Positions 1 to 64,000 of a stretch of 64,000 nucleotides of DNA are shown one piece after another (position 1 is the first letter of the stretch; each line of letters opens with the position of its first letter). The DNA lies in NCBI RefSeq assembly GCF_963678975.1, contig NC_089273.1, forward strand, positions 7,068,614 through 7,132,613. The letters are read 5' to 3'. Under the pieces are notes generated by a model that saw only the letters and a program-made list of their open reading frames with translations, was not told where the DNA came from and made no database searches. Source of the DNA: Dysidea avara. Lineage: Eukaryota; Porifera; Demospongiae; Dictyoceratida; Dysideidae. The position numbers were made by a program, and so were the translations under genes.

Positions 1-3000
1 TGGAAAAAGCTGCTCTTCCCTGCCAGAGGGGCACACATACATACAACAACATAAAGTACAACAAACATACATAGAGATACTACAAAGACAATGAACACAG
101 GAAACAGTTAGCAGTTAACTACAACACAAAATTATTATTATATTAACACATAGCATACAGTACTAGCAGTACATACATTGAGGAAATTGATGCCATCCTA
201 GCATTGCATGATTAGCACTTAGATGGCTTGTGTTGGCTTAACAGTTAAATGGCTTACATCTCTGTAAGGAGATAATATTATACAGTTGATTTTGAAGCAA
301 ACAATCAACCAGTTAGAATAGTATTAGGAAGTATAATGACAGTATCACAGCTACTCTCATATAGCTGTATCACACTTTTATGTTGACCAAAAGAGTTGGG
401 AGATTTACTTGAGGTTTGGAGATCTGTAGGCTAAATAACATTGGACCATCTATAGATGTCATATGGTGTAGCTGGCAACATGCACCTGCATGTGGAAGAT
501 GTCTGAAATGGAACTTAAGAGTGATTTTCCAACAAAAGGGAAAGAGTAATGACATCAGAGCTAGAGCAGTAGCTAATTGGTCATTCATAGCCAATTGGCA
601 GTTAATTGGTTGGTCATACTGTTGAAGAAATAATTTTTGTAGACTAACACCTACACAGAAATGTTTTTGGTTAACTATAGCTGTAAACTACGCTGAGAGA
701 TTTCTTGCAAACATGAAATGCGGGTATGGAATGGTAGTATGTTTCCTTGTAAAAGATTTGACCAATAAATTGGCTTATCTTAATCCTTAATCATATTCAT
801 CTATAGAAGGACTATCTGCATTTAAAAGTCTTCAATCACTAATTGACTATGTACTAAATGTCGTTGGGCATGCATCTAAGCAAGTGACAATGATCTCTAG
901 AATCTGTGCAAGGACATCTTTACTCTGAGCAAATACTCATCATAATTATGAGAGTGTTACCAATGTTTAGGGCCACCTGGGGGAGGACAACTGGAGCAAT
1001 TTTTCCCCACCTGTTTGAGTCCACAGTAAAATGTATTTGGTGAACTTTTCCATACTATAATGGCCCCCTTGCTGCTGGCGGCTTTGTCAGTGTGCTCTGT
1101 GAGTGTGCATGGTGCGTGGGATTAGGTGTGAATCTGGTGTGTATAGCCTACTCTATGAATTTGTGTACTGAGTATCCACCAAAGCATATTATTTTATTAG
1201 TGTTAATGTGTCGTATCAAAACTTAATAATAGATATCTGTTTAGCGGCTTCAAGCAACAGCTGTTAGTCTTTCTGTCACCAATGAGAATTTTGGCTTGGT
1301 AGCACACAGGAAATGCCAGTACGTACAGCCAGTACTGCCAGTATGGCCAGTACTATCAGTACGGCTGAATTCCTAGCACAGCTGGCTTGCTATCATATAC
1401 ACAGCCAATCTAGACTTTTAGTGACCACACAAAATTAGATGCCAACAGTCTGTCACTGTGAGAAATTAATCAGTGTGCTTAGTAGCAACATCAGTAAGCT
1501 TTTTTTCATTAAAAATAATGTCAGCAGCACCTGTTGTCCTTAATTATTAGTGAAAACACTGAACAACAAGCATGGGACTCCAACTTGTGCAGTTGCTCCA
1601 GTTGTTGGTCCAATTTTCAATGCATATTTCAGCTGACCTACAGGGTGGGTGTATTACCAGTAAATTATATGTGGATAGGTGCACTATATAGTCTGCTGAG
1701 AGCAGTGGAAAATTACAGGAGAACTTCAGTGGTAGTTCACATCTTGAAAACCTCATCAATGCTCAGTGATGAACTTCAGAATGAAGCACCTCGTAGTAGG
1801 CTACCCAGGAAAAGCTTTTGAACACTTGTCTTCTCAGTTACCAGCCACACTGGAGCTACTTAATTGTTAATGATGATAGGAGACTTCAAGGCTATACTTC
1901 ATACCTAATAAGCTATGAATGGTAGTTAGAAAAGGTGGATATGATGGACACAGACAGTTTCAGAATACGCATTTACATTTAAGGTTACAGTATATTTTAA
2001 AATTTGTGGGCGGAACAAATTACAGAACCTACTCTAAACCAATCAAGGGATAAATAATTTCACCAACTGTGTTGTGGAAGTAATACAATTATTCGTACTT
2101 GTTTGTTTATACTGAAGAAGAACAACCATTCTTGGTCCACAATAGAGTGATGTTTTTCAAAAATGTACTGTCAAAAACCAGACCAGCAGATTACTGAATT
2201 ACTATAATTTCAACACAAGTAACTAAGCAACTAAAATATCTAGGTCCTGTGGTAGCGATACTTTAAATTACTGTTTGTGAAGACGTTTTATTAAACTTTT
2301 AGTAGTTTCTTTAAATGAGTGAAACAAGCTCTTTGAAGGCTATATCTCTGTCACTGGGAAGGAATACACCAAAAGCGCTTCCACAGGACCTAATAAATTT
2401 AACGTACAGTATTGCCATGCCCCAGAACTGCCCAAAGAGCCTACAGCTTTTGCTGCATTTGGCGGCAGAAAAACATGGTAGTGACAGCTGGAGCTGAGCT
2501 ATGTAAGGACTGGCTTACTTGTCTTGCTACAACAACTTGTAGTGTTCCACTTGCCTCAAACTACATTGTAGCAACATAAAAACATTAAATATGAAGGGCT
2601 TTGAGTTCACTTTAAACCTTTCACACTGCTAGACTCTCTTATAGCCTCCTCAAAAAGTATCAATAGGCATTCAAAAATTTGAATGATTGCCCACGACTAT
2701 ACCATAACCTTAACATTCATACCTAATATTGTTCTGTACAGTACTGGCAGTCTTCACTTCCAGACTAGACATCATCTTCACATTGTGCTTTATAAGTGTA
2801 CGTGCAGAAGATTGGCTAATGAAAAAAGCACATATACAACCAACATTGTACAGCATTATACTGTTGTCCACATGCTCTAGAAATCTATTGTGTAGTTGTA
2901 GATATTTAGGTGGCATGTTCCATAGGTTAGCTCACCGTTTTATTATCAGGCTGTCTGCCCTTCCCCCCCAAATAATAAGGTGCATCCTGATTATACCTAA

Positions 3001-4427
3001 GTTCTAAGGCCAGGCAAACTTGATTACGTGTTTCTCATCCACAAAAATTTGGATTTCAATGCGGGATGGAGGTCATTTTTCATTATTAAAGAAAATGCTC
3101 CAAATCAAGCTGTCTGTTACCATAAAGGTTAGCTAAAGCCTGTTAAGAACTATACTACTTATCACTGTTTCTGAGATCAGGTGACATTTGCTGTGCTGTA
3201 CTAATGATAGCCAGCCTTCTTAGCATCAAAATAAGTGTGCACATGATTGATAACAGCAATAATGAAATTAGAGGCGGTGGGGTAAAAAGGGATGCAGGTG
3301 GGGATGAGAAACAATTAATTAAGTTTGTCTGGCCTAAGGGCTGGCTTGCAAGAGTAAGATTGGCCTTGTTACTTAGATTCCTACAGCGTATGCACAACTA
3401 AATAGGTATGCTAACCGGCCCAGGTTAGTCTACCTATGATACAACCATATAGATAAGGTTGGTATATCTGTTACACATATACATATGGCACATATACGGT
3501 CTAATCACGCCCAGACCCCCCACAAGGGTCTCGTCACACGCAAGACAAAATCTTGGCAGTGACATACGAGGAATGCCTCTGATGTCATGTTGTTTCTATT
3601 CTTTCGTGCGAATAGAACTCACTTTATTCCTTATCGTCATCTGGCCATACTATTGATCGAACCGAGGATCGAATTCCTGGGGTTATTGTTGCGAAGTCCA
3701 AATTTTTGCGAGCAGATAACAATATTAAGCGATTGTGAAATTTGCGAGACGCGAGCAATTTCTCCATACATCTAAATTTGCGAGTTCTTCAATTCGCCAA
3801 AAAAAAAAACTGGATACACATACTACCCGTATATAGCTATACGGAATTCTGTATTCTCAACGAATATTGGCTGGCCAATCAGATTTTACGAGTTGCTAAG
3901 TACCCCGACGGCGTAGCTATAATCTCAGGACTCGAACTTGACTGAAAAAAGCAGACTGACTAAGAGTCGTTTTAGCTATAGGAGACGAAGCTCCACCTAG
4001 ACCGTTTAAAACTATTTTAAAGTGCAGTAACTTGTTACTGAATTCCAGTCCAGTGATTAGTGACACCAAACTTGTGGTGCAACAAGATTCGACACTGTAT
4101 GTACAGGATGATTATGTGTTTGCAGCTGAACTCCGTAGCTAAATGGTAACTTTCTTGTATAGGCTGTGGATAAAAACAGTCAATTGCTCTAATAGAACGG
4201 TCAACCTGCAAGTTAATTTCCTGAATAGGCTCGAAAAGTTTCTTGTGGGCAAACCCCAGACCTCCAAGCATGACAACCACATCTGTTCAGTGACGGATCC
4301 AGATGGGTGTCGAAACCCCCTTTTAAATTTAGCTCAGTGGTAGTCTAAATACATAAACATTGTTGTACTGACAATTTGTCATAGCAAACAACTATATACC
4401 ACTGTATTCCAGTAGCATGTATGCAGC
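1..4427. other. Non-coding, AT-rich stretch without a supported gene
   Basis: I see no convincing gene here. The ORFs are short (under 100 codons) and sit in unrelated frames. Visible items are a short tandem repeat near 1315-1364, a patch at about 968-1070 (GGGCCACCTGGGGGAGG ... ATGGCCCCC) that resembles the G-rich end of the hAT-like MITE at 42086, spaced copies of AATTTTTGCGAG-type words at about 3700-3795, and one isolated CTCTAATAGAACGG motif at about 4197. The first 130 bases (ACAAACATACATA-type sequence) resemble the sequence at 52190-52260 and may be LINE 3'-end debris. Confidence 0.5.
1315..1364. repeat. Short tandem repeat, GCCAGTAC-type unit
   Basis: About five imperfect copies of a 9-12-base unit around CCAGTAC (CCAGTACGTACAG, CCAGTACTG, CCAGTATGG, CCAGTACTAT, CAGTACGG) lie head to tail. 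This is a small minisatellite with no visible coding link. Confidence 0.7.
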
Positions 4428-4676
4428 TGACTGGGCTTGCGAAAATAGGGCATGTAGGCACATGATTTTTGCCTACTTTTTCAAACTTTCATCACTCATA
4501 ACTTTTTGTATCATTATGCTATGGTAATGCAATTTTCTGCTCTTAGTAAACATTTAATTGGCTTTATGATGCAAGTTACGGAATGCAAATATTCTGTTCC
4601 AGCACTGAGATATGACCAGTAAAGTGACGGGGTGTAGTTTGTGCCCACATGCCCTGTTTTCGCAGGCTCGGTCACA
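4428..4676. mobile_element. MITE, GTGACCGGGCCTGCGAAAA family (copy 1)
   Basis: A 249-bp element has inverted ends: TGACTGGGCTTGCGAAAATA on the left, and on the right the reverse complement of TGTGACCGAGCCTGCGAAAA. Both ends continue into GGGCATGTGGGCAC-like sequence. Related copies in this window are at 12783-13018, 13320-13440 (half), 18604-19238 (longer relative), 23788-24020, 35217-35370 (half), 41871-42478 and 48386-48641. There is no coding capacity, so it is non-autonomous. The superfamily is not assigned; the flanks suggest a short TA-type target. Confidence 0.8.
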
Positions 4677-4743
4677 TTTATAGCTATTAAACCCTCAGTA
4701 ACACTTCACTTTTCATCTCCTACTGCATTAAAAACGATCGAGA

Positions 4744-4786
4744 TACTCTAATAGAGTAGTCAAGTAAATACTCTAATAGAGCGGTC
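4744..4786 (+). repeat. CTCTAATAGAG motif, tandem pair
   Basis: Two copies of ATACTCTAATAGAGNRGTC lie 25 bp apart, preceded by GATCGAGA. The core CTCTA-A-TAGAG is a palindrome around one central base. This is one of more than twenty copies of the motif in the window (see findings). Confidence 0.8.
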
Positions 4787-4816
4787 GTTTACATCTTGAC
4801 GTAAAAAGGCACTTAA

Positions 4817-4990
4817 TCCCATGGGGTACCCATGGGAAGAGTTAACGTGAGCAGTCCCATGGGTTACTCATGGGAAAGAATAACGTCACTATACCCTTGG
4901 GTCACTCATGGAAAGATTTTACGTACTTTACACTCACGCAAAATGATGGTAGAAGGTTGGAGATCCTCTTACTCCTGGGAAGATTTTACG
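4817..4990. promoter_or_regulatory. Cluster of repeated CCCATGGG palindromes with ACGT
   Basis: Four spaced copies of one module occur. Each has CCCATGGG or a variant, a 3-5-base spacer, a second (C)CATGGG, then AAGA and ACGT. They start near 4817, 4855, 4891 and 4971 (the last is half a module). Spacing is about 37 bp for the first three. The array lies 150-300 bp upstream of the small ORF at 5132, which would suit a promoter or enhancer, but nothing in the sequence proves that. It could equally be a decayed minisatellite. Confidence 0.45.
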
Positions 4991-5034
4991 TAACTTTGTA
5001 GATCACATGATACAAATGTCACGTGATGCAATCT

Positions 5035-5111
5035 AATCACGGGAGCATTGTTAAACGAGATTCCTATCGACTGTTAAGCTAATCACGTGAGCATTGTTAA
5101 ACGAGATTCCT
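5035..5111. repeat. 46-bp direct duplication
   Basis: AATCACGGGAGCATTGTTAA and AATCACGTGAGCATTGTTAA, each followed by ACGAGATTCCT, occur 46 bp apart. The second copy contains CACGTG. Together with the CCATGGG modules just upstream this forms a locally repetitive segment in front of the ORF at 5132. Confidence 0.75.
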
Positions 5112-5131
5112 TGTTAGACAATAGTGTTGAG

Positions 5132-5287
5132 ATGTGTTCTCTGTGGAGATTAAGATCTACATGGATTTTACTACTGCTCTGCTTTGGAAATCCTCTTTGC
5201 TCCGCACAACTCAGTAGCGCTGAGCCATTGGCTGCTGGTGTCATTATCGGAATAGCCCTTTTAGTTACTGTAGTGGCTGCAGTATAG
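5132..5287 (+). CDS. Small hydrophobic ORF, signal peptide/TM-like (hypothetical)
   Basis: A 51-codon ORF from ATG 5132 to TAG 5285-5287. The in-frame upstream ATG at 5087 would add 15 polar residues and is less attractive. Residues about 4-24 are basic then strongly hydrophobic (WILLLLCFG) and end in LCSAQ, a textbook signal-peptidase-like site. Residues about 32-50 (AAGVIIGIALLVTVVAAV) would make a transmembrane helix. So it could encode a tiny secreted or membrane peptide, or be the first exon of a longer membrane protein (GTATAG at 5282 could serve as a weak donor). I do not recognise a family. It may be chance. Confidence 0.3.
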   Translation: MCSLWRLRSTWILLLLCFGNPLCSAQLSSAEPLAAGVIIGIALLVTVVAAV

Positions 5288-5400
5288 CTACTTACATACA
5301 ATTCCCTTAGTCGTGCGAGGGTAAGCTAGCTACTATTGTATTACTTCAATGCAACTACAGCTAGCTATTTTTAGATTGTACACTACTTTCTTCCTGATCA

Positions 5401-5671
5401 CAGGCGGTGGAGTCGGCCAGGGGGACACTGTTTGCAAGGAAAGATCGAGATACTCTAATAGAACAGTCAGGATCTGGATACTCTAATAGAGCAGTCACAG
5501 TATTCAGAGAAGCAGCGTAGCAAGTTACTTAGCTACGTATGTGTAGTTATAAATAAGGAGATATAATTGGTGGAGAGCAGCTATTGTCAGCAGGCTGTGA
5601 CCTTTTTTTTTTTGGCTTTCAACTTACAGCTGCCCCCTCACTCTTTGGCCTGCTCCACCACCCTGCGCCTG
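5401..5671. mobile_element. hAT-like non-autonomous element carrying CTCTAATAGAG motifs
   Basis: A 271-bp element. The left end is CAGGCGGTGGAGTCGGCCAG. The right end, read in reverse, is CAGGCGCAGGGTGGTGGAGC. The interior matches the element at 42086-42445 (two CTCTAATAGA(A/G)CAGTC motifs, then CACAGTATTC, AGCAAG, AAGGAGATAT, GTGACC, a T-tract and CAACTTACA), so the two belong to one family. No clear 8-bp target duplication remains here. Confidence 0.65.
5451..5497 (+). repeat. CTCTAATAGAG motif, tandem pair inside MITE
   Basis: GATCGAGA is followed by TACTCTAATAGAACAGTCA and, 28 bp on, TACTCTAATAGAGCAGTCA. The arrangement is the same as in the sister element at 42201-42256. Confidence 0.8.
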
Positions 5672-5910
5672 ATAGAAACATGGCAAATGCTATAGATACA
5701 GTAAGGGTAAAAAGGTGAGCTTAAGGTTTCTCAGTGGATCAGAGGATCAAATGCAGCTTGGACACAGGAGTATGACAAACTTGCACCATCACATGGAAGT
5801 TTTAATCTGAAACATGGTGGCGACTATTCATAAAAAATTGCTATTCCTATGGCTTTATACAAAGAGAAACTGAAATCACTGATTAAAAAATGGCCACTAT
5901 GCAATTCTGA

Positions 5911-6983
5911 GTGTATACCAAATCACAACTAAAGGTCATGAATTCACTGCTACAGAAAGACAATAAGATTACAATACCTTTAGAGTTAGTGAAACAGTGC
6001 CAGCCAGAAACAAAGAATAGTGCACTACTTTCAATCTCCTCAGGTAACTCTATAAAAGTAAGAATTGGTAAAGGAACACCACCACTAATGATAGCTAGGT
6101 AAATGATGAGTGAGAAAGAAAATTGGAAAACGTTGACAAATAAAAGTGAATATCAGTATCCTGGTTGTATAAAACTGCCCGGCTTCAGCGTGTTTATCAT
6201 ATAGATAATTACAAAACATTAGAACAATCAGTGGAAAGTGATCCACATTTTCAATGTTAGTTGGCCCATGAATTGCATGACTATGCAAATTAATCATCAG
6301 TTCTTTTTGATTTCTGATGAGTGCAAATATCCAATGATGGTTGTCATTTGAGTTTTCTGGAAAAAAATATGCAAACTCTACTGGACAGTCATTCACATGG
6401 TTTAGTGGTGCAGATGGATGCAGTTTGCATCGTCTTTTTTCTCACACTGCAGCAACATAGTTGCATGAAGGCTCACTGCATACTTTCACTCCGCCACAGG
6501 GTGCCAATTAATAGTAAATGATATGTTCTTTTTTACCACCTACATCCATTTCCAACAGCCTATCTTTGTTTATCTTTCCTTTAGACAACTGGACCAAGTG
6601 CGTACAGGGAAATATTTCTAGAGCTGTATTACTTAATTCAACACTTAACACCTATTGATATAAGTCAAGGAAAGAGATTAGAATTTGTGCCAGGTGTAGT
6701 TGATAAGGCTAGTACACATTTGGGCCAAATAAGGACTGAAGTAAAAAAGGCCAAGCTGACATCATCTGCAGAGAAAACATTTGACATTTTACAGTTGGAA
6801 CAGAATCTTGATAAAATTGATGCAGTAGAGATTAAACAGCTAGGTGACACTACCCAAGGATATGAGGTTAAAAAACTATCAAGACCATACCTAATTGCTA
6901 TCAATGTCTGTGAGTTTATACAAACAGATATAACATACAATGTAATTATTATATATAAGTACAGAGTTTACATACTTGTTTAA
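5911..6983 (+). pseudogene. Unrecognised coding-like region, probably broken exons
   Basis: Two stretches look like exons. The first (about 5911-6099) reads LLQKDNKITIPLELVKQCQP onward and could end at a splice donor AG|GTAAAT at 6100. The second (about 6587-6983) opens right after a TTTAG acceptor, with an open frame of about 130 codons that includes PGVVDKASTHLGQIRTEVKK and a charged helix-like part (QLEQNLDKIDAVEIKQ). The phases of these two ends do not fit each other, so either an exon is missing or the gene is decayed. I do not recognise the family. Composition is lysine-rich and polar with no transmembrane segment. It could be a remnant of a repeat-encoded protein. Confidence 0.3.
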
Positions 6984-7423
6984 TGCTGTAGCATTTGACT
7001 ATCATTTGATGGAATGGGAAGTGGTGGCTAGGGTACACCTTTCCCATCAAAATAGTGATGTGCATGCACTTGCTTTCACCAAAATGTTTTAAAAATGCAA
7101 AGTGGATCATCCCAATTTCCAGCCAAATAAAACCATTTCGGAATAATGCCAGATTGGTCAGATGCTGGAATAAATGGATTAAAAAGAAGTATTAGAGAAG
7201 ATTCAGCCATGCAATTACTGAAAGGTTGCAAGGTGCATTGAATTAAATCCTAGCACCGTGTATGTACGTGATAGAGTTGTTCATAGTATGTAAAATAAAA
7301 GCAAATATTCAACAAAATTGCTACAGCTATTATGCACTGCGATGGCCCTAGTTGCACTGGAATACTTTAAAGTATTGTGTTCACAATAATCTGCAAAAAT
7401 TCTACTTAGTGTTATAAAAAGAT

Positions 7424-7660
7424 TTGTCACTATTGGAAGAGGTGGAATTTCTGAACAAAACTGCAATTGGACTGCTGCTAAAGAAAGGGGTTGAATGGTG
7501 GATCAGGCCCCAACACTTAAAAATGCTACATAAAGATCATGCTGACATGGGTATTAATATATTGATACTTGGAAGAGATGTCCATCATCAACCAATGCTG
7601 TTGAATGGAAGAATAGAGATTGCAAAACTGCTACTCCACAATCGTTACTTCCTGCTTTAG
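7424..7660 (+). pseudogene. Unrecognised 78-codon ORF, possibly downstream part of the same decayed region
   Basis: The ORF contains KGVEWWIRPQHLKMLHKDHA and later NGRIEIAKLLLHN, a string reminiscent of an ankyrin-repeat helix but isolated. Open reading continues in other frames to about 7870 (LYKMNKAICAKYVVAKQGH), which suggests a frameshifted coding relic. No start or splice context is convincing. Confidence 0.2.
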
Positions 7661-7869
7661 TTAATCTATACAAAATGAACAAAGCCATTTGTGCTAAATA
7701 TGTTGTTGCAAAGCAAGGACATTCAGTGTTCTACAATGACCAAAGTGTTTAAGTGAGGCTAAAAAGCAAGAGACTGCAGCCAAATGAAACAGCAAAGAAA
7801 AGTTTAAACGCCAACATCAGCAAGAAGCAGAATGCACCGGTCCACCAGATAAGCAAGATGACTTTGCCA

Positions 7870-8748
7870 TAACTAAGAAAAGGTATCTGTAATAGCTTCG
7901 GAAGTGGGCCAATTTATACTTTTACGGGTATTTCATTGTTATAATAGACTTTATGTAGTAGCTGCTTTTGTTTTTGAGTGTGTCTCAGTCCTTGGCCTGA
8001 TGACTCGATGTGTCTTGATATGCTGTGTTGCTTGATATATTATACTTGCATTGAGTTGCATATTATTATTGTTATTTATCTAATATGTACAGATCTAAAT
8101 CTTCGGTTTTCAGTATACCACAGAATATGTTTATGCATGTATATTTCATGCATGTGCTTATAGTGTTCAATATAAATAAATTTAGTTTGACATGTATCAT
8201 TTACATAATTACATCAGTTGTATTGGAATATAGCTTGAGTAGCGAGATCAAGAGTGTAATGCTGCACAGGCAAAGCTGAGGTCTCAACCATGAGTACTCT
8301 ACAGTATCTTTTGTACAGTATCACTAAATGGTACATGGTATAATAGTCTTTTTTATATATGATCTCTTCAATGTAAAAAGGTAAAGGCAAGCACGTTAAA
8401 TAACGTAAAGGAAGAAAAAAATTAGTTTTGTTCTTCAAAGTGTTAAATGTTGGGTCATACATGATGTCTTTCAAAAGAATGCTGTATTTTGTGGAAAATA
8501 AACCTCAGTGATCCTCCCATGTAAAATAATAGTTGCATGCATAGCTATTATTATTCAAACTTATGGAGGTTTTGAGATTTTCTGGCCAAAAGCATCACTA
8601 GGGGCCCGCTGATTATGCTAGCATAATTTTGAGCATAATAGGTACCTAACAGCATTGAGCATAATGCCAGCATAATAGGTTAAATATTTGTACGATAGTG
8701 TAAATTCTTGCTGGAAAAATGACAATTGCAAAATAAGATCGATATACT
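7870..8748. other. Non-coding stretch with GCATAAT repeats near its end
   Basis: No gene was seen. At about 8610-8685 the word GCATAAT recurs five times, partly as an inverted pair (ATTATGCTAGCATAAT). Similar GAGCATAAT words reappear just beyond the LINE at about 12560-12585, so the LINE may have split one such repeat block. Confidence 0.5.
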
Positions 8749-8873
8749 AGAATTGTTTATCTAAGACTCTGACTGACCTTAGTGAGAAAATTGCTGATTT
8801 GACTATCAAACAACAAACACTACACAACTCGGTGTAATCTATATCCTCCAAATTTGTTGAGTCTGCTGTTAAC

Positions 8874-9407
8874 ATGGACACTGGTGCTCCAGCTCAATCC
8901 ATCACTCAAGGAGCTGGTCCATCTAGTAATGCTCTAGACATTATAGATGAGATGGCAGATAGAGATCGAAGGAAAAATAACATTGTCGCATACAATTTCC
9001 CGGAGTCCACTGACCGAAACGTTGATATTCAATCATTTAAGGCCCTAAGTGACACAGTTTTTAAATTGGATCTGGATGTAACCAAGGCTATTCGTTTGGG
9101 ACCAAAGATCCCTAATAAACACAGACCATTACTATTGACTGTTGAAGATGTTGACGACAAGACTTTCATGCTTTCTCATTCTCACTTTCTGAAGCGACAC
9201 GAACAGTACAACAAAGTATACCTTGTCCCTGATAGAACAAGACTTGAACGTGCTAAGCACAAAAGGGTTGTTGACGAGTTAAAACAAAGGAAGGCCAATG
9301 GAGAAACTAATTTGATAATTCGTAATGGCATTATTTCACAGAGACAACCCCGTGTAAATATAATTGCTGAAACCACCAACACTCAGCAGGCTACTAATTG
9401 TTCCTGA
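8874..9407 (+). CDS. LINE ORF1 protein (RNA-binding, CR1/L2 type)
   Basis: 177 codons. The body begins with the RDRRKNNIVAYNFPES signature, which in CR1/L2-type ORF1 proteins opens the RRM-like domain. It is followed by an alternating beta/alpha pattern (TKAIRLGPKIPNKHRPLLLT) and a basic C-terminal part (RTRLERAKHKRVVDELKQRK) matching the C-terminal domain of the same family. Such proteins coat LINE RNA and act as chaperones in the retrotransposition particle. Upstream in-frame residues (DLSEKIADLTIKQQ) look like the end of a coiled coil but are separated by stops, so the annotated start is probably internal to the original ORF. It overlaps the ORF2 frame by a few tens of bases at its end. 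Confidence 0.8.
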   Translation: MDTGAPAQSITQGAGPSSNALDIIDEMADRDRRKNNIVAYNFPESTDRNVDIQSFKALSDTVFKLDLDVTKAIRLGPKIPNKHRPLLLTVEDVDDKTFMLSHSHFLKRHEQYNKVYLVPDRTRLERAKHKRVVDELKQRKANGETNLIIRNGIISQRQPRVNIIAETTNTQQATNCS

Positions 9408-9432
9408 TAGAAGTCGTGCTGGTTCTTCAGTA

Positions 9433-12277
9433 ATGATAAGTAATACAATGTTAAGAACTTTGTATACAAACGCTGATCAGTTTTTAAATAAGCGTGATCT
9501 TCTTTCAGCTCAAATTACAGGTACCCACCCCCCTGACATAATTATTATTACCGAATTGCTTCCTAAATCACCAAATTCTACTGTTAGCTCAGCTCTACTG
9601 GCACTTCCTGGATATTCTCTTTACGTTAATTTTGATCCAGACACATATACCCCTGTCACCTCTCACATACGCGGAGTTGGAATATTTGTCTCTGAGAAGC
9701 TGCAGGCTCATCAAGTATTTTTTCACTCACCTGATCTTGAAGATCAAGTATGGGTTAGAATTCAACTCTGCGGATCTGATTCACTGTTAGTTGGCTGTCT
9801 GTATCGTAGTCCTACGGGTGATCTCAGTACTAGTGTTTCATCTCTTTGTAATTTATTTACCAAACTCGATAACTATTCTCACTTATTAGTATGTGGCGAC
9901 TTCAACTTTAAAGAAGTTACTTGGTCAGACCTTTCAGGTTCAACTACTAATTCTCATATAGTACCTTTTCTCGACTCAGTGGATGATTTATTCTTGTTTC
10001 AGCATGTCAACAAGCCCACAAGAATTAGACAGGGTGATTCTCCGAGCCTACTCGATCTAGTATTCACAAACGAAGAGAATATGGTTATAAACTTGTTGCA
10101 TCTTCCACCCTTGGGTAATAGCGACCACATTTGTATACAGTTTGATCTTTTGTGCTATTTGGAGCCGAAGAAGACTGACAACTTGAAATATAATACAAGA
10201 GCGGCAAATATTGATCTAATGAAGCAAACTCTCGGTGATGTTGACTGGGTATCCTTATTGGACCCCCTTGATATGAGCGATGCTTGGTTGCAATTTAGGT
10301 CGATCTTTCAGGATGCTCTTGACAATTGCGTTCCTACTTACAAGCCCAAGGAGAAGAAAAGCCTATACAGTAACTCTGAAGTGTTTAGTTTGAAAAGGAA
10401 AAAGAATCATCTTTGGAAAAAGTACCTCTCGACTCGTTCTCTCATAGACCTTGCAAACTTTAAGTCAGTAAATAATCAGCTTAGAAGCTTGACTCGTAAC
10501 CTTAGAAAAGACTACGAAAAGAATCTGGCTCAAGGTGTCAGATCTAGGCCTAAAGCATTCTGGCAATATGTTAACTCAAGGACAAAAGTATGCCCAGGTG
10601 TTACCGAGTTGGTCTCCTCGGATGGTTCTGCAATACATTCCGCTACTGAAATGGCTACTCACTTTAACGAATACTTTTCTAGTGTATTTACCTGTGAGGA
10701 CACCGCAAGTATTCCAACAGTTGATTCAACTAGTTCCCCTCTCCTTGATGACTCCATTGAAATCACTCCTGCAACAGTTTTCAGCAAGCTAATAGCTCTA
10801 CAAAGTAATAAATCCTCTGGACCAGACGGATGGCCTATAACTATTATCAAATCTGTAAGTGAATTTATTTCTGTACCATTATCTATCCTGTTTAATAAAT
10901 CGCTAAATAGTGGCACTTTACCTTCAGATTGGAAGTGTGCCAATGTAACACCTATTCACAAAAAAGGTGCACGGAATCTGGCCTGCAATTATAGACCAGT
11001 CAGCCTCACTTCTATTTTCAGCAAGTTAATGGAATCCATTGTCAAAGATCATATACTGAACCACCTATCCACAAACAACTTACTGTCTCCCTATCAATTT
11101 GGCTTTATACCAGGAAGATCGTGTTCCACTCAATTGCTTCTGATGCTGGATTATTTAACTCATCATCTTGATGAGGGCTATTCTATTGACGTAATCTATT
11201 TAGATTTCCAAAAAGCCTTCGATTCTGTTCCACACCGACATTTATTGCAAAAGTTAACATCGTTTGGTATTCATGGAAATGTGCTAAAATGGATTGAAAG
11301 CTTTTTATCTAACAGAGTGCAACAAGTTGTACTTAATGGCCATAAATCTTTCACCATTCCAGTTACTAGTGGTGTCCCCCAGGGTTCTGTGCTGGGTCCC
11401 CTACTATTCACGATGTTTGTAAATGAGATACTATCAATTGTATCAAGTCCGGTGCTATTGTTTGCTGATGATACAAAAATCTTTCGAGTCATTAGAAATA
11501 GAGAAGACTATACTACGTTACAGAGTGACTTAGACTTACTTCAAAGATGCCGGGTCACAACAGTGGCTTTTGAATTTTAATATTTCCAAGTGCAAACACC
11601 TTCACTTCGGCCCAGCCCACCACTATGGTCCTTACTGTCTCAACGGAATATTTATTGACATCAATGCAACGCACAGTGACCTCGGTATTGTTTTTGACAA
11701 TCAGCTCAAATTCCACCATCACACCACTCAAGCTACTACCAAAGCTAACCGAGTACTTGGTTTGATTAAGAAATCATTTGAATACCTTGACTCTACCATG
11801 CTAACTTGTTTGTTCAATACACTAGTTCAACCTATCTTGGAATACAATAATCCTATTTGGGGGCCTTATTACATCCTAGACAACAGAAAGGTAGAGAAGA
11901 TACAACAAAGGGCTACTCGTCTCATCCCACAACTTCAAGACAAATCTTACTCAGAGAGGTTGACACAACTAGATTTGCCATCTCTTCATTATAGACGATT
12001 GAGAGGTGATCTAATATTTCTTTTCAAAATTTTTAACAATTATTTCACCACCGATTTTACTGATATATATACGTACTCAAGATCTATTACCAGGGGGCAT
12101 CAATTCAAATTGTTTAAGGAACGCTCAAGACTATTGTGTAGATCTAATTACTTTATCAATAGAATCACCAACAATTGGAATAGTTTGCCCAATTATGTTG
12201 TAAATAGTTCTTCGATTAACACTTTTAAATCATTATTAGATAGTCATTTAATTGATTCAAGATTTATTTTTGTATAA
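9433..12277 (+). pseudogene. LINE ORF2: endonuclease-reverse transcriptase, one frameshift
   Basis: The first part (9433-11580) has an apurinic-type endonuclease: NADQFLNKRDLL at the start, ITELLPKS for the E motif, CGDFNF at about 9895-9912, and LGNSDHICI for the terminal SDH motif. A reverse transcriptase follows with SGPDGWP, YRPVSLTS, YLDFQKAFDSVPH (catalytic D), GVPQGSVLGPLLF and the FADDTK box at about 11461-11478. At about 11550-11575 the frame shifts, and the protein continues as NFNISKCKHLHFGP in the second part (11570-12277), which carries the thumb and C-terminal region (LGIVFDNQLKF ... FNTLVQPILEYNNPIWGPY). All catalytic boxes are intact, so the copy is young, but the frameshift should stop a complete product. 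The ATG at 9433 is chosen because the 9364 start overlaps ORF1. Confidence 0.85.
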
Positions 12278-12374
12278 ATCATTTAATTGATTCGAGAGTT
12301 ATTTTTGTATAATTACTGCATTGATCAGGTATGCAGGCTGTGCCTTTACCCGTATTTAATCATAATCATAATCA

Positions 12375-12447
12375 TACTCTAATAGAGCAGTAAGTAACTC
12401 CAATAGAACAATCATCAAACTGACTGTTCTATTAGAGTATATCGATC
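12375..12447. repeat. CTCTAATAGAG motifs, direct plus inverted
   Basis: TACTCTAATAGAGCAGTAAG (12375) and a weaker ACTCCAATAGAACAATCA (12397) read forward. TGACTGTTCTATTAGAGTAT followed by ATCGATC (12421-12447) reads in reverse. Together with the GATCGATATACT left of the LINE (8737), the motif forms the two ends of an inverted pair, as the ends of a small transposon would. Confidence 0.75.
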
Positions 12448-12782
12448 TTTTCTCTTACATGCAGGCATGCAGCAAGAATTTATTATTTGTGTTCCAGCCA
12501 CTCATTTTTTCTTTCTATACAGTGTTAAACTGGTAGCAAAGCATATGAACTAAGGCATGGACATTGAGCATAATCGAGCATAATATAGGTGCGATGGAAC
12601 AAACTACTCCAATAATTCGCCTGACTTTTCGTGTAGTAGTTACTCATTATACAAAGGTTACATGCCCTTGGTTTTAAGGCGGAATCTTTTAGTAAGGCTG
12701 AGATTTCGCCATGCGGATTTTAAAAGATTGCGTAATCAATCCCTCATGTAAATGACTCACAGTAGTGGTCGCGTGTTTATTT

Positions 12783-13018
12783 GTGACCCGGTCTGCGAAA
12801 AGGGCTCTTATAGCCTTTCCAATTGCATATATATGGTAACCCATAACTTGACTGGTGAATATGGTACAAGCCTACAATTTGGTCACTCAACAACCCTAAC
12901 CTGGCAGTAGCTGTGGGTGTAATTACATGGTGATTGCTTTAGTAGATTAGGAGTTATGATTAGCCAAACATGGATAATTGGAAAGGCTATAAGAGCCCTT
13001 TTCGCAGACTGGGTCACA
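12783..13018. mobile_element. MITE, GTGACCCGGTCTGCGAAAAG ends
   Basis: A 236-bp element with nearly perfect inverted ends of about 50 bp: GTGACCCGGTCTGCGAAAAG followed by GGCTCTTATAGCC on the left, and its complement ending ...GACTGGGTCACA on the right. It is related at the tips to the GTGACCGGGCCTGCGAAAA family but has a different interior. Non-coding. Confidence 0.8.
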
Positions 13019-13029
13019 TTTATTGTTTT

Positions 13030-13082
13030 GTGGGCGCGCGCTTTGTGCTTCTTGGCCTCGCGACTCACTACCGTGAGTCTTG
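13030..13082 (-). repeat. Fragment of a CTCACGGTAGTGAG / CGCGCGGCC repeat
   Basis: On the minus strand: ACTCACGGTAGTGAGTCGCG, then AGGCCAAGAAGCAC and GCGCGCGCCC. The same signature occurs at 29349-29432 and 35417-35470. It looks like the end of a repeat family whose long version starts at 35417. Confidence 0.55.
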
Positions 13083-13317
13083 ATATGCATTTAAACAACT
13101 GACAAATCATTACAACTCTAGTACAACTCACTATATAGACCAACCACAAATTTGAAAAGTTTACATGCAAATCCATGTACGAGTCTAATGCAGCCACTTC
13201 CATATTAAACTCAAGAAATTTTGACCCAAATGTGACCACTAGTACTGACTTAGACTGGTTCTATTCTACTGTATAATGAATCATCCGTTTTATAGATGAT
13301 GATTTTATTATAATTAC

Positions 13318-13440
13318 ATGACTGGGCCTATGAAAATAGGGCATTTGGGCACATAAAAATTGCCTACTTTTCAAACTTTGATGTATCATACCTTTGTATT
13401 CTATGCCTCTGTAGCCATGAAATTTTCAGCACATATTAAT
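13318..13440 (+). mobile_element. Half of a GTGACCGGGCCTGCGAAAA-family MITE
   Basis: The left half of the family is present (TGACTGGGCCTATGAAAATA, then GGGCATTTGGGCACA and TTGCCTACTTTTCAAACTTT). It stops where the foldback element begins, and the right half is not seen on the far side. Confidence 0.65.
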
Positions 13441-14063
13441 AACTATTACAGGTTTTTGCAATTGAATTCGTCGCCTTTGCGATTGGATTCGTTCCGTTTG
13501 CAATTGAATTCGTCGGTATTGCAATTGAATTCGTCGTTTTTGCAATAGAATTCGTCGCGTTTGCATTACAATTCGTCATAAACAAAACGGCTCCAAGAAA
13601 CCAACCCGTTCATTAAGAGATGAACTATTTATGCCTTGGAGAGTTACACTTGAGACACTAGAAGGTAATTGAAGCTGGTAGTACGCGAAGTTGATAGCTG
13701 TCTGACAAGTTAATTAACTTGCTCGCGAGTGACCACACCCATCGCGAAAGGCGTAGTGGAGTTTGGGATGTTGCTGGATAGGCTGTAGAGGAAGAATTAT
13801 TGCCTTATAAAGAGTTGTTTACTACTGTTGTACTTGAACAAGTTCTTGTAGCAGCTGCTACATCATGTTTTCGTGTTTGCTCCAGCTGCCATTCCTGTTA
13901 CGGACGAATATAACTGCAAAAGCGACGAATTCAATTGCAAAACCGACGAATTCAATTGCAACGGGACGAATTCAATTGCAAAACCGACGAACTCAATTGC
14001 AAACGGGACGAATTCAATTGCAAAGTCGCCGAATTCAATTGCAAAAACCTGTAAATAATAGTT
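13441..14063. mobile_element. Foldback-type element with 21-bp repeat arms
   Basis: The left arm (13441-13575) holds about six head-to-tail copies of TTTGCAATTGAATTCGTCG. The right arm (13901-14063) holds about seven copies in the opposite orientation (CGACGAATTCAATTGCAAA). The outermost bases are also inverted (AACTATTACAGGTTTTT on the left; AAAAACCTGTAAATAATAGTT on the right, with a 4-base insertion). About 325 bp of unique sequence separates the arms. This layout, inverted arms built of direct repeats, is that of foldback transposons. Short ORFs in the arms are by-products of the 21-bp (three-divisible) period. No transposase is seen. Confidence 0.75.
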
Positions 14064-14366
14064 GATAGCTAGTATCATAGCAAAGTACTATTTAAATCAC
14101 ACCAACAAATGTACGATCACGTACAGTAGAAATAATGATTAAAAGAGAAATATGGCCAGCTATAGCTACTACAATCATAGCTAATCAACACGTCGCGAAA
14201 ACAACTTCATACAACCGGAAGTTAGTGTTACGTTGCATGCCGCCTTTTGCAAATCGATATTAAAATAAATCTTTCGATAAGAATAGTCGATTAATCATCG
14301 GAGCCGTGTCATTCAAGTTAGGTCAGCTGATAGCTTTCATTCCAAGAGGAGACAGCGTCATTCACA

Positions 14367-14382
14367 ATGGCAGGAAATCAAG
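14367..14382 (+). CDS. Gene A exon 1 (start of SnoaL-like protein)
   Basis: ATG at 14367 in a good context (TTCACAATGG) encodes five residues, MAGNQ, and then one base before a donor G|GTAAAC. It ends in phase 1. The first clear exon of the SnoaL-like gene at 24103 begins with CAGACATA right after a TAG acceptor and needs exactly one preceding base to stay in frame, giving MAGNQ-A-DIDAIKAQYEK. This implies a 9.7-kb intron now packed with transposons. The link is by phase and by the need for a start codon, so it is an inference; a cDNA would settle it. Confidence 0.5.
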
Positions 14383-15236
14383 GTAAACATCTTGTGACTT
14401 GTAGCTATAGCACTAGTGAATGTATGCATTAGATATTTCAGGTCTAGTAGTAACTTGTAACCTACTCCTCACGATTAGTAATTGAGTACCTAGAGGTTAG
14501 CTATTTAGAACATTTTCTGTTAGTGCATGCTGTAATTTACAACAATTCTGTAAATGTAACCTGCTTAAATAGTAACTTCAGTCATGTATGCGTCATCGAC
14601 GCTCGACCGTTACTAGTTAGCTAGCTACCGACTATACTATGTCGAAGACCACAAATTTAATTAATGATTTGTAGCTATTACCAGCTACCACGATGGTTCA
14701 ATCCACCATTGTACTATAATTAGCTAGGATTTTTTTCTCTTTCTTTGACCCTTTTCTGTTTCACCTTATTGTTAGCTAGGTCATGTAATCTTTAAGTCTC
14801 CAGTTCCAGTGTGTTAGGTTAGGTTAATGCAAAGGCTGCAGCACATCCATCTTCAGTGCAGGCCACTGTAAAGCTTTAATAATAACAATAAAAATACAGA
14901 AACTGTATACCGTAGCTACCTATTATATTAAAATCAGTTTCTCAATCACATTACTTCCACTGGTTTTTTATTGTATTAGCTAAATACTAATTATCCACAT
15001 GGAATCATTGTGAATCTCATTGTAAACAAATATTAGACAATCATGAAGACAAGGTGTTTTACCAATAAGACACCTGCTACTGTATCAGGTTTCTCATAAA
15101 TATGAAGACTCGACAAATCAAATTTGTTAAAATTGTTTTAGGTGCTACTGTAAGGTCACTAAACTAAAGCTAAGATAATTTGCTCCAACTCCAAGTAACG
15201 AAAATCATATTGATATTCCATGGCTTCTGGTTAAAG

Positions 15237-15442
15237 TGGTCTATACACATATACACAAGAAAATACAAAAGGACCAAAGACCAGTAAAAAGAATATGGTT
15301 ACAAGGAAATTACAAGTACATGAATACAATCAGCTGAATGAATTACACTTAAAGGTTCATGATAATTAAAGTTAGTGTGTGATGAAGTCACTTGTTTGTA
15401 CAATAGAGTTCACAGTCAGATGGCTTCAGTGCAACTGCTACA
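15237..15442 (-). repeat. 3' LTR of the Gypsy element
   Basis: Matches 18456-18600 plus 19245-19336 after removing the inserted MITE. Shared blocks include ACAAAAGGA, GAATGAATTACA, CACTTGTTTGT, AATAGAGTTCACA and CTTCAGTGCAACTGCTACA. It is bounded inside by the polypurine tract. Confidence 0.8.
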
Positions 15443-15886
15443 ATACCCCCCTCAAACCAGCGACTGCTATAGTATGTGAGCAGTCTGTAGTCTGCCAGCC
15501 ATTTAGGCCAATGTACATGGTAACCAGAGTGAGTTCTGAGTGGTTGTTGTGATGTTGACTGGGAGTAGCAGGCTTTGATGACTGTGGGTGGTAAGAATGG
15601 TTGGTGAAGATGAAATATTAGAGTCAATAGCTGTACAGTATCCGAAGAACTGTTGTCATCGATATACTGTGGGCTGATTTAAGTCTTTCAAGTGAAACAA
15701 CCGTAGATTGTCCAGAAATGTCCAAGGTGTAGTGTTTGTGATCCAAGGTGTAGTGTTTGTGATGTCTCTTCAAAACCTGGAATGGTCCATCATAGGGAGC
15801 TTGTAGTAATCTTTTGCTCCATCATACCTCACAAAAACATATGGACATGTAGATAAATCTGTACTTACATATGACTTTCTTTGTTG

Positions 15887-16945
15887 TCATCGCACAGCAC
15901 TTGGTTGGATCTGTTGCATGAAAGTTTTGTGATGTGTAGCATAAGATGTAGGATCTAAAATGTCATTGGAAATATCACTTGTGAAAAATTCACCTAGAAG
16001 ATGTAGGGTAATTCCATAAACTAATTCAGCAGGGGTGCATTTCAAGTCTTCCTTAAAGGTGGTACGAATGCCCAAAATCACAAGTGGTAGTCCTTTAGTC
16101 CAATGAGTGGTGTCAGTCAAGCACTTCAGTGCACTCTTCAACTGGCAATGGAATCATTCCACTAAACCATTGGCTATTGCGTGGTATGATGTAGTCTGTA
16201 TTCTTTGTGTGCTTAGTAGTGTCATCAACTGCATCCATAGGATGATTCAAATTGAGATCCACTGTCAGTAATAATAGTGGAAGGTACACCGAATCGAGCA
16301 ATGCAGCTACTAACAAAGGCTTGTGCAACCGCTTCTGGCCATCTAGTAAATTGGTTTACACAAGTAAGTAAATAGATGAACCCCTGCGATATTGGTAGTG
16401 GCCCTACTAGATCAATATGCACTTGGTCAAAGCGGACATCTGGAGTGTTAAAGGTAGCAAGTGGTGTGACAGTGTGGCAATGAATCCTGGCTTTTTGGCA
16501 TTGGATACAGGAACAGTCCCAATGTTGTATGTCTGAATTCATTCTGGGCCAAAAGAAACAACTTGTTATCATACATTGTGTGGCTCTGATACCTGGATGG
16601 GACCAGTTGTGTAGTGCATCAAACACTGTATGTTTGAATTGCTCAGGGACATAATGGTCTTAGTATTCCTATAGAAATATCACATAACAGGGTGTCACTA
16701 CACACAGGCAAAACAACTCTTGCAAACTTGATAGTAGTGTTTAGTAAGTGTGAGTCTTACAGGTCAGTTTCACTGGGTTGAGCCTTAGCCATCGCAGTAA
16801 AGTTTATAGTGGGTGTGATAGCATTCATCTGAGCTGAATCTTCTCCAAGACGTGAAAGAGCATCAGCAACTGGGCTCCCTTTTCCTGCAATGTGACAAAT
16901 GTCACTAGTAAATTGGGAATAAAATCCAGTTGGCATACTTGGCAT
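15887..16945 (-). pseudogene. Gypsy pol: end of RNase H and integrase, fragmented
   Basis: At 16945-16757 the RNase H tail is seen (DICHIAGKGSPVADALSRL). At 16626-16225 the integrase has its zinc-binding HHCC region (HNWSHPGIRATQCMITSCFF ... CSCIQCQKARIH) and the catalytic core (VHIDLVGPLP for the first Asp; IITDSGSQFES for the second). The frame then breaks at about 16230, and pieces to 15887 (WTKGLPLVILGIRTTFKEDL, then CTPAELVYG) belong to the integrase C-terminal part. At least three frame breaks make it a pseudogene. Confidence 0.8.
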
Positions 16946-17048
16946 GGCGAGTGATGGTGTAACATAGAGTGTAAGACTATGACTACTATTGTGTTAAGAC
17001 TATGGGTTAATGGTTTATGATCTGTTAATGCGTAAAACTCATGGCCTT

Positions 17049-17486
17049 CTAAAATAAGTGTCTGAAATGGCGGATGGAACAGTAGACTGCTAAGAGTTCT
17101 CTGTCAAAAGTACTGTACCATTTTTCTGCTGGTGGTAGTTTTCCTGAGAAGTAAGAGAGAGGACACCACTCGCCCTCAAGATGTTGTTTAAGGACTGCCC
17201 CAATGGCAATGTCAGATGCATCAGTCATGATGTTTATAGGGGCATCAAGCTTACAGTGCACAAGAAGTGTGGCATTAGCTAGTGCCTTCTTAATGTCCTC
17301 AAATACCATGGTGGTTTGGGGAAGAGTTTGACTGTTGCTATATGTAGCTTTCAACAGAGCATTGGGTGGGATCAGGATATCAGCATATCGACGTATGAAT
17401 CTATGATAGAAATTGGCAAGTCCTAGGAACTCCCTCATCAGCTGTCGCAGAGAAGTAGGTTGAGGAAAATCTCTGATGACTTGCAC
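17049..17486 (-). pseudogene. Gypsy pol: connection and RNase H
   Basis: 145 codons on the minus strand. It opens with QVIRDFPQPTSLRQLMREFL and GLANFYHRFI, the usual RT-RNase H linker of Ty3/Gypsy. It continues with INIMTDASDIAIGAVL, whose D is the first RNase H catalytic residue, and WCPLSYFSGKLPPAEKWYS then FDRELLAVY, which provides the Glu. It is separated from the RT frame by a stop near 17500 and from the integrase by a break near 17000. Confidence 0.8.
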
Positions 17487-17503
17487 TTGTTCAGGGAGTA
17501 GGG

Positions 17504-18423
17504 TTACACCCTTGTTGTTGATGTGATGGCCCAGGAAGTGTAATTGAGTGACATCTTAGCAGGGCTGATTAATATGCCATAAAACATAAAATGTTCAAAA
17601 ATAAGATGCAAGTGTAACTTGTAGTCTGCTGGGGTTTCAGATGCAATAACCACACCGTCAATGTAAGTGTAGCAAAAGTCTAGTCCATGTAGTACTTGGT
17701 CCATGAAACGTTGAAATGTCTGTGCAGCATTCCTCAGTCCAAAAGGCATTCGTGTAAATTCAAAAAGTCCAAATGGTGTTGTTATAGCTGTCTTTGGTAT
17801 GTTTGCTGGCTCCACTGAAATCTGGTGGTAAGCATGTAACAGGTCTAACTTGGAGAATATGGTGCTGCCATGAAGGGTTGCAGTAAAGTCCTGGATATGA
17901 GGAATAGGGTATCGGTCTGGCACAGTCACACGGTTGAGAATTCTATAGTCTCCACAGGGTCGCCAGTTGCCAGGAGTTTTCTTAGGAACCAGATGAAGAG
18001 GAGAAGGCCATTGACTCTTAGAAGATTGGATGATTTCTTGATCCAGCATACAGTGTATGTTCAAACTCCTGATGGGTGGTATGTAGACAGTCAGGTGGAA
18101 GACGTCTGGCTCTTGCATGTACTGGAGGATCAGTTGTGTTGATATGGTGAGTAACATTGTGTTCACTGATAGGGGAGGTAGACAGGGCCTTGTGACAGAA
18201 GAAAAGTTGGCCTGTAAGGCGGCATATTCTGAACTGTCCTGCTGCAGGTAAAAGAGGGGCATAAAGATTCAGCATAATATATGGTACCTTGTGTTCGAAG
18301 GTTTGTCGTTATGTCGATGAGTCTTCCTTGTTTCATGTTGACTAGTAACCCATGTTCTTTGAGGAAGTCAGCTCCAATTATTGGAGTGTGGATATCCGCG
18401 ATCACAAATATCCAGCGAAACAC
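17504..18423 (-). pseudogene. Gypsy pol: protease end and reverse transcriptase (inactive)
   Basis: Reading on the minus strand, 18423-18163 carries the C-terminal half of a retropepsin (WIFVIADIHTPIIGADFL); its catalytic part is absent. The reverse transcriptase is open from about 18262 to 17504: [44 protein letters not shown] (first catalytic Asp), [20 protein letters not shown], and [10 protein letters not shown] where the family normally has Y-x-D-D. The second Asp is Gly here, so the polymerase should be dead even apart from the frame breaks. Protease and RT are in different frames. Confidence 0.85.
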
Positions 18424-18455
18424 ACGTCATAGTCCTAAATCCAAAGTCAGAAATC

Positions 18456-19336
18456 TGGTGCATATACACAAGGAAATACCGCATATACACAAGGAAATAC
18501 AAAAGGATAAAAGACCAGTAAAAGAATATGTTTACAAGACAATTACAAGAATGCGAATGCAATAAGCTAAATGAATTACAAAACGTAAAGGTTAACTACC
18601 ATATGTGACTGGATCTACGAAAATCGTTCTTATCGCCCAACACAGGAAGTTTGATTTTTTCACACAATCACAAAGCTTAATGAATGCACCATCAAGTTTC
18701 ACTGCCACAGTCGACCAGAGTAAAGTGGTCTGCTTTTGCTGGCTGCTTTTCTAGAGCACAGTGGTGAGCTGTACGAGTGGTCTGGGGTCTTGATGGAGCC
18801 CTCGCCAACCAGGAGATGGCTGTGTGTGGCTGTACAGCTCAGTGGTGTTGGACAATGACCTGTGCTGTACATTTCCTTTCATTTTAGCCAGTTCTGAGCC
18901 CTGAATGGCCTATAGCTTGGCCTAATTCATCCCAGCACATTTCTTTTCAATTTGGCACCATCTTGCCCACCTTCCAGGGCCCCCGCCTCGCACCCTTCAG
19001 GAGCTCGCCTGATACAGACAACCTCGGTTTAAAAACTATCTAAAATGGCAGGAAACTTAGCTGTTGACTACTTCTTCAGTGGATGATAAGGAAGGTAAGA
19101 AACTGTTGTGAAACGTGTGAAAATTTGATATGCGTAGCTACCACCATTTGCCAGCTACAGCACACTGAATATTTAAAACCGACGTTTCTCGATACTTTTA
19201 AATGGGCAATAAGATCGGTTTTCCCAGAGACAGTCACATATATAGATACATGATAATAAAAAGTGAGTGTGCGTGATAAAGTCACTTGTTTGTGCAATAG
19301 AGTTCACAATCAGATAGCTTCAGTGCAACTGCTACA
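18456..19336 (-). repeat. 5' LTR of the Gypsy element, split by a MITE
   Basis: The two LTR parts are 18456-about 18600 and about 19245-19336. Together they correspond to 15237-15442. The MITE between them arrived after the retrotransposon. Confidence 0.75.
18604..19238. mobile_element. MITE nested in the Gypsy LTR
   Basis: 635 bp with inverted ends TGTGACTGGATCTACGAAAA (left) and, in reverse from the right, TGTGACTGTCTCTGGGAAAA, both continuing into CTTAT(C/T)GCCCA. The tips resemble the GTGACCGGGCCTGCGAAAA family, but the interior is different and GC-richer (about 18770-19030). No transposase was seen. Confidence 0.75.
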
Positions 19337-19900
19337 CAACACCTATATTTTCTAATAGTCAAGTGGGTGTTATTGTGACACTCCTGAAGCACCAAAGAGG
19401 TTTATAGTTGATGTTATGAGTGCCAAAGGGGTGTTTCTTAGAATGAAGTCCCACGTTTAAAAGTTTCTGTGGTAGTTACATTATTGAAATACATAGAAAT
19501 ATTGCACTTACATAAAGTATAGAAAACAACAAGTAGCTAAGTGTATTTCTGATCCAGTTGAAATACTATATTTCACAGGTCACAGGTGATTCCTGAATAA
19601 ACATTAATGTAAATGAAGGGATGAAAGCAGCTCCACCCCCTTCAGAAAATTGAAGGGAATGCCTAGTCTGTTACTATAACACCCTACATGTTATAGTACT
19701 CTAAAACCCTGGATTTACACCTCTTCAAACATGGTACGTGTTACACTTATTATGACACCTTAGCACTCCTTTGTAACACACTGTGAGTGTCATCAAAGCA
19801 CCATTTCAGTACCTTTTTATTGAAGGATTTATATTTGAACAAGCAAGTGGACACCCTTAAAGGTGTTATGACTATACACCAAAATTTTAACCGTGTATAT
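19337..19900. other. Intron sequence with recurring GTGTTA/TGACAC words
   Basis: No gene was seen. The words GGTGTTAT, TGACACTC, AACACC and GTGTTACAC recur in both orientations between about 19335 and 19890 (for example GGGTGTTATTGTGACACTCC near 19367 and GGTGTTATGACTATACACC near 19862), which suggests one decayed inverted-repeat element of about 550 bp. It ends at the boundary of the inverted duplication. Confidence 0.4.
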
Positions 19901-20100
19901 ACCATTGTCTAACACATGTAACTGCATGTCCGAACTTCACTGGCATAGCCTAGCAGCTAGCTATGTCATGTGCTTTGTTAAATCACTTTTATATGTGACT
20001 GTCTTGGCAACAACACAACTAGTTCACACAACCTCCAATTTTCTGAACAAAAAATGACTTTCTTTTAACAATTTTCTATTTTTCATCAGTGCCTGCATGT

Positions 20101-20306
20101 ACATTGGAACCGCTCTTAACAAGAAACTCCCTGAATTAAGGACACAATAGAAAAAACCTCCATCATAAAGGCAAAAATTTTGGTTCCAACAGGTCTGGTT
20201 AATACATTTTTTACCTCTGAGATAGGAAAACCTCTTTATATTACAGTAACAAAATGGCCAAACATTCTGGGTCCCAAAATGTCCGTAATAGAGAGGTTCC
20301 ACTGTA
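20101..20306. mobile_element. MITE with CAGTGGAACCTCTCT ends (arm 1 copy)
   Basis: 206 bp. The right end in reverse is TACAGTGGAACCTCTCTATT; the left end is ACATTGGAACCGCTCTTAAC. The same element sits in arm 2 (58435-59158), where a later insertion interrupts it, so it predates the duplication. The ends fit the Tc1/mariner-pogo group, which targets TA. Confidence 0.7.
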
Positions 20307-20531
20307 TTTTGCTGCAGTATGTATTTCCCCATTGTTAAAGATTTGACCACTATTTCATCTGATTAACCAAATATCGAGGATGTACGGTTCAGTTTTCAAG
20401 AAAGCTGCACTCATACAGTAGCTATTTCATGCATTGTACCCAATTAAGAGAATGTGAAGGTTGGTGCAATGAAGTTTGCAACTAAGAAGTTGATCCTCAA
20501 GTGGAAATGATCATGTGACAAACTATGACTA

Positions 20532-20713
20532 TACAGTGGAACTTGTCTAAGCCGATCACCTTCGGGCCAAGATTTCTTGGAGAGTAGGCAAGTGGCTGCT
20601 TTAGACAGGTGGATTAGTATAATATATACACTGTACACTTCTCACTAGAGGAATTTAAAAGGTAAAGAGGTGGCCTTTCTGTACAGGTGACCGCTAAGAC
20701 AGGTGCCACTGTA
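20532..20713. mobile_element. MITE with CAGTGGAACTTGTCTAAG ends (arm 1 copy)
   Basis: 182 bp. The left end is TACAGTGGAACTTGTCTAAG; the right end, in reverse, is TACAGTGGCACCTGTCTTAG. Sister copies are at 58029-58212 (the duplicate in arm 2) and 30162-30337. Non-coding. TA at both tips fits a mariner/pogo-type target. Confidence 0.75.
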
Positions 20714-23700
20714 ATGCAGCTATTGTACATCTAAAGAGAATAGTTGCCACAAACTAGCTACAGTGTCACAGTAGCTATGTTGAGTTATATAGCTAAGTTA
20801 GCAAATTGCCTGTTATGCAGAGAGTATAATGCAGGCACTGGAGAGTATAGAGGTATGAAAATATAAGTCTAGCTAGTTATATTGTGGCAAGTTCTAGGGA
20901 TAATGGATAATACCTGCCTACCTGCAATCCATTTGGAATTTTGTGATGAAAAACAGAAAATCACAAAATAGTGGCCTTATGCTCTCAGCATTATCACAAT
21001 GTACAAAACGAGGTGCAGAGAATGGATAACTAAAGTTTTAGTTTTGATTGTAACTAGCAGTAGACAGAGATATAAATATATCAGTACAGTGACTATGCTG
21101 AATACAAACTACATACAGGCACTTAAAATTGCAGCTAATTTCCATTGGTCAACAGAGTTGAAATTTGAATTAAAATATTTACCATATATTGGAAAATCAA
21201 GATAATTATTATACTTTTATCCCTGTAGTAGGCAATCCAGTATCCGAGATTTTTAATAAAAATAATCTCCGTATATTCCCCAATAGAACCCAGGCACAAA
21301 ATAACAACTCACGTTTAGCTTAGGATTGCTCCGTCATCCAAGCTCCAATGAGGATGAAAATCGCTGTGGGGTTTGTCCATGTCCACACGCTGATCATCAT
21401 GAAAATCTTAGTTTTATCATGTGCATTACATATAAGTATGTTTTGTGTTGTTTTGTAATCTTTTCAAGCCTTGTAATGTATGTAGAATACTTTAAAACTT
21501 TTAAAAACATACTGTCGGATAGAAGGTAGTCACTAGTGTTTACTGTAAAGGGTATAGTAACTTCGCTCGGATTAGCGATTTTCAGCTCCATAGCAATTTT
21601 CTGATGGCTGTGTCATCAGCTCAAAAGTATAAACCACTTCAAAGTCGGCATAACAATGCCGTAATTGGAACCACAACTCCACCTTAGGTATTGTTGCATC
21701 ATTGTGGCACCTCCACTTTAGTTGTTTACCTTTATAAGTTGTTAACTTAATGTTTTTACTAACTTGAGATAGCCCCTTCTTATGGGTATAGCTACACCAT
21801 TGTATTGAGAAGTGAGCAGTAGGTGAAACATATTTGCTCACCACAAACCATACAAAGATTGCTGAGATCCGATAAGATCTGAAGTTACTATCATTGCATG
21901 TACAAACTTGCAGCTAGAAGCAACTGCAGTTTCAAGACTGTCCAGGTTACTAGATGGCTTCCTAATTCAATTGTGTCATTTTCCCCTTTAAAATGTATGG
22001 AGAGCCCCGGAGAAAAAATGTACCTTTGTTCAGTTTTTTAAGCGCTGTGCATGCCAAAGTAGCTAATTCCAACCCAACAAACTATATATTTCTGAGATCG
22101 GCAATCAATACTCTATCTATTGAGCATATAAGTCCATTTTTCTAAACTTTAAAAATTGGGCTGGAATGCCTACCTGTAGTCACTCATACATGCATGTGGC
22201 ATTTTTGGACAACAATAAGTTTGTTCACGTCTGCTGCATCATTAATGTACACCGTTGGAGCTACCAAAACAAAACAAAATTAATTTAGCTGAAGTCTCCA
22301 TGAGCAGGAAAATAATAATAAGATGGTGTATGAGTTTAATCTTGTTTCCCTGAGTAATGCCTTAATTAAAGGGACATTGCAACTGTATGGAAGCCATTTC
22401 AAGTGTGAATAAACAATACATCATCTAAGCGCTACATAGTTGGAACAATAACAAATTTCATTTGTACAGCAACAATATAGTGTAAATAAATTATAGGCAC
22501 TTATGTTATAACTCATGACTGATACAAGCTATGAAGACAGGGCTTAGCTCACACTGCTCACCATAAATAAATTGGTAAATCTTTTTAAAGTGTAGTGCTT
22601 TTCATAACTGTATTCCTCCACATGTACAAATGCTATTTCAACGAAGAATTTTGGTGACAATAATGCACATTATTTCCACAGCATCATAATTATTGCAACT
22701 TTTTCACCCACATACAGTTTGCGCAGAGAAAATTCATACGGTCCACAAATAGGTGATTCCGATGATGTATAGATTTTATTGATTCGAGCTTTGTTTTATT
22801 GCATTGCAAGGTGCAAGTGTGTTGTGCATATTTTTACCCAGTTTGTTTCAAACTTGTTTTAAACAAAAGTTAATACGTAAAATGACTTCAGCTGTTCACA
22901 TACATTATGTTAACAGGTGTGGTCATTGATGTATGTGCATGTGTTCAGGATATATAGCATGTAAGTTTGTGCTGGCATGGTTTCAGGAATAGTAGGCCAA
23001 CAAAAGCATCAAGCAATATGCCAACATTATACCGTATACCCATAAATTTTTGTGGTACGTAAATTTCATGGTTTCACAATTTGGAAACTACCATGAATTT
23101 TTTTATCTCATGAAAATTTATGCATGTCTGCATGTGCACCTATAAACTTCAATTCACCTTACTGATAAATTAGCATGGCTCCACATACAGTATGCTTGCA
23201 AACATAACACACATTTCTGATGTTAAATTGGATGGGCTCATGAAATAAGCTGGCTTACTGCAAGACTAGACTATGCTTGACACAGGGATTACCGCTACTG
23301 TGCAACTTGTATCACACACTCTTTAGCAATTGGCATGACACGTGAAATAAAAATCAATCTGGATACTTTGCAGCCATGTGGTGGTCAAGAACAAAAATCT
23401 TCAAATCGTGCAACAAATGCAAATATCCTGACAAAGAATATAAATGTGAAATATACAAATTTCTGGGTATACGTAGCTATAAGGACAATTTTCAAGATGC
23501 TAATGTATAATGCGCATGCAGCAAAATACACACTTTCAACATTTTCATATACGTATTGTTTCTTGGCTGGTTATATGCACAATTCACAGAAGTCAGATCA
23601 AGATATTCTAATAAAGCATGCAGGCACTTACTGTAATACAAAGGTCAGCTTGAACTGTTGATACATTAATAAAAAATGTCAATACTCAAGAACAATCTTG

Positions 23701-23787
23701 ATTTTGAAAGCACAATTTTGGCATAACACAGTTTGCGTTTGAGCACTGCCCAAAGTGTAATGGGCTATTTTCAAAGCATAATACGTA

Positions 23788-24020
23788 TGTGACCGGGCCT
23801 GTGAAAACAGGGCATATGGGCATAAACTATGCCCCATCACATATCTCAGTAGTGGAACAGAATACTTACATTCTGTAACTTGCATCATAAAGCCAATTAA
23901 ATAAGTACCAACTGCTAAAAGTTTCATTGCCATTGCATATCGGTATAACAGACAAGGAAGTTTGAAAAAGTAGGCAAAAATCATGTGTCCACATACTCTG
24001 TTATCACACGTTCAGTCACA
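23788..24020. mobile_element. MITE, GTGACCGGGCCTGCGAAAA family (arm 1 copy)
   Basis: Left end TGTGACCGGGCCTGTGAAAA followed by CAGGGCATATGGGCA; right end ...GTGTCCACATACTCTG and TCAGTCACA. It is also present at the matching place in arm 2 (48386-48641), so it predates the duplication. It ends 83 bp before exon 2 of gene A. Confidence 0.75.
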
Positions 24021-24102
24021 TATTGACATACAGTGACACGTTAGATTACATACGGTCATAAATTAATATGCTATGTATGTGCTGTTTATACTAATTATGT
24101 AG

Positions 24103-27100
24103 CAGACATAGATGCAATTAAGGCTCAATATGAGAAGATAAAACAAGCATTCCTTGCACAAGACTTTGATAAAGCTGCCTCAGTGTTCACAGAAGATTGT
24201 AGGATAGTGACACATGGGGGTCCAATAATGAGTGGACGAGAAGGTATGATGTGATAGTTAATATGTGATTTAATTATTACAAGATCGTAAGTAACACTAA
24301 AGTCATCCTATACAAGTATTTCATTTCACATTAATTTTTTAATACATTATACATCAAACATTTATCACAGTGGAAGATGTGAATGCAGATGATTGAAAAC
24401 AGAGCTAAAATAATAAATTATTCTGAAAGCTAGCAAAACTAATATTCAAGATTTAATTTAATTCACAGACACATTATATCTCTATAGGGAAAGAAACTAC
24501 TACTGTAAAATTTGTTTTGATCTGTTGGTAAACTGCTTACAAGCCCCATTATTTTGTCAGAAAATGACCGTACAAACATATTTAATTCATAACATAACAA
24601 TTTTGCGAATTTAGTGAATGCTCTATTAGAGTCAGTGAATACAGTCATTATGGATTTTGGTACTATACAGAGTATTTCAAGACTACTTTTAAGCAGAAAC
24701 ACTTAGTACAGTGCTATATACATCATAGGGACTAATAAACTTCCCTTAATAATGAATCACATTATATCGTGTGTCGCCAGTAGCAGTGTGAATATAGTTT
24801 ACAATTGTAGGGATTTCATTAGCTAGATAAACAGCCATCTAACCACTCAATACGTCAAAGCAAAAAAAGTGATTGTAAGTGTATAACTGCTACTGCTATG
24901 AGCACAATTATTTTCAGTTACTCTAATAAAACAGTCACTCATTTTTAGATTTATTTTTGTTACAGCGCACAGCAATCCTTCAAAGAATAATTGTAGGCTT
25001 TGACGTTTAGAGTATTATTAGCAGTACCATATGGGCTAATGAATTCATTGCAATTATGAATCTTGTTTAAGATACTGTAATAGCGGCGACATAGTCCAGA
25101 CTAAATGACACCTATAACCATATGAATGTAATTTGCACTTGTATGGATTTCATTAGTTAGATAAGCTACTGGTTGATCAATAAAGCTGTCTGCACACATC
25201 AATTAGCTCTCAATACAACTATTTATGATTTATGACAAATCAATTTTAAAATTCTCTAATAGAGCAGTCTTTCGTTTTTAAGTATTAAATAGTTGGTAAT
25301 GTTGGTAAATTGTAAAGTATAATTATGTCCATAGAATATCAAACCTGCTCCCATAGCTTAGAATACTTGATTTATAATGAATAATAAAACTATTTGAGTG
25401 ATTTTGTTGTATCCCTAATTGAAAATACCTAGCCTGCTTTCCATCTTAATCAATGAACTTTCCTAGTTAAAACACTATATACCAGTGGTGGGTCCCTATG
25501 CTACACTCTACTATACACCACAGCTCTCCAGAAATATCTGTATTATTTTTTTGTCTACTCTTATAATTTTTACATGGACGTAGCTGCAAAGAAAATAGGA
25601 CAAGGCTTCACTAAGGCAGGAGTAAAGGAATCTGAGGAGACATTTGATAAAATAGTTCCCTTGGGAGCAGACACTTACTATGTTGATTCGAGTTCTGTTA
25701 CTTACTTGGAAGGCAAAAATGTGTTTGACAAAATCAAGTAAGAGCATCCACTAGCATTCTGTACATTACATACTGTAATATGATGTAACACTCCAATCAA
25801 ATGAGGTAGACGGTATTAAATTCCCTTCTCTATAATTATGATAACCTTGATAATAACGTACTTCCAGCTTGCACTATAATAAAGTTTACATATGCACGGT
25901 ACTACTGTAAGTATGGTACATGTAGCAGAGATGAAGAAAGCTTGCTATTCTCTCACTAAAGAGTCTATGTAAAAATCCAAATTTTTACAATTTGGAAACA
26001 TTGGTTAGGTATAATAAAGCCCTAAAGTGCATTTAGGCTGATCCAAAATGCCCCTAATGACATGCTACAAATCATGTTTGACAGAATTTCTACTGATTGA
26101 TTAACTAATGCCACCTAACTACTGTAAGCAATGCATTTAAAGTGTAACTTGAAAACTATTGACTATCACTCTGGATTTCCTGGCTACTTTACAAGGCACA
26201 CTGAATCATGCAGTGTAAGCCTCACATTACACCAAATCACTTACCTTTAAGTAAACAATACGGACTAACAATCTTTACTAGGTTAACTTCATTTTGTTAA
26301 GTCACAAAGTAATTACAAAACAACGAAACCACTAAATACTCAAGAGCTACAATCAAGCTACTACAACCAAACAAGACCTACATTGTATAAAACTAGTTTA
26401 TCATGTCTCGATAAATGTCTTCAAAGCTGGTTTCTTTAGATTCTATCACAATTCTTACAATATCACTTACGTGTATATGCTGTAAAGTTCTGGAACATAT
26501 TGTACATACAAACATCATGTCTCACTTCTCTGAACACAGTGTACTCTCTGAATCCCAATTTGGATTTCGTAAGAATTATTCAGCTGAACTACAATTATAG
26601 TATGTTCACGTTGAGCTGAATCCTGAAAAACAGTTAAAAATTAAAAGTGGATTTTTTCTCAAAAGATTTAACATTTCAACCAGCCAGATAATTATTGGTA
26701 ACAGCAAAGGTGTCAACAACAGACACATACAGTTTGGATCCATTACAAGTTCGGGAAAGGGCTATAATGGGCACTGTACTTATATGGCTTCCCCATAGGA
26801 AATGTATTGTGAAAATTTTGATTGGCCGTAAATATTATGTAAAACATTTGAACAACAAGATTTTGAAATATTTTTAGCGGGTCAAGCAGTACTACAAATT
26901 AGCCAAATTTCAAGATCGTGTATAACTGCATCTGTGAGTTATTAAATGTTTTTGAGGATTCAGCTCAACGTGAACATACTATAATAAAAACATCTTATGA
27001 TTTTGCTTCTAGCTTAATATACAACAAAGACCAAACTGATGCTGTGTTACTAGATTTTGGCAAGGCTTTTGACTGAGTTCTGCATCACTTACTGCTCACA

Positions 27101-29011
27101 AAGCTTCAACATTATGGTGTAAGTGGTAACATCTTGAACTGGATTACTGACTTTTTGGACAGCCGTACTCAGCGTATGGTATGTGGTGGTACTACCTCTA
27201 AACCTATAAACGTAACTAGTGGTGTACCTCAGGGAAGTGTGTTGGGACCACTATCATTTTTAGCATAATATCAATGACATCACTACAAATTTATCATCTT
27301 CCTGTCATTTATTTGCTGATGACTGCATTTTGTACAGAAAGATTGATACACCGGACCAGAGTCAATTATTACTGCCTGACATAGGCCATTTGTCAGGCGA
27401 ATATCATGTATGGCCGACCATAATGGAACCTGCCTGACAAAATGTCAGATCAAAATAGAAGAAAGTTGCAGAGTTTTTATAGTGAAGTATTGTCAATAAT
27501 AGCAAACAACAATGATTGTATTATTATTTTAGGTTGAGTTACTCTATTCTGTCAATGTATTGTAAGGATTTCCCTATTATGATGAATTGTGTAAAATAGT
27601 AGCATGTCAGGTAATGCTTTAGGTTTCCTGACATTTTCACTGGGATTTGAAAAAATTATAATTGTCTCTGCACTGGACGATGCTAAATTACTTCAAAAAG
27701 ACTTGAGAAAACTGGAAATATGGGAAGAGGCCTGGGGGATGAAATTCAATATAGAGAAATTCATGATAATAAAAATCACATTAAAACATAATCCTTACAT
27801 TACGGAATACACCCTCCATGGCAAAAAAACTAAATCCTGTTGCAAATGCTAAATACTTGGGTATCAATTTTGATAGCAAGCTTACATTCAACCATCATGT
27901 GGACACTGTTTGCCAAAAGCTAATAACACTTTAGCATCCTTACGAAGAAATCTGAAACACTGTCACCAAAGAGTTAAGCTAGATGCCTACAAGACTATTT
28001 GTTCTACCAATTTTAAACTATGCTGCGACAGTTTGGTCCCCACACACAATACTACATCAATAAACTAGAAGCTGTTCAGAAATGTGCCGCTTGTTTTATT
28101 GTGTCAGATTACCGCAGATTAAGTAGTATGTCACATATCCTAAATTCATTAAAGCTAAAATCCATAGTGTACCACCATACAAGGCTTTGTCTCTTTATGT
28201 TCTACAAGATTGTCAATCACCTAGTAGAGCTTCCTATCCCCAGTTATATTGTACATTCTACAAGATGTTTATGAGGAAACCAGGATAAGTTCATCAAACC
28301 ATCTGCTACTGTTGATGCATACAAATTTAGTTTTTACCCAAGATCAATTACCCCATGGAATCAACTACCAATCAATGATATTTTTTCCCTAAATGATTTT
28401 GATAGTATTCTTCAATCAACACTGACACATTCAATGAAAAACAGTAATTAATAATCTAAAAACATTGTTTTTATACTCAAATTTGTGAGTTTTACAATCA
28501 TAAATAAATATATATATATATAAATTTTCCTGGAGGAATTCCCCCAGACTCCCCTAGAAGGTGAGCATGAGCATGCTTTGCATGCTTTGAGTGCACTTTG
28601 CGCACTGTGCATTTACCCACAAGTAGCTATACCCTTCTCCGCCACTGCTATATTTACCAATAGTGGCCCCCCTATAATTTTTGCTTTGCTACGCCCCTGA
28701 GCTACAATCAAGCTACTACAACAAAACAAGAGCTACATTGTATAAAACTAGTTTATTATGTCTCAATGAATGTCTTCAAAGCTGGTTTCTTCAGGTTTTA
28801 TCACAATTCTTACATCACATGCATGTGTACATTGCATACATGACTAACTGACTGGGTCATTTATTGTGAAGTATATGCTAAATACTATAATGACAATACA
28901 CTTATATTGTCCTGTAGTTTTGTCAAGATATGGCGCAAAGTCGGTGGTGAGTGGTTGATATTTAGTGATACAATCTGCAGCCAGACTCCACCTAAACCTC
29001 CACCTGCTTGA
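24103..29011 (+). CDS. Gene A: SnoaL/DUF4440-like (NTF2-fold) protein, exons 2-4
   Basis: Exons 24103-24243, 25584-25737 and 28918-29011 (stop TGA 29009-29011). All junctions are GT-AG and the phases fit (1, 1, 2). With exon 1 at 14367 the product is 134 aa, the usual size of a single SnoaL-like/DUF4440 domain. Exon 2 has the N-terminal helices (IDAIKAQYEKIKQAFLAQDF) and the strand-turn CRIVTHGGPIMSGREG, matching the family pattern of acid-rich turn, GG-P and G-R-E. Exon 3 supplies the middle helix and strands; exon 4 has IWRKVGGEWLIFSD, the typical last strands, then a Pro-rich tail PPKPPPA. There is no signal peptide, so it is probably cytosolic. The family includes isomerase-like enzymes and ligand-binding proteins; the substrate cannot be told. 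Intron 3 holds a LINE insertion. Confidence 0.75.
24621..24631 (-). repeat. CTCTAATAGAG motif, single
   Basis: GAATGCTCTATTAGAGTCAG in intron 2 of gene A. Two more single or degenerate copies lie nearby: ACTCTAATAAAACAGTCA at about 24918 and TCTCTAATAGAGCAGTC at about 25253. Confidence 0.6.
26344..26463 (+). repeat. Left copy of a long (about 116-bp) flanking duplication
   Basis: GAGCTACAATCAAGCTACTA through CACAATTCTTAC is repeated at 28699-28814, on the other side of the LINE block. Arm 2 has a single copy at about 46207-46328. So the two copies flank an insertion, like an unusually long target-site duplication. Confidence 0.8.
26470..28450 (+). pseudogene. Reverse-transcriptase pseudogene of the intron-3 LINE
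   Basis: 5'-truncated relative to a full LINE: no endonuclease was seen. In the first catalytic box the residue after FD is a stop codon (AAGGCTTTTGACTGAG at about 27062-27077). The FADD box is intact. It is interrupted at 26598-26981 by a TIR element and at about 27383-27660 by unrelated sequence. The C-terminal part (28020-28274) still reads HTQYYINKLEAVQKCAA and VYHHTRLCLFMFYKIVN. Confidence 0.75.
26598..26981. mobile_element. TIR element nested in the LINE, TA target duplication
   Basis: 384 bp with about 34-bp inverted ends, TAGTATGTTCACGTTGAGCT followed by GAATCCT, flanked by TA on both sides (26596-26597 and 26982-26983). It fits a Tc1/mariner-type MITE. The reverse-transcriptase frame resumes right after it. 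Confidence 0.85.
28699..28814 (+). repeat. Right copy of the long flanking duplication
   Basis: Second copy of 26344-26463; see that entry. Differences are few (for example AACAAAACAAGAGC against AACCAAACAAGACC). Confidence 0.8.
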
Positions 29012-29348
29012 ATTCAAGATGCCTGACTTGTTACTGCATTTAGACTTTTAGGATTTGAACATACTGTATGTAGTAGTTTATTAATGTGAGTTAGAAATCA
29101 TTCAACATAACAATTTGCTAACTTATTTACAGTATTTCAGGATGAATTGCATATAGATTATCATAGAGTGCTTTATATATAATACCACACAAAGTAGCCA
29201 AGCTGTGGAAAAGGGTGTGGCTTTCAAAAGCTTGTGTGAAAAGTTGTGGAATCAAAAAGTGGTTGCATGCTATATTTGAAGAAGGAGATCAATTTATAAT
29301 AGCAAATTTTCTAAAAGAGCAGAGAGAAACCATCAATATCAAGACTCA

Positions 29349-29432
29349 CGGTAGTGAGGCGCGCGGCCAAGAAACTACAAAGCGCACGCCCAATTAAAAG
29401 ACGCGCGGCCTCTACTGTGAGTTATTTACGTG
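29349..29432 (+). repeat. CTCACGGTAGTGAG / CGCGCGGCC repeat fragment
   Basis: ACTCACGGTAGTGAGGCGCG, CGGCCAAGAAACTAC, GCGCACGCCC, then CGCGCGGCC and CTACTGTGAGT. It has the same signature as 13030-13082 and 35417-35470. The GC-rich island stands out from the AT-rich surroundings, and its two ends (CACGGTAGTGAG and CTACTGTGAG) are weakly inverted. Confidence 0.5.
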
Positions 29433-30161
29433 TAGGGACGGTTTCGCAATATTAGCCCTGAATTACGCAACATCTCTCAATAGGTTTGTATTGCGTTACG
29501 TAATAAAAAAAAATCTTTTCTCGTAGTAGTAGTAGTAGCTTTCTTGCGACCGGTATTAAACGCGTATTTAGACACATTTCGCTTTATTTCTCAACCTTGT
29601 GTTACACCTAGCGTCACCTTATACCAGTCAACTTACCCATGTTTGTACAGTCCATCTAGCAATGACATTATCTAATCCTGGTTTGTTCATACGCGTATTT
29701 TCTTCGATCAAACCTCTGATCCCTACAATAACTTTTAAAGACACGATGTGGACACAAGCCCTAATGTCTGATAAAAAGCGTTTAGAACCATAAGTTCCCT
29801 AGGGAAGGTGTTTTAAGCAGAAATCTTTTAAACTCCATTTATTGCCACGCCCCATGCGTGCGTTGATAATTGGCAGATGTCTTATAAACAAGCTTAAGTG
29901 TGAAAGCGTCAAGAACGTAGTGTCACTAGAGAAGGTGTTCCAAGTATAATTCTTGTTGCCACACCACACATGGTGTATTGTGTGTTCTGGTGGTGCTCAG
30001 ACCAGCTTGTTACATAGCATTACCCACCCTAACAGCAAGTAGTCACTCCCATCGTGGCTTTCATCATGCATATCATTTAATTAATACACATGTTACATAA
30101 CAAAATATATCACAGTAATTGTTTGTGACATTAACAATAAAATTTTGACAATAAAATGGGA

Positions 30162-30337
30162 TATAGTGGAAACTGTCTAAGCCGGTCACCTTTGGGCCAA
30201 GATTTCTTGGCCTTAATAGGCAGGTGGCTACTTTAGACAGGAAATTAGTGTATAAACTACTCACAGGAATTTAAAGCTGGTCTTTTTAAAGAGGTGGCCT
30301 TTCTGTACAGGTGATTACTAAGACAAGTTCCACTGTA
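30162..30337. mobile_element. MITE with CAGTGGAACTTGTCTAAG ends
   Basis: Same family as 20532-20713: TATAGTGGAAACTGTCTAAG on the left, and TACAGTGGAACTTGTCTTAG in reverse from the right. The interior shares GGCCAAGATTTCTTGG and AAAGAGGTGGCCTTTCTGTA. Confidence 0.75.
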
Positions 30338-30429
30338 GTTAGCCCCATCGCGACTGTACGCCTCATCCTGGAAATTCAGAAGATTGTAATCAACTGAGAT
30401 ATAATGCCAAGATCTTATCAGACTTCATC

Positions 30430-31210
30430 GTCCATGTCCACTTGACAATTGAGAACTAAAGAACACACATAACATTATATAATTCCTCTGTCTATATAAA
30501 TTATTCCCCCGAACCTTGATCTTTACGTATGTACCACTGCTAGTGAGAGAACCGCATCCCATGACCAAGTACCCTGTACATGTAAAATTGACAGGGCATT
30601 AAATACAATACAGCTAAAAATCTGTCACTTTTTACACAAATGACAGATTTGGGGATCTGAAAATTCATCACACCCTTGAGGTAATACAAACATTTCTTAG
30701 TATACACACAGACTGACCTGAAGATCCACAACGTCCTTGCAGTCCATGCACACTTGACAATTGAGAACTAAAGAACACACAACATTATAAAATTCCTTTG
30801 TCTACTTACCTTGATCTTAGTTGCCAAGTTTAGAGCAGGTTATGTATGTAGCACTGCTGATCTGAAGATCCACAATGTCCTTGATGTTACTACAGTCCAC
30901 GTACACCTGACAATTGAGAACTACATAACATTATAAAATTTCTTTGTCTACTTACCCCCCGAACCTTGATCTTAATTGCCAAGTTTAGAGCAGCTCTAGC
31001 CAAGTTATGTAAGTAGCACTGCTAGTAAGAGAACCGCATGCTATGACCAAGTACCCTGTAAAATTGACAGGCGGGCATTAAATACAACACAGCTAAAAAT
31101 CTCTCACTTTTTACGTAAATGACATATTTGGGGAATTCATCACATCTTGAGGTAATACAAAATTTGAGGACCAGAAAATTCATCACACCCTTGAGGTAAT
31201 ACGTTTGAGG
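30430..31210. repeat. Degenerate tandem/dispersed repeat block
   Basis: The word group CACTTGACAATTGAGAACTA ... AACATTATA(A/T)AATTCCT(T/C)TGTCTA recurs at about 30440, 30750 and 30905. ACCTTGATCTT(A/T) and TTGCCAAGTTTAGAGCAG recur at 30810 and 30965. AGAGAACCGCATCC..ATGACCAAGTACCCTGTA recurs at 30545 and 31027. TTCATCACACCCTTGAGGTA recurs at 30664 and 31178. The units are roughly 150-480 bp and partly scrambled. No coding pattern was found on either strand. Confidence 0.7.
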
Positions 31211-31636
31211 ATTCACAAGTTGGCCCAGCAGTGACCTTACTACACACTGTCCTGATTAGACAGATTTCACTGTACATAAAGACCAGTATGCAATGTGAAA
31301 GAGTATTTTTTGTACAAGCATCATGTAGACTACCTTACTTCTTCCACCTAGTTCCAGGACTTCTAAATTGGCACTACAGTGACAATACTGAAAGCTGTTT
31401 GGTCTGTATGAGTACGCCTTGTTAACAATCCATCCATGAGATATAATTTCAAGCGGGAAAATATTGGTACTTGCTGCTGCTCAATTTGGTATCATCATAG
31501 AAGTTTTCAGCTTGGTCTCAGTGAACTTGCACTAGTCAGTGCGGACGTCTGACAGTCTAAAACCAATCGCATGCACGCGGTCAATCAGTGTGAATACATG
31601 TGGCACTTTGTACACTAGCCTCATTTTTTTCATGCA

Positions 31637-31882
31637 CTACTTGTTTCGTTTCTGAACCTCCACTCCCCGTTTCGTTACTGAACCTCCACGAAGAGCTGAG
31701 GACATCAGTATTCTCGCCGGCGACTCTTTAATATTCTCTCGACGTTCTTCTTCAAGCGGTGTAGACTCTATGTATCTTAGTTTCAAATAAGTTAAGTACG
31801 CTTCGCCGCTCCATTGAAATCCAGTATATTTAGTAGTATTCAGTCCTCTCAAGACATGGATTGTCTTATGAGCCTTATCCAC
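31637..31882 (-). CDS. Unrecognised 81-codon ORF (possible exon)
   Basis: Minus-strand ORF with balanced codon use, rich in charged residues (PLEEERRENIKESPARI, GGSVTKRGVEVQKRNK at its end). Its start lies within the left tip of the Harbinger-like element at 31869, so the true 5' end, if any, is uncertain. The local GC content is higher than in the neighbouring non-coding DNA. No family was recognised and it may be chance. Confidence 0.2.
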   Translation of the reverse strand: MDKAHKTIHVLRGLNTTKYTGFQWSGEAYLTYLKLRYIESTPLEEERRENIKESPARILMSSALRGGSVTKRGVEVQKRNK

Positions 31883-32277
31883 AATGACGTTTTATGACAT
31901 CACAAGAATAAAAATGGCCGCGGTAGTTGGGGGACTGTTATACAGGCGCCTATGGAGAAAATTTTTCGATCGCTCACATTTCAGCTAGACATGGAGATAT
32001 CGACCATTAACCGACAGGTTTGGATACGAAGTAACAAAAGCTATTGTAAACGTACGCTATTTAGAAAAATTTTTTGAAATGCGACAAAACTCGTTCATCG
32101 TAATGTCTTATATAAAACTTGACTGTACCTGTTGTTTAGAACTTGATATCTTCTTTTCTGGCTGAAATATGAGCAATTAAAATTTTTTCTCCATAGGCGC
32201 TTGTATAACAGTCCCCCAACTATCGCGGCCATCTTTATTCTCCTGATGTCATAAAACGTCATTGTGGATAAGGCTCA
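31869..32277. mobile_element. TIR element with TTA target duplication (Harbinger-like MITE)
   Basis: 409 bp. Inverted ends of about 90 bp begin TGAGCCTTATCCACAATGAC and include ATGGCCGCGGTAGTTGGGGG (left) and its near-complement (right). It is flanked by TTA at 31866-31868 and 32278-32280, the 3-bp target typical of PIF/Harbinger. No transposase. Confidence 0.85.
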
Positions 32278-32304
32278 TTAATGTAAACCGCGTATCACGT
32301 GTAT

Positions 32305-32612
32305 TCACGTGAGGTGTTACAGGGACCTTCCAAGAGATTTCCGCTAAATAGGCCACGTGATCATTGTCAGTCAAGTGGAACTTGTTCTTGGTTATGGCTC
32401 TACAATGCGGTACTCGTACTTTAATGTATTTTAGTGTTTAATAATATTATACTTCTCTCTCAAGACATTGACTGCCATCAATAATAATATAAATCACGCC
32501 GTGTATGAAGTGTCATTCACTTTTCACTTGAAGTGTTACTGTGCAGGGTCTTTCCAAGGGATATCCCCTAAATAGGCCACGTGATAATTGTCAGTCAGGT
32601 GGAACTTATTTA
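32305..32612. repeat. Direct duplication around CACGTG boxes
   Basis: A block of about 85 bp (GTGTTAC, AGGG.C.TTCCAAG, TAAATAGGCCACGTGAT, ATTGTCAGTCA.GTGGAACTT) occurs at about 32305-32390 and again at about 32525-32612, some 220 bp apart. The most conserved part is TAAATAGGCCACGTGAT, which contains an E-box. It could be regulatory or the relic of a tandem duplication. No gene is visible beside it. Confidence 0.6.
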
Positions 32613-33420
32613 TTTCCTTTAATGCACCATGGAGCTTGTGTTGTGGCTTTCATTACTTGATCATTATACACATACCATGGTGCAACAAAGTTTGTAACAA
32701 ATTGCTGGAATGTGGTTCATGGTTTGCTGGTATGAGCTTGTGTTGTGGCTTACAACTTTTGTGACAGATTGCTTGAATGTACATATGCATGTGGTTCGTG
32801 GTTGTCAATGATTGTGTATATGAGTTGGGGTTTTTCCACAGAGCTTGCACAATATTCAGATGTCTGCATGATGACACAAGGTTAAGTGAGACCTGTAAAA
32901 GAACAAGCAGGCACTAAACTTAACCTTAAATTAAACACACATACAACTAACTTTGAACATCAGTTGCAACACCAAAGACACTTACTTGGATATCCTCATA
33001 GCTTAAATATGGAGTGACATGAGTAATTAACCGGCACTAAACAGTATCTACAACACAATTTTCTTTTCTGCAAGAACTTTTTAGCACCAAGTAAAGGCAC
33101 TACCATCTCTCCTACAAGAGCATTTCACAATAGATGTGATATTAACTTGAGTACCATGACAACCAATATGTGGTGTATGTTTGTGAACATGTGTGTATAG
33201 TGTTTGCACATTTTGTATGCGTCTTGTGCTTGTATATGATGTAAGCATGTGTTTTTATGTATTGAAATTTAAATAATAGTACGATGTTTGTGATCTCTTT
33301 CATAACCCTTAGCAAAGCATCTAACTCTACGAGTGGCAAACCAAGTTGATAGGTCATCCTCATGGCACTATGGCAGTGGTCATAGCAGGTTTTATTCATT
33401 GACAAGTACAGAATGATTGA

Positions 33421-33499
33421 TATACTTCAATAGAACAGTCAAGCAATAAATACTCTAATAGAACAGTCAGGTAATAAAATACTCTAATAGAACAGTCAT
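33421..33499 (+). repeat. CTCTAATAGAG motif, three tandem copies
   Basis: ATACTTCAATAGAACAGTCA, ATACTCTAATAGAACAGTCA and ATACTCTAATAGAACAGTCA, spaced about 29 bp. The spacers (AGCAATAA, GGTAATAAA) resemble each other, so this is a small tandem array of the motif, the only one with three units here. Confidence 0.8.
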
Positions 33500-33857
33500 T
33501 GAACAATATAGCTGAATATTTACATATCTGTCTGAAAACACTCCCAGATCCCAGATGCAATCTCAGAGTTGCTATTTCAAGATGGTAGCATCCCCAAGAT
33601 CATCTAGAAAAGCATGCTTTGCAAATATATGCTTTACAGACATCTTTGGTTGCCATGACTGTAGCCATTATTGCTTGGCATGACCAGTAATTTCCACTGG
33701 CCTTTGTCCTAAGGAAAAATTAATAACTACTAGAGGAATGTAGGTTATATGCTCACCACCTATCAGCAGATTTCTGTTTGGTTGCAACACCTCTACAAGG
33801 CAGAATTCATCATACACCCCCCATAGCTTGAACATTGGGTCTGTAAATTATATCTAA

Positions 33858-34050
33858 TCAAAAACAGCCAAGCTGTAAAAAAAGGTGCGGCCCCCAAAAA
33901 GTCCATGGTGAAAAAAGATGTGAAATCCAAGGTGGCGGCCAAGAAATGGCTGTGATGGTAGGCTAATGGTTACATTTTAATAACAACAATTCAGGTGAAT
34001 TTTGTGGCACAAAATTCACCTGAATTGTCATTATTAAAATGTAACCATTA
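33858..34050. mobile_element. Palindromic MITE, partial copy
   Basis: The left arm has GCCAAGCTGTAAAAAAAGGT and GGTGAAAAAAGATGTGAAAT, then GGCGGCCAAGAAATGGCTGT, followed by a perfect-looking hairpin of about 42-bp arms centred at about 34005 (CAGGTGAATTTTGTG / CACAAAATTCACCTG). The outer part of the right arm is missing. A complete copy is at 39838-40133. Confidence 0.8.
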
Positions 34051-35216
34051 ACTAATATTTAGCTAATATTAGTTATGTATATTAGTAAATAGTAACATGA
34101 GTTGATATCATAATAATTATGCTGAATTGCCTTGTTTTCCTCAGCAATGTTATCATCTATTTCAGCAAGTGTTCAATCATTTGATATAGCTATAACTTAC
34201 ATCACAACTTTATCTTTCTGTTCTGAAACTTCATCACTATTTTACTACTACATGTACACTAGGTTGGAAGACACCACTATAGCGTGAATCTATCTTAACA
34301 TCATATCAGATCCAGAATAAAGTTTTCCATTCTCTTTTTCTTTTTGCTGAAAATATCTGTAGAATTATATGATGACAGATACCATTTGGTTCCACATGGG
34401 ATACTTTGAGATAATAATCACTCTCTAGAGTTTCTATGGATACATACAAATGAATTTGACAAACAGAAAACATCCTGACCACCTGGCAGATTCCTGCAAG
34501 CATTTGAGCATTAATAGGATGTCGAGGCTGCCCAGGTTCAGTCATGGATTTTTTTTTCTCCTTTCTCCATCTTTTTAAACATACTTTATGTAACAACTTT
34601 AACAAGCACAGGCCTTCAGCACTTGTGCTGTAAAGCCTTAACAAATTAACCATCAACAACATGACTCACAGGAAACATGAACAAGTCACACACATACCTA
34701 CTATCACTGCAATAACTATCAAAAATATTAACACCAAGAGGCACTACGACTGCAATTACAACAGTGTTATCATTGTTATCAGGACAGTCTGTCATCTTCA
34801 CTGGCAAGTAATCATTGTCAACTATCAGAAGACCATCATACTGTACTGTAATGGATATGTCTACATATAAACTTGTCTACCGCACTAATTCATGGAGGTA
34901 TATATACATAACTACATGTACTTATATTATACAATCTATATCACAGCTATTAGATTCAAGGATGCAGGAGAATGTACATATGAGAACCGACGTATGCAGC
35001 CATTCTTAACAATATCATTCCTATTAACTGAGTTTTGTTGTATAGTACATATGTTGCAATACAATTAGATACAACCACGTCATAGATACAAAAGCTTACA
35101 ATAGCTGTACATTTTCACTTTTCAGTTTGTTTTACCGTACATGTACTTGGTATAAAAAAATGGTTTTGTTTAAGTAGTGTAAAGGTTTTAATTAAGGAGC
35201 TATATATTTTTACATA
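34051..35216. other. Spacer without a supported gene
   Basis: The longest ORF is a 118-codon minus-strand frame (34306-34662) with a basic patch (RWRKEKKKS) and RHPINAQMLAGICQVV. I cannot tie it to a family, and it lacks splice or promoter context. Nothing else stands out. Confidence 0.4.
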
Positions 35217-35370
35217 TGTTACCGGGCATGCGAAACAGGGAATGTGGGCACAAACTACTCCCCGTCACATAACATGTCATATCTCAGCACTGGAATAGAA
35301 TATTTTCAGTGTGTATTTTCATTTTGTAACTTGTATTGTAAAGCCAACTAACTATTCAAATAACTAAGAG
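35217..35370 (+). mobile_element. Half of a GTGACCGGGCCTGCGAAAA-family MITE
   Basis: TTACCGGGCATGCGAAACAG, GGAATGTGGGCACAAACTAC, CATATCTCAGCACTGGAATA, GTAACTTG and TAAAGCCAACTAA follow the family from one tip to past its middle. The other half is absent. Confidence 0.65.
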
Positions 35371-35416
35371 TAGTTAGCTAGAGCCAGTATGTAGCTGTAT
35401 TATTATATCAATACAC

Positions 35417-36240
35417 ACGGTAGTGTGTCGTGCGGCCCAAGAAGTCGGCGCGCCACACAGTGAGTATACTAACAGGAAGAAAGAAAACGCAAATTTGCAC
35501 ACCTATGTAGCTCTGTGATCCCTTATCCGATTGGAACCAAATTTGCTAGAGACGTGCCGCCCAGTTAGGGAAGTCCACATACCAAATTTGAAGAAAATCG
35601 CTCCAGCCATTTCTGAGATACGAGCGAACAAAATTTCGTTTTAATTTCTTCGTTTTTTTTCTTCTTCATCTTCTTCATTTCGCACACTTCGCAAAATTCG
35701 CCATAAAACACGAATTGGCACCCGGATTGGGCTGAACATTGACACACTTAAAGGGCTCATTAAGGCGGATCTCCGTACCAACATTGGTAGGAATCCGATG
35801 AACATTCACGGAGTTATGACCAATTATTTACATAAAATAAAGTCGAAGGTCTGTCACGCCTACAGGGTAAACCCCTTACAGGAATCAGTTGAAAATTGAT
35901 ATGTAGATGGAGCAACCATCGTAGGAGTGCCTTTTTGTGGTTTGAAAGGAATCGCCTCGGGATAAAGACCATGGAGATATGACACAAAACCCAACCTGTG
36001 TCAAAATTACGCGATCGATTTTTATGAATAAACAAACTATTAGTTTTCGTGTCTACCAGGCAAACCGCTTAGAGCAACGAGCTGAAAATCAGTATGTAGC
36101 TGGAATAATCATCATAGAAACGCCTTGCAGTAGTACAGAAAAATCGGTTTACAAATCACTGAGTTATGATTCGAAAGGCAACTACGTGCAGCAAATGTGA
36201 GATCGAGATACTCTAATAGAACAGTCACCCTAATAAAGCA
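35417..36240 (+). repeat. Leader of a large repeat element preceding the minisatellite
   Basis: It starts with CACGGTAGTGTGTCGTGCGG and CGGCGCGCCACACAGTGAGT, the signature also seen at 13030 and 29349. About 800 bp of GC-richer, non-repetitive sequence follows, with two internally similar halves (CCTACAGGGTAAACC.CTTACAGGAATCAG.TGAAAAT near 35855 and CTACCAGGCAAACCGCTTAGAGCAACGAG.TGAAAAT near 36053). It ends in a CTCTAATAGAACAGTC motif (36209-36226) that runs straight into the minisatellite. It may be one non-autonomous element with the minisatellite as its body. No protein is recognised. Confidence 0.5.
36201..36228 (+). repeat. CTCTAATAGAG motif at the minisatellite border
   Basis: GATCGAGATACTCTAATAGA then ACAGTCACCCT. 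The following bases (AATAAAGCATTCAGCTGC) already resemble the minisatellite unit, so the motif may be the array's edge or its seed. Confidence 0.75.
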
Positions 36241-39200
36241 TTCAGCTGCATTTATGATTTACTCAGTTATATTACATTGCAAGTTATTCTGTAGGGAATT
36301 CAGCTACAAACAAGTCACCCTGTAGTCAGATCAGCTAGAAGAAGGTACCTAATAGAGTTAAGCTACAAAGAAGCCATCATGTAGAGAATTCAGCTACAAA
36401 CAAATTGCCCTGTAGAGAGTTCAGCTACAAAGAAACAATCATGCAAAGAGTTTAGCTGCAAACATATCACCCAGTAGAAAGTTCCGCTATGAACAGATCA
36501 CCCTGTAGAGAGTTCAGTTAGAAACAAGTCATCCTGTAGATAGATCAGCTAGAAGAACTCACTTTGTAGAGAGTTCAGCTACAAAGAAACCACCATGTAA
36601 GAGAGTTCAGCTGCAAACAGATCACCTGTAGAGAGTTCAGCTAGGAACAAGTCACCCTGTACAGAGATCAACTGGAAACAAGTCATCCTGTAGAGAGTTC
36701 AGCTAGAAGAAGTGACATTGTAGAGAGTTCAGCTACAAAGAAACTACCATGTAGAGAGTTCAGCTGCAAACAAATCGCCCTGTAGAGAATTCAGCTATAA
36801 ATAAATTACCCTGTAGAAAGATCAGCTAGAAGAAGTTACCTTGTAGAGAGTTCAGCTATATACAAACAAATCACCCTGTAGAGAGTTCAGCTACAAACAA
36901 GTCATCCTGTAGAGAGTTCAGTTAGAAGAAGTTACCTTGTAGAGAGTTCAGCTTCAAACAAATCACTCTGTAGAGAGATCAGCTAGAAACAAGTCACCTG
37001 TAGAGAGTTCAGCTAGAAGAAGTTACATTGTAGAGAGTTCAGCTACAAAGAAACTATATACCATGTAGAGAGTTCAGCTGCAAACAAATCGCCCTGTAGA
37101 GAATTCAGCTACAAACAAATTACCCTGTAGAAAGATCAGCTAGAAGAAGTTTCCTTGTAGAGAGTTCAGCTTCAAACAAATCACCCTGTAGAGAGATCAG
37201 CTAGAAGAAGTTACGTTGTAGAGAATTCAGCTACAAACAAATTACCCTGTAGAAAGATCAGCTAGAGGAAGGTACCTTGTAGAGAGTTCAGCTACAAACA
37301 AATTACCCTGTAGAAAGATCAGCTAGAAGAAGGTACCTTGTAGAGAGTTCAGCTACAAACAAATTACCCTGTAGAAAGATCAGCTAGAAGAAGTTACCTT
37401 ATAGAGAGTTCAGCTATATACAAACAAATCACCCTGTAGAGAGTTCAGCTACAAACAAATTACCCTGTAGAAAGATCAGCTAGAAGAAGTTACCTTGTAG
37501 AGAGTTCAGCTTCAAACAAATCACCCTGTAGAGAGATCAGCTAGAAACAAGTCACCCGTAGAGATTTCAGCTAGAAGAAGTTACATTGTAGAGAGTTCAG
37601 CTACAAAGAAACTACCATGTAGAGAGTTCAGCTGCAAACAAATCACCCTGTAGAGAATTCAGCTACAAACAAATTACCCTGTAGAAAGATCAGCTAGAAG
37701 AAGTTTCCTTGTAGAGAGTTCAGCTTCAAACAAATCACCCTGTAGAGAGATCAGCTAGAAGAAGTTACCTTGTAGAGAATTCAGCTACAAACAAATTACC
37801 CTGTAGAAAGATCAGCTAGAGGAAGGTACCTTGTAGAGAGTTCAGCTACAAACAAATTACCCTGTAGAAAGATCAGCTAGAAGAAGGTACCTTGTAGAGA
37901 GTTCAGCTACAAACAAATTACCCTGTAGAAAGATCAGCTAGAAGAAGTTACCTTATAGAGAGTTCAGCTATATACAAACAAATCACCCTGTAGAGAGTTC
38001 AGCTACAAACAAATTACCCTGTAGAAAGATCAGCTAGAAGAAGTTACCTTGTAGAGAGTTCAGCTTCAAACAAATCACCCTGTAGAGAGATCAGCTAGAA
38101 ACAAGTCACCCGTAGAGATTTCAGCTAGAAGAAGTTACATTGTAGAGAGTTCAGCTACAAAGAAACTACCATGTAGAGAGTTCAGCTGCAAACAAATCAC
38201 CCTGTAGAGAATTCAGCTACAAACAAATTACCCTGTAGAAAGATCAGCTAGAAGAAGTTTCCTTGTAGAGAGTTCAGCTTCAAACAAATCACCCTGTAGA
38301 GAGATCAGCTAGAAGAAGTTACCTTGTAGAGAGTTCAGCTATATACAAACAAATCACCCTGTAGAGAGTTCAGCTACAAACAAATTACCCTGTAGAAAGA
38401 TCAGCTAGAAGAAGTTACCTTGTAGAGAGTTCAGCTTCAAACAAATCACCCTGTAGAGAGATCAGCTAGAAACAAGTCACCCGTAGAGATTTCAGCTAGA
38501 AGAAGTTACATTGTAGAGAGTTCAGCTACAAAGAAACTACCATGTAGAGAGTTCAGCTGCAAACAAATCACCCTGTAGAGAATTCAGCTACAAACAAATT
38601 ACCCTGTAGAAAGATCAGCTAGAAGAAGTTTCCTTGTAGAGAGTTCAGCTTCAAACAAATCACCCTGTAGAGAGATCAGCTAGAAGAAGTTACCTTGTAG
38701 AGAATTCAGCTACAAACAAATTACCCTGTAGAAAGATCAGCTAGAAGAAGGTACCTTGTAGAGAGTTCAGCTACAAACAAATTACCCTGTAGAAAGATCA
38801 GCTAGAAGAAGTTACATTGTAGAGAGTTCAGCTACAAAGAAACTATATACCATGTAGAGAGTTCAGCTGCAAACAAATCGCCCTGTAGAGAATTCAGCTA
38901 CAAACAAATTACCCTGTAGAAAGATCAGCTAGAAGAAGTTTCCTTGTAGAGAGTTCAGCTTCAAACAAATCACCCTGTAGAGAGATCAGCTAGAAGAAGT
39001 TACCTTGTAGAGAATTCAGCTACAAACAAATTACCCTGTAGAAAGATCAGCTAGAAGAAGGTACCTTGTAGAGAGTTCAGCTACAAACAAATTACCCTGT
39101 AGAAAGATCAGCTAGAAGAAGGTACCTTGTAGAGAGTTCAGCTACAAACAAATTACCCTGTAGAAAGATCAGCTAGAAGAAGTTACCTTATAGAGAGTTC

Positions 39201-39720
39201 AGCTATATACAAACAAATCACCCTGTAGAGAGTTCAGCTACAAACAAATTACCCTGTAGAAAGATCAGCTAGAAGAAGTTACCTTGTAGAGAGTTCAGCT
39301 TCAAACAAATCACCCTGTAGAGAGATCAGCTAGAAACAAGTCACCCGTAGAGATTTCAGCTAGAAGAAGTTACATTGTAGAGAGTTCAGCTACAAAGAAA
39401 CTACCATGTAGAGAGTTCAGCTGCAAACAAATCACCCTGTAGAGAATTCAGCTACAAACAAATCACCCTGTAGAGAGATCAGCTAGAAACAAGCCACCCG
39501 TAGAGAGTTCAGCTAGAAGAAGTTACATTGTAGAGAGTTCAGCAGTTTAGCTGCAAACAAATCGCCCTGTAGAGAATTCAGCTACAAACAAATCACCCTG
39601 TAGAAAGATCAGTTAGAAGAAGTTACCTTGTACAGGGTTCAGCTACAAAAAAATCACCCTGTAGGGAGTTCAGCTACAAACAAGTCATCCGGTAGAGGTC
39701 AGCTAAAAAGAAATCACCCT
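36240..39720 (+). repeat. 3.5-kb minisatellite, about 30-bp units with higher-order structure
   Basis: Roughly 110 head-to-tail units. Two main types alternate: type a, TGTAGAGAGTTCAGCTACAA plus ACAAATCACCC (31 bp), and type b, TGTAGAAAGATCAGCTAGAA plus GAAGTTACCT (30 bp). Shared core: TAGA(G/A)AG(T/A)TCAGCTA. From about 36840 the array has a higher-order repeat. A distinctive unit with CTATATACAAAC recurs at 37400 and 37954 (554 bp, about 18 units), again at about 38325 and 39189, and the units between follow the same order, with blocks lost or gained. The edges (36240-36800 and 39540-39720) are more divergent. There are no long ORFs, because every unit carries TAG. Confidence 0.9.
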
Positions 39721-39775
39721 GCTTCATCTTTTCTTCTTCCTGTGGTAAAGAAAAAATGATAGGTTAAAAAGCCCT

Positions 39776-39798
39776 AAAGCCGGCTATTGGCCGGCTTT
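39776..39798. other. Perfect GC-rich hairpin downstream of the minisatellite
   Basis: A 9-bp stem AAAGCCGGC/GCCGGCTTT with a 5-base loop TATTG, followed by TGGGGTATACAAATACAAAA. It could mark the 3' end of the repeat element that contains the minisatellite, as short hairpins do in some non-autonomous elements. This is an inference. Confidence 0.55.
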
Positions 39799-39837
39799 GG
39801 GGTATACAAATACAAAAGAAGTGAAATGTAATCCAAA

Positions 39838-40133
39838 ATAGCCAAGCTGTAAAAAAAGAATGCAGCCCTGAGAAAGGCTATGGTGAAAAAAGATATGAAA
39901 TCCAAGGTGGTGGCCAAGAAATGGCTGTGATGGCAGGTTAATGGTGAACATTTTAATAACAACAATTAAGGTGAATTTTGTGCCAAGACCAAGCGGCACC
40001 AAATTCACCTGAATTGTTGTTATTAAAATTTTCCTAACATCACAGCCATTTCTTGGCCGCCACTTTGGATTTCACATCTTTTTTCACCATAGCCTTTCTC
40101 AGGGCCACACTCTTTTTTTACAGCTTGGCTGTT
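39838..40133. mobile_element. Palindromic MITE, complete copy
   Basis: 296 bp, nearly a perfect palindrome. The left arm from GCCAAGCTGTAAAAAAAGAA through GGTGGCCAAGAAATGGCTGT and AACAACAATTAAGGTGAATT is mirrored on the right. The short centre (about 39978-39996) reads TGCCAAGACCAAGCGGCACC. Arms of about 140 bp. The same family as 33858-34050. No coding capacity. Confidence 0.85.
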
Positions 40134-40845
40134 TTTGATTAGATTATTTATCACAACAAAATATAGGTACAAATACATTACTGGTATACAAAGGAACCTG
40201 ACTCTAACCAAGAATGTAGGTTAATGTAAAAAGTTGCCAGCTAGCTATAAGACACACAAAATACAATAAACAAAACATCAGCCAAATTGTCAAATAATTC
40301 CGTAACACACTGTGAAAAAAATGGGATATAATATGGTATTTCCAGTAGCTTATTGAATACAAATAAGCCTTAATATAAATCCTGTATTATACTCATCTTA
40401 TACTTTAGTATAATGCATACTATACTATTGCATGTATGGTTTCAGTTTAATTACCACAATACTTGAAATAGCTTATATCTGATGTAATGCTCACACTATA
40501 CCATCACATATATGGTTTCAGTATGTTTAACACATTAACCAAAGCCTTATGTGGGATTGTTAGTATAATACAGGTTATACCAAGCTTTTTTGTATTCAAT
40601 AAGCCACTGGAAATATCATCTTATATCCCTCTTTTTTCACAGTGACAGAGATGTGGTAGAATATAGCACAGTCTTTTGAAATGTCCAAATTACTACAGTG
40701 AAGATGTTGGCAAGTTGACCTTCTCTAATGATAAATCCTTTGGTATGGATCCTAATGCCCCAACAATTATAGGAATGATGAATACTTTTCTACATTTCCA
40801 CATGTACTCTAACAACTTCAATTTTTAAATCCACATAATTTTGTT
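40134..40845. other. Non-coding spacer
   Basis: No gene was seen. At about 40320-40640 there is a weak inverted repeat: GGGATATAATATGGTATTTC with CAGTAGCTTATTGAATACAA (40323 on), and the reverse of AATAAGCCACTGGAAATATC with ATCTTATATCCC (to 40629). This implies another degenerate foldback or MITE of about 310 bp. Confidence 0.5.
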
Positions 40846-41570
40846 ATTATTATTATTGTTAATTAGCAAAGCCCACTAGGGGCAACACGCTAATGAGAAT
40901 TGCAATACAATCACATATTATAATACTTACAGCGTTCTTAAATGTTTCGAGATCTATTGTGTCAATGTCAGGAATTTGAAGGAAGTTCCATTGAATAATT
41001 GCTCGAACAAGGAAAGAGTATTTATACATATCAACTCTTGTTTGCGATTGAGTTAGTTTGAGAGGATGTTGAGCAGGGATGTAGGACACTGGAGTTGGTG
41101 ATGGTTAGCAATGATCAGGTATTGCTAGTAAGTTCCTGAAAATCTTGAATAGGAGGGTAAGTCGTCTAGCAATTGCTCTTCTGTTTTGAAGTGTAGGCCA
41201 TTCAAGACTGGTTAACATGTCTGTGATGCTATCATGGTTTTGGTTAGATCTGTGCCAGGGTTTGTTTGTTCAAAACAAAATGAGCAGTGCAGTGTTGAAT
41301 CATTTCTAGTTTACTAATACTAGTGTGATGATAGGAGTCCCAGATGGCTGAGCAGTATTCTAATGATGGTAAGAGCAATTGTTTGTAGATGTGCTCTTTA
41401 ATTTCTGATGGTGCATTATGCAGATTTCTTTTTAAGAATCCAAGGAGGCGATTTGCCTTGTTACAGATGTAATTGATGTGAGGACCCCATGATAGTTTGT
41501 GGTGGAGACGGATTCCAAGATAATTATTTTCTAATACTGTTGTTGCTAGTGGAACGTCGAACATTTTGTA
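40846..41570 (-). mobile_element. LINE 3' fragment, minus strand
   Basis: The 5'-truncated end of a CR1-like LINE. The frame 41564-41244 carries the post-RT region (LGIRLHHKLSWGPHINYICN, KANRLLGFLKRNL, LLLPSLEYCSAIWD), and after a frame break 41089-40859 continues with QSQTRVDMYKYSFLVRAI. The 3' end is a (TAA)n-like tail at 40844-40860. Catalytic RT boxes are missing, so it is a dead remnant. Confidence 0.8.
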
Positions 41571-42085
41571 TGTGAAAGTACTCTTGTTATATATGGTGCG
41601 GTGTTATCTATTATTTTAATTTTTTACATGTACACACTCCTTGCTGTGCCCACAAGATCTCATTTTGCTTGATCTGACTGTGGTTGCACAAGACCGAGGA
41701 CTAACACTGAAAAAAATTATGTATTTGTCTATATGCGTAACAGAGTACATATGAAGCAAACATAGTTAACTATATCGTAATGTGAGACAACCCAAATATG
41801 ATTTGAATATTACTAAGATCACATGTGATATTTGCAACATGTGTATGCTAGTGGTTTTATAGAGCACATATGTGACTGAGCCTGCGAAAACAGGGCATGT
41901 GGGCACATGATTTTGCTTACTATTTCAAATTTCCTTGACTCATAACTTTTTACACAAACATGCTATGGCAATGAAATGTTTAACACTTAGCAAGCGTTTA
42001 TGATGGAAGTTACAGAATGCAAATATTCTGTTCCAGTACTGAGATATGACCTTTAGTGTGATGGGATGTAGTTTGTGCCCACATG

Positions 42086-42445
42086 CAGGGCCGCCCACAG
42101 GGAAGGGGGGGGGGGGGCAACTGGGGCATTTTGCCCCGGGCCCCAGCCTGAAAGGGGCCCCAGGAGGCCCCATGAAGGACCCCCTGAATACCTGTTTAAA
42201 AGATCGATATACTCTAATAGAGCAGTCAGATCTAAATACTCTAATAGAGCAGTCACAGTATTCTTCAGAGGAGCAGTGTAGCAAGCTTATAGATAAGGAG
42301 ATATGGTTGGTGATGGGTAGTTATTGTCATTGCCAGCAGGTTGTGACCTTTTTTTTTTTTTTTTTGGTCTTCACCTTACAACTTGGGTGAAGGGCCCCAC
42401 TTTAACTCTTTGCCCTGGGCCCCTTAATTTCTCTGGGCGGCCCTG
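42086..42445. mobile_element. hAT-like MITE with 8-bp target duplication
   Basis: 360 bp with inverted ends CAGGGCCGCCCACAG / CTG..GGGCGGCCCTG, flanked by the exact 8-bp duplication CCCACATG (42078-42085 and 42446-42453). 8-bp targets and CAGGG tips are hallmarks of hAT. Inside are G- and C-runs, two CTCTAATAGAGCAGTC motifs, a long T-tract (about 42350-42366) and the same middle sequence as 5401-5671. ORFs across it in several frames are by-products of its GC-rich ends. Confidence 0.9.
42201..42256 (+). repeat. CTCTAATAGAG motif, tandem pair inside hAT-like MITE
   Basis: GATCGATATACTCTAATAGA then GCAGTCAGATC, followed 28 bp later by TACTCTAATAGAGCAGTCA. Same placement as in 5451-5497. Confidence 0.8.
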
Positions 42446-43040
42446 CCCACATGCCCTGTTTTCGTAGGCCCGGTCACATATAGTAACACATTTACTTCAT
42501 CTGCAATCCCATGGCACATACATAATTATGTACCTTATATTTGCTAGTGTGGCCTATATATGATACACATGATATGAATATGATGTAAATATGAAGTGAA
42601 TATTATGAATTACACATCATTGACAAGCTAAGTACACTTTGCACTATAGCTCACTATCATGTGAACAATTGTTTACAAAACTCACTATATCTATACCAAA
42701 CACATGTTGAGTTGTCATGCATAAAATTACACTACAGATACATAGCAAGAACAGCCTCTGTTCCAGTGTTCAGTTGCCGGAAATGCATTTGATTTTGGTT
42801 ACTAGTAGAAATGATGCTGGCCAAATGGCTTTTTCAGTGTAGCATACCAAAATAAGTTTGCCTGAGCTGAACTGGTAGAGGCAGCAGATTTTGTACTTTT
42901 GTCATACAAATTTCCTTGTATTCATTTTCTATCAGCAGATTCTGATATTATAACATACATTGACTACTGACTACTGTGAGAAATTACATATGACTACTGT
43001 GTGTGGCTAATTCTTCATCTTGTATTTTGTTTTATTGCAG

Positions 43041-43110
43041 GAGTCTGATCCAATAATTCTTTGTGACAATGAAACTGACATTTTATTCTTGAGGGTTGTA
43101 TTTACATAAT
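43041..43110 (+). CDS. Candidate exon of an unidentified gene
   Basis: After a TTATTGCAG acceptor the frame reads ESDPIILCDNETDILFLRVV and ends at TAA (43107-43109). The splice acceptor is good (T-rich, GCAG). It may be a terminal exon, or an internal one ending at AG|GGTTGT. Together with the exon-like stretch at 43245 it hints at a small gene, or a gene remnant, in the spacer. No family was recognised. Confidence 0.3.
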
Positions 43111-43244
43111 AATTGTCATCATGCCAGTTTGCGTATGATGGACTTTATATCACAACTACACATGTTATACTGTACGTGTTCATATATGTATACATTTTAA
43201 CATGCCCTTTTCACACCTTATTGAGCACAATCATTTGTGAATAG

Positions 43245-43362
43245 ACGGCTGATGCCATTGATTCTTTACCATTGTTTAAATTGGATAATGAAGATTTGTA
43301 TGTAGTATTTGCAAATAATATGTTTGAGCCAGATGTGAAGGGAGGTTATCCAAAACAAGCTG
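43245..43362 (+). CDS. Candidate exon of an unidentified gene
   Basis: Between AATAG|ACGG and AAGCTG|GTATGA lies an open frame of 39 codons plus one base (DAIDSLPLFKLDNEDLYVVF then ANNMFEPDVKGGYPKQA), acidic and soluble-looking. The boundaries and codon composition are exon-like. I found neither a partner with a start codon nor a family match. Confidence 0.35.
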
Positions 43363-43660
43363 GTATGAAACACATTATTAAGTCTTGATTGTGACAAATC
43401 TTGTCATGCTAAATGCCATACTAAAAAATTGATGCTGCTCAACAAATGTAAAAGTGTGGAAGCAAAGTATTACACAAACAGTATTAATTTTCTTGTTCAC
43501 CATGAGAATGCTACCATTAATAGTTGCATACCACAATCAGAAGCTAAAGATATTACACATGTTACAAATTAGAACTACTGTAATTCACTTTATTTTTGTT
43601 GCAAAACTTTTTATGACGAAATTTTGTGTAGAAGTATTTTCGTATGATTTACATGAAAGT

Positions 43661-44817
43661 CTGCTCTATTAGAGTACTTTGATCTTACTGTAGCTATGTA
43701 AAAAATTTCGGTAAGAAATTTTTGCACTGCAGGTTTGCATACAAAAATTATTTCACAGCGAATAAAAGCAAATTACGGTATTGTCTTGGGATTGGTGATT
43801 TTTGATATTCAATACTTTCCTACAAAGTATCGATATATATACCAATGTGGAAGAAGCTGTTGAAGTGAAGATACATATATCTTTATGCAACACAAGTTCT
43901 TTTTGCTAGTCATAAATGTAAACAGTGGCCTTGTCCAAGCATTAAAGTAGTCACTTCCCATTTTCAATGAAATCCTACTACTTGATCATGTGACCTACCT
44001 GTACCAGCTTCAATCCTTTTGGTATCAAGTATTGATACTCTTTTAAATTGTACCGTATGACTGGTATCAATATTTTTGGCATTGCATTACCCATCTCTAC
44101 TAATTCTCAAGGTACTTGGATAACCAGTTACACTATGTTCTTTTAAGCCACTTAAACATAGCTATAACATTACCCTTAAGAGCAGAGAAGCTATCCACAA
44201 CTATGAATCTGCAAAGCAGTGTATGCAAATACGAGTATCAATACTTGATACAAAAAGGGTTGAAGCTTGTTCACACGATGTTTTGTTCACAATGATTGTG
44301 AAAAAATTTGGAAAATCACTAATATGGGCGCATTTGACAAGTAATATATTTAACGAATGAGTAATAAGCTTCTTGGCCATAATCCACATGTTAAAGATTT
44401 TAAATTCCTTGAATTACAAAAAAGTTTTTTTGAAATATTTTTAAAACTGGACCCTGCACTAAACAGCAAAACATTAAAATTCTAATATTTCATGCATGAC
44501 AATAATTATGGGTGATTTTCCAAAATTCGGTCACTAATAACAAATTTTATAGTGCAAATCTACCTGTACTTGTTAATGATTATTAGGCATTCTCAACAAC
44601 TTAAATTACAAGAAAATTATTGAAATTAGCAAATATGCTGCTCACAAATTTGCCCATAATGCTTTCAGGAATTTTCCAAAATTTTCACCTATTATGCTCT
44701 TCAGTGTTCTCATTATGTTTGCATTGAGCTCCTGGGTTATTACAATTATCTTGATAATTAGTGAATGCTCTATTAGAGTATTTCACTACAAAGTGACTGT
44801 TCTATTAGAGAGTATAA
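43661..44817 (-). repeat. CTCTAATAGAG motifs, three reverse copies in non-coding DNA
   Basis: CTGCTCTATTAGAGTACTTT (43661), ATGCTCTATTAGAGTATTTC (44765) and GTGACTGTTCTATTAGAGAG (44793), the last followed by ATATCGATC. The stretch between (43680-44760) shows no gene. CCAAAATTCGGTCAC at about 44521 matches the tip of the element at 52051-54365. Confidence 0.7.
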
Positions 44818-45730
44818 TATATCGATCTAAGGAGCTATGTACAATGCACTTGAGTGCTCTATTGCAGTTTGCAATTTCCAATGACTTCAAGGAATTAAGC
44901 TCCACACAGTTTGAAATATCTGCTAGCATTATGCTGGCATAGTACTCTACCCTTATCTGGCATATTTGACAAAGGCCTAATTTAAAACTGATATTATTAT
45001 TAAAACTGTGCCCTGCTCTTATCAGCAAATCACAAAGCATGACAAATTCTGCTTATTTCATTCATGCCCATATGGGTGATATTCCAAAAATTAGTCACAG
45101 TGAGTGGTTTTATACATATACCTGCATAAATATGCAGTCAGACAGCACAACTACTGTATATAGTATTAACTTTATTCAAAGTGAGATCAAGATTGGTTAA
45201 TCTTCCTGCAGACACATTTTGACTTGGCTGCCACTACTTCAATCTCTTTTTCAAGAAGAATATTTTTGGCAAGAGATTTCCCAGAATGGTCGGGGGAATC
45301 TTGAACACTGACTACTTAAGTTTTTTCCCTTGCCACACCCACTCATGGGGCATTGTATTGCCTTATCTGCGGTCGTGTGTGTCTGAGGACTCACTCACTA
45401 GTTAGCTATTTATTTATAATTTTATTTTACTTGTAATGTAACTTTGTTATTCATTAATATTGATGGTTTCTCTCTCTGAGAGGCCGCCCTTTCAGAAAAT
45501 TTATTATAAATTGCTGAGGCCACAAAATTGTTGCATGCTGTTTTGAGCTGTATCTGTATGTTAAGATGAACACATCAATAGTCATTTGTAGCTCTTATCA
45601 AGCTAATGGTTACTTGGTAGGTTTGATTGTGGGATAGTATAACAATAAAGCTATAGACATGGAGAAAACTGCTCAAACACTGGTGATATGTTTGATATTA
45701 TTATTATTATTAAAGTTTTATCGATATCGC
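44818..45730. other. Non-coding spacer at the inner edge of arm 2
   Basis: No gene was seen. ATTCCAAAAATTAGTCAC at about 45072 resembles the GTGACCGAATTTTGG tips seen at 52051 and 44521, so a second decayed element of that family probably spans part of 44520-45090. Confidence 0.45.
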
Positions 45731-45997
45731 CTTCTTCAAATATAACATGCAACCACTTTTTGATTCTACAGCTTTTCACACAAGCTTTTGAAAGCCACAC
45801 CCTTTTCCACAGTTTGGCTGCTTTGTGTGGTACTGTATATAAAGCACTCTATGATGCAATTCATTCTGAAATACTGTAAAGAAGTTAGCAAATTGTTATG
45901 TTGAACAATTTCTAACACACATTAATAAACTACTACATACAGTATGTTCAAATCCTAAAAGTCTAGTAAATGCAGTAACAAGCCAGCCATCTTGGAT

Positions 45998-48305
45998 TCA
46001 AGCAGGTGGAGGTTTAGGTGGAGTCTGGCTGCAGAATGCATCACTAAAGATCAACCACTCACCACCGACTTTGCGCCATATCGTGGCATGACTACAGGAC
46101 AATATAAATGCATTGTCATTATAGTGTTTAGCATATACCTCACAATAAAAGAATATATTGACCCGGTCAGTTAGTCAGTCATGCATGTGGATATATACAC
46201 ATGCATGTGATGTAAGAATTGTGATAAAACCTGAAGAAACCAGCTTTGAAGACATTCATTGAGACATGATAAACTAGTTTTATACAATGTAGCTCTTGTT
46301 TGGTTGTAGTAGCTTGATTGTAGCTCTTGAGTATTTAGTGGTTTTGTTGTTTTGTAATTACTTTGTGGCTTCTCAAAACAAAGTTAATCTAGTCAAGATT
46401 GTTAGTCCATAGCGTTTACTTAAAGGTAAGTGGTTTGGTGTAATGTGAGGCTTACACTGCATGATTCAGTGTGCCTTGTAAAGTAGCCAGGAAATCCAGA
46501 GTGATAGTCAATAGTTTTCAAGTTACACTTTTAAACGCATTGCTTAAAGTAGTTAGGTGGCATTAGTTAATCAATCAGTAGAAATTCTGTCAAATATGAT
46601 TCGTAGCATGTCATTAGAGGCATTTTGAATCAGCCTAAATGCACTTCAGGGCTTTATTATACCTAACCAATGCTGTCAAGTCGTAAAAGCTTGGATTATT
46701 ACTTAGACTCTTTAGTGAGAAAATAGCAACCTTTCTTCATCTCTACTACGTACATGTACCATACTTAGTACCATGCATATGTAAACTTCATTATAGTGCA
46801 ATCTGGAATTATACATGTATGTCAGGTTATCATTACTACACAGAGAAGGCATTTAATACTGTCTATGGAGTGTTACATCATATTACAGTATGTACATACA
46901 GAGTGCTAGTGGATGCTCTTACTTGAGTTTATCAAAAACTTTTTTGCCTTCCAAGTAAGCAATAGAATTCCCATCAGTATAGTAACAGTCTGCTCCCAAG
47001 GGAACTATTGTTTCAATTGTCTCATCACCTTCCTTTACTCCTGCCTTAATGAACCCTTGTCCCACTTTCTTTACAGCTATGTCCATGTAAAATTATATTG
47101 GTAGACAATAATATTCCTGGAGCTGTGGTGTATAGTAGAGTGTAACATAGGCAATTAGTGACCATGCAACTACTGGTATATAGCATTTTAACTAGGAAAG
47201 TTTCTGGATTGAGATGGAAAGCAGGCTAGGTATTTTCAATTAGGGATACGACACAATCACTCAAATAGTTTCATTATTTATTTTAAATCAAGTATTCTAA
47301 GCTTTGGGAGCAGATTTGGTACTCTATGGACATGATTAACTTAGATTTTAAATGACAATAGATTTTAAATGTACATGATTGTATGGTCATTTTCTGACAA
47401 AATAATTAGGCTTGTAAGAGTTGTACCAGCACTTCAGAACAAATGTTGCAGTTTCTTTCCCTACAGAGTTATTGTATTGTGTCTGTGAATTAAAATTTTG
47501 AATATTCATTTTGCTAGCATTCAGAATAATATTACCGTATATGACCGTATTAAAGCCGGGCTCAAATACACGCAGGGGCTCAAATATACGCCGGGTACAG
47601 CTAGGGGACTTTCATAATAAACGCCGGGGCTCATTTAAACGCCGGGGTGCTAATGATATGCACTGAAAGGGGTTCTAAACTCGTGTCAGATGCTAACTAT
47701 ACAGTGATGTCTTGTCTTGTTCGACTATGTCTTCTCTTCTGGTGATGGCCATAGCGTATTTATCGTGGTCATTGTCATCTTTCCGCCCGACTTCCAATGT
47801 TTCACCCAGCAGAGGAGTCCAAATGGGTTTATGTACGTGATGGGCTATGGATTTCGTATTTCGTAGGTACTTGTACTGGCACCTGTCATTCTCAATGAGT
47901 GGCTAGTAAGAAATAAACGCCCGGGTCCAAATTAACGCCGGTCTCATTTAAACACCGGGTCAAAAATGATTTATAGGAAATAAACGCCCGGGCTTCTATA
48001 CAGTCATATACGGTATCTATTTTAGCACTGTTTTCAATCGTCTGCATTCATATCTTCCACTGTGATAAATGCTTGATTTATAATGTACTAAAAATTTAAT
48101 GTGAAACGAAATACTTGTACAGGATAACTAATAAATATATGACATTTTAACTATCACACCATACCTTCTCGTCCAATCATTATTGGACCCCCATGTGGCA
48201 CTATCCTACAATCTTCTGTGTACACTGAGGCAGCTTTATCAAACTCTTGTGCAAGGAATGCTTGTTGCAACTTCTTAGCTTGTGCCTTAATTGCATCTAT
48301 GTCTG
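45998..48305 (-). CDS. Gene B: SnoaL/DUF4440-like paralogue of gene A, exons 2-4
   Basis: Minus-strand exons 48305-48165, 47076-46923 and 46091-45998 (stop TGA). Each has exactly the same length as in gene A (141, 154 and 94 bp), with the same phases and GT-AG sites. The product has DIDAIKAQAKKLQQAFLAQE, CRIVPHGGPIMIGREG, VPLGADCYY, IWRKVGGEWLIFSDAF and the PPKPPPA tail: the full SnoaL-like core. It differs from gene A at 29 of 129 codons (about 78% identity), with only 5 silent changes and no indels or stops. No first exon is visible, because the duplication broke within intron 1 (outer end 59354). It either uses a new start further upstream, lacks a start, or is a recent pseudogene that still looks intact. 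Tail to tail with gene A, 17 kb apart. Confidence 0.7.
47534..48014. mobile_element. TIR element with ACCGTATATGAC ends, arm 2 only
   Basis: About 481 bp in intron 2 of gene B. The ends are ACCGTATATGACCGTATTAA (left) and, in reverse from the right, ACCGTATATGACTGTATAGA. Next to both ends lie repeated words such as AAACGCCGGGGCTCATTTAA and AATAAACGCCCGGG (four or more copies each side). It is absent from the corresponding place in arm 1 (about 24425), so it inserted after the duplication. Non-coding. Confidence 0.8.
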
Positions 48306-48385
48306 CTACATAATTAGTAAATAGCACATACATGAAATATTAATTTATGACCGTATGTAATCTAACGTGTCACTGTATGTCAATA

Positions 48386-48641
48386 TGTGACTGGGAATCT
48401 GAAAACAGAGTGTGTGGGCATGTGATTTTGCCTACTTTTTCAAACTTCCTTGTCTTTTATACCTGTCTGTCTGGTCCAGTATGCTATGGCAATGAAACTT
48501 TTAGCAGTTAGTACCCATTTAATTGGCTTTACAATGTAAGTTACAGAATACAAATATTCTGTTCGACTACTGAGATATGACCTGTAGAGTGACGGGGTGT
48601 ATTTTGTGTCCACATGCTCAGTTTTCACAGGCCCGGTCACA
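48386..48641. mobile_element. MITE, GTGACCGGGCCTGCGAAAA family (arm 2 copy)
   Basis: Left tip TGTGACTGGGAATCTGAAAA; right tip in reverse TGTGACCGGGCCTGTGAAAA. Counterpart of 23788-24020, just upstream of exon 2 of gene B. Confidence 0.75.
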
Positions 48642-50467
48642 TACGTATTATGCTTTGAAAATAGCCCATTACACTTTGAGCAGTAATCAAAAGCAAACTG
48701 TGTTATGTATAAATTGTGCTTTCAAAATCACAATTATGCTTGAGTATTGACTTTTTTATTAATGTATCAACATTTCAAACTGACCTTTGTATTACAGTAA
48801 GTGCCTGTATGCTTTATTAGAATGTCTCGATCTGACTTCTGTGAATTGTGCATATAACCAGCCAAGAAACAATACGTATATGAAAATGTTGAAAGTGTGT
48901 ATTTTGCTGCATGCGCATTATACATTAGCATCTTGAAAATTGTCCTTATAGCTACGAATACCCAGAAATTTGTATATTTCACAGTTATACTCTTTGTCAG
49001 GATATTTGCATTTGTTGCACGATTTGAAGATTTTTGTTCTTGGCCACCACACAGCTGCAAAGTATCCAGATTGATTTTTACTTCACATGTCATGCCAATT
49101 GCTAAAGAGTGTGTGAAGCAAGTTGCACAGTAGTGGTAATCCCTGTGTCAAGCATATATAGTCTAATCTTGCAGTAAGCGGCTTATTTCACGAGCCCATC
49201 CAATTTAACATCAGAAATGTGTGTTACTTTTTGCAAGCATACTGTATGTAGAGCCACGCTAATTTATCAGTGAGGTGAATTGAAGTTCATATGTGCACAT
49301 GCAGACATGCATAAATTTTCATGAGATAAAAATTTTCATGGTAGCTTCCAAATTGTGAAAACCATGAAATTTACGTACCACAAAAATTTATGGGTATACG
49401 GTATAATGATGGCATACTGCTTGATGCTTTTGTTGACCTACTATTCCTGAAATCATGCCAGCACAAACTTACATGCTATATATCCTGAACACATGCACAT
49501 AAATGAATGACCACACCTGTTAACATATATATGTGAACAGCTGAAGCCATATTACGTATTAACTTTTGTTTAAAACAAGTTTGAAACAAACTGGCTAAAA
49601 ATATGCATACAACACTTGCACTTTGCAATGCAATGAAACAAAGCTCAAATCAATAAAATTTATACACCATCAGAATCACATATTTATGGACCATATGGAT
49701 GTTCTATGTGCAAACTGTATGTGGGTGAAAAAATTACAATAATTAGAAATAATGTTCATTATTGTCACCAAATTCTTTGTTGAAATGGCATTTGTACACG
49801 TGGAGGAATCATACAGTACGATAATACTGTATGGTAGGGACGACGAAGATGTGGGCATGGTTTACAAAAATAAATCAAGCCAAAATCATCTTTGCAAACC
49901 CTTCATGGCCACTTGACAGTATTGGTCAGGTATAACCAAGCCCAAACATGCCTTCAGAACGACCAGAAGCATTTTCGATCAGGTGCTACGAAATTAAAAA
50001 AAATAAAAATTTTCGCAAATTTTCTCCTGCCTAACTGCCTCAATGCCTGATGCGTTCAGTCAAGCGTAGCAGAAAATTGGCTACAGCTATAGCCTTATTT
50101 CTTTGGCGGAAATGCTTTGAATTTCATGGAGATGAAACTTTTAGTATTTTAAATATCCTACAATGTATGCACTATTGCTTACTGATTTTCCTTTGATCCT
50201 TCTTTATCGTGGCCATTGCTCAGCAGTAGGGCTTCCATATCAATAGGGCTTCCATAATCATTGTGAATACACATGTTATCGCACCAAACTTTTAGAATAC
50301 ATTTGTAATTTGACGTTTGGCTTATACAGGATCTATCGTACATCGTTGACAAGATACACGCGTAAGACATCTTGTTTAGTATTCGTGTGTTTGTTGTTTA
50401 GCAGCTAGGTTTAACTGCTTGTGTTTCTAAACGCATTTCTTTGTGACTAACACATTCTTCGCTATTA

Positions 50468-50837
50468 GGCCACTCCAAATAAATTCTCTGTTTTCCGTCC
50501 ACTGCCCGCATCTGGTTACTGTCAGCTTTAAAACTTCCATTATTCCGTATTCTTCCATTATTTTCCGTTATTCTTGCATACTGACAGGCTCAGAAAAAGC
50601 CATATCGAAACGGTGTCAGCAGTGCTATCAAGTTGGCCCGCCACACTTCACGCTTGTGTTATTTTTGCAACTTAAAAGGAAGGATCAAGCTTAGCATGCT
50701 TTTAATGGTTGTGCCTGGAAAATAACGGCTTGAAAAGCTGCCAATTTGTATAATGAAATAATGGAAATGGACCGCCTGCCTGCATGCAAATATGCTTGAG
50801 TCCAGGACGGGAAACAGAGAATTTATTTGGAGTGGCC
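50468..50837. mobile_element. PIF/Harbinger-like MITE with TTA target duplication
   Basis: 370 bp. Inverted ends of about 33 bp begin GGCCACTCCAAATAAATTCT and continue CTGTTTTCCGTCC. TTA flanks both sides (50465-50467 and 50838-50840). The interior has no transposase. Confidence 0.85.
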
Positions 50838-51613
50838 TTACAGTATTAACACTTCTTTATGTATCCTTGAATGTGTTTACTATTGTCTACACAAGTCAGC
50901 AAAACCATATACATACATGATTGGAATAGTCAAATAACTATCTAAAGCTGTTAACACTATTAAGTGTAAAATGCATATACAAAACTTCTAATTCAATGCA
51001 TGAATAATAATGTATTAAGTACATAATCTCATAGAAACCCTGCATATTATGTTTTGTCACAATTCCTTGTCATTTGTCAGTCGCTCCAGCAACATCGTCT
51101 TTATGTGCAACAATTACTTGTTGTGTTCCACCATATTCCCACTACAATGATCAATGTGTACTGTATAGCTAACTTATGACAGGTACAAAGAAAGTATAGC
51201 TTATTTGGTAACATCATTGTTAACAAAGTTATAGCTAATGAATATGTAAAAGGTAGAGTAGGGCTTGTCATACAGTACGATAGTAACTGTATAGTAGGAA
51301 CCACAAAGGAGTAGGCGTGGCCCACAAAATAATATTACCCAAACATCAGCCTCAATTTTCCTTACAACGATGAGGGAGTATTAGTGAGGTAAAACTTAAA
51401 CCCAAACAAGCTTTCAGATCGACCCGAAATGCTTTCAACAATATCTTGATTAAAATGCTGTGTAACGGGTTGAACATAGCTGACAACGAAGTGTATATAG
51501 TAACTTCACTTTTCACATGATAATTGATATAGCTGGGGCATGCAGTGCCTTTTCAGATGTGGTATGCGTGGGGTCACCAGCTATAATACAATTATTTACA
51601 AAAAAAGTTAACA

Positions 51614-51927
51614 AACAAGTACACGAAAAAATTTGGAATTTTCAACTAGAGTAGGGACGACAGTACATTGATAAAAAGTACTGAAACAAGTACATAGGGG
51701 TAGTGAACAATACTAAAATACAGTTAAATAATAAGACGTGTTATATCTCTACTGTGCTTAAGATGCCATAATGGAAATGCACAGTAGGGATATAACACGT
51801 CTAATTACATGTATTTAACTGTATTTTAGTATTGTTCACTACCCCTATGCACTTGTTTCAGTACTTTTTATCAATGTACTGTCGTCCCTACTCTAGTTGA
51901 ATATTCCAAATTTTTTCGTATACTTGT
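51614..51927. mobile_element. Long palindrome (foldback MITE)
   Basis: About 314 bp. The left arm runs AACAAGTACACGAAAAAATT ... GTAGGGACGACAGTACATTG ... AATACTAAAATACAGTTAAA ... GACGTGTTATATC, mirrored on the right. A short centre near 51765-51780 reads AAGATGCCATAATGGAAATG. Arms of about 140 bp with few mismatches; it would form a very stable hairpin. The words GTAGGGACGAC at its shoulders match the start of the 49810 copy, so it may be part of the same family. Confidence 0.8.
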
Positions 51928-52112
51928 ACAATTATGAAAAGCACTACACCTTAAAAGGATTTGCCAATTTATACATGGTGAGCAGTCTGACCTAAGCCCT
52001 GTCTTCGTAGCTTGCTTCAATCATGAGTTATAATATAAGTGCCTATAATTGTGACCTAATTTTAGAAAACCGTCGATATCCGCACAATTTCAAAATGCAT
52101 TTTATTTTATTC

Positions 52113-52300
52113 TATTGTAATTGTAATTGTAATTGTAATTTTTAAGCAGGGAGTCCACTCAGTAAAACTGATTTTCAGTGGAGCCCTGAACAAACATACA
52201 ATAGACACATACTATAACTAATAATATACAAAAAAACAAACAAACATACATACACAACTAAGGATACATAGACAAAATTACACAGGAATTAAGATAATAA
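52113..52300 (-). repeat. LINE 3'-end fragment with (ATTACA)n tail, minus strand
   Basis: In reverse: CAGGGCTCCACTGAAAATCA, GAGTGGACTCCCTGCTTAAA, then about four ATTACA units at 52113-52140. It faces away from the LINE that starts at about 52310 and has a different tail, so it is a separate insertion. Confidence 0.55.
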
Positions 52301-52309
52301 TTATGAAAT

Positions 52310-53712
52310 GACGACAATTTGGTTTTCGCCACAAATGCTCTACTGTTTCTTTACTTTTGGAGGCAGTTAATGATTGGGCAACTTCTCTGGAACAGCGTAG
52401 TAGTACTCACTGCATTTTCTTAGACCTAGCAAAGGCTTTTGATTCTGTTTCCCATCCTCGTTTACTGTTGAAGTTGGAATCTCTTGGAATCTCTGGTGAT
52501 ATTTTGATTTGGTTAAAGGCATTTTTAACAAGTCGATGCCAGCGTGTTGTAGTTAATGGGAGGTTTTCCTCATGGCTTCCGGTTACCTCAGGGGTGCCCC
52601 AGGGTTCAGTCTTAGGCCCTGTTCTTTTTTTACTTTTCATTAATGACATTTCCTCTGTTATATCTCACAGCAAAGTCAAACTATTTGCTGATGATGTCAC
52701 GATCTACAAGGAAATCTCATCACCTGATGATGTTAAATTGTTGCAGTTTGATCTCTCAAGTATAGCTCAGTGGGCGAAAAAGTGGCTCTTGCGTCTCAAT
52801 CCAATTAAATGTGATAGCATAGTGATTTCCAACAAGCGTTCCCCAATTTTACCTTCATACCATCTAGATTCTTCTGTTATTCTACACCATCCTGTAATTC
52901 GATACCTAGGCATTATAGTTGACACAAAGCTGAACTGGAATGAACACTGTAAATATGTTTCAGCTAAAGCTACTAAAGCACTCAATTTTCTTCGCCACTG
53001 CCTGTTCAATGCTCCTTCATCCATTAAATCTACTGCTTACAAATGCATTGTCCGCCCCGTTATGGAATATTCCAGTCCAGTTTGGCATCCTCATACTGCT
53101 GAAAACATCAATGCTCTGGAATCTGTTCAGCGTAGAGCTGCCCGTTGGGCTTCCAATAGTAGGTGGATTCCTTCATCTCACTGTTGGAGTAAGTCTTCTG
53201 ACGAATGCATCCAAGCATTAAAGTGGCCTACCATTCAACAGCGTCACAACTACTTTACTATTTGTTGTATTCATGATAGTCTCTACCACAGGAATTCCTT
53301 ACCATTTAGTGAACATTTTCAGTTGTCCCAAGCTCCCACAAGGTGTCACCCTCTATCTCTCCAGCCTGTGACATCGTCTATCAATTCGTTTCGTTACTCT
53401 TTCTTTGTGAACAGCCCATTTCTGTGGAATACCATACCCCATACCATCCTGCGAATTAAACAGCCACCCTTGTTCCGTTTAGCCCTCCGTCGTTTTCTTT
53501 TTTGAATCTTCTGTTGTATACTTAATGTTCTTGTTTTGTTAGTATTTATTTTTGTTCTTGTAGTAGTTTTGTTTTACAGGTGTATTTGCTTATGTCATTG
53601 TTTTTGTAATTTCTGGTGTGTATGTGCTTTTTGTGGGAAGTACGCCTACAGGCTTGTCCTTTTGTACAACCCGGTCTTTTGACAAAATTGATAATAACAT
53701 AACATAACATGA
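52310..53712 (+). mobile_element. 5'-truncated LINE (CR1/Jockey-like)
   Basis: It begins in the middle of the reverse transcriptase (QFGFRHKCSTVSLLLEAVND) and ends with a tandem tail (AACAT)n at about 53692-53712. It lies inside the 52051-54365 element and is absent from arm 1. 5' truncation is usual for target-primed insertion. Confidence 0.85.
52315..53505 (+). pseudogene. Reverse transcriptase of the truncated LINE (open, 5'-truncated)
   Basis: An open frame to TGA 53503-53505 with the conserved boxes in order: CIFLDLAKAFDSVSH (first catalytic Asp), VTSGVPQGSVLGPVLFLLFI, KLFADDVTIY (the FADD box), KWLLRLNPIKCDSI, VIRYLGIIVDTKLNW, and the C-terminal region YKCIVRPVMEYSSPVWHPHT. The active-site residues are intact and no stops were found, so the copy is young. 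The endonuclease and the start of RT are missing, so it cannot be autonomous. The first ATG (52357) is internal and not a true start. Confidence 0.85.
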
Positions 53713-55762
53713 CAAAGTGGCAGCCCCAGTAACAGTGGACTTAAGGTTGTTCCATAAAACAGTTTCTTTGTTTTCTACAGGGACAGAGGAATGGACTAGC
53801 CAAGTTTCAGCTTCCTAAGTTAAGCAGCGTTGGAAATACAGCACTAGACAGCCAGACGAGCAAATAATTTGATATAATACAGAAGCTATAGAGGAAAGAA
53901 TCTACAGGCACTTACATAAACCATCATAACTTATCGATATAACAACGTATGGAATTGAATCTTGGCTCATTGTGTTCGCCATGAATTTGTGCATCCATCA
54001 AGGTACAGTGGTTTCCCCAGGCATGCTTCTTTGTTCGAGAAGGAAGGCAAATTCACTGAAAAATGATCGTTGGTAAATTCTTTCGTCACCGTAATGTAAA
54101 CAAACGTCTGTAACTTTGGAATCTTTTCGTGTATGGAGATGAAACAAAGATTTTTGTACCCCCGATGGACAGGCGAACATGATGATGCCCAGGATTTATC
54201 CATTGACAGCTTAATTCGCCCACCAGCGAGGCGATAAAAACTTGCATATTTTTTTCTGGAGCTTGCGTTTTTTGCCCATAGTTTTTAAATGCGTTTTATT
54301 ACAAAAGTACTGTTGTGCGTATATCGACGGTTTTGTTTTGTTATGGTTTTCCAAAATTCGGTCACAATTTATTTACACTATATTGTCGCTGTACAAATTA
54401 AAATTGTTATTGTTCCAACTATCTAGTGCTTAGATTATGTATTGTTTATTCACACTTGAAATGGCTTCCATACAGTTGCAATGTCCCTTTAATTAAGGCA
54501 TTACTCAGGGAAACAAGATTAAACTCATACACCATCTTATTATTATTTTCCTGCTCATGGAGAGTTCAACTAAATTAATTTTGTTTTGTTTTAGTAGCTC
54601 CAACGGTGTACATTAATGATGCAGCAGACGTGAACAAACTTATTGTTGTCCAAAAATGCCACATGCATGTATGAGTGACTACAGGTAGGCATTCCAGCCC
54701 AATTTTTAAAGTTTAGAAAAATGGACTTATATGCTCAATAGATAGAGTATTGATTGCCGATCTCAGAAATATATAGTTTGTTGGGTTGGAATTAGCTACT
54801 TTGGCATGCACAGCGCTTAAAAACTGAAAAAAGGTACATTTTTTTCTCGAGCGCTCCCATACATTTTAAAGGGGAAAATGGCACAATTGAATTAAGAAGC
54901 CATCTAGTAACCTGGACTGTCTTGAAACTGCAGTTGCTTCTAGCTGCAAATTTGTACATGTAATGATAGTAACTTGAGGCCTTATCGGATCTCAACAATC
55001 TTTGTATGGTTTGTGGTGAGCAAATAAGTTTCACCTATTGCACACTTTTCAATACAATGGTGTATACCCATAGGAAGGGGCTATCTCAAGTTAGTAAAAA
55101 CATCAAGTTAACAACTTATAAAGGTAAACAACTAAAGTGGAGGTGTCACAGTGATGCAACAATACCTAAGGTGGAATTATAGTTTCAATTAGGGCATTGT
55201 TATGCCGACTTTGAAGTGGTTTATACTTTTGAGCTGATGACACAGCCATCAGAAAATTGCTATGGAGCTGAAAATCGCTAACCCGAGCGAAGTTACTATG
55301 CCCTTTAAAGTAAGCACTAGTGACTACCTTCCATCCGACAGTACGTTTTTAAAAGTTTTAAAGTATTCTACATACATTACAAGGCTTGGAAACATTACAA
55401 AACAACACAAAACATACTTATATGTAATGCAAATGATAAAACTAAGATTTTCATGATGATCAGCGTGTGGACAAACCCCACAGCGATTTTCATCCTCATT
55501 GGAGCTTGGATGACGGAGCAATCCTAAGCTAAACGTGAGTTGTTATTTTGTGCCTGGGTTCTATTGGGGAATATACGGAGGTTATTTTTATTAAAAATCT
55601 TGGATACTGGATTGCCTACTACAGGGATAAAAGTATAATAATTATCTTGATTTTCCAATATATGGCAAATATTTTAATTCAAATTTCAACTCTGTAGACC
55701 AATGGACATTAGCTGCAATTTTAAGTGCCTATATGTAGTTTGTATTCAGCATAGTCACTGTA

Positions 55763-57676
55763 CAGTAGACCCTCTCTTATCCGACCCCCTGTGTATATTT
55801 CCATTTGATAAAGTGTTTGGATAATTGAAATCGTTCGGATAACTGAAGAGACATTAGGATGACATATTTACATGCACATGTACACTTTATTTGAATTACA
55901 GTACTTGTATTGAAATAAAATGTTACGTTGTACATGTACACTGTTACTTCGCATGGAAAAAATTAGATAGTGTACATTGTTTCATTGAAGCAAACCGTTT
56001 TTTAATAGCAAGGGATCTTAGCTCACGTATTGTCGTCAAATTATACATGTTTGCCTCTGGTTGAAATTCCAGCTATTTTAAACACTTTTCAAACATATCT
56101 GCAGCAGCTCCATGAGAAATAGTGCACCCTTCACTGCTATCGACATCATCATCACTTTGGTCAACATCATCTTCACCAGTTTCTGAATTTTCTAGCTGAA
56201 CGACTTCACAGGTTTCATCATCAGTGTAGACCCTGTAACCCTGATCATTTCTATCTTGCTCTAACCAGTCAAGCACATCCTCTTCTTCAAGTCGGTTTTC
56301 TTCATTCTGGACTTCATTTAACATTCTCACCATCATCAATACATCAGCAGCAGGTTCATCAAATTCTATCATTTGGATGACTTCATCTTCGTTGTCTATT
56401 GGTATGATTTTCTCCCATGATTTCCTCAGTGTTTCAGCCTTAACCTCATCCCATGCTCCTTAATGAGATCTACCACCACCTTCATGTTGACAGACTTTAA
56501 AAAGTCTATGATAGACCTACCATCTTCATCTGCTAATAGCACTCTACTCAGCAGCTTCTTCTTGTAAATACGTTACAAACCAATCAAAACACCCTAATCC
56601 ATATGTTGAATAAGTGACGTAACATTGGGTGGCAGAAATTTAGCCATGATTTTTCCATTTTCACTAACCAACTCATCTGCATCAGGATGGGCAGAACAAT
56701 TATCTAGAAGCAGCACAGCTTCACAGTCTTTGCCTAGTTTCTCTTGGACGTACGGAATGAAATTATTATGAAACCATTCGTGGAACAAACTAGACTCCAT
56801 CCATGCGTTCTTTTGTGCTGAGTAGACAACAGGCAAAAGATCCATGTTAATGCCTATAAAGCACCTGGGCTTTTTAGCTTTTCCAATAAAATGAATGGGC
56901 AGTTTGACAGTGCCTGAAGCATTAGAGCAAACATTCAGGGTTATTCGATCTTTGGCCTTCTTCTGCCCATCAACTGACTTTTCAAACGAAGCAGCAAGTG
57001 TTTTCTTAGGCAACAAACGAAAATAAAGTCCTGTTTAATCACAGTTAAAGATGTTATCTAAAGGAAAGTTCCTCGCTCTGACAAATTCACGAAACGACGG
57101 CACAAAGTCCACAGCTGCATCATAATTAGCAGACAACTTTTCACCTTGGCTTGATATATTTCGTATTCCATGTCTATTACAAAATCTCCATTTCCACCCT
57201 TCACTAGCAACGAATTTGTAGTTGTCTCCAAACAGCTTCTTACTTAATTGAACGGCTTTCTCACAAAATATGGGCCCCGTCACTGGTATCCCATCCATCC
57301 GCTTTTGTTTAAACCACAAATACACAGCCTTGTCCAGTATCGCACTAGTTCCTAGTTTCAGCATCTTGGGTTGGTGATGCATTCCCATATCTAGCGTTTC
57401 CTTCTTGAAGTCTAGAAGTTTCTGGCGATCCCTTTTAATATCGCTCACGGTACTCTTACTGATGTCATATTTTGTTGCAATTGCTGCTAAGGAATAATTA
57501 TTGTCGAGCAACTCTAAAATCTTCAGTTTTTCATCAACAGTTAGCACCTTCCGTTTGCGTTTTACCGTCGCCATGTTTTGAAAACAAGCGCACGTGATTT
57601 TTTGTTTTTTTGCAAAACCGATTTCGGATAATCGAGGTTACGGATAATCGAGGGCCGGATAAGAGAGGGTCTACTG
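55763..57676 (-). mobile_element. pogo/Tigger-type DNA transposon with TA target
   Basis: 1,914 bp. Inverted ends CAGTAGACCCTCTCTTATCC (both sides, with GGATAATCGAGG next to the right end), flanked by TA at 55761-55762 and 57677-57678. Arm 1 has the empty TA site at 21085-21086 with matching flanks, a clean before/after pair. It carries one transposase gene on the minus strand with nonsense codons. The ends and TA target are typical of pogo/Tigger. Confidence 0.92.
56073..57574 (-). pseudogene. pogo/Tigger (CENP-B-like) transposase, inactivated
   Basis: Starts at ATG 57574. The first part (57574-57035) has the psq/CENP-B-type helix-turn-helix (TVDEKLKILELLDNNYSLAA then KYDISKSTVSDIK) and the second DNA-binding domain (AVYLWFKQKRMDGIPVTGPI, EGWKWRFCNRHGI). 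It ends at NCD-stop, where a TAA occupies the place of one codon just after the first catalytic Asp. The DDE core continues in the same frame (57016-56594: LLDNCSAHPDADELV, FLPPNVTSLIQHMD) and meets TAG and TAA. The acidic tail continues at 56372-56073. The three nonsense codons I found look like C-to-T changes at CAA/CAG-type codons. Not functional. Without stops it would be about 500 aa, a usual size for the family. Confidence 0.88.
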
Positions 57677-58028
57677 TACTGATTTATTTATATCTCTGTC
57701 TACTGCTAGTTACAATCAAAACTGATACTTTGGTTATCCATTCTCTGCACCTCGTTTTGTACATTGTGATAATGCTGAGTACATAAGGCCACTATTTCGT
57801 GATTTTCTGTTTTTCATCACAAAATTCTAAATGGATTGCAGGCAGGCAGGTATTATCCATAGAACTTGCCACAATATAACTAGCTAGACTTATAATTATT
57901 TTCACCCTCCAGTGCCTGATACTCTCTGCATAACAGGCAATTTGCTAACTTAGCTAACTTAACATAGCTACTGTGACACTGTAGCTAGTTTGTGGCAACT
58001 ATTCTCTTTAGATGTACAATAGCTACAT

Positions 58029-58212
58029 TACATTGGAACCTGTTTTAGCGGCCACCTATATAGAAAGGCCACCTCTTTAAAAAGACTACCTTTAAAATTC
58101 CCCTAGTGAGAAATGTATACTGTATATAATCCACCTATCTAAAGCAGCCACTTGCCTACTCTCCAAGAAATCTTGTCCCGGAGGTGACCGGCTTAGACAA
58201 GTTCCACTCTAT
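58029..58212. mobile_element. MITE with CAGTGGAACTTGTCTAAG ends (arm 2 copy)
   Basis: Duplicate of 20532-20713 in reverse: left TACATTGGAACCTGTTTTAG, right in reverse TAGAGTGGAACTTGTCTAAG. It was present before the segmental duplication. Confidence 0.75.
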
Positions 58213-58434
58213 AGTCATAGTTTGTTACATGATCTGTTCCACTTGAGGATCAACTTCTTAGTTGTAAACTTCATTGCACCAACCTTCACATTCTCTTAAT
58301 TGTGTACAATGCATGAGGTAGCTACTGTATGAGTGCAACTTTCTTGAAAACTGAACTGCACATCCTCGATATTTGGTTAATCAGATGAAATAGTGGTCAA
58401 ATCTAACAATGGGGAAATACGTACTGCAGCAAAA

Positions 58435-59158
58435 TACAGTGGAACCTCTCTATTATGGACATTTTGAGACCCAGAATTTTTGGCCATTTTCTTGCTGTAA
58501 TGTAAAGAGGTTTTCCTCTTTGTACAGGTAATCACACACATTTGAGTGCAATTATGGTATAATTGTACCCGTAACAGCCAAAATTGCACTCAGATTCGCC
58601 TCGTGCAATTTTGACTGTTATTCATACAATTATTCCTTAATTGCACTCTAATGTGTGTGATTCCCTACTAATCACATAGTGACCACCCTTCATAGTTTGT
58701 AGTACAGTTCTATCTGGCCATTAACTTCTACCAGGTGATTGCATCATCCTTGTTTGTATGACACCATTAATTTTGTTGTTGCACTTAAAAGGCTTCATAA
58801 GTCAGCAATTCTGATTGGCTACTCAAAATGTCTACATATGTTACACTTAAAAGGCTTCTATTGTCAGCTCATTTGATTGGCTATAGATCATATCATTTTC
58901 TTGTTGCGCTTAAAAGGCTTCTGTTATTCTGCAATTTTATTGGCTACTTTACAGTTCAATTACAGAAACAAGGCCATGTGGTTTGGGATTAATTGCACTC
59001 CTACTATTGAGACTAATGTATGGAAACTAAATCAGTATGTGATTACAGAGATAAAAAATGTATTAACCAAACCTGTTGGGACCAAATTCTTTGCCGGAGG
59101 TTTGTTCTATTGTGTCCTTAATTCAGTGTTTTTATTTGTTAAGAGAGGTTCCACTGTG
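58435..59158. mobile_element. MITE with CAGTGGAACCTCTCT ends, split by an insertion (arm 2 copy)
   Basis: Counterpart of 20101-20306. The left half is 58435-58527 and the right half about 59048-59158. Between them lies a 520-bp insertion absent from arm 1. Confidence 0.7.
58528..59047. mobile_element. Insertion with GTAATCACA ends and internal tandem repeats
   Basis: Ends GTAATCACACACATTTGAGT (left) and, in reverse from the right, GTAATCACATACTGATTTAG. It contains an inverted repeat of about 80 bp (58535-58675: ATTTGAGTGCAATTATGG and its mirror near 58620-58665). It also has three copies of a 60-80-bp unit (CACTTAAAAGGCTTC ... GATTGGCTA) at about 58783, 58844 and 58905. Non-coding. Confidence 0.65.
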
Positions 59159-59435
59159 CATGCAGGCACTGATGAAAAATAGAAAAATTTTAACAACTTT
59201 TTGTTCAGAAAATTGGAGGTTGTGTGAACTAGTTGTGTTGTTGCCGAGACAGTCACATATAAAAGTGATTTAACAAAGCATATGGTATAGCTAGCTGCTA
59301 GGCTATGCCAGTGAATCTTGGACATGCAGTTATGTGTGTTAGACAATGGTATATCAGGGCCATAGCCAGACTTTTGTCTGGGTAGGTTCTTTTAGAAGAA
59401 AAGTGGACCTTTTATACGGTACAGCTCAACTATAA

Positions 59436-59650
59436 CTTCACTATTCCACGCGTGATCACGCATGTTTCCACATCAGTGTATGCATGGTTCCATTGTCATG
59501 GCCATCGTGGTCCACGCTTACTAACTCGCCTTACTTCCTAGTGAAACCATGCAGTCTCGTGGTGAACCACGCAATGATTCCATGCATGATCGTGGAGCCC
59601 TCACGAAATCCGTGAAACACGCATGGAAACCGTGGAACCCACGCAGTAAA
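59436..59650. repeat. Cluster of CGTGG/CCACG words upstream of gene C
   Basis: Within about 210 bp the words CCACGC, CGTGGT, CACGCA, GTGGAACC, ACCATGC and CATGGTTCC recur more than fifteen times in both orientations (for example TTCCACGCGTGATCACGCAT and ACGCATGGAAACCGTGGAAC). It may be a decayed inverted-repeat element or part of the promoter region of gene C, whose start is 220 bp downstream. Confidence 0.5.
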
Positions 59651-59866
59651 AAAGCAAGATATGTCGCATTCAGGGGATCTGAGCAAGACCTTTACAGTGA
59701 TTTCAAAGAACTTTACAGTGATCTCAGCACAGGAGCTCGGGAGCTAAAGCATCACACTCCTGCCCTGCACAGCGAATATATTAGAATTTAATTGCACGTG
59801 ATCTTCTAACCACAATCACCACGTGCCTTGAACTGAACGGTTCGAAAGAACACTCTAGCACTTAGA

Positions 59867-62800
59867 ATGGTCAGGATCTCTGAAAGACGTGTATCTGAAG
59901 GTAAGTTTAGGGCTTATAGTTTTCGTTGAGTACTTGGAAGTCGATGTTAAGATTGTACCTGTCATTCTAATTCTTTTTCTAGGATCTGCCAAGCCAAATG
60001 CTTTGGTGGACTTCGGCGATGAGGGAACTAGCATTATCCGGAGCGATAAAATTATTGAAGGAAGCATCAACGATGGGAAATGCCGAGTTATTTGGTCGGA
60101 CAAGGAGTATGAAGCTGATTTATTGTTTACAGGTGATGTATAATTCATGTTTGCATAGCACAAGCAATCCTTCGAGGGAGGCTATAAAACACGGAATAGC
60201 GGAACAGCGACTTTGCGGAAATTTTATTTAGCGATTTTTGCCACTATATGTAGGGAGTTCAAGGGATAATTATATATTCTACTTCGGTGACCTGAAGTCT
60301 GTGAACAAGCGGCCATAACTTTGCAGGAGGTAGTGCGCCCTTCATTAAAAAATAGCCACCATCTTGCTGAGAAGGATGAGGCAAGTCCATTGAACCAAAA
60401 TTTGAGGCCGTAGACTATGTTTCAAGGAAGAAAGCCTCCAGGTGTTAATGGCCTTTGCTGTATTCTGCATTATTCCAATTGCTAAACCTTGTGGTCTTAA
60501 AGTACTTTTTGAGTAGACCAGAGAGAAGGTACTTTGATAATTAATTTAAAAAATATAAAAAGTAGTGGGACAGAGGAAATTGTACAAGTGGTATCATATA
60601 TACTGTGCTGTGATCTGTGACCATGGTCTAAATGATTGAAATAAAAAAATTGATTTTAGATGATCTCAAATCAAACTTGAAATTGTATATATGTGCATAG
60701 GTAACTACTTAGAGTGTGTTAGAGAGCAAGCAGACACCGAGAAGAAGGAGAAGAAACAACCAAAGAGAAAAAAAAAAACGTTTAAAGGTAATTGAATTGT
60801 AAATTGGATATCTCATGTACTGTTACACTCTTGTACTGTAGCATGATGATGGTGGTGAAAAGAACAAGAAACCAGCAGTAAGTTACAGTGTATTATGTTT
60901 TGCTGGTAACCATTATGATCTGTGCGTCATCAAATTTATCAAAATTATGCGTTTTCTATTACATAATTATGCATTCTTTTGTCTATAAAGGAAGCTGCTG
61001 GCTTTAGTGCCGGTACTATTGTGCATCAAAATATTTGTCTTTCTATATTACACAACACTATGCAACTTGTAATAGTGAAGGGCTAACTGGTTTGCAGAAA
61101 TAGGGCTGTTTGCTTTCCACCTTGAGCTTAAACGGAACGCCAATTGAACAAAAACTTTATTTTGTCCGCTACTGTACAGGGATATAGCAAAATTTGGCTT
61201 TATTGTTTTATTTAGAGTATACTGTGTAATTGAAACTCCAACTGAAAGGCTTGTTGATTGGTGTCAATGGCACTAGTAGAATAAACTTGCTGACCTATGG
61301 CATTTGCATGGTATCATGCTTCTTCAGCAATCAGGTGCATTGGCCAGGATCAAATCATTTACACATTATGTGATTACAGCCTATTGCATCATCACTTTAA
61401 GCAGTGTGCTTGGCGAGTGTATTCCAGTAGGACACTCTCTTTCTCTATATTATACACTCTTGCCATTATGTATTGGTGGGTTTGAGAGATATTTCCACTT
61501 ATTTGACTGACAAGATGACAGTAGATGAAGCAAAGAGAGGGAGTGACAAGGGAGATGAAACAAAGAGAGGGGGTGACAAGGTATGCCATGTTGTCATGCA
61601 AATACACTATACTCTTATCTTTATGTGACGTAAAACAATTTTTCAAATACCTTACAGGATCCTTTTATAATTGATGTCAGTGAATTTCCTCCCTGCTCAC
61701 CTAGATCAAAAGTAAGGATTAGCATTTAGTAGTAAAACCTATTTTGTATGTGGTTGCTGTATATCAAGGTTTGTATGCTCGTTGTACGTTGATTTGCAAA
61801 GTGGATAAATTTGTGTGCATTCTTTTCTTGAGCTATTCTTCGTTTGACCATTGTTTTTAGCAGTTGGCTTTTAGTAATTTAATAAAAGTACTATCAACTC
61901 GCGTGATTGTGCTGTCTCTATAACTAAGCAGATTTAAAAGTTCATTGTAGAGTGGATTCTTTATGAGCATTCAACATAAAAATCAGACTGATGATTTTGC
62001 CTTCCCCATTGAATATTCTGCAGATGTGTGGAGTGTATATGCTTAATATTTATGAATTGTTTTCAACATAAATTTTGGTGATTCAGTTATTCTGTTTCTG
62101 TTATTCCATGTTTTCTCGAGTCACTAATGCGATTTTGGTGTTTTATTTTCTAATATTCATATATGTACTTGTAGCATCAAGAACCTGAATGTTCACTTGA
62201 AGAAGATGACAAAAACTCGGTAAGCACAATTCATACTTTCACTGTGTGCATGCTTGCATTTGAATTTCTTATGTGCATGGTGTATGATCACTGATTGGCT
62301 TTACAGACTCTTAGCTGTTCAGTAAGGGTATTCGGTGAAATAGGATGTTTAGTATAATCCAAGGATGACGGCTATTAAAATTTAAGGGCAGCTTTAGTGC
62401 ACATTTTATTTTGTGGCACTGCTGTTTACATTAACAACTCAAAAGGCAGGCGACTTGTTCGTAGTAAAGTGTTCAAAGTCTAATGCATTGAACTATAGTC
62501 CATTTGTGTTCCACTGGGCTCTTTTGCTGGTGATTCCAACTCCACTCTTTCAGCCGCCGTCATTACAAAAATGTCAAGTGCAAGCGGAATGGAAATTCCG
62601 TTGCATAAAACAGAAATGGGTAATTCATTTTTGTCCACTACTGTACTTTATGACTGTGCTACAAATTATATTCATCAAACAACAAATATTTCTACCCACA
62701 TGGGGAGTAATGCAGCTTTTAATCTTGCTCCTTAGGCCTATCTTATTCATTGTTATACAATATCATTTACATATGTTATATGTTGCAATGCTTTTGTTTG

Positions 62801-63714
62801 TACTATAGGCTGTTGACATTACAAAGAAAATGATAATTTACGATTTTGATGGCAAACAGGTTCATGTGTGTATAGGATATTTGCTATAGGACAGTTGCTT
62901 TGGGCTAGTTTGAAATTTTGGTGTAGTAGCATCTTGAAAATGCTTTAAAAGGTTTTGCTTCGAGCTCTATGACCATTTAACAGCACTGTTTTGCTTCGAG
63001 CTCTATGACCATTTAACAGCACTGTTTTGCTTCGAGCTCTATGACCATTTAACAGCCCTGTAATATACACTGCTGGCCTCTCAGGCTACTAGGAATAGCA
63101 TAGTGCTTTGTGTTTACAATGGGCGTGTCCCCTTAGTACGATAGTAAAAACAAAGACTACAAGAGCAACTTACGTGCTTCAGACAATGAATTTTGATTTA
63201 AAAATAGACTATAAATTACCCAAGAAGATAGTACTCATCAATTTTGTGTATAAAACTTGTTTTGAAATGAGCATTGCTTAGCACAAAGCGGAAGCATTAA
63301 GGACACACGTGATTAACCTGTAACACAGATTAATGCTACCATAGATTGTGTGGAGCATTTTGTCTAAGACTTTTTCACTATTCACGGCATTGGTATGGAC
63401 TGGGATCACAGCTCTCCGCATAAAGAATGCTAATCAAAAAGCCCTGCCTCCTCTGGAGGAATAATCTCGTCTCAGAAGGATTTTCTGCATTGACATGTGT
63501 CCCAGTGCTGTATGATCACATGATCATTCTAACCTGGTAGCCAAAGGCTTTGCTTTTTGTGTAAACTTTTAAGAGTAGATAGTGTATTACTGTGCTTTTG
63601 TTATCTCATGTTGCTAATTATGCCTACATTTCATATTTTTAGATTGATATAAATGACATTGCTGAATTGATGGAAAATTTGAAGGCAGAAATCGGAAGAT
63701 ACAATGATGAACAG
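59867..63714 (+). CDS. Gene C: multi-exon gene, unknown function, 3' end outside window
   Basis: ATG 59867 opens exon 1 (59867-59900, MVRISERRVSEG). Exon 2 (59983-60132) has ALVDFGDEGTSIIRSDKIIE and CRVIWSDKEYEADLLFTG, a compact beta-rich module. Exon 3 (60701-60787) is NYLECVREQADTEKKEKKQP plus a lysine run, NLS-like. Further in-frame exons: 60842-60877, 61515-61580, 61658-61711 (DPFIIDVSEFPPCSPRSK), 62175-62219 (acidic), 62809-62859 and 63643-63714 (IDINDIAELMENLKAEIGRY, helical). From 60842 on they start and end in phase 0 with GT-AG sites. Exon 3 to 4 is off by one base unless the 10-11-A run at 60768-60778 is one A too long, which could be a sequencing error. The small-exon style and basic patch suggest a nuclear protein. 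I do not recognise the family; a Tudor/SH3-like fold for exon 2 is only a guess. Confidence 0.6.
62953..63060 (+). repeat. 36-bp unit repeated three times
   Basis: TTTTGCTTCGAGCTCTATGA plus CCATTTAACAGCACTG occurs at 62953-62988, 62989-63024 and 63025-63060. Only one base differs in the last copy (GCCCTG). It lies in an intron of gene C; recent expansion is likely. Confidence 0.9.
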
Positions 63715-64000
63715 GTGAATTGATTTTAAATGTGTACTGTTGCGGACTGGCACTGTAGTATTGGGAAGATAAACAATCCTGATGTGTTTTGCAGCAATTT
63801 TAACTCTACATGTGCCATCTTTTAAAATTTTATGTATCGAAATTTTAACATTGTAATGAACTACTGTACGTACCGTGGCGAAATGTAAAAATTGGCGATT
63901 TGATGACAATTTGCCAATTCCACCAAATTTAGTTCTCCGCCAAAATTTGTTGCTATAATGTCCCAAATACTTATGTTGCAGCACCGATTTACTTATAGCC

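Follow-up and report, generated by a model that had tools for sequence, protein, structure and literature searches.

The results showed that the inverted repeat in the window (the whole analysed stretch of 64,000 nucleotides) is genuine and represents a fairly ordinary duplication within a gene cluster, in which gene A, on arm 1, is very probably the one inverted member of a locally expanded cluster of five DUF4440 (SnoaL/NTF2-like) genes and the youngest partner of gene B, on arm 2. The cluster, in the order E-A-B-C-D, occupies about 129 kb on a single contig of 54.7 Mb, with E to the left of the arms and C and D to the right in the 264-kb region examined (numbering is extended beyond 1-64000, so that the position on the contig is 7068613 plus the number given). 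A alone is on the plus strand, the other four genes being on the minus strand; the exon pattern is identical in all five across the 264 kb, the reading frames are open in all five, and each member is stretched over 4 to 32 kb by insertions. The window contains no ambiguous bases and the 264 kb no N, i.e., the region is gap-free. The two genes had previously been read as an isolated tail-to-tail pair; their orientation was borne out, but they belong to a mostly direct-repeat cluster. A and B are its youngest pair and are inverted, and C, a third copy with the same structure outside the window, served as the outgroup for comparing them. In a genome search at E <= 1e-3, all 30 of the 30 candidates were scored and gave 18 matches, 15 of which were the cluster's 5 x 3 exons, and no further family member was found at this threshold besides the other three matches, which were distant, single-exon and 37-38% identical. 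Coordinates are given in Table 1.

Table 1. Positions of units, exons, promoter and inserted elements, in window numbering
Feature	Position	Strand	Remarks
Arm 1 (unit A)	14049..29289	+	inverted collinear matches to 77539-45726 and to C 95552-83250
Promoter/5' leader of gene A	14240..14366	+	five-way alignment
Gene A coding exon 1	14367..14382	+	ATGGCAGGAAATCAAG, then GT
Ty3/gypsy-like element	15764..18386	-	RVT_1 and integrase domains (Pfam); A/B match 74461-71911
Dispersed repeat, ~0.95 kb	21225..22184		in A and B; empty site in C
Gene A coding exon 2	24103..24243	+	
Arm-1 private insertion	24580..25314		735-bp dispersed repeat
Gene A coding exon 3	25584..25737	+	
Arm-1 private insertion	26479..28698	+	broken, 5'-truncated reverse-transcriptase element (RT read by eye only)
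Gene A coding exon 4	28918..29011	+	includes stop codon
Spacer between arms	29290..45725		right part, 40143-45725, is unit B, with piecewise match to C 79003-83261
Satellite array in spacer	36281..39721		31/61/371-base units
Unit B (arm 2)	40143..64000, continuing outside window to 77539	-	45726-59354 is the part in the sequence-only reading
Gene B coding exon 4	45998..46091	-	includes stop codon
Gene B coding exon 3	46923..47076	-	
Arm-2 private insertion	47531..48017		inverted terminal repeats, ATACCGTATATGAC...
Gene B coding exon 2	48165..48305	-	
Arm-2 private insertion, 2.1 kb	49809..51926		fold-back at start
Arm-2 private insertion, 2.3 kb	52051..54365		terminal inverted repeats GTGACC...
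Arm-2 private insertion	55764..57672	-	pogo/Tigger-like DNA transposon; DDE_1, CENP-B_N, HTH_Tnp_Tc5
Arm-2 private insertion, 0.5 kb	58518..59045		inverted ends TAATCACA/TGTGATTA
Arm-2 private insertion, 9206 bp	59355-68560, window part 59355..64000		direct repeat GTATAT
Gene B coding exon 1	76990-77005, outside window	-	

The inverted repeat itself was confirmed by self-BLAST, which returned inverted collinear blocks running from 19897/59354 to 29289/45726 at about 81-96% identity, with E = 0 for the five best and with longer blocks and fewer mismatches than by chance. As in an inverted segmental duplication, coding and noncoding sequence are collinear in inverted orientation over more than 1 kb at about 90% identity. 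The arms differ by 453 substitutions in 6286 aligned columns (7.2%), and divergence in the eight blocks aligned globally lies between 4.0 and 13.7%, the two end blocks containing about 20 non-homologous flank bases. The sequence-only reading, which is partly supported, had proposed a 9.4-kb unit with ends at 19901 and 59354; in fact a 9.2-kb arm-2 insertion begins at 59355, beyond which homology restarts at 68561 and reaches 77539, with its counterpart in arm 1 down to 14049, so that in arm 1 the unit spans 14049-29289, a minimum of 15.2 kb. This extension takes in a TATA-like promoter and a first coding exon, both outside the span proposed earlier (exon at 14367-14382 in arm 1, 77005-76990 in arm 2), the 16 bases of which are identical in A, B, C and D and shorter in E in the five-way alignment. 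A match between 33852-34052 and 39937-40144 was considered as a further extension of the arms and dropped, because the two stretches align in direct as well as inverted orientation and look like a palindromic repeat. Satellite arrays similar to that in the spacer also occur in the flanks.

Noncoding divergence was lowest for A-B (6.7%), in comparison to 9.5% for both A-C and B-C and 14-15% for A-D, B-D and C-D, and A and B are therefore placed as sisters. They are likewise joined by the Ty3/gypsy-like element and the repeat at 21225-22184, both of which are common to A and B and missing from C, which is contiguous across the site of the former. Divergence is uneven along the arms, with a variance/mean of 2.4 in comparison to 0.93 after shuffling (none of 2000 shuffles reached 2.4), and the longest identical A-B run, 235 columns, was matched in length by none of 2000 shuffles. 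Because of this unevenness, gene conversion between the arms is possible, and A-B may look younger than its true age. With 7.2% substitutions and at least seven large private insertions, the arms do not behave as a gene-converting palindrome.

The five arm-2 insertions between 47531 and 59045 noted earlier were all present, and they are regarded as insertions in arm 2 since all five are absent from C. An RVT_1 reading frame (52312-53505) lies inside that at 52051-54365. For arm 1 a single insertion had been reported; there are actually two, neither of which occurs at that site in C. Another copy of the 735-bp repeat lies at the edge of C (83269-82538), and the reverse-transcriptase insertion is flanked by a direct repeat of 116-135 bp (26344-26478 and 28699-~28830) that is single copy in B and in C. 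The possibility that this insertion predates the split of the arms and later disappeared from arm 2 was dropped, as C holds the flanking repeat once. Private changes in the flanking repeat are more numerous in copy 1 than in copy 2. The idea that shared and private insertions provide a relative timeline holds, and the ordering is firmer with C as outgroup. Read in this way, the inverted repeat has a dated history of duplication, the outgroup being inside the same cluster, and insertions can be placed in order relative to three duplication steps.

Based on these observations, one DUF4440 gene would have been locally expanded to five copies (E, A, B, C and D), with B and C as direct tandem units and A as a whole unit, including promoter, four coding exons and introns, in the opposite orientation. 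A would derive either directly from B's unit, by a single inverted duplication, or from a tandem copy that was subsequently turned round, and each arm would have gathered its own transposon insertions once A and B had parted. Both genes are presumed to be expressed, and selection for different ligands may have driven their protein products apart. The direct arrangement is visible in B (40143-77539) and C (79003-95552), which share strand and unit edges as in a tandem gene array; only a single 1463-bp element parts the 5' end of B from the 3' end of C, making the arrangement tandem-array-like. At the 5' end, the unit boundaries of A, B and C agree to within 5 bp (14049-14054, 77534-77539 and 95552). 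The 3' ends of A and B differ (29289 and 40143), and a single clean event is made less certain by the finding that A's 3' edge ends 5.6 kb short of B's tandem edge.

Whether A arose by inverted copying, or whether A, B and C formed a tandem array all on the minus strand from which a later inversion flipped A, is closely balanced, and we consider the later inversion to fall a little short of an even chance. The minus orientation of four of the five genes agrees with it, as does the position of A's 5' end within 5 bp of the B/C tandem boundary, which fresh inverted copying would meet by chance only; on the other hand, the 5.6 kb missing from A's 3' end (matching B 40143-45725) were not found across the supposed inversion, and no inversion scar was identified, the edges being blurred by fold-back elements. 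The 5-bp agreement would also suit a mobile unit, i.e., a gene with fixed ends carried in a large transposon, but this is highly improbable, as the unit ends carry neither a terminal inverted repeat nor a target duplication, the 3' ends of A and B are unlike, and all members lie inside the 129-kb cluster with no dispersed copies elsewhere. The apparent common edges of arms 1, 2 and 3 that had suggested such a unit were set aside, as the outer edge is that of the 9.2-kb insertion and the unit continues beyond it.

An assembly artefact is unlikely, and we give very little credence to its specific form, in which two haplotypes of one locus were joined head to head. A divergence of 7% falls inside the range of very heterozygous animals and would be compatible with such a join. 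It is disfavoured by the absence of gaps, by the differing outer flanks (E beside arm 1, C and D beyond arm 2), by the presence of the same unit in C on the same contig at just slightly higher divergence, and by a genome search in which a repeat-poor intron query had full-length counterparts in A and B only, C matching as two separate parts, no further full copy being found among the 40 scored of 1245 candidates. In addition, homology stops on both sides, whereas allelic contigs should remain homologous on at least one. The earlier view that this is a biological inverted duplication and not a trivial artefact is upheld by the same gap-free sequence, diverged third copy and differing flanks.

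The Pfam scan, which covered A and B, placed both above the gathering cut-off of DUF4440 (PF14534; NTF2-like superfamily, SnoaL clan), at 43.4 and 34.6 bits in comparison to 25.2, with matches over the full 107-position model; the exons of C, D and E are 70-80% identical exon by exon. The cluster proteins add to the model a proline-rich C-terminal tail, QTPPKPPPA, lying outside it. An NTF2-like fold with a ligand pocket is predicted. Sequence matches to solved NTF2-like proteins include a weak one (E 0.0004) to the bacterial ketosteroid-isomerase-like protein 3hx8. No relatives of the protein were confirmed in the viral contig collection. One report describes a sponge skeletal protein with a DUF4440 domain (PMC4633127).

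The copies show signs of unusually fast change in their proteins. The site models favour positive selection on the cluster proteins, M2a being preferred over M1a with 2dlnL of 15.0 (p = 0.0005), a value reached in none of 60 simulations under M1a (maximum 6.7). Divergence between A and B is higher at nonsynonymous sites than in noncoding sequence (0.119 in comparison to 0.067, Fisher p = 0.001), and the modelled exons contain no stop codons, in comparison to about 6.5 expected on a neutral tree. These results speak against relaxed constraint on redundant copies as the source of the coding divergence, an explanation that we nevertheless hold to be only somewhat less probable than its opposite. 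It agrees with the overall M0 omega of 1.03, which is not different from 1 (fixing omega at 1 costs 0.01 log-likelihood units), with a non-significant branch test in which A and B had an omega of 2.0 versus 1 (2dlnL about 2.6), with nonsynonymous/noncoding ratios of 1.25 for A-C and B-C, not significant, and 0.60 for C-D (p = 0.006), and with the 11-14% divergence of noncoding windows adjoining A exon 3.

The promoter of A also differs from the others. Its TATA-like box, TATAAAA in B, C, D and E, is altered to TATTAAAA at about 14257-14264, and among 103 core-promoter columns A carries 15 private substitutions in comparison to 0 in B; this one copy shows signs of unusually fast promoter change. 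It is tempting, but doubtful, to regard the small NTF2-like, ligand-binding proteins of the cluster as a young and rapidly diversifying group with about one fifth of sites positively selected, in which inversion of one copy was accompanied by a rebuilt core promoter (the TATA-like box being lost in A only), so that A would be expressed differently from its sister B. If true, the inverted copy has taken up an expression pattern unlike B's. As a compact case, the locus can be used to ask what changes first when genes are copied, whether protein, promoter or orientation, and a cluster under putative positive selection would be a place to test the function of DUF4440 in animals.

In comparison to tandem gene families in which a member is occasionally inverted, such as the major urinary protein and defensin clusters, the DUF4440 cluster similarly has direct-oriented local paralogues with one inverted, transposon-rich spacers and copies of unequal age, but it has only five members, each extended over 4-32 kb through insertions. 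Sex chromosomes carry large palindromes whose arms are kept alike by gene conversion. The DUF4440 arms share with these the arrangement of inverted arms around a spacer, but differ by 7% and many insertions and are not homogenised overall, with some stretches nearly identical.

The window (7068614-7132613 of contig C2, 54.7 Mb, in an assembly of 550.8 Mb and 108 contigs) was analysed with 100 kb of flank per side, giving 264 kb without a single N. The tblastn results showed that the three larger exons of the SnoaL-like (DUF4440) gene occur five times in this region, as genes E, A, B, C and D, and of 18 matches found genome-wide, 15 are exons of these five genes, while the other three are distant (37-38%) and lie on contigs C6 and C12. 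All five frames are open, with no stop codon in the modelled exons of D and E; the stops reported in the genome-wide matches to their exon 3 arise where matches overrun exon edges into introns. Coding exon 1, which has 16 bases in A-D and is shorter in E, lies within a conserved upstream stretch, downstream of a TATA-like box. The full translations of A and B have 134 residues each and score as DUF4440.

Coordinates of genes and elements, in window numbering carried into the flanks
Feature	Position	Strand	Details
Gene E	-8741 to -17562	minus	tblastn
Gene A	arm 1	plus	tblastn
Gene B	arm 2	minus	tblastn
Gene C	86887 to 83535	minus	tblastn
Gene D	109918 to 107694	minus	tblastn
Private arm-2 insertion	59355-68560		9206 bp; flanked by GTATAT
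Ty3-like element	15764-18386 (A); 74461-71911 (B)		part missed by sequence-only reading
Satellite-like array	36281-39721		31/61/371-base units; shared flank 35402-36271
Element with terminal inverted repeats	52051-54365		GTGACC...; flanking AATT
Non-LTR element, nearly complete	8838-12277		endonuclease and reverse-transcriptase domains; overlapping frames

The inverted repeat described by the sequence-only reading is present in outline, with 19897-29289 matching 59354-45726 in eight collinear blocks (453 of 6286 aligned columns differ), but its end at 59354 reflects the private insertion that interrupts arm 2 there, and homology runs on to 14049 in arm 1 and to 77539, beyond the window, in arm 2. 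By eye, 65970-66443 and 66785-67366 in this insertion read as Tc1-like transposase fragments, and a frame near 64584-65132 looks repetitive.

Noncoding divergence is 6.7% for A-B, 9.5% for both A-C and B-C, and 14-15% between D and any of these three genes; for E it is 17-21%. All are lower bounds, since the alignments are local. With C as outgroup, all five arm-2 insertions which had been read as postdating the duplication do so, together with the 9.2-kb insertion and two arm-1 insertions rather than one. The Ty3-like element, absent from C, and a 0.95-kb repeat (21225-22184) entered after C had split off but before A and B parted, and the repeat near 23788, falling within a stretch aligned to C, is older, as had been proposed. 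At 24580-25314 lies a member of a 735-bp repeat family, probably recently active since its copies are very alike (of 40 candidates scored, most are copies at 92-97% identity, spread over many contigs). A direct repeat of 116-135 bp (26344-26478 / 28699-28830), long for a target-site duplication, surrounds the truncated arm-1 element, with most private changes in its left copy.

The two arms diverge unevenly along their length (variance/mean 2.4; an identical run of 235 columns; neither reached in any of 2000 shuffles), and the shared older repeat at 21227-22490 differs by 4.1% versus 7.7% in other noncoding columns. Judged from these patterns, gene conversion between the arms would be the likeliest cause.

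An assembly artefact is unlikely, as far as can be told from the sequence, because it is gap-free, the outer neighbours of the arms differ, the same contig carries a third copy of similar age, and a repeat-poor intron query found no further full copy among 40 candidates scored out of 1245. Unit B (40143-77539) lies next to unit C (79003-95552) in direct orientation, with a single fold-back-like element of 1463 bp between them, and the two represent an ordinary tandem duplication. The 5' edge of A matches that of B and C within 5 bp, in opposite orientation, and its 3' limit is 29289. A may have arisen by inverted copying of the unit or as a tandem copy that was then flipped; the 3' stretch that it lacks did not turn up on the opposite side, so both routes are hypothetical. 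A fold-back with inverted 21-base repeat arrays (13446-14054) abuts unit A precisely at its 5' edge, and the one at 77540-79002 falls right on the B/C junction.

Arrays similar to the satellite-like one also occur in the flanks, near -14 to -11, -50 to -47, -79 to -75, 135-139 and 161-164 kb, suggesting a transposon family with a variable array inside it. The reverse-transcriptase frame (52312-53505) inside the element with terminal inverted repeats may represent nested insertion or capture.

In 103 aligned promoter columns, 15 substitutions are private to A and two to C, with none private to B; where B, C, D and E read TATAAAA, A has TATTAAAA. The changes in A are clustered and may therefore stem from few events, and might play a role in expression. 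Pairs drawn from A, B and C have omega values of 1.6-1.8, and pairs involving D and E values of at most 1; M0 omega (1.03) is indistinguishable from 1, and the branch test on A and B was not significant. In a self-written site test (126 codons, five sequences), M2a was favoured over M1a (2dlnL 15.0), with 22% of sites at an omega of about 4, and none of 60 simulated null data sets exceeded 6.8. Nonsynonymous divergence between A and B is 0.119 versus an average noncoding 0.067 (p = 0.001); the difference is not significant for A-C and B-C and is reversed for C-D (ratio 0.60, p = 0.006), and noncoding DNA adjoining exon 3 reaches a local divergence of 11-14%. These selection results call for caution given five sequences, a nearly star-like tree and possible exchange among paralogues; of the informative sites, four favour AB|CD, two AC|BD and one AD|BC. 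Overall, this is a small and young gene cluster with one member that is genuinely inverted; it is ordinary in kind, with hints of fast divergence.
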